From the IMG/VR virus record IMGVR_UViG_3300046791_000584, positions 1 to 41,252 of that record: a stretch of 41,252 nucleotides of DNA; one strand, given 5' to 3'. Position numbers and translations under genes: made by a program. Under the pieces are notes generated by a model, which did no database searches, was not told where the DNA came from, and saw only the letters and a list, made by a program, of their open reading frames with translations. Below are positions 1-41,252 of the stretch, piece by piece. The stretch is from a virus. The stretch's first letter is position 1; every line of letters starts with the position of its first letter.

Positions 1-50
1 CCTTACCTTTTTTGGCGGTCGCCAGTAATATTTTAAAAGGAAATATGAAT
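1..50. other. Left edge, region downstream of terminase
   Basis: This is the short stretch after the terminase stop codon. It holds a small inverted repeat (TGGCG at 13-17 against CGCCA at 20-24) and an AT-only one (ATATTT/AAATAT around 30-48). Neither is followed by a convincing T-run on the - strand, so I cannot call a terminator. No gene is visible. The phage end or attachment site may lie here or just outside the window. Confidence 0.3.
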
Positions 51-1562
51 CTAGTCTAAGCTGGTTGAGTAAGGACTAACACCACTATCGCCCTTCTCTC
101 TTAGGATATAGCCATGGTACAATCGATAGTCGTATGCATCAGAGTAGTGTGTTGAGTGTTGTGGTTTGACTGACTGGTTACGCTCAGTACTCTTGTCCTT
201 CTTATCACCTAGCATGCCAGCTGCCTCTATCGATACACGCAGATCCTTACAGTTGATGGCGTTGTGTCGTACCCTGGGTAGGCGAGGATCCTCACCACTG
301 TGTAGCTTACTGATAAACCTGAAGCGAGCAAAGTGATCTATGTCACCTGTCTTCTTTCTTATTACACGCCACCCCTTATCACGTAACCGTTCAGCAAACT
401 GTTCGAATGCTGTTAGCTTAGATTGCCCCACTGTGTTGTTACCACTCTTATCTCCCCACTGGTATACTATCTTACACTTATGCATACGGTAGTACTCACA
501 GAAGTCATCGGCCAGATCATCCTGGTCCTTCTTGTTAGCCCCTTCATTGTAGGCGTGCATCGCATTAATAAAGCGCACCTCTTTTGGGTACTCCTGGTCA
601 ATGGTTATACAGTTGAACTTACCCCAGTCATGACTAATGTGTATGGACATATCCGGATTGTAGTCATCTGGTCCTTCATCAAATGTTGCATCCCGTTTAA
701 AATTGAGTTTGTCCAATGGCAAAGCAACCACCTTATCGTTGGCCAACGGGATGTAAAAATGCTTAGGGCCTAATGCGGGATAAAACGTGTTCCCGAAATT
801 TGTCACTTGCTGGTTGTGGATCATCACGAGTGCCGCATGCTCATTCATTTCAGCAAGCATTTGCTCTATCGCTTTTCTGCCCAGGATCTTAATATTCATA
901 AACGTGGATCCCAACTGTAGCTTAGCGTTAGGCTCCCAGCCAATGAAAGAATACATCTTCGGATCCGTCAACGCTTTTGCGCGAAAATCGAGCAAATAAT
1001 CTCCTTGATTTTTGTACGGCATCGAGCTGGTAAAATTCTGCTGAAGATGCACATCAATATCTTTAAAACTTGGATGCGTTCCGCGCATAGTTGGAATTAT
1101 GTAGTCATCGTATTCACTTTTATTGATCAGATATGCTTCATCAGTTAGCGACCAATCATAAGATCCTCCCGATATCAGCGAGGGCCTATCAAACGATCCG
1201 AAAATTACTGTTGTACCATTCCAAAAAGTAACGACATTCTCATAGCGATGTGGCTTGTGCCATGGTTTCTCAAAATGTTTTGGTGGCACCTTTCCAACGA
1301 CATAATGAATGCCTTCAATGTAACCGAGATGTTGCTCCCAACATGCCTTCATTGGAATAAGCGTCTTGGTGTAAATCATTGAGTAGGTGGGTGAGTTGAA
1401 CAACCCACAACTACGTGGCATCAACCAAACATACATGGCCACCTTCAATCCATTTGTAAAACTTTTTGAGAATCCTCTGGCTGCAATTAGCACGTTGTAG
1501 ATCGCCTTGCAGATCAGATACATCTGCGCCACCGGATTTAGATATCGCTTTACCTTCTTCAT
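51..1562 (-). CDS. terL: Terminase large subunit
   Basis: This is the DNA-packaging motor: an ATPase that pumps DNA through the portal plus a nuclease that cuts concatemers. With the start at ATG 1562 it has 503 residues, the normal size. The ATPase half shows a Walker A-like AARGFSKS at about 27-34, a Walker B with the catalytic acid in SLTDEAYLI around 139-146, and a coupling motif FTSSMPY near 177-183. The nuclease half shows acidic residues expected of an RNase H-like fold, in ISHDWGKF (D about 312) and QWGDKSGNN (D about 371). A longer reading frame opens at GTG 1604, but ATG 1562 overlaps the stop of the 23-codon gene upstream as ATGA, so I chose it. It is the last gene of late unit 5. 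The motifs are clear; the exact nuclease residues are inferred. Confidence 0.93.
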   Translation of the reverse strand: MKKVKRYLNPVAQMYLICKAIYNVLIAARGFSKSFTNGLKVAMYVWLMPRSCGLFNSPTYSMIYTKTLIPMKACWEQHLGYIEGIHYVVGKVPPKHFEKPWHKPHRYENVVTFWNGTTVIFGSFDRPSLISGGSYDWSLTDEAYLINKSEYDDYIIPTMRGTHPSFKDIDVHLQQNFTSSMPYKNQGDYLLDFRAKALTDPKMYSFIGWEPNAKLQLGSTFMNIKILGRKAIEQMLAEMNEHAALVMIHNQQVTNFGNTFYPALGPKHFYIPLANDKVVALPLDKLNFKRDATFDEGPDDYNPDMSIHISHDWGKFNCITIDQEYPKEVRFINAMHAYNEGANKKDQDDLADDFCEYYRMHKCKIVYQWGDKSGNNTVGQSKLTAFEQFAERLRDKGWRVIRKKTGDIDHFARFRFISKLHSGEDPRLPRVRHNAINCKDLRVSIEAAGMLGDKKDKSTERNQSVKPQHSTHYSDAYDYRLYHGYILREKGDSGVSPYSTSLD

Positions 1563-1630
1563 GTCTTTTTGCAGTTGCAATCGCGCAGATAGAATGCGCG
1601 ACACTGTTTACAGTAATAAAGTCGCGTCAT
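1559..1630 (-). CDS. 23-residue Cys-rich microprotein between the terminase subunits
   Basis: This tiny gene begins MTRLYYCKQCRAFYLRDC and continues with one more Cys in a CNC, giving a CxxC...CxC set that could bind one zinc ion. Its ATG (1630) overlaps the stop of the terminase small subunit as ATGA, and its own stop overlaps the terminase large subunit ATG (1562) as ATGA. Two perfect coupling junctions on both sides of a 24-codon frame are unlikely by chance and explain the otherwise unusual 60-bp gap between the two terminase genes. It may be a real microprotein, or mainly a translational bridge carrying ribosomes from terS to terL. I recognise no family. Moderate confidence because of its size. 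Confidence 0.55.
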   Translation of the reverse strand: MTRLYYCKQCRAFYLRDCNCKKT

Positions 1631-2214
1631 TTTGCATCCTCATATTCAACATCGTGAGTGAGCTCTTCCTGCAGGGCCCGGGCTTCGTTCTCCAGCTCCT
1701 TTTGACTCGCCACAATAATAATTTGCAGTGGCTTGAGATTTTTCAACAGATCTCCGATCGCATCAGATCCTTCACCGGTAAGATTATTAACTTCTCGATA
1801 CTCCTTCACAAATTTCCAATAGCCATCCATGTCATTGTTCTTCCAGCAACGATCAGCACCACGCAGAGCCATCTCTTCGTGAATTGCTCGCTTAGCATCC
1901 TTAAGATCTTCCTGTGGATTGCTGAAGAGCATCATCGCATTCCTGATATCATCGTACGCAACAGATCTGCTAACCTTAAAAAGCTTCTCAATGATTTCAG
2001 CAACCTGCTTTCTGGTCCTATGTCGGCACAACAATAACCACGCCTTCTCCAAGCGTTCACGAATGTCTGTTTCTATTTTGGTTAACTCAACACGCGATTT
2101 CTCACTATGGTAGTATTTATAAATACGATCGAACGTTGAGTCTTTCGTTTTGTTGGCCTGCTTGGGCAATTCATCATAGTTACTCTTCACCAGCGCGCTG
2201 TTCTCGGGCTTCAT
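1627..2214 (-). CDS. terS: Terminase small subunit candidate
   Basis: This 195-residue protein lies directly before the terminase large subunit, where the DNA-recognising small subunit is expected. A helix-turn-helix-like stretch lies at about residues 55-92 (RKQVAEIIEKLFKVSRSVAYDD), followed by a long helical, charged C-terminal half that fits an oligomerising domain. Its start overlaps the end of the coiled-coil gene upstream by 35 bp, and its stop overlaps the 23-residue gene as ATGA. The role rests on position, size and the HTH; the sequence is too diverged for me to place in a named small-subunit family. It could alternatively be another DNA-binding packaging factor. Confidence 0.65.
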   Translation of the reverse strand: MKPENSALVKSNYDELPKQANKTKDSTFDRIYKYYHSEKSRVELTKIETDIRERLEKAWLLLCRHRTRKQVAEIIEKLFKVSRSVAYDDIRNAMMLFSNPQEDLKDAKRAIHEEMALRGADRCWKNNDMDGYWKFVKEYREVNNLTGEGSDAIGDLLKNLKPLQIIIVASQKELENEARALQEELTHDVEYEDAK

Positions 2215-2899
2215 ATTGTAATTTTTTGAGTTGTAGTTTTAAATCAATTCGCTTCGCATCTGCGAGCGCAATTTTTTCTTTCCACTCGGCCACCTTGCCG
2301 GTATTCTTTGGTGCTTTGATCCCGGTGTTGTTATTCAGCAGCTTCTTATTGCATTTGTAAATGAGATCATCGAGTCTGCGGATCTCATGATGAAGCGCGC
2401 TGACATCAACAGGCTTCTGTTCTATTTCCAGGGAAACTGATTCCACACCAGGCAGCACACCATACTGCTCCACGTGCCGGATCTTATCCCACACACTCAT
2501 CATCCGATCGGTGAATGATTGTATTTGTGTTGCCAGATCTTCGAGCTCGGGCATTGGCAAATTGCCTTTCATAAATTCATCGGCCATGCCAGGGCTTTCC
2601 TTCGTGAGTTTCGTATCGATCTCAACTACCTTCCAGGCAATTGAAGTGCTCAACTTCCCGCGATCACGTTTCAGTTGCCCCATTTCTACCCACAGATCCT
2701 TCAGCAATAGATCCTTATTCAACTCTACCTGCTGCTTGATCAAGTTATTGATCCTATCATCATTCACGACAATGATTTTGAGCTGTGGCTTATTCACTTG
2801 GTATCCAGAAGGTCCTTTCACTCTGATCTTCGGCAATGGCTTCACGCGGGCCTTCTCATCAGCCTCACGCTTCAATACTTTTTTGACGTTGATCTTCAT
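2180..2899 (-). CDS. Coiled-coil protein of the packaging unit, unknown function
   Basis: A 239-residue protein, highly charged and mostly helical, with probable coiled coils around residues 60-100 (ELNKDLLLKDLWVEMGQLKR) and in the C-terminal 60 residues (KEKIALADAKRIDLKLQLKK). The start is ATG 2899, which overlaps the upstream stop as ATGA. The reading frame extends further upstream, but that extension translates to a hydrophobic stretch belonging to the overlapping membrane-protein gene. It sits in late unit 5 before the terminase genes, so a packaging or head-assembly accessory role is possible. I recognise no family and see no enzymatic motif. Confidence 0.7.
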   Translation of the reverse strand: MKINVKKVLKREADEKARVKPLPKIRVKGPSGYQVNKPQLKIIVVNDDRINNLIKQQVELNKDLLLKDLWVEMGQLKRDRGKLSTSIAWKVVEIDTKLTKESPGMADEFMKGNLPMPELEDLATQIQSFTDRMMSVWDKIRHVEQYGVLPGVESVSLEIEQKPVDVSALHHEIRRLDDLIYKCNKKLLNNNTGIKAPKNTGKVAEWKEKIALADAKRIDLKLQLKKLQYEAREQRAGEE

Positions 2900-3096
2900 T
2901 TGCGAGGTCCCGTATAGGTGGTTATGAATACCCAGGCCACATAGAACACAAAGCACCATGACCACCATACTTCCGTATAGGGTATGAATGAAATGGCATC
3001 ACGCCTGGCTTCGTCTTCGTTGATGATTGCTATAATGATGGCCGCCACCAGACTACCAATCGTGTAAGCGATAAGAATCCCTATTATCTGTACCAT
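2896..3096 (-). CDS. Small two-span membrane protein, first gene of late unit 5
   Basis: A 66-residue protein with two predicted membrane spans (MVQIIGILIAYTIGSLVAAI and WWSWCFVFYVAWVFITTY) separated by a short acidic/basic loop (NEDEARRD). ATG 3096 lies 6 nt after the -7 box of the unit 5 promoter, so the mRNA would be leaderless or nearly so. A GTG at 3117 would start inside the promoter and is rejected. Small membrane proteins next to packaging genes are often holins or lysis helpers, but a separate holin-like gene lies at 12903-13406. Function is therefore not assigned. Confidence 0.65.
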   Translation of the reverse strand: MVQIIGILIAYTIGSLVAAIIIAIINEDEARRDAISFIPYTEVWWSWCFVFYVAWVFITTYTGPRK

Positions 3097-3102
3097 TGAA
3101 AG

Positions 3103-3141
3103 CAAAAATGGCGACACTCTGTCGCCATAATTAGTACGGGC
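3103..3141 (-). promoter_or_regulatory. Late promoter P5 (packaging unit)
   Basis: Read on the - strand, GCCCGTACTAAT (3141-3130), a 19-bp spacer, then CATTTTTG (3110-3103), with ATG 3096 six nt later. The layout matches four other promoters in this window. The spacer contains a perfect inverted repeat with 7-bp arms, TGGCGACACTCTGTCGCCA (3109-3127), unique to this copy. The hairpin followed by TTTTT also looks like a - strand terminator, so the site might act as a switch. Confidence 0.7.
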
Positions 3142-3169
3142 TTTGATTGGAACCTCTATTGTCTGGGGT

Positions 3170-3199
3170 TTGTTACTTTAATCCTATTAATTAGATTTA
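3170..3199 (+). promoter_or_regulatory. Host-type promoter of the retropepsin cassette
   Basis: TTG (3170-3172), exactly 19 bp, then TAGATTTA (3192-3199). This fits the Bacteroidota vegetative consensus TTG-N19-TAnnTTTG with one mismatch, and lies 34 bp before ATG 3234. Unlike the late promoters it has the normal -33 TTG and lacks the GTACTAAA element, suggesting expression independent of the lytic programme. A short hairpin (CTCG/CGAG, about 3214-3227) lies in the leader. Confidence 0.5.
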
Positions 3200-3233
3200 G
3201 TATAGCTTTACAGCTCGAAAATACGAGAAACCC

Positions 3234-3482
3234 ATGTTAGAGAAGGAATTTCAATGGTTTTTGGACAACCAGAAGGCGTTGGCCACTAAATATGCCAATC
3301 GATACATTGTAATTGTTGGCGATAAAGTCGTTGGTGATTATGAAAGCGAAGGAGAGGCTTATCACGAGTCCATCAAAACCCTGAAGCTCGGTACATTCCT
3401 AATTCAACTCTGCACTGCCGACAAATCCTCTTTTACACAAACTTATTACACTCAGAGGGTAACTTTCCACCAGCCCAGCTGA
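3234..3482 (+). CDS. Small partner protein of the retropepsin cassette (DUF5678-like)
   Basis: An 82-residue protein on the strand opposite to all late genes. The core NRYIVIVGDKVVGDYESEGEAY and the following KLGTFLIQLC resemble the small all-alpha/beta DUF5678-type proteins that often precede aspartyl protease genes in bacteria: a beta hairpin carrying a VVGxxxS-like turn, then a helix and a strand. The gene is 4 bp upstream of the protease and is clearly co-transcribed with it. Its role is unknown; it could be a substrate, a regulator or an inhibitor of the protease. The family suggestion comes from remembered pattern only. Confidence 0.65.
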   Translation: MLEKEFQWFLDNQKALATKYANRYIVIVGDKVVGDYESEGEAYHESIKTLKLGTFLIQLCTADKSSFTQTYYTQRVTFHQPS

Positions 3483-3486
3483 TAGC

Positions 3487-3978
3487 ATGCACGGCTTAAC
3501 AGTTAAGGCCACTGGCATTTCACGCATCATTGTGATGGACATTGCCATATCTCTACCAAGTGCCGTTGCTAAAGCTGGTATTAAGGGAATTTGGGATACC
3601 GGAGCCACATCAACCGTGATCACTCAAAATGTCGTTAATGCGTTAGGCCTAGTACCTACGGGCAAAACGCTTGTAAATACAGCGAGCGCAAACAATGTTC
3701 AGACCAATACTTACCTAGTAGATGTCCACCTGCCAAATGGTTTAACCGTAAAGGACGTAATCGTTACTCTAGGTATCATTATGCCAGGAATCGATTGCCT
3801 GATTGGGATGGATATAATTACACTTGGCGACTTTACAATTACAAATCACGCTGGTCAGACCTGTATGTCATTCAGAGTTCCATCTCAGAATCAGGTAGAT
3901 TATGTTGTTGAGATTAACAAGGTCAATAGAAGGAACTATCTATATCGAGGGACACCGAAGAAAAAACGCACAAAATAA
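3487..3978 (+). CDS. Retropepsin-like aspartic protease
   Basis: A 163-residue protein with a single-domain retropepsin signature: the catalytic GIWDTGATSTVI (Asp37 in DTGA) and the second hydrophobic-hydrophobic-Gly motif CLIGMDIITLGD at about 104-115. Such enzymes must dimerise to build an active site. No signal peptide or membrane segment is seen, so it should act in the cytoplasm. The C-terminus is strongly basic (KKKRTK). The gene sits with its small partner in a cassette pointing against the late transcription units and is flanked by late promoters, typical of an accessory (moron) insertion. The target is unknown: possible roles are host-protein processing, anti-phage activity in the lysogen, or virion-protein maturation. 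Confidence 0.85.
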   Translation: MHGLTVKATGISRIIVMDIAISLPSAVAKAGIKGIWDTGATSTVITQNVVNALGLVPTGKTLVNTASANNVQTNTYLVDVHLPNGLTVKDVIVTLGIIMPGIDCLIGMDIITLGDFTITNHAGQTCMSFRVPSQNQVDYVVEINKVNRRNYLYRGTPKKKRTK

Positions 3979-3999
3979 TCATTTACTAAGACGAAAAGA

Positions 4000-6144
4000 T
4001 TAAAAATCAGCGTCAGCCTGGATATCGTTGACCGTCTTTATAGCATCCCTCGTTTCAGTCACTACGTTTTGCACTTTGATGGTCATCAATTTTTTACTCA
4101 CCACCATGTCCATCATCCTCGCCATTTTTTCGTAGTCAATATCCAAAGGTAATCCGTCCCTGGAAACTGGTCCTCGATCAGGGAAAGGATTTACAGGCCC
4201 ACCTGTAGCCAAATGTTTTGTAAAACGATCGTTGATCCTGCTAAGTGTACCTACACCAATCGCCTGAACGGCTCTCCTGCTAAAGAAAAATTCTCCACCC
4301 TCAAATTCAAGTGGCTGCCCAGTCGACCTGATCACACCAGGCATGCCGCCATCCTGATGGCTCGGACCTTCTACGTATCCACCTCTTTTAAACAATAACA
4401 CTTTGGCTGTTGCAAGACCCGCTCTGAAAAAAGCACGCAAGTTCTGAGCAGCAGTATAAGCTAATCCTGCAGGAACAGTTGCAGGTGCACCAGCTGCTCC
4501 AATCTTGGCACCGGCTGCAGCATTTGCTGACATTTCCTGCTGAAGATGCATTCCGATATCCGCCAGAGCAAAAGTTTTCCTGGCTGCCTTTGCCTGCTTT
4601 TCATTTTTTATTTGACCAGCAATCAATTCTCCAAGTCCTGCAGTTGTCTCCTGGATCGCCTCAAATTTTGTTTGCTCAATCTGTGCTTCAGCAGCTGCAA
4701 TCTTCTCCCGATCGGACAATGCTTTCTTGGCTATTTTATCCTGGTCCTCTTTGGCTTTTTTGAAGTTCTCATTTTCGATTGCCTGATACTTGTCACCAAT
4801 CGCTATGAGTTGTTGAGCTTCAATTTCTTTAAGCAACATTTTCTGCTCGAGGATCTGAGCTTCACTTCCCTGCAGCGCGAGGATCTTCTCTTCAGTTTGT
4901 TGCTGCACCATCGCAACCTCCTGATCAAATCCATCTTGTGCAGCTTGTGCCTTCAGCTGAGCAATATTTTTTGCAATTTCAACTTCACGCTTGGCGATCT
5001 CTTCAACGATATTCAGCTCGAGCGCGCGTGCCTTCTTTTTCTTATCAATATTGTCGGCCTGCAGCTGTATAATTGCAGCTTCGCTCTCGGCTCGCTTCTG
5101 ACGTTCATCATCAGTCAGTATTTTATCAAGATCCTGCTCGAGCACCAGGCGCTGATGTTTCAGTTTCAGGAAGTTCATTTCATCAGCGGTTTGCTGATCA
5201 GTAATGCGTTGAAACTCCTGCGCTGCAGCCAGACGCTCTTGGTCAGTTTTAGAAGTATCCCTGGCAATTGCCATAGCCTCAGATGCCTGAACATTCAATT
5301 TTGCCCGACTAACAGTAAGCCTTGCTTCAACATCCTCGATATCATTCTCCAGCTTCAATAATTTCTGGCCAGCTATCCAGGCAGCATCCCACACCTTCTT
5401 TGTTTCCTGGAAGGCTGTGTTCATTTTATCGGTGGCATTGGTGACACCGGTGGCCAGCTGGATGTGACCGTCAGCTAATTCTTTTAGGCCCTGCTTCCAC
5501 TCACCCTTGAAAAGCTTTACGATCGCCCCACCAATTACTGCGAGAGCTTTGAAACGATTGATGACATTCTCAACGATAACATTGCCTAAATCTTTAAGAG
5601 CCTGTACAGGATTTTCTACGGCCTCAGCCAGGCGTTTGAAAATTTTACCACCGAGCTCAGCAACGAGTCCGGTGATCATTTTGAAAAGAGCCTGCAGCGG
5701 ATACAATACTTCCTTGAGTTTATCAGCTCCCTCTTCAGTCTTGGTGAACCAGGTAACGAGTGCACCCAATGCGAGGACCAGAAGACCTATACCTGTAGAA
5801 GCGATCGCAGTTTTAAGAACACCCATCTGCGTGATCAGTCCACCAACACCTTGCTTCATTAATCCAAACGACTGGACTATTTGATTAAAAAATTGTGCAC
5901 CAGGTAATTTGTTCCATGCAGTTTTCAGCATGTCACTGGCTGAAGTGGTTCCTTCAATCTGCTTCTTAAGATCTCCCTGTAGTTTTTTAGCACCCTCGAG
6001 CTTTTGATGAGCATCCACCCAGGCCTGAGTTCCAACAGCCGCCTTGTCAGCTGCGAGTTGAGTCTCACGAATTTCTTTCTTGAGGCCCTGCATCGTTTTG
6101 CCGGCTAGTTCACCATTAACAAGTCTGATTACTAACTCTGCCAT
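4000..6144 (-). CDS. Tail tape measure protein
   Basis: A 714-residue protein that sets tail length and is injected with or ahead of the DNA. Visible features are a short helical N-terminus, a hydrophobic region at about residues 105-135 (STGIGLLVLALGALVTWF) and a second at about 195-215, then a very long Ala/Gln/Glu/Lys-rich coiled coil (roughly 255-510). The Gly-rich C-terminal block includes RGGYVEGPSHQDGGMPGVI and EFEGGEFFFSRRAV, which is typical of tape measure C-termini. It is the only gene of late unit 4, with its own promoter, and ATG 6144 lies 4 nt after the promoter box. At about 2.1 kb it predicts a tail on the order of 100 nm by the usual rule of about 0.15 nm per residue. Confidence 0.9.
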   Translation of the reverse strand: MAELVIRLVNGELAGKTMQGLKKEIRETQLAADKAAVGTQAWVDAHQKLEGAKKLQGDLKKQIEGTTSASDMLKTAWNKLPGAQFFNQIVQSFGLMKQGVGGLITQMGVLKTAIASTGIGLLVLALGALVTWFTKTEEGADKLKEVLYPLQALFKMITGLVAELGGKIFKRLAEAVENPVQALKDLGNVIVENVINRFKALAVIGGAIVKLFKGEWKQGLKELADGHIQLATGVTNATDKMNTAFQETKKVWDAAWIAGQKLLKLENDIEDVEARLTVSRAKLNVQASEAMAIARDTSKTDQERLAAAQEFQRITDQQTADEMNFLKLKHQRLVLEQDLDKILTDDERQKRAESEAAIIQLQADNIDKKKKARALELNIVEEIAKREVEIAKNIAQLKAQAAQDGFDQEVAMVQQQTEEKILALQGSEAQILEQKMLLKEIEAQQLIAIGDKYQAIENENFKKAKEDQDKIAKKALSDREKIAAAEAQIEQTKFEAIQETTAGLGELIAGQIKNEKQAKAARKTFALADIGMHLQQEMSANAAAGAKIGAAGAPATVPAGLAYTAAQNLRAFFRAGLATAKVLLFKRGGYVEGPSHQDGGMPGVIRSTGQPLEFEGGEFFFSRRAVQAIGVGTLSRINDRFTKHLATGGPVNPFPDRGPVSRDGLPLDIDYEKMARMMDMVVSKKLMTIKVQNVVTETRDAIKTVNDIQADADF

Positions 6145-6148
6145 GGTA

Positions 6149-6187
6149 CGAAACTATTGGGTGGTTTGTGGGTAAAGTAGTACGGGC
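6149..6187 (-). promoter_or_regulatory. Late promoter P4 (tape measure)
   Basis: On the - strand: GCCCGTACTACT (6187-6176), 19 bp, TAGTTTCG (6156-6149), then TACC and ATG 6144. The upstream element differs from the CCCCGTACTAAA form at three positions. It begins right at the stop of the preceding gene (6188), so no room exists for another signal between units 3 and 4. Confidence 0.7.
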
Positions 6188-6658
6188 TCATATAGTTGCG
6201 GCCTCCTGCATGTCTTGTTCAATCGCCTGGTCAAAGGCTGCCAGAACGTTTTGATTTAATTCTTTCAGCACAGCGCTCAGGCTCTTCTTTCTCCAGGGCT
6301 TTGCCTTCCATGTATCGTGCTTCTTCTTATCCCAGGCAACAGCCCAAGCAAGCTTCTCCGCTTTTTTTGGATCGTCTCTTTTTGTGGATGCCCACTCCAT
6401 TAACTTCTTCATGTCCGGCAGTTCGGTCCATTGCATTTTTCGTTTGTCCAACAACTTCACGTGATCATCGAACGTGATCTGGATCACAGGTGACTTAGTT
6501 ACATCACCCTCTACCACATCGACTGTAACGCTTTCAGCACCTGCACCGGTATTTGAATATTTAGGACCTCTCAGTACTTCCTGGATGGAGTGCTTAATTA
6601 TAGACTGATGCCGGTGGGCAATGTCATTGAGTATAATTACCAGGCGCGGACTGTACAT
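6188..6658 (-). CDS. Conserved-looking tail protein, unknown function
   Basis: A 156-residue protein between the tail-tip protein and the tape measure. The N-terminal part (MYSPRLVIILNDIAHRHQSI) looks helical, the middle has a beta-rich stretch (ESVTVDVVEGDVTKSPVIQITFDDHV), and the C-terminal half is Lys/Trp-rich and helical. No signal peptide or catalytic motif is seen. Position in the late unit 3 tail cluster suggests a structural or assembly role, for example tail completion. I cannot name a family. It is the last gene of unit 3 and abuts promoter P4. Confidence 0.65.
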   Translation of the reverse strand: MYSPRLVIILNDIAHRHQSIIKHSIQEVLRGPKYSNTGAGAESVTVDVVEGDVTKSPVIQITFDDHVKLLDKRKMQWTELPDMKKLMEWASTKRDDPKKAEKLAWAVAWDKKKHDTWKAKPWRKKSLSAVLKELNQNVLAAFDQAIEQDMQEAATI

Positions 6659-6660
6659 AA

Positions 6661-8484
6661 TTAAAACGTGTAGAGCTTCACTCGGCTGATCGTTACTCTC
6701 TTCATGGTGAGCTGTACCGATATCGAATAGATAATAAAATTACTCCGGTCAAACCTTGACTTTACGTCCCACTCAACTTCTCGCAGGATCCTGAAAGGGA
6801 AGTCAACATCGATGGTAAGCACCTGCCTGTTGATTCTTTTGTGAAGCCATGACTTCCAATTCTTTTCATAAAGTCCATTGACACCGTCAAACTTTTCATC
6901 GTAGCCGGAAGCATTGACAGACGCTCCCTGATATACAAAGTTCCCATTGTCAACGTCTCCCAGGTAATAAAAAATTCTAAAGGTGAATTTTGACCCTATC
7001 TTTTTTCTAATGTATGGACCTGTGACGTTTCCATCCTCTCCATCGAGTTGTCCAGTGGTGAATTCATTCCGAAGGCCGCTTATGTCGGTTTTAATTTCAT
7101 CCTCTGCTACACCGACCGTATACTCATCAACCTGAACAAATCCATCATCTGGATCAGTCGCAGCCTTCAGTCTTATGCCCGTTAAGCGTTGGTCTTCAAT
7201 GGGTACCACCGGCCCGGATATTGATGTTATATCATTGTATGTTGTTGCCTCAGCAACCGGCCCGCGCTTCTTGATGGTAATCTTCCCGTTCTTCTCATTC
7301 TGATAGATGGCCAGGTTATACCTGTTTTGAAGACTCTTTAAAAAACTAACCACACTCACATCAGGTACCAGATCCGACAAATTGAATGTTCGTCTGCAAA
7401 AAACGAAATTTTTACTGCCGATGTATGGCATAGACACATCCAAGCAAGTCATGTTATCGAGTAACATCTTGGCAGTGTTAGGATCTTCATACCAATCACC
7501 TTCGAAATCGATATCGAATTCGTTGGCAATTTGATCGAGTACAAACTTTACTTTCAAAAACGGATGTATACTGTTGCGGTTGTTTACAATCCACGTTCCG
7601 TTCTCAATAGTGTTTAGTAAGAATCCACTGCCGTTCTTCCCGTTAACAATATCGTTCGGCTTTGGATTGGATGCTTCTCCATACAACCCTGGATTAAATA
7701 GAGTAGGAAAGAACAGCACAGCGTTAACTCCAGGATCCACAAAATCACGAATCGCGTCATTATAATCAGTCATGGCGAACGGCTCAATGTACCACTTAGC
7801 TTTCTCGACCTCGGTGTCTTCGATTGGTTCAACTGAGATAGGCCACGCAGGGTCATGGTTATCTCCGCCTAACAACGTATTGACGGTAACAAACATGTAT
7901 GGATGAGCAGCACCTCCAGGTGTTGAACCCGCAACACTGAGTGACGCACTTACTTTCGTTTCGTTTTCATTCTGATTTATTAGCCCTTGTAAATTTGCCA
8001 GGCTGACTGCAGATATCTCTCTTCCATTTACTTTTAACTTTAATGGAAATGCTACGTTGTTCTTGATGTAGAATCCCTTGGTAAGAGTAGTTTGAATGTA
8101 CGTGTTTGATTGCCCGGTTATAATGTCTCTCAGCTTGGCGGTCTTAATGTTATCCGCGATCGTGCTGATTCCAAAAATGTAGTTAGCCTGGATTACGCTC
8201 TTGTCATAACCTTTTGCTCTCAACAACCCACTCTTCCATGGAACACCACCAAAAAACAATTTAGAAGCTATCGATTTGAATGACTCAACGTTGCCGATAA
8301 CATCCGGATTTTTAAACAGCCTGGAGTTCACCTCGCTCTTCTCCGCACCGGGTAGATTGAAAGGCATAGTGGAAGAACCCTTAATAATGTCACCATCGTT
8401 AAAGATTGGATTGAATAACTCGACACCTATAGTGGTGTCATCGTTCAGCTCAGCAAACGTGTTGTCTATTTGTACACCAATCAT
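6661..8484 (-). CDS. Tail tip or baseplate hub-like protein
   Basis: A 607-residue, mostly beta-rich protein. The first 120 residues (for example GDIIKGSSTMPFNLPGAEKSEVN) look like a distal-tail or hub N-domain. The middle contains LKSLQNRYNLAIYQNEKNGKITIKKRG, a pattern seen in hub proteins of the gpD/gp27 type. The C-terminus (NFIIYSISVQLTMKRVTISRVKLYTF) again looks like a beta-barrel. It starts with ATGA overlap to the SprB-repeat protein upstream. In siphovirus gene order, proteins near the tape measure with this size form the tail tip. The assignment rests on order and general pattern, not on a decisive motif. Confidence 0.6.
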   Translation of the reverse strand: MIGVQIDNTFAELNDDTTIGVELFNPIFNDGDIIKGSSTMPFNLPGAEKSEVNSRLFKNPDVIGNVESFKSIASKLFFGGVPWKSGLLRAKGYDKSVIQANYIFGISTIADNIKTAKLRDIITGQSNTYIQTTLTKGFYIKNNVAFPLKLKVNGREISAVSLANLQGLINQNENETKVSASLSVAGSTPGGAAHPYMFVTVNTLLGGDNHDPAWPISVEPIEDTEVEKAKWYIEPFAMTDYNDAIRDFVDPGVNAVLFFPTLFNPGLYGEASNPKPNDIVNGKNGSGFLLNTIENGTWIVNNRNSIHPFLKVKFVLDQIANEFDIDFEGDWYEDPNTAKMLLDNMTCLDVSMPYIGSKNFVFCRRTFNLSDLVPDVSVVSFLKSLQNRYNLAIYQNEKNGKITIKKRGPVAEATTYNDITSISGPVVPIEDQRLTGIRLKAATDPDDGFVQVDEYTVGVAEDEIKTDISGLRNEFTTGQLDGEDGNVTGPYIRKKIGSKFTFRIFYYLGDVDNGNFVYQGASVNASGYDEKFDGVNGLYEKNWKSWLHKRINRQVLTIDVDFPFRILREVEWDVKSRFDRSNFIIYSISVQLTMKRVTISRVKLYTF

Positions 8485-10697
8485 ATCACTGCTGGAGTAA
8501 AGCTTTCGTTATCGTATCCATCCCTGGTATCGACCCTGATGTAGAGTTCATAATTCTGGTCCTCATTAACATGATCACCAGCGCTGATCGGCATCGGATA
8601 TCGGGATCCATTGGTTACGTCATATACAATCGGACTACCTAAAAAATCCTTCATGTATTCATGCCACTGCCTGGCCATTCGATTCTTAAAATATCCGCTG
8701 CTCAGGCTCGTTTGCTTTTGGTGAGTGATTTGATTGACTGAAAACTGGCCATCCAGTGCTGCGTAGTTGTGTGGTAAAAATTTCTGCACAATCTCCCGAT
8801 TAAATTTTGTGCTTTCAATCACCTGGCCGGTGAACCTTAACACTTCAAATGCGCCCAGGGAGTTTATAAACATAAAGAACCTGGTGAGCGGATGGCTTAC
8901 CGGGTCGATGTAGTATGTACGCACCTCAGTGATTAGATCATCATCCTGGTCCAGTAGGCTCAGCTCGTAATGTGTGGCATTCTTGGCAGGATTAATTAAC
9001 AGAGCTCCACAATTGGCTGGGCCTGCAGGGATCTGGTAAAGCTCCGCGTACTTCGTGCCGGCAAGGGTAATAGTGGTATCTGTTTCATTTGTTGCGTCAT
9101 CGAAGTATACCTTGATGCGCAGCTTTAATGTTGTGTTGTTCCCGTAATTGAAAAAATTCAGGTAGTCCTCCTGTTGCCTGTCCACATACTTCTCCACCGG
9201 TGCCCAGGTTAAAAACTTTTTATTTGTTGGTAGGTAGCTTGTGAAGTAATTAAGACCAGGGAAATGGAACTTACTGACACCACCCCATAATACCAGGTTG
9301 GGAGTTGAACCAACCAGGTCACCCTCATCTGGAATCACCTCATCATCCTGAAGCTCTCCCGAGTAATTTTTGAAGCGCTTGATCCGATCGGTAAGTCGGA
9401 TAATGCTGTTATGGTTTAACGTGGGTGGTATAAACGTAAACACTCCACGGAAAGCCTCGGGTAAATAAAAGATTGCTTGATTGGCTGCATCCGGAGGCAA
9501 CTCAACTTTCAATTTTGAATTATAAATACCAGAGTCGGCCACATCTTCAACACGAGCATCATTGTATAGTCGATAGTTATCGAGTAATTCCCACCCGGAG
9601 GCAGCACCCTTCGAGAATGTGATCGGGTTTTTACTGTGAAAGATCTTATCGATCTCAATAGTTCCCGCAGCAACCACTGCGATATGTACAACGGAATTAC
9701 CAGCTGCGTTCTTTACAGCAATGTAATATGTACCTGGTGCCAGGTCTTCAAAGTTATTGCCTGCCTGGTAAGTATCACCGCCATCTTTTGAAAATTCAAA
9801 AGGACCACCTGTACCGGTTACTGTTATGGATATCGCGCCATCATGCACACCAGAGATGGACTCGTCAGTTACTTCCATAGTGAAGTCGTGCGTGACCGAA
9901 GCGAAGTTCACCTCAAATGGATACTCATCATAGCACTCCGGGGTTGCCTGCTGTCTTACCCGAACAATATAAGTCCCAGTGGTAAGTCCGGTAAATAAGC
10001 TCGACAGCTGCCAGGTTCCACCACCATCTTTAGAATACTCCAGTGTGCCGGTGCCGGTAGCGCTTACGTCAATGGATCCGTTGTTAGCACCCAGGCTGGT
10101 TTCGTTGACTACATCTGTGGCATCAGGATCAATTTCAACATCACAGACAATTGGAGGATCTTCGGTTATGATGTATTCGTAAACTTCCACCTGATCAACA
10201 TACATCAACCCATTCATGTTGATTTCCTCCAATGCCCCAGAAGCCATTAGTCCAAGAGTCGCACCGGCAGAACCTACTAAGCCTGTAGCATGCACCCTGG
10301 CCTCTACCTGTACCCATGTGCCCTTGGCCTGCAACACTGTTTTATTGACATACGAATAAGTACCGATAATTTCTAAAAAATCTTTAAAAGAAATTATTGC
10401 GGTATCGTCAGAAATTGGGTTTCCAACAGGAACGTATACCTGAGCCTTTATCAAGTACCGTTTATTCAGTTCTGTAAAAAAAGATGCAGGTTGAAAACCA
10501 AGGGCATAAAATGTAGGAATTCCTGAGTTGACTTTACCGCGAACTTTTGCACCATAGAGTCCTCCAGTCGCATGATCAGTCGATCGCGTCACTTCAAATT
10601 CTGAAGTATCAGGAAAGCCCCAAGTGCTTCGATCCGTTTCAAACTGACCGCTGTTTGAATTTGTATTTAAATTTCCGGTAACAATTACTTCTGCCAT
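8481..10697 (-). CDS. Tail protein with carbohydrate-binding-like and two SprB-like repeat domains
   Basis: A 738-residue virion protein. Residues 1-175 look like a jelly-roll carbohydrate-binding module of the CBM4/9 kind (FPDTSEFEVTRSTDHATGGL, then GTWVQVEARVHATG and MYVDQVEVYEY). Two tandem domains at about 190-265 and 272-343 match the SprB repeat pattern (DGAISITVTGTGGPFEFSKD ... FEDLAPGTYYIAVKNAAGN). SprB repeats are known from gliding-motility adhesins of Bacteroidota. Residues 345-738 are beta-rich and resemble a tail attachment and receptor-binding part. It overlaps the genes on both sides (TGATG and ATGA). A role in host surface recognition is inferred. Confidence 0.75.
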   Translation of the reverse strand: MAEVIVTGNLNTNSNSGQFETDRSTWGFPDTSEFEVTRSTDHATGGLYGAKVRGKVNSGIPTFYALGFQPASFFTELNKRYLIKAQVYVPVGNPISDDTAIISFKDFLEIIGTYSYVNKTVLQAKGTWVQVEARVHATGLVGSAGATLGLMASGALEEINMNGLMYVDQVEVYEYIITEDPPIVCDVEIDPDATDVVNETSLGANNGSIDVSATGTGTLEYSKDGGGTWQLSSLFTGLTTGTYIVRVRQQATPECYDEYPFEVNFASVTHDFTMEVTDESISGVHDGAISITVTGTGGPFEFSKDGGDTYQAGNNFEDLAPGTYYIAVKNAAGNSVVHIAVVAAGTIEIDKIFHSKNPITFSKGAASGWELLDNYRLYNDARVEDVADSGIYNSKLKVELPPDAANQAIFYLPEAFRGVFTFIPPTLNHNSIIRLTDRIKRFKNYSGELQDDEVIPDEGDLVGSTPNLVLWGGVSKFHFPGLNYFTSYLPTNKKFLTWAPVEKYVDRQQEDYLNFFNYGNNTTLKLRIKVYFDDATNETDTTITLAGTKYAELYQIPAGPANCGALLINPAKNATHYELSLLDQDDDLITEVRTYYIDPVSHPLTRFFMFINSLGAFEVLRFTGQVIESTKFNREIVQKFLPHNYAALDGQFSVNQITHQKQTSLSSGYFKNRMARQWHEYMKDFLGSPIVYDVTNGSRYPMPISAGDHVNEDQNYELYIRVDTRDGYDNESFTPAVI

Positions 10698-11206
10698 CAG
10701 CTATTCCATTTACTGGCATCGTATGCCAGGTTCGTGTTGTCAATAAAATTCAATTCCATTTCCCACCCGATGTACTTTGTGCTGCCAATTGTTTTTTGTA
10801 CTGGACCAGTGGTCCAGGAGTCGATCGATGTCGCAATCATGGTCCACTCTCCACTCACATCGGCACCGCGTTTGTCCATGTAAATTTTTGCGAGGATCTG
10901 TTCAATTACCTCTTCGCAGAAATCGAACGCTTCTTCTTCATCGGCAAACAACTCACTATCCGGCACGATCATATAAGCAACGCGGGCCTTCTTTGTCTTC
11001 ACCACATTATCACTACCCTTGTCACCATACTTTGCATCTTCATACGGCATCGCCCACAGAAATCGTGCGGCCAGGTCGCTGCGGCTATCGTTGGCGATCA
11101 CCTTTTTGTCACCCCACTTATAACCATCAATCATTTTATGCTTCGCTGCGATATCAGCGAAGTATGCTTTGTAGCTGGCCAGGTTGGTTAGTTTAAGCTT
11201 TGGCAT
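10697..11206 (-). CDS. Hypothetical tail-region protein
   Basis: A 169-residue protein with no motif I recognise. It has mixed alpha/beta character: a helical N-terminus (NLASYKAYFADIAAKHKMI), strands in the middle (ARVAYMIVPDSE), an acidic helix (DEEEAFDFCEEVIEQILAKIYMDK in two pieces) and a C-terminal beta part ending with KYIGWEMELNFIDNTNLAYD. Its stop overlaps the next start (TGATG). Its place between the unit 3 tail genes suggests a minor tail or terminator protein. The terminal beta strands and small size fit tail-terminator proteins, but this is a guess. Confidence 0.6.
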   Translation of the reverse strand: MPKLKLTNLASYKAYFADIAAKHKMIDGYKWGDKKVIANDSRSDLAARFLWAMPYEDAKYGDKGSDNVVKTKKARVAYMIVPDSELFADEEEAFDFCEEVIEQILAKIYMDKRGADVSGEWTMIATSIDSWTTGPVQKTIGSTKYIGWEMELNFIDNTNLAYDASKWNS

Positions 11207-11948
11207 TCTTTTCCTTTAGTTGTGCGAGGTCCTCTAAATAATCGAGAGCAGCGTACATGTTAGCGCTGCCGGCTTTGTCATATCCCTGGAAGGCTGGTGT
11301 CTCAGCCAGGCGGTGCTTTAACTTCAACCACATACCACCGGTGGGCGTTGCCTTCACCTCCTGGATATCCTCTTCAGAATTTATTGGGGGTGGTGGCATT
11401 AGTGTTTTACATCGCCTCGTCACGAACTCTCTCACATGGGCATAGGTGAAGAACGTATGCGTGAGCAACCATTCTTTAATTTTCTTTTTATCAAGAGCAG
11501 CAGCTATCGACTCCACATTTTCTTTATCAAACTTAGCCTGGTACAGTGTGGCCACCAGTCTGAGTAAGTATTTAGGATCCTGGGTCGACAAGAAACTGCT
11601 GTATTCATTGTCAGCATAGATGAAATGATCAAACGTGAGCTTGGCCATTTTCTCTTCAGGTGTGATGAGGTTTTTCAAACGAATAGCGCGAAACTTATAG
11701 AAGGGCTCTTTTAAAAACTTCAGATCATTGAAAATGTCAACAGCCTGCTCAACATTAATTTTATTCACCAGCTGCGGGTTCTTCCGGAGGCGTCTTAAAA
11801 TACTGATCAGGATCACTCCGTACTTGGTCGTGCCGACTTCAGCATCACGCAGCTGCAGCAGCAAACTGAATACCTCAGCCTGAGCTCTTCCGCGAAGTTC
11901 ATCCCAGGTTGTAAAAAATAGATCCTTGACTAGGTACTCTTTGTTCAT
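11193..11948 (-). CDS. Hypothetical, helical protein of the tail cluster
   Basis: A 251-residue, mostly helical protein without membrane segments. Notable stretches are a Pro run (LMPPPPINSEEDIQEV at about 180-195) linking a helical N-domain to a short C-domain that ends ANMYAALDYLEDLAQLKEKN. It overlaps both neighbours (ATGA at 11945-11948; 14 bp at 11193-11206). Proteins of this kind ahead of tail structural genes may be assembly chaperones, but there is no frameshift-like slippery sequence to support that idea. Function not assigned. Confidence 0.6.
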   Translation of the reverse strand: MNKEYLVKDLFFTTWDELRGRAQAEVFSLLLQLRDAEVGTTKYGVILISILRRLRKNPQLVNKINVEQAVDIFNDLKFLKEPFYKFRAIRLKNLITPEEKMAKLTFDHFIYADNEYSSFLSTQDPKYLLRLVATLYQAKFDKENVESIAAALDKKKIKEWLLTHTFFTYAHVREFVTRRCKTLMPPPPINSEEDIQEVKATPTGGMWLKLKHRLAETPAFQGYDKAGSANMYAALDYLEDLAQLKEKNAKA

Positions 11949-12442
11949 TGTTCAAATTGAATTTCAATTTTCTTTGATTGCTGTATCTCATCCATCACTC
12001 TCTTAAACTCTGGCCGCTCAGCATGGAATACTTCTTCATTCAAAATTCTCAGTGTGGCCTCCAGTGCTGTCTTTTTCACATGGCCCCTGCAGTAATCAAT
12101 CAACCCTTTCTTTCCCTTTCTCCTGAAGATCCGATGCATCCAGGTATAATGATCCACAGCAATCATGTGTGGCACTTGTAGCGGGTAAGTTTTCCATGCC
12201 ATCACAGGCGCTCCATCAACTTCTTTTATGTTAGCAAGCATCAGCTCGTAGCCGGTGATCACATCGTTATACACGCGCATCTGTCCGAAGTCCGCCATCT
12301 TGCCTGCAATCGCATCAATAAATTGTCGTACTTCATCCGGACAGTTTATCTTCGGCTGAGTCTCGCGGATCCTCGCACGCCAGGCGAGCAGCTCGCCTCG
12401 AGGAATAACCTCTGCAGGTTGATATTTTTGTATTTCAATCAT
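11945..12442 (-). CDS. Hypothetical tail-cluster protein
   Basis: A 165-residue protein starting at ATG 12442 (MIEIQKYQPAEVIPRGELLA), which overlaps the upstream stop as ATGA. The frame continues upstream through the preceding gene, but those residues make no sense as a leader. The protein is mixed, with a Trp/Tyr-rich middle (PHMIAVDHYTWMHRIFRRKG) and a helical C-terminus. No family recognised. It is translated together with the membrane protein before it and the helical protein after it. Confidence 0.6.
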   Translation of the reverse strand: MIEIQKYQPAEVIPRGELLAWRARIRETQPKINCPDEVRQFIDAIAGKMADFGQMRVYNDVITGYELMLANIKEVDGAPVMAWKTYPLQVPHMIAVDHYTWMHRIFRRKGKKGLIDYCRGHVKKTALEATLRILNEEVFHAERPEFKRVMDEIQQSKKIEIQFEQ

Positions 12443-12906
12443 TGACCAAAAATCATTTCGTATGGCATCCATGCTGCATTGAGACCATAGTAATACAGGA
12501 GAAGTCCTCCAACCATCAGGAAGAGCTTCCACCAGAACCATGGGAAGGGGTGAGGATATCTACACTGCATCCGATCGAGCCAGGATCCTTTCGGGTTTAA
12601 ATAATAGAACTCAATCAGCTCATGGCCATCTTTCAAAATACGATGCATCAGGTTCCTGAATTGCGTCAACCCATAATCAAAGAACCACCAGAAGGTGAGC
12701 AGCATCATCGGTATCATGCCGAGCCATTGGTAATAGCCAATGTCAAAAAATACTGGACAGAGCAACCAAAAAATAAAACCGACCACTATACGGATTAAGT
12801 TACTCCACCAGTATGTTGGCCGTCTCTTTCCAACTTCAATGATGGACCAATTGCGGAAGATCTCTACGCAAATCAGTCCTATCCATATCGCTAGTATCCA
12901 GTTCAT
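12439..12906 (-). CDS. Polytopic membrane protein of unknown function
   Basis: A 155-residue, Trp- and Phe-rich protein with about four membrane spans: residues 1-18, around 38-55, 60-80 and near the C-terminus (FWWKLFLMVGGLLLYYYGL). It follows the holin-like gene with an ATGA overlap (12903-12906). Membrane proteins encoded beside a holin could be antiholins or pinholins, or could modify the host envelope. Nothing in the sequence decides between these. Confidence 0.65.
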   Translation of the reverse strand: MNWILAIWIGLICVEIFRNWSIIEVGKRRPTYWWSNLIRIVVGFIFWLLCPVFFDIGYYQWLGMIPMMLLTFWWFFDYGLTQFRNLMHRILKDGHELIEFYYLNPKGSWLDRMQCRYPHPFPWFWWKLFLMVGGLLLYYYGLNAAWMPYEMIFGQ

Positions 12907-13406
12907 GCTTGTGGTTTTTTTGGTTGTGGTTGCTTACTACGGAAGGCACTTCCGAAGAAGAAATTGATAACTGTTAACGCACCTGCAAACAAGTATACGT
13001 CTGCAAACATTTCTACCATGCGCCTATTCTCTTCGGGCACTTGTACATAAAAAAGCATAACACCAAATGCAGTTGCAGAAACAACAATGAAGGCACTCAG
13101 ATAATAGATGAAGCGCTTTGAAAACACATCGTCCTGGTGCAGTGCTTCAATCTGCATCTTGCGTGCTGAGTCACGATCGGCAGCCTCTAGCTTGGCAAGC
13201 TCGAGCTCGGTTTCCTGGATAAGTTTTTCAGCCTCGAGTTTTTGCTCCGGAGTAAGGTCTGGATCTGAGCTGATCATTCGTTTAATAATTCCGAGGCCTC
13301 CTTTGTCAGGAAGCACATCGCCAATTGCGTTTCCGATCTTCGGCGCTTTCTCACTCAGCCACTTGCCGAGCTTAGTTTCTTTGAATGGTTTTTTATCTTT
13401 GCTCAT
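12903..13406 (-). CDS. Holin-like membrane protein
   Basis: A 167-residue protein. The N-terminal half is soluble, charged and helical, containing TPEQKLEAEKLIQETELELAK at about 52-72. It is followed by RDSARKMQIEALHQDD, then two membrane spans at about 100-122 and 134-152. The pattern is like the three-span holin family seen in phages and gene transfer agents (GTA_holin_3TM): a charged helix with DRxSAR, then closely spaced spans with VPEENRRMVEM between them. Such proteins form membrane lesions that time lysis. The DUF5675 protein at 16356-16850 would be the enzymatic partner. The family match is from memory of the pattern. Confidence 0.6.
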   Translation of the reverse strand: MSKDKKPFKETKLGKWLSEKAPKIGNAIGDVLPDKGGLGIIKRMISSDPDLTPEQKLEAEKLIQETELELAKLEAADRDSARKMQIEALHQDDVFSKRFIYYLSAFIVVSATAFGVMLFYVQVPEENRRMVEMFADVYLFAGALTVINFFFGSAFRSKQPQPKKPQA

Positions 13407-13417
13407 AGTGGTTTGTT

Positions 13418-13708
13418 TTATTGTGGAGCCAGTGCGAGTTGCACTTCCTGTTTAATAATCTTTCCATAACCTTTCAGTCCTCCAATTTCCACGTACGCCT
13501 GCATCTCCCACGGACCTTGTTCATTCAGATCTGCCGGTGATAAATTCGAGACGACCAGCTTAGTTGTTCCCTCTACGGATGTCACTGGGAAATATCCTTT
13601 CACTCCGCTTGGTTTTTTATATAACATTCTTTTCATAGTGGCACCGCTAACATCGATACCGGTGTCGAGCTTGATCGTGATCAGTGATTGTCCTGTGAAG
13701 AGTATCAT
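13418..13708 (-). CDS. Small beta-rich tail protein
   Basis: A 96-residue protein rich in beta strands (LITIKLDTGIDVSGATMKRM, then GPWEMQAYVEIGGLKGYGKI). The pattern FTGQSLITIKLDTGxDxSGA resembles the N-terminal domain of baseplate proteins such as BppU that hold receptor-binding proteins. It overlaps the repeat-fibre gene as ATGA (13705-13708), so the two may assemble together. Function inferred only. Confidence 0.55.
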   Translation of the reverse strand: MILFTGQSLITIKLDTGIDVSGATMKRMLYKKPSGVKGYFPVTSVEGTTKLVVSNLSPADLNEQGPWEMQAYVEIGGLKGYGKIIKQEVQLALAPQ

Positions 13709-14508
13709 ACAAATGAGTCTAGGTTTAAGATGCTGGTAATCGTACTGTCTCCCTCTATTAATAATGTTATCGGACTTTCACTCTCTACTGAATTGATGAT
13801 GGTACTCTTGAATGATCGCTCAATTGAAATCTCGCTGACTGCTTCAATGGTTGTGATGATCGTTGATGGGAATGAATAAACAACCCGCAGATTGGAATCA
13901 AACAACAACGCAATCGAAAAGGAGCTGCCGGCACTTTTACCAGCAATGGAAATAAAATTCCCAACTTTACCAGTGAGCTGTGCTTGTGCGTAGCTATAAC
14001 TAAATCCTGCAACTACTGCAGAGATCTTTCCCTTCACATTGGCGACATTACTACAGCTGCTACCTGCAACACCAATCAGTCTGCCTTTGGCTTTGAGTGA
14101 TGCAACTACGTACGCACTTGAAAAATCAGCGGACACAAGTGCTGCTTTGCCTTTTAGGTTGGCGACATTATAACATGTTCCTGGTGCAGCTGTATTTAGG
14201 GATCCCTTTCCTTTCAGGGTTGCATTTGTATAACATGCACCGATTGCTTTCCCTGGAATGGATGAAACATTTGTGATCCCACTCAGTGATCCTACAGCTG
14301 ATGCGTTGCTCTGTGCTATACCTGAGAGTGTCCCAAATGCAAATAACAGAGCAACTACAAAACTGCTCCCTGGTGAACTACCTGTTATAGGATTTGTTGC
14401 TGGGCTTTCCAATGGGAGAGGTGGATTAGGGTCGTGACTGGTGAGCGAAGGTGCCCACTGCAGCTGCGATGCCTGATACTGTTTCCCGTTAGTACTATAA
14501 AAGCGCAT
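13705..14508 (-). CDS. Fibre-like protein with 20-residue repeats
   Basis: A 267-residue protein whose central part, about residues 49-204, is built from roughly seven copies of a 20-residue repeat of the form CYNVANLKGKAALVSADFSS (others: CYTNATLKGKGSLNTAAPGT, CSNVANVKGKISAVVAGFSY). The regular spacing of small residues, and Leu-Lys-Gly-Lys in each copy, suggests a beta-solenoid or a triple-stranded fibre shaft. The N-terminus (FYSTNGKQYQASQLQWAPS) would attach it; the C-terminal 60 residues are non-repetitive. The repeats also show at DNA level (about 13900-14365, period 60 bp). Repeat number is the kind of feature that varies between relatives. Confidence 0.65.
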   Translation of the reverse strand: MRFYSTNGKQYQASQLQWAPSLTSHDPNPPLPLESPATNPITGSSPGSSFVVALLFAFGTLSGIAQSNASAVGSLSGITNVSSIPGKAIGACYTNATLKGKGSLNTAAPGTCYNVANLKGKAALVSADFSSAYVVASLKAKGRLIGVAGSSCSNVANVKGKISAVVAGFSYSYAQAQLTGKVGNFISIAGKSAGSSFSIALLFDSNLRVVYSFPSTIITTIEAVSEISIERSFKSTIINSVESESPITLLIEGDSTITSILNLDSFV

Positions 14509-14512
14509 AGAT

Positions 14513-15658
14513 CTATCCTGCTACGGTTGTAAAACTTCCTGTATAAGTAGTGGCTCCTGTCGCTGGCTTTAACACTTCCAGAAATGACAGACACGCATCA
14601 TCAAAAATTCGAATAAGATTGAAGGCGGTATTGATACCATCTGCAATGCAAACCATGTTGGCGATCGGTAGAGGCATCCATGCAATAGGGTGACCAATTA
14701 CAAAATTGATCTCACCGGTGGCCACTGCAGCAGAGCATTGCAGCTGTGCCAGGTCCTTGATGCCGGAGTCACCATTGGCAAGTGGAGCGAACCATTGGCC
14801 CACAGGGTGGTCTAGTCTTCTTACGATCGCGCTTGCATTACCAACTAATGATGGAAGCGTTTGGTTATCGTTGCCGGCCTCATCTCTGTACAAACATGTT
14901 GTCCAGTTGTGAGCTGTTGCTGCGAGGGCTGTGCCGCCAACTTCTACAAATAGAAAATTTCCTTCAGGTGAATCAACTGCACCAACCGATCCCTGATACC
15001 TGGTAGGCACTCCAGTAACGGATTCAGTTGCACTGCTGTTCATGGTTTTGGCAACATCAAAAATCCTGTCGTGCAAGAGCAGCGTATTTCCTGCAACTCC
15101 GCAAATAGGAAATCCAGAAACAAAATGTTGTGTATCTGGATTGGATGGATTTGTAAATGGAAATCCTCCAAGGGTTGTATCATCCAGTGCACGGCCACCT
15201 GGTGCAGCGGATCCATTGGCTCCGGCAGCAGGTGTTGGCCCAAGACCCCACAATGAATTGGTGACGTTGACAACTCCTGTTGCGCCTGCTTTGTTAAATA
15301 AAAATTCTCTTCGTTTACCGGCGGTTGCTTCTGCAATAAGATCGGAGAGGGAACTGAATCCTGTATTGAGCCTGCGCGGATTATTAAATACAAAATGTTT
15401 CCATCCTCTACCCATGCGCTTGGCTAACTCAAGCCCGACACGTTCCGCGATATCACGCGCACTGGCAAACTCTCCGGCTTGAATCTTACCACGAAAGTCT
15501 CCACCCTTCACAGCAAAAACTTTTCCTGGAACACCGGCCACCGCAATGTTAGGACCATACCAGTCCTTCATCCCCAGGCTCATCTGGTTAACAGCATCTT
15601 TGCCTAACCAGCGCTCCAGCTGCCCTGAGTGAGTAGATCTTTCTTTTAGGATGTACAT
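14513..15658 (-). CDS. Virion structural protein of unknown class
   Basis: A 381-residue protein without coiled coil, signal peptide or membrane segment. It starts at ATG 15658, sharing TAATG with the upstream Gp80-like gene. Gly/Ala/Asn-rich stretches (PAAGANGSAAPGGRALDD), many short predicted strands and a hydrophobic C-terminal part suggest a beta-rich virion protein. It resembles proteins of unknown function that lie beside Gp80-like tail fibre genes in other phages. A fibre or decoration protein is likely; a second capsid protein is less so, since a capsid gene is already present at 21179-22420. Confidence 0.6.
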   Translation of the reverse strand: MYILKERSTHSGQLERWLGKDAVNQMSLGMKDWYGPNIAVAGVPGKVFAVKGGDFRGKIQAGEFASARDIAERVGLELAKRMGRGWKHFVFNNPRRLNTGFSSLSDLIAEATAGKRREFLFNKAGATGVVNVTNSLWGLGPTPAAGANGSAAPGGRALDDTTLGGFPFTNPSNPDTQHFVSGFPICGVAGNTLLLHDRIFDVAKTMNSSATESVTGVPTRYQGSVGAVDSPEGNFLFVEVGGTALAATAHNWTTCLYRDEAGNDNQTLPSLVGNASAIVRRLDHPVGQWFAPLANGDSGIKDLAQLQCSAAVATGEINFVIGHPIAWMPLPIANMVCIADGINTAFNLIRIFDDACLSFLEVLKPATGATTYTGSFTTVAG

Positions 15659-16344
15659 TAGTCTTCAGTTATATCAATAGCACCTGCGGCAAACTCAGGA
15701 GTGATGCCACTGCTGACAGCAAGCACAGCTGCCTTAATACAAACACCATCACCAACAGCGGTGATGTCAAGCGTACCACCTCCCTGTGTTGTACTTATGG
15801 TAATCACATCAGTGGCTGAAGTCTTTACCCAGTAGATCGTACCCTCCGTAATTCCGGTAGGCAATGAACTTCCGAACGCAGGATAGAACGCAACTCTGTC
15901 ATCCACGATCAGCGTGTGTCCTGGAATGGTGATGTTGTCGTTTATAGCTGCAGTGAACGGTCCTTGCACAGAAGATCCGAGCGCACCTTTATATAAAATT
16001 TTACTTGCTCCACCTGAAGCTACACCAACGGACCAATGTGTGATCGTATTGGATCCGGCTGTGCATTGTCCGAAGGTGACTGCAGCAGTGTTCTCTGCCA
16101 GGTTGTTCGTAATGGTCCATCCACCAGCTGAACGAGCGACAGCCACACGTGCGTAGCCTGTATAGTTCGCTTCGCTTGTGGTTTGATCACCGGCCTCACC
16201 AGGATCGCCAGTGTGAAGTGCTACATACAGGCTGCCTGCTGCTACACTGTTTTGAAGTCCAGCTGCATCGCCAATGTTTGCGATGTCTGCATTCTGGAAG
16301 AGGTGCAGCAGTAGTTCATTCTCGAATGTATTTCCTTTACTCAT
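15658..16344 (-). CDS. Gp80-like tail fibre protein
   Basis: A 228-residue protein with the pattern of the widespread phage Gp80/tail-fibre family: SLYVALHTGDPGEAGDQTTSEANYTGYARV at about 36-66 in two runs, then TNNLAENTAAVTFGQC, ITHWSVGVASGGASKILYKG, and a C-terminal SSGITPEFAAGAIDITED. The central part (about 128-205) is an insertion not usual in short members. This family is structural, usually at the tail fibre or tip. The C-terminal sequence is nearly canonical, so the family call is strong even though its exact location in the virion is not known. Confidence 0.8.
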   Translation of the reverse strand: MSKGNTFENELLLHLFQNADIANIGDAAGLQNSVAAGSLYVALHTGDPGEAGDQTTSEANYTGYARVAVARSAGGWTITNNLAENTAAVTFGQCTAGSNTITHWSVGVASGGASKILYKGALGSSVQGPFTAAINDNITIPGHTLIVDDRVAFYPAFGSSLPTGITEGTIYWVKTSATDVITISTTQGGGTLDITAVGDGVCIKAAVLAVSSGITPEFAAGAIDITED

Positions 16345-16355
16345 GATGCGGTGGG

Positions 16356-16850
16356 TTATTTTGCTTCATCCTTAACTTCCAGTAAAACTTCCACACCCGC
16401 TTTGAGTAATGGATAAACTATTGCATAGAAAGCATCCGTGGCTGCAAGGCTATGTGATCCTGGCTTATCCTGCTTAGTCAAATCAAATGCGAAGCAGGGC
16501 AGATTACAACCGAGTGTGTCGCTATCGTCATTGCCAGAATGAAAATAAATACCGGAGAAATCGGTGACCCTAGTAATCTCAATATGATACCAGCCAGGGT
16601 TCGCTTTGAACCATGGTGAGTTTTTGTAGGCTTCACGATGTTTTATAGTGAGCGGTGTATTTTCTTCGCGCAGTTTCAGCGGATAGATCCCTGCAGGAAT
16701 TCGAGTAATGCCTTTGATCTTCTTCTCCTGCTTTGTGTCCTCGAGTAGAAATGAATTAAAACTCCCTACCTCATTGGAAAAATGTCCAAGCGTGTAATCC
16801 CCTTTAGGATTTCCTTTGGTGTGAAACAGACGTTGATTTATGAACTTCAT
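16356..16850 (-). CDS. DUF5675-type lysis enzyme candidate
   Basis: A 164-residue protein from ATG 16850, which overlaps the upstream stop as ATGA. The core has GIYFHSGNDDSDTLGC, i.e. His104-x-Gly-Asn followed by Gly-Cys at 114-115, preceded by IPAGIYPLKLR and the conserved PGWYHIEI. This is the signature of DUF5675, found in phages and bacteria. The HxGN...GC pair recalls the catalytic His and Cys of YkuD-type L,D-transpeptidases. No canonical lysozyme, amidase or peptidase is visible elsewhere in the window, so this is the best endolysin candidate, next to the small membrane protein and upstream of the holin. Enzyme activity is inferred. Confidence 0.65.
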   Translation of the reverse strand: MKFINQRLFHTKGNPKGDYTLGHFSNEVGSFNSFLLEDTKQEKKIKGITRIPAGIYPLKLREENTPLTIKHREAYKNSPWFKANPGWYHIEITRVTDFSGIYFHSGNDDSDTLGCNLPCFAFDLTKQDKPGSHSLAATDAFYAIVYPLLKAGVEVLLEVKDEAK

Positions 16851-17194
16851 GAGAATAACCAGGTTATAAATTTCCAAATAGCACCCCACCCGAACTTCAG
16901 GTAGAGGAACATGAATGCGAACGACAGGACCACAACAACAATGAAGCGCTTGAATGCTTTGCTTGTGAGCACATCGAAATATTTTTGAAGCCCTTCCCTC
17001 CACTCGTTTATTGCGGAGATCTCTTCATCCAATTTTTTTTCAATTCGCTTCTGTGCAGGGATGACTCCTTCAATGTTCATCTGTTCGGATCCCTTCAGGC
17101 ATAGAAGGATCTGGTCAAGCATTTTGTCCTGTTTGTCTAGTCGTGCGTCAATAGTTTTCATTTCGTCACGGTGTTCTTTAGTTGTCTTGGCCAT
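16847..17194 (-). CDS. Small coiled-coil protein with C-terminal membrane anchor
   Basis: A 115-residue protein from ATG 17194 (MAKTTKEHRDEM). Residues 5-70 are a charged helix likely to form a coiled coil (IDARLDKQDKMLDQILLCLK). One hydrophobic span (FIVVVVLSFAFMFLYLKFGW) lies near the C-terminus. The topology resembles XhlA-like lysis accessory proteins, and the gene overlaps the DUF5675 gene, so a lysis role is plausible. A spanin is less likely, as there is no lipobox. Confidence 0.6.
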   Translation of the reverse strand: MAKTTKEHRDEMKTIDARLDKQDKMLDQILLCLKGSEQMNIEGVIPAQKRIEKKLDEEISAINEWREGLQKYFDVLTSKAFKRFIVVVVLSFAFMFLYLKFGWGAIWKFITWLFS

Positions 17195-18222
17195 TACACA
17201 CTGAAGTGTTTGTTGCAAGGATCATTCAGTGGGGCCCATGTAGGGCCCGGGACTGGCTGCACTGTATACACTGAGCTCGCCTTTATCAGTGGGTAATCAT
17301 TAATGTTGTCCAGGATAAATTGATTCAGCTCGTTCTCGTCAGCTGGATATCCAAATTCTTCTTCATCGCTCAGCTGATCACGCAGCGTCTTCACTTCATC
17401 CTTTGTTGCCAGCTGACCAAGTTTGAAGATGTCATCGGTGCCACTGTAAATGAACAGACCATTCTCGTTGATCTGCACACGCATGAATGGCAGCTGCATG
17501 TAGAGCGCACGCTTTGAAATGATTGGCTCCAGCTTTCCAACTAAAGTTTTATTTGCTGATGGCATGCCACCTGTTTGCAATTGAGTAACTAGCTCATCGT
17601 ATTGATCTTTGCTGATCAGCTTCGGTATAAACCGAGTCTCTATTTCGCGAATCTTGTTCTTCAGCTGCAGGAATACTCTGCGACTATTATTGATCGGGAT
17701 GTGCTTGGATGCAACGGTTGTACCGTACACGATGGCTCCACTCATTTTTGTGTTGGCAACGATATCAGCAAACCATTGTTCATAGTTGCCGGCAACAGCA
17801 CTCGCGTTCAGTTCCAGGAACTCCAGCAATTTGTCTGCATGGATGTCTCCATTCTTTAATGCATTGAACTGCAGCTTCTCTTCCTTCCAGCGCGGTGCAG
17901 CATCACTATCTTCTGCACGATATTGACGGATCCCGAGCTCACCAAAAGATCCAGAGAGATGTGGTATCGATTGTAGCAGTGAGTAATATGCGAGTGCACG
18001 TTGAATGTAAGGCAATAGTTTTTCGTTGTTGGGACTCAACTGAGTGCTGGTCATTGATGCGACATACAACGGGTGATAGTAGTTGTAGAATGATTGACCG
18101 AGTAGTGGTAAAATAAAAAGTTGTTCTGCCTCCTTCACGTAAGGCTCAATGGTCGCCCACTTTGTGTTGGCATCGATGGCGATGTACTTTTTAAATTCTG
18201 CTATGGTTGTGATCAGGCTCAT
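17194..18222 (-). CDS. DUF6712-like head-tail connector candidate
   Basis: A 342-residue protein directly after the portal gene (ATGA overlap at 18219-18222). The N-terminal pattern (LITTIAEFKKYIAIDANTKW, then IEPYVKEAEQLFILPLLGQS and IQRALAYYSLLQSIPHLSGS) is that of the DUF6712 proteins of Bacteroidota prophages, which lie beside portal genes and are presumed connector or head-completion proteins. No membrane segment or enzyme motif is present. Size and position fit; the family name is from memory of the pattern. Confidence 0.65.
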   Translation of the reverse strand: MSLITTIAEFKKYIAIDANTKWATIEPYVKEAEQLFILPLLGQSFYNYYHPLYVASMTSTQLSPNNEKLLPYIQRALAYYSLLQSIPHLSGSFGELGIRQYRAEDSDAAPRWKEEKLQFNALKNGDIHADKLLEFLELNASAVAGNYEQWFADIVANTKMSGAIVYGTTVASKHIPINNSRRVFLQLKNKIREIETRFIPKLISKDQYDELVTQLQTGGMPSANKTLVGKLEPIISKRALYMQLPFMRVQINENGLFIYSGTDDIFKLGQLATKDEVKTLRDQLSDEEEFGYPADENELNQFILDNINDYPLIKASSVYTVQPVPGPTWAPLNDPCNKHFSV

Positions 18223-19583
18223 GGCAATTTCATGTCGTCTTGTTTGTCCGAAGTTGGGGCTGTCTCATTCTGCTTTGAAAAGCCTCCCTTGTTCTGGTCC
18301 GTACTCTGCAGCACTACATCACGGAAGCCCAGGTGCAGATCTTCAGGCCAACCGTTGCGGTGCTTAATTATTTCCCAGGGCTCGAGCGTCATCTCGCGCG
18401 GGATGCTCGTCATCACTTGCATGTAAAAATTAAATTGCTCACGTAGATCGCTTCCGCTTCCCTGGCCGAGGCCGTTGGGAAGTATGGATCCTGCAATACT
18501 TGGAGCGAGGCCGATGCCACTGATCATGGCCATGGCTGCAGTACCATAAGCCTTCAGCCAGGCTTCATGCTGAATATTATTTTCAATTACTTCAATCTCC
18601 CAACCAGGTAGCGGTTTGCCGTTATCATCAACAGCCACTTTGCTATAAAATGCTTTGTGAACATTCTTTTCACCGGACAGGTACGAATCAATTTTTTTGT
18701 ATAGCGCAGCTTCGGCATCCTGAATGCCTTGCATGCGTTCCGATTCTGATTTATATGCTTCAACAGGGCACAGCTTCAAAAAATACTCCAGCGGGATTTT
18801 AACATGGTACTTCAGGTTAATGCTGTTGTCAATGTTGGCGAGGATCCAACGCGGGATCTTCGCTGCAATGTTCAACCATTGTTTGATACCATGCCATGCT
18901 GCATCTGGATTGTAATCCTTATCAACACTTGGAAGATCATGGATATAAATACCTGACTTCTTTCCGTTCTTATCGAACGCAGGAACTTCGGCAACCTTAT
19001 CATCGGGAGGATTTGGCCAGAAGCCACTCAGATAATAAAAATTTAGCTCTCCGGTTTTTTCATCTCTCCAGCCTGGACGGATATTTTTTCTGCGCTGCCA
19101 CTTAACCTGGATGATTTTGCCGGTGCCATCGGTAATGTATTGAACACCGAAGGAATGCCACCACTCTTCATCGGTAATGCAACCAATCATGAACCTCTTG
19201 AAGTCGTTCGTGCGCATGAAATCTTTTATCTCCTGCGGTACTTCCTTGTCGGGAACGATTTTTATTTTCTCGTTACCTTGATCATCAATTTCTTTTTTGA
19301 AGAACACCAGGCCTCGACCCCAATGGAATGCGATCTTCTTCTCAAGGAGAGAAGCAATGGGATCAGACTTTACTGCATCAATCAGCCTTTGAGGGTAATC
19401 GTTATCGGTTCCCCAACGTACCCACTTCTTTCCCGATGTAGAGCCATACGCATTTTGTGTATCGGGTTCAACTTCTTTTTTGGTAGTCTCATAAATACCA
19501 CCGGTGTGGGAGCTGATAAAAATGCCATTGCCTACGAGCTCGAGGTCTTTTGATTTTGGAGGGGGTGCTGTGGGTGTGCTCAT
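18219..19583 (-). CDS. Portal protein
   Basis: A 454-residue protein of the right size for the dodecameric portal through which DNA enters the head. Typical portal features are the N-terminal KKWVRWGTDNDYPQRLIDAVKSDP in two parts, FHWGRGLVFF, the middle PRWILANIDNSINLKYHVKIP, and a C-terminal SGSDLREQFNFYMQVMTSIP followed by EMTLEPWEIIKHRNGWPEDL. This C-terminal region (long helix then clip/wing) is common in portals of Bacteroidota prophages. Unusually, it lies downstream of the capsid gene and in a different transcription unit. Confidence 0.82.
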   Translation of the reverse strand: MSTPTAPPPKSKDLELVGNGIFISSHTGGIYETTKKEVEPDTQNAYGSTSGKKWVRWGTDNDYPQRLIDAVKSDPIASLLEKKIAFHWGRGLVFFKKEIDDQGNEKIKIVPDKEVPQEIKDFMRTNDFKRFMIGCITDEEWWHSFGVQYITDGTGKIIQVKWQRRKNIRPGWRDEKTGELNFYYLSGFWPNPPDDKVAEVPAFDKNGKKSGIYIHDLPSVDKDYNPDAAWHGIKQWLNIAAKIPRWILANIDNSINLKYHVKIPLEYFLKLCPVEAYKSESERMQGIQDAEAALYKKIDSYLSGEKNVHKAFYSKVAVDDNGKPLPGWEIEVIENNIQHEAWLKAYGTAAMAMISGIGLAPSIAGSILPNGLGQGSGSDLREQFNFYMQVMTSIPREMTLEPWEIIKHRNGWPEDLHLGFRDVVLQSTDQNKGGFSKQNETAPTSDKQDDMKLP

Positions 19584-19909
19584 CAGTGGCGTACGTTATT
19601 CCAGGTTGATTGATTGAAATCTTTGAAGGCACAAATGGTCGCCACTTTTACTGTGCGCGGTTGATCAATAGCGAGGTCATGCACGAGCATCACACCGTTA
19701 CGCTTTAAATTGAACATTCGATTGCCGCGCTCTTCAGTTGGTTTGCGCAACTGCTGTTTTGGCGACTTAACATTCTTGCGGGCGCGCATCGTGCGCAGGC
19801 GGCCATCGATTGTGATAAACCGGATCCCGTACTCTTTCACTGTGGCATCGAGTTCATCCACGGTGTCGTCAAATTTGTTGAGTACAGTACCGATATCGAT
19901 CACACCCAT
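19583..19909 (-). CDS. Small basic protein, first gene of late unit 3
   Basis: A 108-residue basic protein. The start, ATG 19909, lies 5 nt after the P3 promoter box, and the stop overlaps the portal start (TGATG). The sequence has an acidic-helical N-terminus (IDIGTVLNKFDDTVDELDAT) and a basic middle (TMRARKNVKSPKQQLRKP). It may be a structural accessory of the portal or head, but I recognise no family. The strong leaderless signal supports this as a real gene. Confidence 0.65.
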   Translation of the reverse strand: MGVIDIGTVLNKFDDTVDELDATVKEYGIRFITIDGRLRTMRARKNVKSPKQQLRKPTEERGNRMFNLKRNGVMLVHDLAIDQPRTVKVATICAFKDFNQSTWNNVRH

Positions 19910-19914
19910 GAGGC

Positions 19915-19953
19915 CAAACTTAGAGCTTCAAAGGGGTGGGATTTAGTACGGGG
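19915..19953 (-). promoter_or_regulatory. Late promoter P3 (portal, lysis and tail unit)
   Basis: On the - strand: CCCCGTACTAAA (19953-19942), 19 bp, TAAGTTTG (19922-19915), GCCTC, then ATG 19909. The -7 box is a perfect match to the Bacteroidota TAnnTTTG, and the upstream 12-mer is identical to those of P1 and P2. It lies directly after the terminator of unit 2, so a new transcription start is needed here, which is strong support for the motif being a promoter. Confidence 0.8.
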
Positions 19954-19960
19954 TTTATAA

Positions 19961-19990
19961 TCAAAAAGCCCCGCATCCCGGGGCTTTCCT
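19961..19990 (-). terminator. Rho-independent terminator ending late unit 2
   Basis: On the - strand, a perfect 9-bp stem (AAAGCCCCG/CGGGGCTTT, 19987-19965) with a 5-nt loop is followed by TTTTTGATT. It lies about 20 bp after the stop of the last gene of unit 2. The A-run on the other side makes it potentially bidirectional. Confidence 0.85.
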
Positions 19991-20009
19991 TCTTTACCTA
20001 AACCTAAAC

Positions 20010-20213
20010 CTATGAGAGCTTTTTCAAGTACCCTTTTTCTGCAAGTTGCTCAGCGAGCTGCAGGTCAATCTGTGTGAGATCAACGCGGCCAAACTCAGCA
20101 CATACAAAATGCTGAAGCACACCTTCAACTGGTTCGTACTTAGCAGCAACAGCCTCCGGAAGAAAACTTCCGGATGGCTTCTGCTTTTTATTATCGTTGT
20201 TGCTCGGAGGCAT
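20010..20213 (-). CDS. Small hypothetical protein, last gene of capsid unit
   Basis: A 67-residue protein. The first 20 residues are disordered and basic (PPSNNDNKKQKPSG). The remainder looks folded (EGVLQHFVCAEFGRVDLTQI, then LAEQLAEKGYLKKL). The C-terminal pattern, strand followed by a helix ending GYLKKL, resembles small head proteins that dock on the capsid or connector. The start overlaps the upstream stop (TAATG). No family recognised. Confidence 0.6.
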   Translation of the reverse strand: MPPSNNDNKKQKPSGSFLPEAVAAKYEPVEGVLQHFVCAEFGRVDLTQIDLQLAEQLAEKGYLKKLS

Positions 20214-20770
20214 TACGCACCAGGTGTTAATGGTATCGTACCAACGTACTCGATCGGATCGTGTGCGCAGCTAAACTTCCAACCCAATAATGCACCGTTC
20301 TGGTCCGCTCTCTTCTCACCGGTGGATGAATCACCAGTTTCAAAGTAAGTAGGTATGGCCAGTGATAACGCTGTTGAAGCCAGATCCAGTTGAGTAACAC
20401 CCAACAGATACAACTTACCGTTGCGACCTAGTCTGAAAATAATTACACTCGGTGTGTTCTGGCATTGACGTTTGAAGTCAGCAAGTTCAACTCCTATTGC
20501 AGGATATCTTCCTGTAAGAATTGTCTCACTTCCTCTGCCATCGCGCTCGCCTACTGGCTTGCTTTCAACCTTCGCGGTCTCATCAGTAAAATAAACCCGA
20601 GAGAATTTCTTCCCAGTTTTATTTACAATGTTACCCGCACCAACAGTTTTAAGACTGGCGGCTGCAGCAAGAGCAGGGACAGATAAAATATCTTCTGTTG
20701 CACAGACGTATATTTCACCTACTAACCCTGCCAGATTATCACCACCCTGGGTGAATAGTAAATCGTTCAT
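20213..20770 (-). CDS. Tube- or head-structural protein, paralogue of the 28332-28958 product
   Basis: A 185-residue beta-rich protein. Its N-terminus (GGDNLAGLVGEIYVCATEDI), middle (VIIFRLGRNGKLYLLGVTQ) and C-terminus (ADQNGALLGWKFSCAHDPIE) line up in order with DNIGGLLEIKVARKADIESI, LIVLYKDANGKQKIFGLFDA and GKNGYECEFYYEGPENMFEY of the protein at 28332-28958. The two therefore seem to be distant paralogues. In this position, after the capsid gene, a major tail tube protein or a head decoration protein is likely. The family is not named with certainty. Confidence 0.6.
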   Translation of the reverse strand: MNDLLFTQGGDNLAGLVGEIYVCATEDILSVPALAAAASLKTVGAGNIVNKTGKKFSRVYFTDETAKVESKPVGERDGRGSETILTGRYPAIGVELADFKRQCQNTPSVIIFRLGRNGKLYLLGVTQLDLASTALSLAIPTYFETGDSSTGEKRADQNGALLGWKFSCAHDPIEYVGTIPLTPGA

Positions 20771-20775
20771 AGCTT

Positions 20776-21174
20776 TTAGCCCTCCTTTTTAAGGACGATA
20801 CCAGACTTGCGCGCAACGAGTGCGGCCATAATGCCTTGAGCTTTTTCTGCAGCCTTATCCTTACCGGATGCTTCAGCAACTAACTCGCGTACATTAATCA
20901 CGCTGTTATCATCCCATGTGAACGTTGGGCAGGTGAATTGGTATTCGCCACCTTCCACATCATTCGCATCGTCATCTTCCACTTCAAAGGATGGAAGTAA
21001 ATCCTTGGTTGCTTCCTTCTTCAGCGTGTCAGCTTCTGCCTGCAGAGCTGAATTACTTTCTTGAAGGCTGTTAAGGTGAGCAACTTGTTCTTCCGGAGAG
21101 AGTTTCTGAAACTCTTCTGCGGTAAGTGCTGCAGGTTTTGAAGCTGCAGCACCGTTAGCTTTTTTCTTTCCCAT
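20776..21174 (-). CDS. Hypothetical head-associated protein
   Basis: A 132-residue protein with a basic, Ala-rich N-terminus (GKKKANGAAASKP), a coiled-coil-like section (about 22-55, EEFQKLSPEEQVAHLNSLQE), an acidic patch (EVEDDDANDVEGGE) and a C-terminal domain starting QFTCPTFTWDDNSVINV. It lies 5 bp after the major capsid gene. The position suggests a capsid-associated protein. No family recognised. Confidence 0.6.
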   Translation of the reverse strand: MGKKKANGAAASKPAALTAEEFQKLSPEEQVAHLNSLQESNSALQAEADTLKKEATKDLLPSFEVEDDDANDVEGGEYQFTCPTFTWDDNSVINVRELVAEASGKDKAAEKAQGIMAALVARKSGIVLKKEG

Positions 21175-21178
21175 GCGC

Positions 21179-22420
21179 TTAAACTTGGTCGCCTACTTTA
21201 ATGGATTGCATATCCTGGATCTGGAAACCCATGCGGACTTTTAAGCCGGCATTCAATTTCCAAAGCTCTGTATCCTTCACGCTGATTGAACTTGCGTCTG
21301 AAAGCAAATCAGTACCCATGAATAAATTCATGTGACGTTGATCGCCAGGCATTACAGGACCTGAAATCAATCTGCGGCTGGATCCTAACCAGGTGGCTGG
21401 CTTCACAATATTTTTATTGTTGGTTTCAGGCATGAAGATAAACCCGTTCTTCGATGCATCGTCCTTGATGTATTTGTATTTCTCGCCAAGGTCATCGAGT
21501 AACAATTCCCAGTCAGTGTATGAGCAACTGGTGATCGTTCCGAAATTTTTTATTGCAGGAATAAAAGCGCGGTGTATTTTTTTAAATGCAGTGATTGCTA
21601 CACCTAATGTGCTGTTAATAACACCAGTTGCAACAGGTGCAATTTCAGTAGAGGTGATACCGGCTAGAATATAAGACTCAATACCTGGAGCAACAGCGCG
21701 TGCGGTTACGTTCTGCCATTTGGTTGGGTTCGTGTCAGGGCTTTGTCCTGCCGTTGTATCCACGATAACCATCCAATAATCTTTGACTCCATTCGGGTTA
21801 TCTGTGGCAGATGCGAACTTTACTTTGGTACCTGCTGATGCTAAATAAACTGTACCAGCTCCCCAATCTGCTGTGGCTGAACTATCAAAACCTTTGTAAG
21901 CTGTTTCATCGTTCATCTCACGTTGTACTGCTTTGATCACCTGATCCCACATGAACTGTGCGAAGGGGATATCCTTTTTCCCTGCTGAAGATCCTGGTGA
22001 ATTTACCCATGCCAAATATGTGGTCATGTAATCTTCTGGATCTATCTGCAGTTCACGCTTACCCACTTTCACTTCCAGGAAGCGATCGGTGTAAGTCAAA
22101 CCTTTTACCTTAAATTCCTGTGTGCCTGAGTAAGGACGGAACCCGTTACCAACTTTTAACTTCGGCATTGGGATCTTGTTCTTAATACCAGGCGCAACCA
22201 GCACATCGTTGGCTATGTCAAGTCCGTTGACTAGCGTGGAGATTAGCTCTTTCTGGTTGTTCGCTGCGAACGAAGTGATCGCACTCAGGTCCGCATCAGA
22301 TAATTTCAATACAACCGTGTACGCTTGCGGTGCGCGTAACAGTAATGGCAATGGGCTGGCAGTAAGTACACTTACTGTTACCAGCAGGAGAATGACTCCG
22401 AAGGATAATAGTTTTTTCAT
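21179..22420 (-). CDS. Major capsid protein with signal-peptide-like N-terminus
   Basis: A 413-residue protein placed just after the protease-scaffold gene, where the major capsid protein belongs. The body (TDRFLEVKVGKRELQIDPED, LGSSRRLISGPVMPGDQRHM, LKVRMGFQIQDMQSIKVGDQ) fits the HK97-like capsid proteins of Bacteroidota prophages. The first 25 residues, MKKLLSFGVILLLVTVSVLT followed by ASP, look exactly like a Sec signal peptide, which is odd for a cytoplasmic capsid protein. ATG 22420 is 1 bp from the upstream stop (22422), so the start is well supported. The neighbouring protease may remove this segment. Confidence 0.8.
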   Translation of the reverse strand: MKKLLSFGVILLLVTVSVLTASPLPLLLRAPQAYTVVLKLSDADLSAITSFAANNQKELISTLVNGLDIANDVLVAPGIKNKIPMPKLKVGNGFRPYSGTQEFKVKGLTYTDRFLEVKVGKRELQIDPEDYMTTYLAWVNSPGSSAGKKDIPFAQFMWDQVIKAVQREMNDETAYKGFDSSATADWGAGTVYLASAGTKVKFASATDNPNGVKDYWMVIVDTTAGQSPDTNPTKWQNVTARAVAPGIESYILAGITSTEIAPVATGVINSTLGVAITAFKKIHRAFIPAIKNFGTITSCSYTDWELLLDDLGEKYKYIKDDASKNGFIFMPETNNKNIVKPATWLGSSRRLISGPVMPGDQRHMNLFMGTDLLSDASSISVKDTELWKLNAGLKVRMGFQIQDMQSIKVGDQV

Positions 22421-22421
22421 T

Positions 22422-23834
22422 TTATTTTACGGTTGAAAGGTCCTTGTTGTTTTTTCTGATCTCAGCTGCTTGAGCATCCACAGAGGTCATGTACCTTTCA
22501 GCACCTTCTTTCTTGGATCCATCATCGTTCACCTGGGCTTCTTCCTTCTTGTCACTTATCACCGTGGTGAGTTGACCAGTAGGTTTTGCGTCAAGCGCAG
22601 TTTTTTGTTCTGCCACTTTCGCTGTGAGGGTTGTCTTCTCACCTTCAAGCGTACTTACCTGAGCATTGAGCTCAGTTACCTTGGCCTCAGCAGAGGTTGC
22701 ACGCGTTTCAGCCGCGATTTTTTCTGCAGTGGTTTTCACAAGATCTGATTCCATGGTTGCTACCTTTTGTTCAGCAGCTTCCAGTGGAGCTTCGTCTTCA
22801 GTGAAAGCACTGACTGCCTTACCCCAAGCCTCGCTTGAGAATAGTGCAGATAGTTTTGGAAACTTCATGATTGTATTTACAGAAGCACTTGCGGTGCTGT
22901 TTGTACTTGTTGGTAATTGTTTTTTTTGTTCACGCGCCAGCTCAGCTACTTTGTTAAGAGCGGTTTGTAGTGTCCCAATCGAATCAATGAGACCAATACG
23001 TTTGGCATCGTTTAAATCGAACATGCGGCCTGCGAATAACCCTTCTGCTTTCGTGTCAAGCTTATCTCCGCGGCCTGATTTTACCGCATCAATAATCATG
23101 GTCGCATACGGGCGGGCCTCTTCTCTCATGGAAGCAAGATCATCTTCCTTCCAGGGTTTTGTCGGATCATACTTTACCTTCTCCGAGCTTTGTGGTGCGG
23201 TGACAATATCAACCTGTGGCATGTTGCCTATCTCCATCATTTTGCTGAAGTTCTGCACCACACGAAGAGCACCAATACTACCAAACTGTGTGGGATTGTT
23301 TTTGTTGCCGATGATAACTGCGCACTGACTTGCTAGCCAGAGTCCAGCACTGGCTGTCATGTTATCTCCAAACCAACCTACTGGCTTTGAAGAATTTTTA
23401 ATAGCCAGAGCAAACTCAGGTGTTCCATCAACAGTTCCACCTGGTGTATCACCAAGAAGTACGGTCCCGTGAACTTGAGAGTCAGCATTTACTCTTGCAA
23501 GCAATGTCTGTAAGGTTTGCATTCCAAGACTACACAGATCGTTGTATTTGGTTACCGGACCAATGACTGGAATCACCGCAATGTTTTTACCGCCTACTTT
23601 AAAAATGGGAACCTGAATCTGACCATAGATATCATAGTAAAGTTTTGCATCAGCAGGCGTTACTTCTGCAGAAGCAAATGAAAGTTCAAGCAGGTTTTGA
23701 ATTCTATCTTTGTGATCCTCAAGAGATACTTTTTTAATGAATCGGTCAAGGTGACCACTCAGAGCAATTGGTGCCCACTGTTTAAAGTAGCTCTCTTCAA
23801 GAGCCCACACGTGATATTGGAGTATCCCAAGCAT
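22422..23834 (-). CDS. S49-type prohead protease fused to a scaffold domain
   Basis: A 470-residue protein from ATG 23834. Residues up to about 290 form an S49 (SppA-like) protease: LLGDTPGGTVDG at about 127-138, the nucleophile Ser162 in MTASAGLWLAS, the FGSIGA motif near 184-189, and a candidate Lys general base in SSEKVKYDP (about 216-224). From about 320 a helical, Ala/Glu/Lys-rich coiled-coil region follows (QKVATMESDLVKTTAEKIAA), typical of scaffolds. The protease matures the head and destroys the scaffold. An in-frame ATG (22868, MKFPKLSALF) could allow a shorter scaffold-only product. TTG and GTG codons slightly upstream of 23834 are less likely starts. Confidence 0.85.
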   Translation of the reverse strand: MLGILQYHVWALEESYFKQWAPIALSGHLDRFIKKVSLEDHKDRIQNLLELSFASAEVTPADAKLYYDIYGQIQVPIFKVGGKNIAVIPVIGPVTKYNDLCSLGMQTLQTLLARVNADSQVHGTVLLGDTPGGTVDGTPEFALAIKNSSKPVGWFGDNMTASAGLWLASQCAVIIGNKNNPTQFGSIGALRVVQNFSKMMEIGNMPQVDIVTAPQSSEKVKYDPTKPWKEDDLASMREEARPYATMIIDAVKSGRGDKLDTKAEGLFAGRMFDLNDAKRIGLIDSIGTLQTALNKVAELAREQKKQLPTSTNSTASASVNTIMKFPKLSALFSSEAWGKAVSAFTEDEAPLEAAEQKVATMESDLVKTTAEKIAAETRATSAEAKVTELNAQVSTLEGEKTTLTAKVAEQKTALDAKPTGQLTTVISDKKEEAQVNDDGSKKEGAERYMTSVDAQAAEIRKNNKDLSTVK

Positions 23835-23842
23835 TATGATCA

Positions 23843-23881
23843 CCAAATTAGAACACTGCTTTTCGGGGCTTTAGTACGGGG
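23843..23881 (-). promoter_or_regulatory. Late promoter P2 (capsid unit)
   Basis: On the - strand: CCCCGTACTAAA (23881-23870), 19 bp, TAATTTGG (23850-23843), then ATG 23834 eight nt later. The -7 box lacks one base relative to TAnnTTTG, the weakest of the five, while the upstream 12-mer is identical to P1 and P3. It begins 6 nt after the stop codon of the previous gene. Confidence 0.7.
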
Positions 23882-23886
23882 TTTTT

Positions 23887-24360
23887 TTATGCGTTGATAA
23901 AGGCATCCAGCTGAGCAAGTATCCAATCCTTTCTAGTCTGGGTGAAAAGTACTGTCGTTGCGATCGCATTGAATGCCGCCCGCGCAACCTGAATGTCGCC
24001 CCACTGCAGCGTGTTCATTGCATCCTTTATTGAGTTGAGTAATGTCAACCTTTGAGAGTTGTTGAGACCATCCATGTTCTTGATTCTGTCGATAACTTGT
24101 GTGCAGAAGTCAATCCCGAAGGCTCTCTCTTTCAAAATTTGTTCGAGTTGTGGTGTCATAGCAAATGGGATATTGTTGTTTTGAAAAGTTAGAATTAACT
24201 CAGGCATGTTAAGTCCAATGGCCAGTGCCATTTGTAAAAGCGTTGTTGGCTCTGCTTGGAGTGCGCAGTGAGTATCAAATGGAAATGCTGTGAATGCGTT
24301 ATCGTCAGTCGTAACTACAGTTACGATCGCTTTTGATTTTCTGTCGTAGATTATTCTCAT
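23887..24360 (-). CDS. Hypothetical protein following the LRR fibre
   Basis: A 157-residue protein, beta-rich at the N-terminus (MRIIYDRKSKAIVTVVTTDD) and helical afterwards (KDAMNTLQWGDIQVARAAFN). The gene begins 2 bp after the LRR fibre gene and closes late unit 1. Phage genes in this place often encode a fibre assembly chaperone or a fibre cap. No family recognised, so the role is a position-based guess. Confidence 0.6.
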   Translation of the reverse strand: MRIIYDRKSKAIVTVVTTDDNAFTAFPFDTHCALQAEPTTLLQMALAIGLNMPELILTFQNNNIPFAMTPQLEQILKERAFGIDFCTQVIDRIKNMDGLNNSQRLTLLNSIKDAMNTLQWGDIQVARAAFNAIATTVLFTQTRKDWILAQLDAFINA

Positions 24361-24361
24361 A

Positions 24362-26803
24362 TCAATTGTAAGTCATAGTCCATGCAAAAACATTTACCAG
24401 GATAAATAGTTTTTCCTTTTCATTCGCAGGCGCGCTACCTTCCACGTAAGCACTGCCACCACTTATGTAAGTTGTATATGCTGTACTGTTAATCGCTGAT
24501 GAACCAGCTTCATTCCAAAGTTCAAACGTATTACCAGAAATATTTTTAATCATGAAGTATTGTTGATTCACCTCGGTCATTCCAAGAACACTGCGTACTC
24601 TGATCACATTATTGTTCGCAAGCGTACCTATGGCACTTACTGTCATTACTGCTGTCGCTGCCTTTGTAATTCCTGTTACCGTTGCTGTCTTGTATCCTGT
24701 TGGAGCAACGAACGTTCCTGAAGGGGCTGCGTTTGTTCCAGCGATGTTCATGGATTTAGCTGCTACTGTCGTATCCCACTTCCTGCGATTTGTATAAATA
24801 TTATTGATGTTCAAATTAACATTGGCATTACTCATTGAGTTATTTTGAATCAATATTTCGGTTGGAAGCCAGTTGTTCGTACCAAATTTGAAATCAATAT
24901 TTAATGCACAAGCGTCTGCGAAGAACTGCCTTGTACCAGTCGCTGTTAAAGTATCATAATTGATGTTCTCAATATTTGTCATTGTCGCCAAAACCGTGCA
25001 ACCCCTGAAGGTAATTGTCGATGCCAAAAAAACAGTCATTACCGATCTGGCTTGCGTAGTGGGGAATGTGACTGCTGTTAAAACAGTACATCCGTCAAAA
25101 TTCATTGGGCCGTTAAGGAAACTGTTAGTGCCAACCCATAACAACGTTGAGGTTCTACTTGAAAAGTCTACTGTTACTATAGCACAATTTTTCGCACTGA
25201 CACCTTGGAGTACTGGCACTCTCGTAAAGTCAAAAACAAAACTCGCATTGTTATCAACAATCAAAAATCTCAAAGAGCTAATTGTACCAGCAGCGATACT
25301 TGATAAATTATTTGCAGCAAGAGACACATCAATTATGGATGTTGGTAATTTCAAGCTCCCACTAAGCACAGATTTGTTACCAAAAAAAGTGGTTAATAAA
25401 GTAAGTGCCGAAAGATCAACGTTAGCTCCCAAGCCATTTGTACTGTTTTGTCCATCCTCTATTCCAACAAAACCTTGACTACCAGTGACAGTCCATAAAA
25501 TTCTTAAATTAGTCATTGCTTGTATCTGACTAATCAAACTTGGATTTGTAGACACATCCAACTTGTTACCACCTAAATAAAGATTTTGAACTGTAGTGTT
25601 AACTGGCAACGTCAAGTTTGAAATCTTACTATTACTCAGATCGATTGTAACAGCGGCCGTTATTCCGGTGATGCTAACTGTTGCAAAGTCATTCTTACTC
25701 GCTGCTGCTAACGATACTGTGTTATTGCCTATTTTAAACTCAGTTAACGTTGCCTTTGCAGTTGTGATCGTGATGCTACCAGTAATGATGTTTCCCCAAA
25801 AATAAAAATGAACAAGTGATGAAGCGATGTCGGCGTTGACAAGACTGCGTGTCCAAGTAAGGTTATCATCATTGCAATAAAATTTTGCGAGAACTGACGA
25901 AGCTAAAGCCAAGTCTATTGCTGTACGCAACTCACTGGCCGTAATGGTAGTGGTTGAATTTATCTGGAAAAATTTAAACACACTTGACGCATGAAAGACA
26001 ATGGATGTGAGTGTGCCTAACCTTATAGCTATCACTTCCAGTAAAGGGCAATGTGCAAAGCTCATCGTTCCTGTCAAAACCATACAGTTTGTGTTGAACG
26101 TGTAGAAAGTATAAGGCGAAACTTGAAAATCAGTGTTACTCGTAACAAATATTGCCTCCTTTAAATTAACGCATTCAGTAATCCTGTCATTCAACACGCT
26201 CGCAATCCCGTTAGCTCGAATTTCTAACCTCTCAAGTGTTGGTGGAAACTTATATTCTATCGTGTTGAATTGAATAAAGTTGAAAATCGAAAACGGAACA
26301 ACGTACAAGTCTTTGAGTCTTGTAAACCGCCCCTTTATACCTTTGATGCTATCCGCAGAGCCGGGGCCTGAAGCACCGGGAACCTGGCCGAGATAACAAG
26401 TTTTTGCATTGATAAATGCACTTACGTTTATAAAATCACTTCTGTCACATGCACCGCCAGAAAGTTGTATCGATAAAATTCGATCAGGATTAAAGTTGAA
26501 AACCCTGTTCTTAACCAAAGCCCTTACAGTTACACTGTTATACAAGTAACCACGAGTCGGGAGTGCATTACTGTGCTTGCCGTTTACAACACCATCGTTT
26601 GTAACTTGTGTTGAACTCAATAAAAGTTTTTTATCTGGCGTTGCTTCTACTGCGTTTATGTCAAACAGAAATTTGATCATTGCACCATGTATCGCATTGT
26701 AATTCCAATGTTCTAAAAAATAATATCGGTCAGGCGTGAAGACTGCACCAAGTGTGTCGAACTCGTCAAGCGTTTGATATTTTCCAAAGAATCCAAACAG
26801 CAT
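24362..26803 (-). CDS. Leucine-rich-repeat tail fibre / receptor-binding candidate with FCCH-like domain
   Basis: An 813-residue protein. From about residue 180 to 620 it contains many imperfect leucine-rich repeats of 21-25 residues (for example PTSIIDVSLAANNLSSIAAG, VQNLYLGGNKLDVS, LTEFKIGNNTVSLAA). Around residues 690-770 is a domain of the type often called E1 FCCH-like in phage tail proteins: TATVTGITKAATAVMTVSAI, then NNVIRVRSVLGMTEVNQQYF and the NTFELWNE strand. The first 120 residues would attach it to the virion. It lies between a canonical tail fibre protein and a small gene. LRRs are binding scaffolds, so receptor recognition is inferred. The large size and low codon-level conservation of the repeats suggest rapid evolution. 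Confidence 0.72.
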   Translation of the reverse strand: MLFGFFGKYQTLDEFDTLGAVFTPDRYYFLEHWNYNAIHGAMIKFLFDINAVEATPDKKLLLSSTQVTNDGVVNGKHSNALPTRGYLYNSVTVRALVKNRVFNFNPDRILSIQLSGGACDRSDFINVSAFINAKTCYLGQVPGASGPGSADSIKGIKGRFTRLKDLYVVPFSIFNFIQFNTIEYKFPPTLERLEIRANGIASVLNDRITECVNLKEAIFVTSNTDFQVSPYTFYTFNTNCMVLTGTMSFAHCPLLEVIAIRLGTLTSIVFHASSVFKFFQINSTTTITASELRTAIDLALASSVLAKFYCNDDNLTWTRSLVNADIASSLVHFYFWGNIITGSITITTAKATLTEFKIGNNTVSLAAASKNDFATVSITGITAAVTIDLSNSKISNLTLPVNTTVQNLYLGGNKLDVSTNPSLISQIQAMTNLRILWTVTGSQGFVGIEDGQNSTNGLGANVDLSALTLLTTFFGNKSVLSGSLKLPTSIIDVSLAANNLSSIAAGTISSLRFLIVDNNASFVFDFTRVPVLQGVSAKNCAIVTVDFSSRTSTLLWVGTNSFLNGPMNFDGCTVLTAVTFPTTQARSVMTVFLASTITFRGCTVLATMTNIENINYDTLTATGTRQFFADACALNIDFKFGTNNWLPTEILIQNNSMSNANVNLNINNIYTNRRKWDTTVAAKSMNIAGTNAAPSGTFVAPTGYKTATVTGITKAATAVMTVSAIGTLANNNVIRVRSVLGMTEVNQQYFMIKNISGNTFELWNEAGSSAINSTAYTTYISGGSAYVEGSAPANEKEKLFILVNVFAWTMTYN

Positions 26804-26805
26804 AA

Positions 26806-28335
26806 TTAGTTTGGTTGTAAGTCAGGAGTGATCACAACATCCAATTTTCCAGTGACGCTACATTTAAAAACAAGTGTGTCAATCGCAGTACCTACTCCGT
26901 TTGTTGCGGGGTTGGTCAGTATAGGAGCCTGCCCAAGCGGGAACCTGAACTTTGCTGCTGTGAATGCTATCGTATAGTTCGTTGTCACCCTCGTAATATC
27001 AAGATAATAAACAGCACCAAGCTTTTCACTCGTGAATGTGAACGATGTAACGTTCCCGGTAAATGCACACTTGAAGTTTCTACCTGTCGATAAGTCAATT
27101 ATCACAGCACCGGATAAATTACCAAGATCAACAATAGCGGCAGCGTAGTTCCTTAGCTTCAGTGGAGTAACCATTCGAGTGTCATCTGTTCCAGTGTCAG
27201 TCTCAGCCTGGGTTGCGATCTCAGCTCTGCCCTTTACTGTTTCGCTTGCATCGAGTGTGGCCCACCAGGTGAGTAGCTTTGTTGGGTTAACATAAAGCCT
27301 TGCGCCTGTACCGCCCGCACCGGTCCCGGCAGTCACTTCTGCATCGGTTGCTTCTTCAACAATTCCCTTAACTGTTTCACTTGCGTCAGGCACGCTGGTA
27401 CCAAGCTGTGACCAGAGAATGTTTGAGGATCCTAGTGTTATTCCATCAGTTGTTTGGATCCATGTTGTGTTTTCATTGACGGTACCTCGTTGAACGGTTA
27501 CTGCCACACCCTCGAGCTCAGCTGCGGCATCAGCATCAACTGCTCTTACCCAGGCACCGGACTTGCATAAGTAAATTCCATTTTGAGTTTGCGTTGTTTG
27601 TGCTTTAACAAGAACACGGTCATCGGCAACAACACTGATGCCATCAATAGTTTGAGTTCCTGACAATGTAATGTTCGCTGTTGTCGCAACTTTAACTGGG
27701 GCTTTCCAGGAAGTGACAATCGCAAGCGCAGCTGCATCAACATAAGCTTTCGTTGCAGCATCCTGGGCAAGTATAGGATCTGCGAGATTTTTTATTTGTT
27801 GAGCACCAGCATCGTTGCCTGCAGCAAGGACCGTTGAAAGCTTATTTACAAATCGTGCCCACTTCCCTCCGGTAAATTCTGTTTCAATGTTGGTGCTGTT
27901 GAATGGGCGAACAGGTTCTACAAGTAAATAGAAGCCACGACCTGCTGTGCTGTGGTTGTGGTAAACAATCACAAGTCCGGATCCGTAAATACCTGCAGCC
28001 CATTCTTTGATTGCACTGCCATCGCTCGGACTTACTTCAATCCAGTAGGTGTTCTCTATAGTGAGTGGATTGGTTGGTGGTTGATTGGCTATGTTGCCAT
28101 TTGTTTTTGTTTTCCAGAATCGGATGTTGCCATCAGTATCGGGCTCAGTACAAAAGGATCCTGCTCCGGATCCATCCAGGTTAAACGTTAACAGGTTGGT
28201 CCAGTCTGGTATTCCGGTGGTGATCGCCTGCGTGATGAAGTCAACGATGGCATCGAGCACATCGTATTCCTGGGCAATGGTCCGCAGTGCAACTAGCTTT
28301 TCACGGAAATAATTTTTTAGCTCGGTCTGGTTCAT
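26806..28335 (-). CDS. Tail fibre protein
   Basis: A 509-residue fibre protein with modules common to many phage fibres. ILAQDAATKAYVDAA is at about 187-201. A domain follows with KAPVKVATTANITLSGTQTI, DRVLVKAQTTQTQNGIYLCK and NENTTWIQTTDGITLGSSNI at about 212-310. Two copies of the phage-fibre motif DASETVKGIVEEATDAEVTAG / DASETVKGRAEIATQAETDTG lie at about 318-395. The C-terminal 110 residues are beta-rich (FKCAFTGNVTSFTFTSEKLG) and probably form the tip. The start overlaps the stop of the tube-like gene (ATGA at 28332-28335). The assignment is firm; receptor specificity is unknown. Confidence 0.88.
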   Translation of the reverse strand: MNQTELKNYFREKLVALRTIAQEYDVLDAIVDFITQAITTGIPDWTNLLTFNLDGSGAGSFCTEPDTDGNIRFWKTKTNGNIANQPPTNPLTIENTYWIEVSPSDGSAIKEWAAGIYGSGLVIVYHNHSTAGRGFYLLVEPVRPFNSTNIETEFTGGKWARFVNKLSTVLAAGNDAGAQQIKNLADPILAQDAATKAYVDAAALAIVTSWKAPVKVATTANITLSGTQTIDGISVVADDRVLVKAQTTQTQNGIYLCKSGAWVRAVDADAAAELEGVAVTVQRGTVNENTTWIQTTDGITLGSSNILWSQLGTSVPDASETVKGIVEEATDAEVTAGTGAGGTGARLYVNPTKLLTWWATLDASETVKGRAEIATQAETDTGTDDTRMVTPLKLRNYAAAIVDLGNLSGAVIIDLSTGRNFKCAFTGNVTSFTFTSEKLGAVYYLDITRVTTNYTIAFTAAKFRFPLGQAPILTNPATNGVGTAIDTLVFKCSVTGKLDVVITPDLQPN

Positions 28336-28958
28336 GGTCCGGTGGTGATAAAATATTCTGTGAATGAATAGTCGGATGTGATCTCGAGTGTGTCACCTGG
28401 TTGAAGGCTGGCGATCACAACACCGTTGAATGTTACTACTGACGGCAAAGGACCAGCTGGTGCCGCGAGGATGGCGCCATTGTATTCGAACATGTTCTCT
28501 GGTCCTTCATAATAAAACTCGCACTCGTATCCGTTCTTTCCGGAGGGTGCGTTGCCACTGCTATGGCTGAAGCGAAACTTCACCGGTGCATCGAATAGTC
28601 CGAAGATCTTCTGCTTACCGTTGGCATCTTTGTACAGCACGATGAGCTCGTCATCGCTTGCCTTCTCAAACATTGCTCGGATCGTTGCTCTGTCTTTCGG
28701 AACAGAAAACTTCAGGCGATTGCCTTTGGTTGTTCCTTCGCGCGTCTGTCGGCTGTTACTATCGGCACCTGGTGTGTCGGGTGTTACTGCCCAGGTAACA
28801 AAACCCTTATCGGGCAGGAAGACAATATCACCATACACAATGCCGGTGAACGGATCCTGGATGGATTCGATATCGGCTTTGCGTGCCACCTTAATTTCGA
28901 GCAGGCCGCCAATGTTATCGGCAGCGTTGAAGCGCGTGATGTTCTGAAGGTAGCCCAC
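28332..28958 (-). CDS. Tube-like structural protein, first gene of late unit 1
   Basis: A 208-residue beta-rich protein. The start is GTG 28958, which lies 5 nt after the P1 promoter box, so the mRNA would be leaderless. It looks like a distant paralogue of the 20213-20770 product (see there) with an additional C-terminal domain of about 45 residues (PSVVTFNGVVIASLQPGDTL). That extra domain may be an Ig-like tail decoration. It is followed by the fibre genes, so it may link fibres to the tail or decorate the tube. The family is not certain. Confidence 0.65.
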   Translation of the reverse strand: MGYLQNITRFNAADNIGGLLEIKVARKADIESIQDPFTGIVYGDIVFLPDKGFVTWAVTPDTPGADSNSRQTREGTTKGNRLKFSVPKDRATIRAMFEKASDDELIVLYKDANGKQKIFGLFDAPVKFRFSHSSGNAPSGKNGYECEFYYEGPENMFEYNGAILAAPAGPLPSVVTFNGVVIASLQPGDTLEITSDYSFTEYFITTGP

Positions 28959-28963
28959 GATTG

Positions 28964-29002
28964 CAAAAATGCTGCATGCGCGCGCGGGACTTTAGTACGG
29001 GG
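28964..29002 (-). promoter_or_regulatory. Late promoter P1 (fibre unit)
   Basis: On the - strand: CCCCGTACTAAA (29002-28991), 19 bp, CATTTTTG (28971-28964), CAATC, then GTG 28958. The -7 box is identical to that of P5. The GC-rich spacer (CGCGCGCGC) makes the two conserved boxes stand out. Confidence 0.75.
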
Positions 29003-29023
29003 TTTCTTCCGGATGATGTTCTT

Positions 29024-29128
29024 CTACGTTATTGTACGTTACTCTTATGTTCCGCTTTTTTGGATGATTGATCCAACTATGTTATTATACGTTACACTAT
29101 GTTCTGCTTTTTTAGTTGATGAATTTAA
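29024..29128. repeat. Imperfect 53-bp tandem repeat in the early/late boundary region
   Basis: Two copies, 29024-29076 and 29077-29128, share CTAYGTTATTRTACGTTAC, then ATGTTCYGCTTTTTT after one to three variable bases. The copies are non-coding. They lie in the 222-bp gap between the last early gene and late promoter P1. On the same gap, GTACAA occurs at 29146-29151 and 29168-29173, 22 bp apart, the second inside TTTAGTACAACA, which resembles the late-promoter element. The gap thus looks like a regulatory or binding-site region; I see no gene in it. Confidence 0.65.
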
Positions 29129-29180
29129 TGCTGCGCAAGGGCTTCGTACAATTCCCCGATGGATTTAGTACAACATCCGG

Positions 29181-29651
29181 CTATTTATTTAGGCCTGTAG
29201 AGCGCCTGAAATATTGGTAGGCGGTATTCAGACTATACTCGTTTTCGTCCAGATCGTAATAATCCAGGAACATTTTGCAAGCTGTGTGCGGAGCAATGCC
29301 ATTCCCCCTTAGTGCGCTGATCCACGCAAGCAGGTGTTCTTTGAAAAGTAGATCCATGTGAATATTGATGCGCATGAGTTTCCCAAGTCGCGGACCCATC
29401 TTGCTTTGTTCGTGTGTGAGAACAATGTTAATGCTCGTAGTAAGTCGATCGCGGTATTGATCATTGTGATCAGCGCCTATTCGATTGTCCCTCAACGCGA
29501 GCGTGACCATCTTACCGAACACACTATACTCTTCGGACTTCACAGGCTCTGATGGTCCGTACTCTTTGAGGATGAATCGCTTCACGTGTGGAAATACATG
29601 GACCTTAAATTTTGTGCGCTGCTTCGTAGTGGTGTTGGTGGATTGAGTCAT
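29181..29651 (-). CDS. Conserved-looking early protein, candidate late-gene regulator
   Basis: A 156-residue basic protein. The N-terminus (KFKVHVFPHVKRFILKEYGP) resembles a family of small DNA-related proteins in Bacteroidota mobile elements. The C-terminal third (ALRGNGIAPHTACKMFLDYY, then EYSLNTAYQYFRRS) could be a helix-turn-helix with SLNTAYQYFRR as the recognition helix. It is the last gene of the early region, immediately before the late promoter region, where phages often encode the late activator. No direct evidence shows that it binds the GTACTAAA element. Confidence 0.6.
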   Translation of the reverse strand: MTQSTNTTTKQRTKFKVHVFPHVKRFILKEYGPSEPVKSEEYSVFGKMVTLALRDNRIGADHNDQYRDRLTTSINIVLTHEQSKMGPRLGKLMRINIHMDLLFKEHLLAWISALRGNGIAPHTACKMFLDYYDLDENEYSLNTAYQYFRRSTGLNK

Positions 29652-29654
29652 AGT

Positions 29655-30047
29655 TTAAAAAGTTGGGGTAACTGAAATGTCAATGTAGTACTGAGGATCC
29701 TCGGTGTATTCCAGTGGATCTGTGATTTCTCCTTTATCATTTTTTCTGTATCCACCGCGATTCAAATTGATAACATACGAATGCCTGCCTCCAGGAAGTT
29801 CCCTGTATAAATAAATTTCCTTTTTGTACTTCTCTTCGGTTGTATGTCCGGTGAGGTGTTTGTTGAGAGCGTTGATCATTTCAAATTCATCCCTTGGGTT
29901 TTCTACCCAGGGAATTGCGATCAGGTCTAGGTCACGATTCATGCTGCCATGCACAACCAAATTATATCCATAATCTTTGGCAATCTCTTTCAGCTGCAGG
30001 AAGTAGTATGCATACAGTTGCGGCTTCGCGTGAGTTGGTTTGTCCAT
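29655..30047 (-). CDS. Nucleotidyltransferase-fold protein candidate
   Basis: A 130-residue protein. The sequence NLVVHGSMNRDLDLIAIPWV (about 29-48) matches the pattern hG[GS]...DhDh of the minimal nucleotidyltransferase fold, although the spacing between GS and DLD (NRDLD) is shorter than usual. The rest is beta-rich (HSYVINLNRGGY). Similar proteins with a HGSxxRDLDLxAxPW core are frequent in phages without known function. It lies in the early region among small genes of unknown role. Confidence 0.6.
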   Translation of the reverse strand: MDKPTHAKPQLYAYYFLQLKEIAKDYGYNLVVHGSMNRDLDLIAIPWVENPRDEFEMINALNKHLTGHTTEEKYKKEIYLYRELPGGRHSYVINLNRGGYRKNDKGEITDPLEYTEDPQYYIDISVTPTF

Positions 30048-30048
30048 G

Positions 30049-30396
30049 CTACATTTCTATTTCATTTCTTCTTCTTCCATTGCGCGACCTGGCTGAGCTC
30101 GTTCGTCCGGTCCTTGTACGCGTGGGCCTACGCATCTCGAGGTCATCACCTGTGATCTGCAAGTATCCGAACAACACGGCAAAGAAAACGCACAGTAGTT
30201 TTTCAGTGAGTCTGAACTCGCGGATCCTGTCGATCAGGCGTTCACTATTCTTTTTGATCAGGTCATGGATCTCTTCATCGCTCACCAGGCGTTGCTGCTG
30301 CAGCTGCGCGATTCCTTCATGGCTGGTTTTGAAACCATCCAGGATGTGGTGGAAGAGATACTCGAGCGAATGCCTGCTCATCATTTTTGGTTTCAT
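30049..30396 (-). CDS. Hypothetical small protein with one hydrophobic segment
   Basis: A 115-residue protein with a helical N-terminal domain (RLVSDEEIHDLIKKNSERLI), one moderately hydrophobic segment (LLCVFFAVLFGYLQI, about 68-82) and a very basic Arg-rich tail (MRRPTRTRTGRTSSARSRNG). The tail could bind nucleic acid or anchor to the inner membrane surface. No family recognised. It lies 4 bp from its neighbours in the early operon. Confidence 0.55.
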   Translation of the reverse strand: MKPKMMSRHSLEYLFHHILDGFKTSHEGIAQLQQQRLVSDEEIHDLIKKNSERLIDRIREFRLTEKLLCVFFAVLFGYLQITGDDLEMRRPTRTRTGRTSSARSRNGRRRNEIEM

Positions 30397-30399
30397 AGG

Positions 30400-30795
30400 T
30401 TAAAATATTTCTTGTTGTGTGTATCTGAACCCCTGGAATCCTTTCGTTGGAGAATCGTTAACAACTTTTACAACCGGACCGGTGAAGAGAATCCAGTTGC
30501 AGTTTTTAAAATGGCGTACTCTCTGATCAGCCGAGTCCTTAAAGCTTTTTGATATGTTACGCTGGTAGCACATCAGGTTGCACTTGTACTGAATGAATCC
30601 ATCGAATACCAGGTACACGTGGAGCACATCATGTCTTGGAAGGTTGGTTAATTTGAAATTCCAGTAACTCCCTTCAGCTGACATGTGGCGTTCGAACACA
30701 TCCATGAATTTTCTGTAATGCATTTTCCTGTCAAGAAAAAATATCTTTGGAAGAGTCAGAAGTATCCCTTCCGGTGGCATTGTTGACTTCATCAT
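30400..30795 (-). CDS. Hypothetical early protein
   Basis: A 131-residue protein with a beta-rich core (DVLHVYLVFDGFIQYKCNLM) and a C-terminal block (CNWILFTGPVVKVVNDSPTK, then FQGFRYTQQEIF). The last segment GFRYTxxxxF resembles a recurrent ending of Bacteroidota phage early proteins that I cannot name. The start overlaps the upstream stop (ATGA at 30792-30795). No enzymatic motif or membrane segment. Confidence 0.6.
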   Translation of the reverse strand: MMKSTMPPEGILLTLPKIFFLDRKMHYRKFMDVFERHMSAEGSYWNFKLTNLPRHDVLHVYLVFDGFIQYKCNLMCYQRNISKSFKDSADQRVRHFKNCNWILFTGPVVKVVNDSPTKGFQGFRYTQQEIF

Positions 30796-31094
30796 AATTT
30801 CAGCGCTCCTTCCTGGTACCGTCTTTGACGGAGATCGTTCATCATTTCAAGTTTGACTTTATTCACCTGCAAGTACTCATTCATCAGATCCTCCCAATCC
30901 TGGGCGGTACGCGGCTTCATGTCGGCCAGGTCTTTCTCCAGGCGATCGGAAGAAGGGAAAACAATCTTCTCGTGCTTATGGTGGAACGGCTTGCTCATAT
31001 CCCTGCCTAGTACCTGAAGTAGGATCGCTTCGGTTGGCGAAAGGCGCTTGTACATGAGCTTGGCCTCGGTGTTCTCGTAGTAGCTTACTTCCAT
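30792..31094 (-). CDS. Hypothetical small early protein
   Basis: A 100-residue, mostly helical and charged protein (SDRLEKDLADMKPRTAQDWE, NKVKLEMMNDLRQRRYQEGA). It is the first gene downstream of the iteron region. No membrane or metal-binding motif. A role in replication initiation cannot be excluded because of its position, but nothing in the sequence shows it. Confidence 0.55.
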   Translation of the reverse strand: MEVSYYENTEAKLMYKRLSPTEAILLQVLGRDMSKPFHHKHEKIVFPSSDRLEKDLADMKPRTAQDWEDLMNEYLQVNKVKLEMMNDLRQRRYQEGALKL

Positions 31095-31124
31095 AGTCGT
31101 TCAGTTTTCTGTGTGAAAAAACGC

Positions 31125-31256
31125 TTGTAACGTGTTACGTAACATACATTTGTAACAATGAACTTGAGTTTAGTAACATCTGTAACATTTGAGAGATCTG
31201 GAATCTGTGTTTTTAGTATCATCCTCTTAGCTTGTTACATTTGTTACATTTGTTAC
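31125..31256. repeat. Iteron cluster, candidate replication origin or operator
   Basis: Nine copies of GTAAC/GTTAC occur in 132 bp: GTAAC at 31127, 31139, 31152, 31173 and 31182; GTTAC at 31134, 31234, 31243 and 31252. Three perfect 9-bp direct repeats (TTGTTACAT, 31232-31258) face a pair in the other orientation (31173-31186, also 9 bp apart), separated by about 47 bp. A 12-bp palindrome TGTTACGTAACA lies at 31133-31144. The region is the 209-bp gap after the primase-helicase gene (31095-31303) and contains no gene. Confidence 0.65.
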
Positions 31257-31303
31257 AGTATTTTTATATTCAATTCTCATCCCATTCATTTCCTGATATC
31301 CCA

Positions 31304-33868
31304 TCAGAAGGGTAAATCATCAGATCCACCAGCTGGAAGCAATTCACCCTGGACTACCTTATCTGATGTTCCTTCTGCAACCAGCTTTTGAGGCTTCCGG
31401 AACTCGGCCAAGTTCTCTTCATTCAACCACTTCTCAGCGACAAACACCAACGGCCTGGCAGTTGCATCCTTGTAATTAATTTCAATCCCTAGTCGTACGT
31501 CATTCATTGCAAAGCCGGTAGGGATCTTTACGCGCTGAGTGTTCTCTGGCTTCAGTCCTTTGCGCTCCACCAGGTATGCCTTGAGCTCAATGTTGTCGAT
31601 GCGGTATTTGCTGTTCTTCGGATCGTTGAAGATCTCCGTGAGGTAGTTCAATGGATATCGCAGCACCGGCAGTCGATATAAAAGAAACTGCTCACTGATC
31701 CAATCTTCAAACACACGGTCCACACGGTTCTTGGTCTGGTCCACAATAACTTTAAATTGTTCGGTGATAAACCACTCCGGATCGAACCACAATCGGTTCA
31801 CCCGCGGATGGAAGATCTGACGCTCGCGCAGGAAGTGAATGAAGGCAGGGATCTCTTTCTTCATCAGCACCTCGAGGTCAGGATTTACATCGGGTACTTC
31901 ATACACTTTATCTTCTTCAATAGCCTTGCCTGAAAATGTTCTGTAACCGAGCTCAAGCATTTGTTTGCCTGTAAGTTTCTTCATGGGAATGACAGGGACC
32001 TTCACTACGAACCACCGACTCTCTCCTTCGTCAATCTTCATCACGCGATCGGCATCGTTACTACAGATGATCACCTTGCTGTAGTATGCGATCTTCGTTA
32101 CGTTCATTCCCTTGTTCTCCAGGAATGCAACGTTCGCAGTGACCAGCTGCTTCAGTCTTTCCTTCTCAGCTTTTTTATCTACATCCAGAAAACCCTCATC
32201 GATGCTGATGATGTACTTCGTGATATAGTGGCCATTGAATTTCATTTTGAATTGATCGTTACCCAGGATACACATGTTGCTCCCGAAGATCACGTTGAGC
32301 CACTTCAGGAATGTGGACTTGCCGGTGCCGTTTTCTTTACTCACCAAGATTGGTACCGGCAGCATGTGTTTGGGATTTCGCAGAATGATGCTGAGCCAGT
32401 CGAGTATGACAGTGAACTGGTCGGCCAGGATAGGAATCTCTTTAACAATCTTGCCGTCATCATCCAACTCGATAGTGGCCGCGCCCTGGAAGATGTGCTT
32501 TAAAAATTTATAGGTGTGTGAGATCGACCCCGGTATGTAGTCCCACCGGAGCGGACTCACCAGGTTGTAGCATCCATCGTGAACGCGCTTATAATCTCCG
32601 TTCCATGCCGGTTCGTTACAGAAGTCATCGAAGCGCAGCAGCTGGTTGATGAAGAAGTCGGAATTCTTTCCCACTCTGTAATCGCGGTTGATCTCAGCAA
32701 TGCTCCAGGGCTTCATCTCTTCTTCAATCTCACCGTACGCATTTTTCTTTTTGATGATCTTGATCCAATCGGGACCGATGCGCATGTATTTGTCGGCATC
32801 TTCGTGCCGCACGAACTGAACTTCCTTTTTATCGGCATTGTATTCGTACCGCTTGTTCTTGTACAGGAACTCACGGCTGCCGATAAACTCTCCATAGCAC
32901 CTGTAAAATTCCTGCTCATCATACAGGCCCAGGTATCTTCTGAAGTTTGCCAGATCCTTGTTGGGATCGTTGATGAGCTTACCCGAGAAATACTTTTGTG
33001 CAAACTGAAACTCGAGCAGATCCTTCTTGATCTCTTCATGCACGGATGAGTATTTCACCAGCAGATCATCGAGCCCCTTCGCTTCGTTGACAAAATTTGT
33101 TTTGAGGTGCATGACCGCTATATGGTTGAGCGGGATCTTTTCGTTATCGAAGAGCAGTTGCAGACTTTCACGGAACAGTTTCACGCTGGAATAAAAACTC
33201 TCGGCCCGCTTGGCCAGGTCCTTATTGGCTTCCCACTTCAGCGTCAGCAGATCTGCATCAACCAGGAAGATGATGTTCTTCACCTGGCAGGTAACGATCA
33301 CCTCTTGGATATCCTCATGCAACTTGCCTCGTACATCGCCATTGTAAAAACCGTGGATGCTCGGGATGCCAATGATATCGAGGCCAGCCATGTCGCCCTT
33401 GAAACTTTTGAATTCACCCTCAGTGATCACCAGCGTTACGATCGGCTCGGGTGCACTCTTTCCATCAGGGAGCACACCTTCTTTACAGGCCTTGTACTTC
33501 TTCAGGATCCTGGGCGGGAAGAACGGGAACTGGCCTGAGCCTTTGTCCTGGAAATATTTCTGCCCCGCGTTTGGTAAGGCATTCCCTTTGTAGATGCCTG
33601 GTGTACGTAACCTGGTGCGCACATAGTTGCGCGGCCACTTAGTATCTTCCTTGCGCCAGCTGTAAGGTTGCCCGGTCAGATTGTAGTAATGGATCTCAAT
33701 GTTGCCCTCAGTATCTGCAGTGAAGAAGGGATGTACTTCTTCAATCACCTGCCCTTTAGTATTCTTACTCTCGGTTAGGATGATGTGCTTATTGATTTCG
33801 GCAGTGATGCCGAGCGCAGCGAGACGGGCCTGCAGGTAGTTGTTATCGATGGGCGGTGTTGCGGACAT
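31304..33868 (-). CDS. Primase/SF3-type helicase (DUF3854-TOPRIM and DUF5906-like)
   Basis: An 854-residue replication protein. A TOPRIM-like primase part shows LVITEGEFKSFKGD (about 146-159) and IIFLVDADLLTL (199-210). The helicase part shows Walker A SKENGTGKSTFLKW (510-523), Walker B YIISIDEGF (552-560), a motif C with SNDAD (603-607) and an Arg finger candidate in GESRWF (Arg618), as in superfamily 3 and DUF5906 ATPases. It would prime and unwind DNA at the phage origin. It is the largest early gene. The iteron cluster lies just downstream of its 3' end, fitting an origin close to the initiator gene. Confidence 0.85.
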   Translation of the reverse strand: MSATPPIDNNYLQARLAALGITAEINKHIILTESKNTKGQVIEEVHPFFTADTEGNIEIHYYNLTGQPYSWRKEDTKWPRNYVRTRLRTPGIYKGNALPNAGQKYFQDKGSGQFPFFPPRILKKYKACKEGVLPDGKSAPEPIVTLVITEGEFKSFKGDMAGLDIIGIPSIHGFYNGDVRGKLHEDIQEVIVTCQVKNIIFLVDADLLTLKWEANKDLAKRAESFYSSVKLFRESLQLLFDNEKIPLNHIAVMHLKTNFVNEAKGLDDLLVKYSSVHEEIKKDLLEFQFAQKYFSGKLINDPNKDLANFRRYLGLYDEQEFYRCYGEFIGSREFLYKNKRYEYNADKKEVQFVRHEDADKYMRIGPDWIKIIKKKNAYGEIEEEMKPWSIAEINRDYRVGKNSDFFINQLLRFDDFCNEPAWNGDYKRVHDGCYNLVSPLRWDYIPGSISHTYKFLKHIFQGAATIELDDDGKIVKEIPILADQFTVILDWLSIILRNPKHMLPVPILVSKENGTGKSTFLKWLNVIFGSNMCILGNDQFKMKFNGHYITKYIISIDEGFLDVDKKAEKERLKQLVTANVAFLENKGMNVTKIAYYSKVIICSNDADRVMKIDEGESRWFVVKVPVIPMKKLTGKQMLELGYRTFSGKAIEEDKVYEVPDVNPDLEVLMKKEIPAFIHFLRERQIFHPRVNRLWFDPEWFITEQFKVIVDQTKNRVDRVFEDWISEQFLLYRLPVLRYPLNYLTEIFNDPKNSKYRIDNIELKAYLVERKGLKPENTQRVKIPTGFAMNDVRLGIEINYKDATARPLVFVAEKWLNEENLAEFRKPQKLVAEGTSDKVVQGELLPAGGSDDLPF

Positions 33869-33910
33869 AGAAGATAAAAAAGTGTAGTGGTTGTTGGTAG
33901 TTAAGGTTTG

Positions 33911-34318
33911 TTATCGTTTCAATTTTACTGCTGCCTCGAGGTGGAGCTTTGCCAGGCTAACCAATGAGTTCACACTTTTGTTGATTGTAGTGGCTTGCTT
34001 TATGTAGTTAGGATCTGTCTGCACTTTCTTTATGTTATCGAGCAGGATATCCTTCAGATCCTTCGTCAGTCCAGTTGCTTCTTGGATAACCTCAGCACTT
34101 ATAGTACTAACAGCTTTGGTCTGTGGCTCTTCAACCGGCAGCAGCATGTCGATGAATTTTTGAATTCCATCTTCTTTTATTCTGATCGGTTTTTTATCCG
34201 TGATGATATCAATGTCTCCGCTATCGCGATCGGGCACATAGTTTTCGATACGAATGTTGTCCTGCTTATAAATGAATTCTTTGTTAAGCAGTTTCTTGAG
34301 TTTGTTTTCTTCTTTCAT
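33911..34318 (-). CDS. Hypothetical early protein
   Basis: A 135-residue charged protein with an N-terminal beta part (EFIYKQDNIRIENYVPDRDS) and a helical C-terminal half (QATTINKSVNSLVSLAKLHL). The gene overlaps the HNH nuclease gene by 35 bp and lies 42 bp before the primase-helicase gene. No family recognised. The C-terminal part (TDPNYIKQATTINKSVNSLVS) resembles regions seen in small phage proteins linked to replication, but this is weak. Confidence 0.55.
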   Translation of the reverse strand: MKEENKLKKLLNKEFIYKQDNIRIENYVPDRDSGDIDIITDKKPIRIKEDGIQKFIDMLLPVEEPQTKAVSTISAEVIQEATGLTKDLKDILLDNIKKVQTDPNYIKQATTINKSVNSLVSLAKLHLEAAVKLKR

Positions 34319-35162
34319 TTTTCAGTTCACGGTTAAGTTTAAGTTGAGTGCGTTTTAGATCTATAAGGTCAGGCCTCTGCAGGAGGAGTGACTTCTGAAG
34401 TTTCTTGTCCCCGGGTGCAATCCTGGTTGCGATGTATTCGTCAGTAAGATTCTTACTTGACTGTTGTGCCTTCGCGGGATTGTAGTTTCTGCGAGCATTG
34501 TCTGCCATGCTGATCATCTTCAGATTGCTCAGTTCGCAGTTCAATGTGTCGTTATCAATAAAGATGACCACATGCTTTGGCGGCACTGGACCGTTAGCTT
34601 GTTCCCACACCCACCGGTGATAGTGAACCCATTTCGCTTTTGCAATGCGTATCCACTTGTACGCTCTTCCAGATCTTGTTTTTGGATGATCGTACCGGAT
34701 GGTGATGGCAAGATCATGCAATGTATTTTTTGGTTGATGGCCTTTTTCAAATTGAGATTCTTTCATGCGACCAACATGAAACCCTGGTCGCTTCTTATTC
34801 CAGTTTGCAGGTCGGTGTCCTTTCGGATAACCGCTAGGTGGTTTGCGTGGAATTTTCAGAATCCTTCTATATCTGAGAACAGTTGACTCTGCAACATCAA
34901 TCTGCTTTGCGATTGTCCTGTAGTCCAGGGTACCATAGTTGGCAAGAATGTAGTCGATCTTTTCCTGTGGGATTTCACGTTGCTTCATTCTGTTGTAACC
35001 TATTGCCTTCTTCAAGCCAAGTACACCCGCTCTGCTTTTAACCGCACCGACACCCAGGCCAATTGCTTTAGCAACTTCCTTGGTGGGATTATTTGGATAC
35101 AAATTCCTTAATGTATCGTTCATTTCATCAGTCCAAACAAAGGGTTGTCTTCCGCTCGCCAT
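34284..35162 (-). CDS. HNH nuclease with two N-terminal HTH segments
   Basis: A 292-residue protein from ATG 35162 (TGATG overlap with the previous stop; a GTG at 35165 is possible). Residues about 9-50 (WTDEMNDTLRNLYPNNPTKE, then GLGVGAVKSRAGVLGLKK) form a Myb/SANT-like helix-turn-helix, and about 68-104 a second HTH (YRTIAKQIDVAESTVLRYRR). The C-terminal half carries an HNH_3-type motif: KWVHYHRWVWEQANGPVP, then KHVVIFIDNDTLNCELSNLK at about 197-216. The His-Asn-His pattern is close to family members of phages. It could be a homing endonuclease or a phage replication or defence nuclease. No intron or split gene is visible nearby. Confidence 0.8.
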   Translation of the reverse strand: MASGRQPFVWTDEMNDTLRNLYPNNPTKEVAKAIGLGVGAVKSRAGVLGLKKAIGYNRMKQREIPQEKIDYILANYGTLDYRTIAKQIDVAESTVLRYRRILKIPRKPPSGYPKGHRPANWNKKRPGFHVGRMKESQFEKGHQPKNTLHDLAITIRYDHPKTRSGRAYKWIRIAKAKWVHYHRWVWEQANGPVPPKHVVIFIDNDTLNCELSNLKMISMADNARRNYNPAKAQQSSKNLTDEYIATRIAPGDKKLQKSLLLQRPDLIDLKRTQLKLNRELKNERRKQTQETA

Positions 35163-35410
35163 CACTTCATCAATTGAGTTGCCTGGTGCACGAGCTCGTT
35201 GCGTTTGTTCTGCAGGCTGGTTTTTACCAGCTGCTTAATCTGTCCCTGCATGAGCGGGGATAATAGATCAGCGATCGGAATGTTGTCAACGGTAAGCAGC
35301 AGCGCGGTATCCGGATTGAGGTCCATGCGTTGCTGTACGCTGTCAACTTTATCTTTCTGCTCGTTGATCACTTTGATGGCCGCGAGTTTCTCTTCAATAG
35401 ATTTAGCCAT
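35162..35410 (-). CDS. Small hypothetical early protein
   Basis: An 82-residue protein from ATG 35410, which overlaps the preceding stop by 8 nt (ATGGCTAA). The longer frame upstream is a shadow of the preceding gene. The protein is helical (SIEEKLAAIKVINEQKDKVD, then QIKQLVKTSLQNKRNELVHQ). No family recognised. Confidence 0.55.
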   Translation of the reverse strand: MAKSIEEKLAAIKVINEQKDKVDSVQQRMDLNPDTALLLTVDNIPIADLLSPLMQGQIKQLVKTSLQNKRNELVHQATQLMK

Positions 35411-35609
35411 TAGCTTCTGGTTTAAGTGTTGGTAATATTCTGTCCACTTCAATCTCCAATGCCTTGCTCTCCTTGAGTGCATTGCTGGATGCTGCGAAGT
35501 CGCCAGGGTGTTTTGTTTTCTTTGCCTTGGCAATTTTTTCGAAGTAGTCCTTCTGCGCGTTGCGCATACTCTCTACTGTTTCTAAGAATCGGATTGTACG
35601 TTCGTCCAT
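35403..35609 (-). CDS. Small helical early protein
   Basis: A 68-residue protein from ATG 35609 (MDERTIRFLETVESMRNAQK), 2 bp after the upstream stop. It is helical and charged. An upstream in-frame extension is rejected because it overlaps the zinc-ribbon gene deeply. No family recognised. Confidence 0.55.
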   Translation of the reverse strand: MDERTIRFLETVESMRNAQKDYFEKIAKAKKTKHPGDFAASSNALKESKALEIEVDRILPTLKPEANG

Positions 35610-35611
35610 GG

Positions 35612-35857
35612 CTAAAAAAATATAGGGTCTAAACTTGTTCCATCGCAATGTTCGCATCGTCCACTCTGCTCTTGAGTGTGCTGGCACTCGAGGCATTCGT
35701 ATCCGCAGATCTCGAGATCATCACTCTCATCCTCGGATTGGTCGTCATCAACATTTGGCCATCCGCACGCATCACATTCCTGGAAGGACATTTCTTCAGC
35801 CCCCCAACTGGCGCTGCACTCAGGGTTGGGGCACATGTGGTAATTTCTCTTAGCCAT
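35612..35857 (-). CDS. Small zinc-ribbon-like protein
   Basis: An 81-residue protein from ATG 35857 (MAKRNYHMCPNPEC). It contains four Cys pairs: CPNPEC, CDAC, CLEC and CEHC, enough for two zinc-binding knuckle pairs, separated by an acidic stretch (DDDQSEDESDD). Such small zinc ribbons are common in phage early regions. The acidic middle suggests a DNA mimic or protein-binding role as an alternative to DNA binding. The start overlaps the preceding stop by 8 nt. Confidence 0.6.
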   Translation of the reverse strand: MAKRNYHMCPNPECSASWGAEEMSFQECDACGWPNVDDDQSEDESDDLEICGYECLECQHTQEQSGRCEHCDGTSLDPIFF

Positions 35858-36584
35858 TAGCAACCTCCAGTTCTTTTTTAAGTTGTGGCTTACCAGTGGT
35901 ACTGATCACTTTGAATTTGATCACCCACACCCAGGGGTTTGCTTCCCATGATTCGCTCCCGTGAATTTTACACCACAATGAATTGAATGACCAGAAGGGT
36001 GGGAGCACTGTTGTTGAACCCTCAGTATAATCTTTGTACTCTGGTCCTTCAGGAAATACTGCTGGCTTTACTAATTCAATTCCTTCACACGTTGCGCTGT
36101 GTTCACTAATGTTCTGAAGTCGTTCAACAGTGATATCATCCACAAGCAACCAGATGCGTGCAGCATCCTTCGGCATGTGGATGGATGGTTTCCAAGGTGA
36201 ACCACCATCGTAATCTTCTGCATTCGGTTCGGTAGCTCGGTACAAAAACCAATCTTCAACTTCCAAGTCGCGACACCACGTTTCCCGCACCCATAATAGA
36301 TCTAGGTGCTGACCGAACGGACACTTAATTGTGTATGAAGGATAATTGTATTTATCACACACCTTTCCAAATTCATCCTCAGTAAGGCGATCGGTACTAA
36401 AGGTGAAGTGCAACCCCGGCTCATCTTTGCGATCGTTATACTTTCCAACGAAGTCGAACTTGTCTGGAAACATGTTGATAGCCTCGAGCCCCTTCAGGCG
36501 CCTGGTCTCAGTCTTGGTGTTGTTCATTAATGCAACTACCATGGGTGTGCTGCAGATGATTGGGATATCTCTTCGTTCACGCAT
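35850..36584 (-). CDS. ASCH-domain-like early protein
   Basis: A 244-residue protein from ATG 36584 (8-nt overlap with the upstream stop). Typical family features are NNTKTETRRLKG near the N-terminus, LLWVRETWC (about 96-104), FLYRATEP, WKPSIHMPKDAARIWLLVDD (about 130-150), TVERLQNISE and WEANPWVWVIKFKV near the C-terminus. These match phage proteins with an ASCH-like fold, which bind RNA or modified nucleobases. The TETRR and WVRETW motifs line the presumed pocket. The role in the phage is unknown; regulatory RNA binding or nucleotide-related chemistry is inferred. Confidence 0.8.
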   Translation of the reverse strand: MRERRDIPIICSTPMVVALMNNTKTETRRLKGLEAINMFPDKFDFVGKYNDRKDEPGLHFTFSTDRLTEDEFGKVCDKYNYPSYTIKCPFGQHLDLLWVRETWCRDLEVEDWFLYRATEPNAEDYDGGSPWKPSIHMPKDAARIWLLVDDITVERLQNISEHSATCEGIELVKPAVFPEGPEYKDYTEGSTTVLPPFWSFNSLWCKIHGSESWEANPWVWVIKFKVISTTGKPQLKKELEVANG

Positions 36585-36795
36585 ACTCAATGTTGTTGTC
36601 GAGTAAAACCTTTTCTAAATCCCACAGCTGATCCACGGTTATTTTGTTGAGTAGCTCCTTCTCCAGGCGCGGTATTCGTTCTTCTACATTTGGAAAGCGC
36701 AGGCAGCCGTGTGGCTGTGACTTTACTCTCCAGTAAAACCGGTGCAGTGACATGAGTGACTCTACCGATATGAGTGCTGAGAATGGGTTATTCAT
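36577..36795 (-). CDS. Small hypothetical early protein
   Basis: A 72-residue protein starting at ATG 36795, which overlaps the upstream stop by 8 nt (ATGAATAA). It has a helical N-terminus, a Pro/Arg-rich middle (RFPNVEERIPRLEKELLNKI) and an acidic C-terminus. No family recognised. Confidence 0.55.
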   Translation of the reverse strand: MNNPFSALISVESLMSLHRFYWRVKSQPHGCLRFPNVEERIPRLEKELLNKITVDQLWDLEKVLLDNNIEYA

Positions 36796-37003
36796 TTCTT
36801 CTGTTCGTTAATCGTTTCTCAAAATTTTCAAGCTTGTACCGCACATCGCGCAGTATTTCTAAAGCATCAGCACTTCTACCTTTCTCCAGCATCGCCTTCA
36901 CTTCTTTAATTCGCGCAGCGCTGATGGGGACTTTCAACTTCGGTTTTGTTTCAGAGAATCCGAACAAACCGAACTGATGTGCAGGTACTTTTTGCTTAGC
37001 CAA
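36788..37003 (-). CDS. Small hypothetical early protein, TTG start
   Basis: A 71-residue basic protein (KQKVPAHQFGLFGFSETKPK, then KGRSADALEILRDVRYKLEN). The start is TTG 37003, because no ATG or GTG is available in frame near the beginning, and TTGGCTAA reproduces the 8-nt overlap seen at neighbouring junctions (ATGGCTAA). Helical C-terminal part. No family recognised. Confidence 0.5.
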   Translation of the reverse strand: MAKQKVPAHQFGLFGFSETKPKLKVPISAARIKEVKAMLEKGRSADALEILRDVRYKLENFEKRLTNRRNE

Positions 37004-37220
37004 CTATGGCCTCCCTCGGATCGACAACCTCTACGAATTCCTTTTTAAGGTTGTATTGTTCACCATCCTCAGCGCGAACAATTACTTCTGTCTTATCCTC
37101 GACCAATACACGAAGGGGTTTGCCCTTGATGTAATCCCAAAACCTCCGGTGCGTGGCATTCACTTGCCCTGGTGTAATGGTATCCTTCACCATCACAAAT
37201 TTTTTAATGTGGACTCTCAT
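36996..37220 (-). CDS. Small hypothetical early protein
   Basis: A 74-residue protein with beta-rich character in the middle (GKPLRVLVEDKTEVIVRAED) preceded by a helix (TPGQVNATHRRFWDYIKG). The start overlaps the upstream stop as ATGA. No family recognised. Confidence 0.55.
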   Translation of the reverse strand: MRVHIKKFVMVKDTITPGQVNATHRRFWDYIKGKPLRVLVEDKTEVIVRAEDGEQYNLKKEFVEVVDPREAIVG

Positions 37221-37597
37221 GCTGTTTTTAGTTTATGGTTTTGATTGAAAAGTTTTATTTGCTGCACCGGCAGCTGATCATCACACCACCTGAGTAAGTC
37301 GGTGATCTTCTTCCGGTAGGTTAGTTGTGCGGGGTCATCGTGGAACTCATAAGGCAGCAGCGTAATGATATCGTAACGCATCGCACAGATCCACATGATG
37401 TGGCTGCGCAAGCTCCATGTCTCACTTGCCATCAGCTGCGTGCGTAGCGCAGCCATAGCCTCGAGCTTTCTTTTGTACTCAGTAACCGGCAAACCTTTTT
37501 TGCGGATCTCTTTGTACGCGCGCTCGCGCCTGTTGATGAAGCGCATGAGTCGCTCGCGGAGTTCGATGGTGATGCGATCGCTGGTTGCCATCACCAT
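37217..37597 (-). CDS. Hypothetical helical early protein
   Basis: A 126-residue, mainly helical protein, basic in the N-terminal half (RERLMRFINRRERAYKEIRK) and acidic towards the C-terminus (YEFHDDPAQLTYRKKITDLL). Two ATGs (37597 and 37591) both allow overlap with the upstream stop. No family recognised. Confidence 0.55.
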   Translation of the reverse strand: MVMATSDRITIELRERLMRFINRRERAYKEIRKKGLPVTEYKRKLEAMAALRTQLMASETWSLRSHIMWICAMRYDIITLLPYEFHDDPAQLTYRKKITDLLRWCDDQLPVQQIKLFNQNHKLKTA

Positions 37598-37845
37598 TTG
37601 ATTTTAAAATTGAACGAACCGTATTTGAAGAGATCTCTAATGAAGTAGAACGCTTCATAGACAATCATTGCCAACCAAAGAATGCTTGCCAGCATAAGAA
37701 GAATTAGTCCGAGGTACCAGGTCCATTCGATTTGCTCTCCCTTCAGTTCAAGAATCGCTCTTTCAAATCGCGCCATCGACAACAGACACACGATCACAAA
37801 GCCAAAGCGGATCCTGATCGTTAGTTTTGCTTTCTTGTTTTCCAT
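37591..37845 (-). CDS. Small two-span membrane protein
   Basis: An 84-residue protein from ATG 37845 (MENKKAKLTIRIRFGFVIV). A basic start is followed by one hydrophobic segment (FGFVIVCLLSMARF) and a second stronger span (WYLGLILLMLASILWLAMIV). It lies 5 bp after the upstream stop, so the longer upstream frame is rejected. Early membrane proteins may affect host envelope or exclude superinfecting phages, but nothing specific is seen. Confidence 0.55.
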   Translation of the reverse strand: MENKKAKLTIRIRFGFVIVCLLSMARFERAILELKGEQIEWTWYLGLILLMLASILWLAMIVYEAFYFIRDLFKYGSFNFKIKW

Positions 37846-37850
37846 AGGCG

Positions 37851-38093
37851 TTAGGCGAATTGTTGTCCTGGCCCACCGAGCACTTTCATGCATGTATGCT
37901 TACAGCTGCAGAGGTGTTTACCGCATCGGCCAAGGCCAGTCTCGAACGATGGCCTTACGACCAGTTCAGTCCTACGCTTGACGATCGCAATCTTGTTGAT
38001 AGAAGCTTTTACTTCAGGATCCTGTGCGGTCCCGAAAAGAACAACCACACTTTCTTTCGGTGGTGTTCTGCGAATCAGTTTGTTGAAATCCAT
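37851..38093 (-). CDS. Small Cys-cluster protein
   Basis: An 80-residue protein. The C-terminal part has four Cys in RCGKHLCSCKHTCMKVLGG, i.e. C-x4-C-x-C-x3-C, with two nearby His, a candidate zinc site. The N-terminal part (SVVVLFGTAQDPEVKASINK) is alpha/beta. Upstream (38094-38166) lies a 12-bp palindrome GTGCTGCAGCAC (38139-38150) in the gap to the next gene. No family recognised. Confidence 0.5.
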   Translation of the reverse strand: MDFNKLIRRTPPKESVVVLFGTAQDPEVKASINKIAIVKRRTELVVRPSFETGLGRCGKHLCSCKHTCMKVLGGPGQQFA

Positions 38094-38166
38094 GTGATGT
38101 ATGTTTTAGGTCGATAATGATGTTACATGTGCATTGTGCTGCAGCACTTCACAAAATTTGTTTGTG

Positions 38167-38418
38167 CTATGCTGCCGATAATTGCTTCAGGTTTTTATCC
38201 AACTCTTTATGAATGCGTTCCTGTTTTGCTTTTTCCTCATTGTGGAGCTTGATGATCTCGAGGACTACTGTATCGTTCTCGGTTCCATTGAGCGCGTTGC
38301 TCACGGTGTTGGCGTGGATGGTAGTGCCTTTAGCTGCCAGGCGATCGACAATGATTTTGCGATAGTCCTTTGGCAGAAATTCAAGCAGCTTCTTCCGGAG
38401 TGTTTTATTGATTCTCAT
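38167..38418 (-). CDS. Cro-like DNA-binding protein
   Basis: An 83-residue protein divergent from the repressor gene, the place of Cro-like regulators. A helix-turn-helix is visible at about 15-52: PKDYRKIIVDRLAAKGTTIH, then ANTVSNALNGTENDTVV, with NTVSNALNG as the recognition helix, followed by a charged C-terminal helix for dimerisation. It would counteract the repressor and open the lytic cycle. The protein is first in the early operon. Confidence 0.7.
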   Translation of the reverse strand: MRINKTLRKKLLEFLPKDYRKIIVDRLAAKGTTIHANTVSNALNGTENDTVVLEIIKLHNEEKAKQERIHKELDKNLKQLSAA

Positions 38419-38509
38419 TATTATATTGTGAGTTGTTGTTATGTGTTGTTAAGCAATGTTAAGCAAAACCTTGCGGTACGTGCAAGGAAATGCCTAATAA
38501 AATTCGGAT
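38419..38509. promoter_or_regulatory. Divergent lysis-lysogeny control region
   Basis: The 91-bp gap between the Cro-like gene and the repressor. It contains a perfect inverted repeat CCTTGCGGTACGTGCAAGG (38469-38487) and a direct repeat GTTAAGCAA (38448-38456 and 38458-38466, spaced 10 bp, one helical turn). These are operator candidates for repressor and Cro. I cannot fix the promoters: a TATAAT lies just before the Cro-like ATG, and TAAAATTCG just before the repressor ATG. Confidence 0.6.
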
Positions 38510-39367
38510 ATGCCTGATAATCAGAGTAAAAAAGATCGGATAAACCTTGCACTAGGGGGTGCAAATAAGAGCCAGAGGGACCTGGCTAAGCACATGGGCA
38601 AGTCCTCTCCAGCTGTAAGTGAGATGCTGGGCAAGGATGGCGATCCTCCAGTAAGCTATTTAGAAGCCACTGCTGAAATTACTGGATATCGCTTGGAGTG
38701 GTTGATGACTGGTGAAGGTCACCAAACGATATCAGCCTCTGCTGTTAATGCAGCAATGATGAAGGAACCGGATCTCGAGTATTTATCCGGTAAAAAAATA
38801 AGAGTCGTTACGGTTGCAATTGATAAGAAGGATCGCGAGCTGATGACCTACGTACCAGTTCGCGCACAGGCTGGATACATGAAAGGGCACGGTGATCCGC
38901 ACTATATTGAAAAGCTGCCAGCATTCTCTTTACCAATTTTGAAGGAGGGAAGCTATCGGATGTTTGAAGTAGATGGAGAAAGTATGCTGCAGGTTGGTGG
39001 TGGTGGATTGCATGATGGCGATATCGTGATCGCTCAGTACCTCGAGGACATATTTTCCATGCGCGACAATCGTGTGTACGTGGTGGTGAGTAAAGATGGT
39101 GTGGTTGTGAAGCGGTGCCTGAACCGCTTAAAGGAAAAGGACAACCCGGTGCTGGTTTGCAAGAGCGATAACAAAAATGGGCAGCATAAAGATATAATCA
39201 TCAGGCCACCTGAGATTATTGAAGTGTGGGAGCTGAAGGCGTTTATAAGTAAGCAGCTCTCATTCGCCACCGACATCTGGCAGATCCTAACAGATGTACA
39301 GGTCCAGGTTGCCCTGATGGATGAGAAGATCAAACGAATTTCAGACGAAAGACTTTTACCAGGATGA
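38510..39367 (+). CDS. CI-type repressor (XRE HTH plus S24 peptidase)
   Basis: A 285-residue lysogeny repressor. The N-terminal HTH spans about 9-60 (KSQRDLAKHMGKSSPAVSEM). The C-terminal LexA/S24 self-cleavage domain shows the Ala121-Gly122 cleavage site in RAQAGYMK, Ser158 in VDGESMLQ and the Lys201 general base in VVVKRC. This predicts induction by the SOS response through RecA-stimulated cleavage. The last 60 residues (ISKQLSFATDIWQILTDVQV) extend past the usual S24 end. The gene starts the lysogeny operon, which continues with the exported protein and a 40-residue protein. ATG 38510 follows the promoter closely. Confidence 0.88.
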   Translation: MPDNQSKKDRINLALGGANKSQRDLAKHMGKSSPAVSEMLGKDGDPPVSYLEATAEITGYRLEWLMTGEGHQTISASAVNAAMMKEPDLEYLSGKKIRVVTVAIDKKDRELMTYVPVRAQAGYMKGHGDPHYIEKLPAFSLPILKEGSYRMFEVDGESMLQVGGGGLHDGDIVIAQYLEDIFSMRDNRVYVVVSKDGVVVKRCLNRLKEKDNPVLVCKSDNKNGQHKDIIIRPPEIIEVWELKAFISKQLSFATDIWQILTDVQVQVALMDEKIKRISDERLLPG

Positions 39368-39741
39368 AAATATTAATCGCACTTTTTCTATGTGTATCGA
39401 TTCACTGTGCAGGTCAACAATATTATTGCCCGGCCTCTAACCTGAATGGTGTGACGGTAAAGGTTGAAACTTGGCTGTTGATGGGTGACTCAATTGTAAC
39501 TATGAAATCAAAGTACAAGGAGCGATCAGATTCGGTGTCCTACATAAGAATTAAATCAACTAATCCAGCTGTAATGTATTACACAGATGGAGTGATGACA
39601 ACTACTGTAACCAAAATTGAAAAGGCGGGAACGGTTAAGGGTTATAAGTATTCACAGGTGTTGATGCTGCAGCCAGATTCCAGAGCACCAGCAGCTGGAA
39701 CAACATTGATGTATTACTGTACTATAATCCCGAACAAATGA
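39364..39741 (+). CDS. Small exported protein co-transcribed with the repressor
   Basis: A 125-residue protein with an N-terminal Sec signal peptide (MKILIALFLCVSIHCAGQQ) and a beta-rich mature part (VKVETWLLMGDSIVTMKSKY, TTTVTKIEKAGTVKGYKYSQ). The SIHC sequence does not fit a good lipobox, so secretion to the periplasm is more likely than lipidation. It overlaps the repressor stop (ATGA), so it should be made in the lysogen. Repressor-linked exported proteins are candidates for superinfection exclusion or lysogenic conversion. No family recognised. Confidence 0.7.
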   Translation: MKILIALFLCVSIHCAGQQYYCPASNLNGVTVKVETWLLMGDSIVTMKSKYKERSDSVSYIRIKSTNPAVMYYTDGVMTTTVTKIEKAGTVKGYKYSQVLMLQPDSRAPAAGTTLMYYCTIIPNK

Positions 39742-39860
39742 CAAAGGCAGAACAGTACCAGATATCGAAAACTGCACGCGCTTACGCGAAAGTGTGGTTG
39801 AAAAAACACCCTGAGGTTTTAGAATTGCTTCAGAAAAAATTGAATGAGAGAAGTAACTGA
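39738..39860 (+). CDS. 40-residue protein at the end of the lysogeny operon
   Basis: A 40-residue protein beginning MTKAEQYQISKTARAYAKVW. Its ATG overlaps the stop of the exported protein gene as ATGA, like its upstream neighbour. It is basic and helical. A rho-independent terminator (39921-39944) lies 60 bp downstream. Consistent coupling and position before the terminator support a real gene, maybe an excisionase-like or regulatory microprotein, but it has no recognisable motif. Confidence 0.5.
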   Translation: MTKAEQYQISKTARAYAKVWLKKHPEVLELLQKKLNERSN

Positions 39861-39998
39861 CTCGATATCAACGCAGTTAGGTGAAAGGTTCGGAGTTCCG
39901 TACAGACTACGAACCAACACGGAAGCGGCAAAAAAGCCGCTTCCTTATTCACTTAAACAGAAAGAGGTATGGATTGACGCTTCAGAATTGCTTCAGAA
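39827..39998. repeat. GCTTCAGAA repeats next to the integrase
   Basis: Three copies of GCTTCAGAA lie at 39827-39835, 39979-39987 and 39990-39998. The first and third sit in a 15-bp direct repeat AGAATTGCTTCAGAA (39821-39835, 39984-39998), and the second and third are 11 bp apart. They could be arm-type integrase sites or sites for an excisionase. The first copy is inside the 40-residue gene, so chance cannot be excluded. Confidence 0.4.
39921..39950 (+). terminator. Terminator of the repressor operon
   Basis: A perfect 9-bp stem GGAAGCGGC/GCCGCTTCC (39921-39929 and 39936-39944) with an AAAAAA loop, followed by TTATTC. It separates the repressor operon from the integrase gene. The T-run is short, so efficiency may be moderate. 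Confidence 0.75.
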
Positions 39999-40015
39999 CC
40001 GAAAACGAGTACGCC

Positions 40016-41179
40016 ATGCGGTTTAGCTGTAAGGCCTTACTCTCCGACTACACAAAGCAAGACGGCACCCGAGCCGTGGCCATCCGAGCCATCATTGACA
40101 GAAAGCCAGCCACCATTCAGCTAGGTTTTTACATTCACCCAAAACATTTTGATCAAAAGAGGCAGCGCATTAAAGGATGCGAAAATGCTGATGTTCTCAA
40201 CCTGGAGATCAACATTGCGATCGGCAAGGCCAGTAAAATTGCAAGTGACTTCAGGCGGGACGAACGCTATCTGTCAGCTCGGGATTTTCTGATTGAATTT
40301 AAAAGCTCAGCTAACCGCCAGGACTTCACACAATTTTTTACAGCTGAGCTGGAATTGCGGAAACCGAAGATTGAGCTGATCACATACCGACAGCATAAAA
40401 CGGTACTTAATAAACTCACAAAATTCAAAGAGAGGATTCTCTTTGCCGAGCTGAGTGTTGAGTTGATCCAGCGCTTTGAAAATTTTCTGATCGGGAAACC
40501 CTACAACAATAAAGGCAACACGGTTAAGAAGACAATGAGTATCATCAATTCGTACCTACACCAGGCTGAGCGAAAAGAATTGAAATTCAAAAACCCGTTT
40601 GATAACTATAAGTTGAAAGCATCAGATCCGCTGAAGCCGACCCTCAGCATTAAGGAAGTGCAATCCATGTTTGAATATTATTACAACCCCGACTGCAATG
40701 CAACACACCGTAAAATTTTACGGTACTTCCTTTTCAGCTGCACCACTGGGCTTAGAGTTAGCGATGTAATGAGGATCCGTTGGAATGATATCCACGACAA
40801 CACCCTTATTTTTTTGCCGCACAAAACGCGGAAGCGTGATAGATATATCAGCATTCCACTCACACCAATTCACTTGAGTCTACTACCGGTAACGAAGGAT
40901 TTTAGCGGTGAGATATTCGATTGCTGTGTTGAGCAGGTAACGAATAGATACCTAAAAAAAATTGCAACAATCTGTGGCATCAAAAAGAAGCTAACGTATC
41001 ACATCAGTCGCCACACTTTCGCCACCGAGTTTCTTAGTAGAGGTGGCCAGCTGGATACACTACAGCAGTTACTAGGTCACAGCATGATAACGACCACGAT
41101 GAAGTATGTTAAGGTTAAAGAAGAGCGTAAGCGCTCTGAATTAACTACTGCTTTCGAGGGTATTTTTCCGGGCGAATAG
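40016..41179 (+). CDS. int: Tyrosine recombinase/integrase
   Basis: A 387-residue site-specific recombinase from ATG 40016 (MRFSCKALLSDYTKQDGTRA); the longer frame upstream overlaps the terminator and does not read like protein. An N-terminal arm-binding part is followed by a SAM-like core-binding domain (about 100-200). The catalytic domain shows Arg247 in TTGLRVSD, Lys270 in PHKTRKRD, His329-x-x-Arg332 in HISRHTFA, His355 in LLGHSM and the nucleophile Tyr364 in TTMKYV. It integrates the phage into the host chromosome and excises it on induction. The type is common in Bacteroidota phages and transposons. No own promoter is obvious between the terminator and the start. Confidence 0.93.
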   Translation: MRFSCKALLSDYTKQDGTRAVAIRAIIDRKPATIQLGFYIHPKHFDQKRQRIKGCENADVLNLEINIAIGKASKIASDFRRDERYLSARDFLIEFKSSANRQDFTQFFTAELELRKPKIELITYRQHKTVLNKLTKFKERILFAELSVELIQRFENFLIGKPYNNKGNTVKKTMSIINSYLHQAERKELKFKNPFDNYKLKASDPLKPTLSIKEVQSMFEYYYNPDCNATHRKILRYFLFSCTTGLRVSDVMRIRWNDIHDNTLIFLPHKTRKRDRYISIPLTPIHLSLLPVTKDFSGEIFDCCVEQVTNRYLKKIATICGIKKKLTYHISRHTFATEFLSRGGQLDTLQQLLGHSMITTTMKYVKVKEERKRSELTTAFEGIFPGE

Positions 41180-41252
41180 AAAGTATCTCCCTGATTTTTA
41201 ATTGATTGAATTTTCAAAAGCCAAAAAATCGAATAAGGCTCTCGTTGAGGAC
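41180..41252. other. Right edge, region downstream of the integrase
   Basis: 73 bp after the integrase stop, AT-rich, without a gene or convincing terminator. The attachment site should lie here or just outside. I compared this stretch with 1-50 and found no direct repeat longer than about six bases. Confidence 0.3.

Follow-up and report, generated by a model that had tools for sequence, protein, structure and literature searches.

The question raised by this locus is how the late genes of a temperate phage are turned on when the sites in front of them keep only one of the two boxes of a host promoter. The Bacteroidota vegetative promoter is TTG-N19-TAnnTTTG. A sequence-only reading of the window (the whole stretch of DNA analysed, a virus record of 41,252 bp with 45% GC, called W in lists of genomes) had proposed five late promoters that keep this -7 box and carry, 19 bp upstream of it, a phage-specific element. 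The layout of the window is that of a temperate siphophage, with the terminase at the low end, an integrase and a cI-like repressor at the high end, and the late genes on the - strand. Bacteroidota phages are among the commonest in the human gut and mouth and in the coastal sea, and our search of the literature, limited to open-access full text, gave no description of the element or of late control in these phages.

A search of both strands of the window found the 9-mer CCCGTACTA exactly five times, always on the - strand and at the five places that had been proposed (Table 1). At all five sites the element 8-mer and the box are separated by exactly 19 nt, the box has at least 5 of the 6 informative letters of TAnnTTTG, and a start codon follows the box by 4-8 nt. 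Boxes of 5/6 or better are present at 0.6% of the positions of the window. When the window was shuffled 200 times, the composite of element, N19 and box was never recovered and the bare 9-mer was found 0.1 times on average. Every 6-mer and 7-mer was ranked, with no prior knowledge of the element, by co-occurrence with a box at N19, and GTACTA came out at the top in the window. A sigma-70-type promoter scan is uninformative in Bacteroidota.

Comparison with the vegetative promoter showed that the -7 box and the 19-bp spacing are the same, while the late sites carry GTACTA or GTCnn at -33 and not TTG. The proposal that TTG is replaced is supported, but GTNNTANN or GTCnnnnn, differing by lineage, describes the replacing element better than one fixed 12-mer does. 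We hold with good confidence that the five sites are late promoters of a temperate Bacteroidota siphophage, activated by a phage DNA-binding protein that works with the host primary sigma. The sites, their spacing, conservation, lineage drift and position, and their association with a regulator gene are read from the sequence; that the protein binds and activates the promoters, the timing, the part played by the host primary sigma and the start points are inferred, without transcript data.

Table 1. Features of the window that bear on late transcription. Promoter, terminator and regulator assignments are predictions; the G of GTACTA is at 28998, 23877, 19949, 6183 and 3137 (- strand) in putative promoters 1 to 5.
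Feature	Position	Strand	Description
Putative late promoter 1	28964..28998	-	GTACTAAA-N19-CATTTTTG; start GTG 28958, 5 nt past box
Promoter 1 unit	28958-23887	-	Tail/fibre-type genes
Putative late promoter 2	23843..23877	-	GTACTAAA-N19-TAATTTGG; ATG 23834; head protease / major capsid unit
Putative late promoter 3	19915..19949	-	GTACTAAA-N19-TAAGTTTG; unit from 19909
Promoter 3 unit	from 19909		108-aa gene, portal-like gene, head/tail genes
Putative late promoter 4, lineage-specific	6149..6183	-	GTACTACT-N19-TAGTTTCG; before 714-aa virion structural gene, ATG 6144
Putative late promoter 5	3103..3137	-	GTACTAAT-N19-CATTTTTG, hairpin within spacer; terL unit, ATG 3096
Terminator-like hairpin	3108..3128	-	ATGGCGACA-GAG-TGTCGCCAT; nested in promoter 5 spacer; T-run is also the -7 box
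Intrinsic terminator	19962..19990	-	GCCCCGGGATGCGGGGCTTTTTG; directly upstream of promoter 3
Lone element copy	29164..29171	-	GTACTAAA; 10 bp past regulator stop codon, 173 bp ahead of promoter 1; may be a further binding site
Proposed late regulator	29181..29651	-	156 aa; predicted TraY-like N-terminal half and HTH-like C-terminus

We then examined 14 relatives, found by scans with the capsid and portal proteins. Two of them (G006 and G007) are near-duplicates and two lie in MAG contigs labelled Cyclobacteriaceae and Cytophagales; a first contig scan with the protease as the query had given no match. The same architecture was found before the orthologs of the genes that start at 28958, 23834 and 19909, 32-51 nt ahead of the aligned start, with GTCCTA as the core in most relatives, GTATTAA in G005 and GTACTA in the window. 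The element of promoter 1 is kept before the relatives' orthologs and in the separately found locus G409, and is absent in G005. The elements of promoters 2 and 3 are kept in all relatives having the gene, that of the G002 protease being further from the aligned start than elsewhere. No such element was found in the upstream regions of operon-internal orthologs of the relatives. The 19-bp spacing, which had been put forward as fixed, is exact in the window and is mostly 19 or 20 in the relatives.

The promoter of the terL unit is a fourth site conserved across the relatives. Its spacer hairpin (TGGCGAC...GTCGCCA), the T-run of which is the -7 box, was found in nine phages (the window and eight others), and in G005 the hairpin is doubly compensated (TGGCCAG...CTGGCCA). 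Terminators also adjoin the element on its 5' side in the window, Leef_1, G005, G009 and G012. A terminator that abuts a promoter or is nested in it would insulate each late unit from the preceding one. The site before the gene at 6144, unlike the other four, was not found before the orthologs in relatives, where the genes nearly abut at the equivalent junction, while the window has a 43-bp gap that consists of the promoter. It was retained because its CCCGTACTA is one of only five, because it fills this gap, and because the spacing, the box and the distance to the start codon are as at the other sites.

When 138 cores from 22 phages were pooled, boxes were present at N19 for 68 cores, at N20 for 21 and at N18 for 12, against about 6.7 expected per spacing; the cores of the more distant phages were picked partly after inspection. 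The sequence-only reading had stated that it would be refuted if the motif occurred just as often inside coding sequence with the same 19-bp spacing in relatives. In Cytophagales-type phages, a box of 4/6 or better at N19-20 accompanied the core in 51 of 63 cases outside long ORFs and in 7 of 31 inside them (p = 6e-8), which argues against that refutation. In these phages the start codon most often follows the box by 3-5 nt. A k-mer test that accepted any start codon and a spacing of either 19 or 20 was too loose to rank motifs, and an N19-only ranking was adopted in its place. The core came first by unbiased ranking in W, G003, G004, G011-G014, Mea-Yong924, laban and Porphyromonas phage 032a; in the N19-only ranking it was not the top k-mer in G001, G002, G005, G007-G010, Leef, Ingeline, MT835542 and 6H.

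Sites of the same design were also found in a wider set of phages. Polaribacter phage Leef_1 has six GTCCTTTT sites at N19 before late genes, with elements at 470, 1809, 2476, 10521, 30639 and 34591 and boxes of varying quality, Cellulophaga phage Ingeline_1 and Microcystis phage Mea-Yong924-1 have five sites each, and Flavobacterium phage laban6-1 has five GTCACAA sites. Phage 6H has four sites of the GTCTTAAA type, at N18-19. Bacteroides phage BT-TP2 also has four, with elements at 10592, 17978, 25812 and 32317, as does each of two Porphyromonas gingivalis phages, and the gut phage MT835542 has three. The GTCCTTTT core is shared by Leef, Ingeline, the Porphyromonas phages and BT-TP2. The idea that the motif is specific to this phage thus had to be given up, since the class is spread over much of the phylum, and these sites probably form a Bacteroidota-wide class of activator-dependent late promoters. 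The core varies between lineages and is uniform within each genome, while the spacing and the -7 box are unchanged; from this drift between lineages and agreement within genomes we infer a phage-encoded reader that co-evolves with its sites.

The best candidate for such a trans-acting factor is the 156-aa product of the gene at 29181-29651, probably a member of a new regulator family, the binding and activation of which are inferred and not shown. In all 12 genomes that have the region, the window included, its gene immediately precedes the first late promoter, and of the early proteins examined it is the only one present in all 12. The product of another early gene, e30396 (30049-30396), was rejected as the factor; it has a hydrophobic segment and was undetected in G011 and G014 though the element is present there.

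Searches of Pfam, PHROG and PDB sequences gave no useful match to the 156-aa protein, and a Foldseek search of its model against the PDB gave no E below 0.001. The AlphaFold (AF2) model (pLDDT 85.9) has the order E-H-H ... E-H-H followed by a C-terminal three-helix part. When the N-terminal 108 residues were predicted alone, only F-relaxosome chains (9f0x/9f0y/9f0z/9f10, which we take to be TraY) exceeded Z 5, at 5.8-6.3 for alignments of 82-92 residues, and the C-terminal part matched TnpE (2rn7) with Z 5.6 over 55 residues. Of the two beta-alpha-alpha repeats with a paired beta strand that mark TraY and tandem ribbon-helix-helix proteins, the model shows predicted E-H-H repeats, with the relaxosome chains as the best, weak, structural rows (Z 5-6). 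All of these fold matches are weak (VIA Z 5.0-6.3), in a range that possibly reflects only a common arrangement of elements. The F-plasmid relaxosome protein aligns with the N-terminal half of the model, but the identity is about 10%, the regulator has an extra HTH-like C-terminal part and there is no oriT context.

A match stronger than these came from a search of BFVD, which paired the regulator with the Leef_1 protein A0A8E5EBJ1 (E 1.7e-5, TM 0.76), and the best profile match in Leef_1 was Leef1_39, which has 157 aa, the size of A0A8E5EBJ1, and sits at the early/late border. Profile comparison extended the family to Mea-Yong924, laban6-1/6H and MT835542, and plain tblastn from there extended it to 18 Porphyromonas gingivalis phages and BT-TP2, in which the family member gp8 is annotated 'transcriptional regulator'. 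The Ingeline protein was matched with a widened profile (E 6.6e-5). Homology to the Ingeline and Porphyromonas proteins is remote and rests partly on intermediates. Core position 3 (C or A) was set against a residue of the putative recognition helix (D/A or N/Q), which is N in the window, Q in G005 and mostly D/A in GTCCT phages; this correlation is suggestive but is not claimed here, because it rests on two genomes with close regulators.

The regulator protein alone was then used to find further loci. In three of them (G409, G334 and G086), GTCCTA ranked first among hundreds of k-mers at N19, and in a fourth (G188) the GTCCTA element took the second and third places at N19; in these held-out loci the sites closely follow the regulator and precede start codons. 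One more locus (G140) was left out since it ends at a contig edge. In BT-TP2 and P. gingivalis phage 017a, both reached via the regulator, GTCCTTT ranked first, and no GTCCT k-mer was in the ranking list of the regulator-free Bacteroides phages B124-14 and crAss001 (first 50 kb). A gene for a putative DNA-binding protein, the binding being only predicted, thus lies before the late genes and is found together with the element. This link is an association, and portal, protease and terminase are also common to these phages. Because the phages are related, shared descent is part of it; the objection is countered most by the presence of the element in phages whose regulators are barely detectably similar. 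The earlier proposal of an activator-dependent or sigma-appropriating late regulon is supported jointly by the conserved place at the heads of operons, the exactness of the spacing, the exclusion of the motif from coding sequence, the lineage-specific drift of its core and the prediction of sites from the regulator gene, while transcription, the identity of the factor and its mode of action are unproved.

In the mechanism that we propose, the 29181-29651 protein would be made at the end of the early operon and would bind GT(A/C)CTAAA at about -41 to -34, the place at which the host sigma otherwise requires its -33 TTG. It would recruit host RNA polymerase with its primary sigma, which would still read the TAnnTTTG -7 box 19 bp downstream. 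The first transcribed nucleotide would be at the start codon or a few nucleotides ahead of it, and since the box is only 4-8 nt before that codon, the late mRNAs should be leaderless or nearly so. An element in the -33 place and a kept -7 box are most simply read as the work of a class-II-type activator, which replaces the contacts of sigma region 4.

The main rival is sigma appropriation, in which the regulator or an unidentified partner would remodel region 4 of the host sigma as T4 AsiA/MotA do. In its favour, the element occupies the place of the -33 contact of region 4, with the -7 box retained, and parts of the regulator's C-terminal domain show a weak alignment to sigma-A chains (Z 3-4). 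The same geometry, however, is explained by a simple class-II activator, no second universally conserved small early gene was found, nor was an AsiA- or MotA-like protein, the AsiA-like Pfam negative covering the early proteins scanned, from which a diverged protein would escape. We judge sigma appropriation unlikely, and the sequence cannot separate an activator from a small sigma-like or sigma-appropriating protein.

The element could also be the operator of a repressor that silences the late promoters until induction, since the window encodes a cI-like S24 repressor (38510-39367) and lone extra cores lie near the regulator gene. At least nine phages (W, G002, G003, G011-G014, G409 and Ingeline) have such extra copies, placed just past the regulator stop and 40-170 bp ahead of the first late promoter. 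This explanation is very doubtful: with the element at a fixed distance in place of the -33 hexamer, no normal promoter is left to block, and a cI-type gene was detected in one relative only, against an element present in all of them. Most of the extra cores have no good box, and a DNA-binding protein with several sites therefore fits better than a sigma factor.

Little credit is left for an alternative sigma, of the host or the phage, that would read the whole GTC...N19...TAnnTTTG promoter. A fixed spacing between two boxes is what would be expected of a sigma factor, but the -7 box is of the kind that the primary Bacteroidota sigma reads, lone cores without a box would not be explained, and the composite was not in excess in a Bacteroidota host chromosome (98+79 against 159+173 for the reversed control pattern). 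The only sigma-like Pfam signal, present in 3 genomes, was a region-4 match (PF08281) in the HNH gene 34284-35165, which was below threshold (17.9 bits for a cut-off of 25.7) in a scan of only part of the small early genes. An action of the element in RNA, as a translation or leader element, can practically be set aside: it is always about 40 nt before the start codon, but it is upstream of a canonical -7 box, terminators adjoin its 5' side, and no shared RNA structure and no Rfam match were seen.

Activation by the phage regulator, the reading that we prefer, resembles that of late or middle promoters in temperate phages by Mu Mor and C, P2 Ogr and 186 B, in which a small phage protein made before the late genes binds by or over the -35 of several late promoters with a host-type -10. 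It differs from these in the host phylum and the promoter type (-33/-7), in the predicted TraY-like and HTH-like protein, for which no sequence relation to them was detected, and in the one-sided GTC element at a fixed 19-bp spacing. In the T4 middle promoters (MotA box with AsiA), a phage element likewise replaces the -35 hexamer and the -10 box is kept, but no AsiA or MotA homolog was found here among the early proteins scanned, the element and the spacing are others, and the phages are temperate siphophages.

Extending this reading, we lean, with somewhat less assurance, to the view that an undescribed family of small two-domain regulators governs late genes across much of the Bacteroidota through a GTC-type element-N19-TAnnTTTG, with near-leaderless mRNAs and regulator-promoter pairs that drift together. 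Its span would be the temperate siphophages of Cytophagales, Flavobacteriia and Bacteroidales, and it would include a variant in which the terminator of the upstream unit is nested in the promoter spacer. If this is true, the regulator-promoter pairs (GTCCTAAA, GTACTAAA and GTCACAA types) are a natural orthogonal set, and such lineage-specific activator-promoter pairs could serve as orthogonal expression parts for Bacteroides. BT-TP2 gp8 is a candidate switch gene in a tractable host, Bacteroides thetaiotaomicron, in which late control becomes testable. The motif permits the direct annotation of late operons and of near-leaderless start codons, which it has already suggested for several phages. 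The presence of the element in Mea-Yong924 also suggests that the 'Microcystis' host label of that phage needs checking.

In four phages related to that of the window (G011, G012, G013 and G014; records L043, L044, L046 and L049), the regulator and the first late gene lie in the opposite orientation to the remaining late genes, and despite this inversion the element is present at promoters of both strands. Two phages, that of the window and G005, have an adenine at position 3 of the element core. Only their regulators, the one encoded at 29181-29651 of the window and its G005 ortholog, carry N or Q in the presumed recognition helix, at a position where phages with a GTCCT core mostly have D or A; the cases are too few to claim a correspondence between core position 3 and the helix residue.

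The spacer of the terL promoter in G409, a locus found through the regulator protein, contains the palindrome TGGCGATCGCCA without a loop, and the box TAGGTTTG is separate from this palindrome. For the phage032a gene, an ATG located 4 nt past the box of its late promoter is likelier to be the true start than the annotated one.

Features in the window and in other phage records
Feature	Record	Position	Strand	Remark
terL promoter variant	G409 (L113/L114)	2746-2780		palindrome in spacer
gene annotated 'acr candidate'	L080 (Porphyromonas phage032a)	26279-26713		annotated start upstream of late promoter
DTGA-motif protein gene	window	3487-3978	+	between late units
early 115-aa protein gene	window	30049-30396	-	conserved in nine relatives

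The annotation of Mea-Yong924-1 (L074, whole record) names Microcystis as host. In this record, however, the late promoters as well as the portal, the protease and the regulator are similar to their counterparts in Bacteroidota phages. The assignment to Microcystis is possibly mistaken, and an associated bacterium of the Bacteroidota is a likelier host.

Judged by eye, the DTGA-motif protein of the window looks like a retropepsin-type aspartic protease. The early protein has a hydrophobic segment and an Arg-rich tail.
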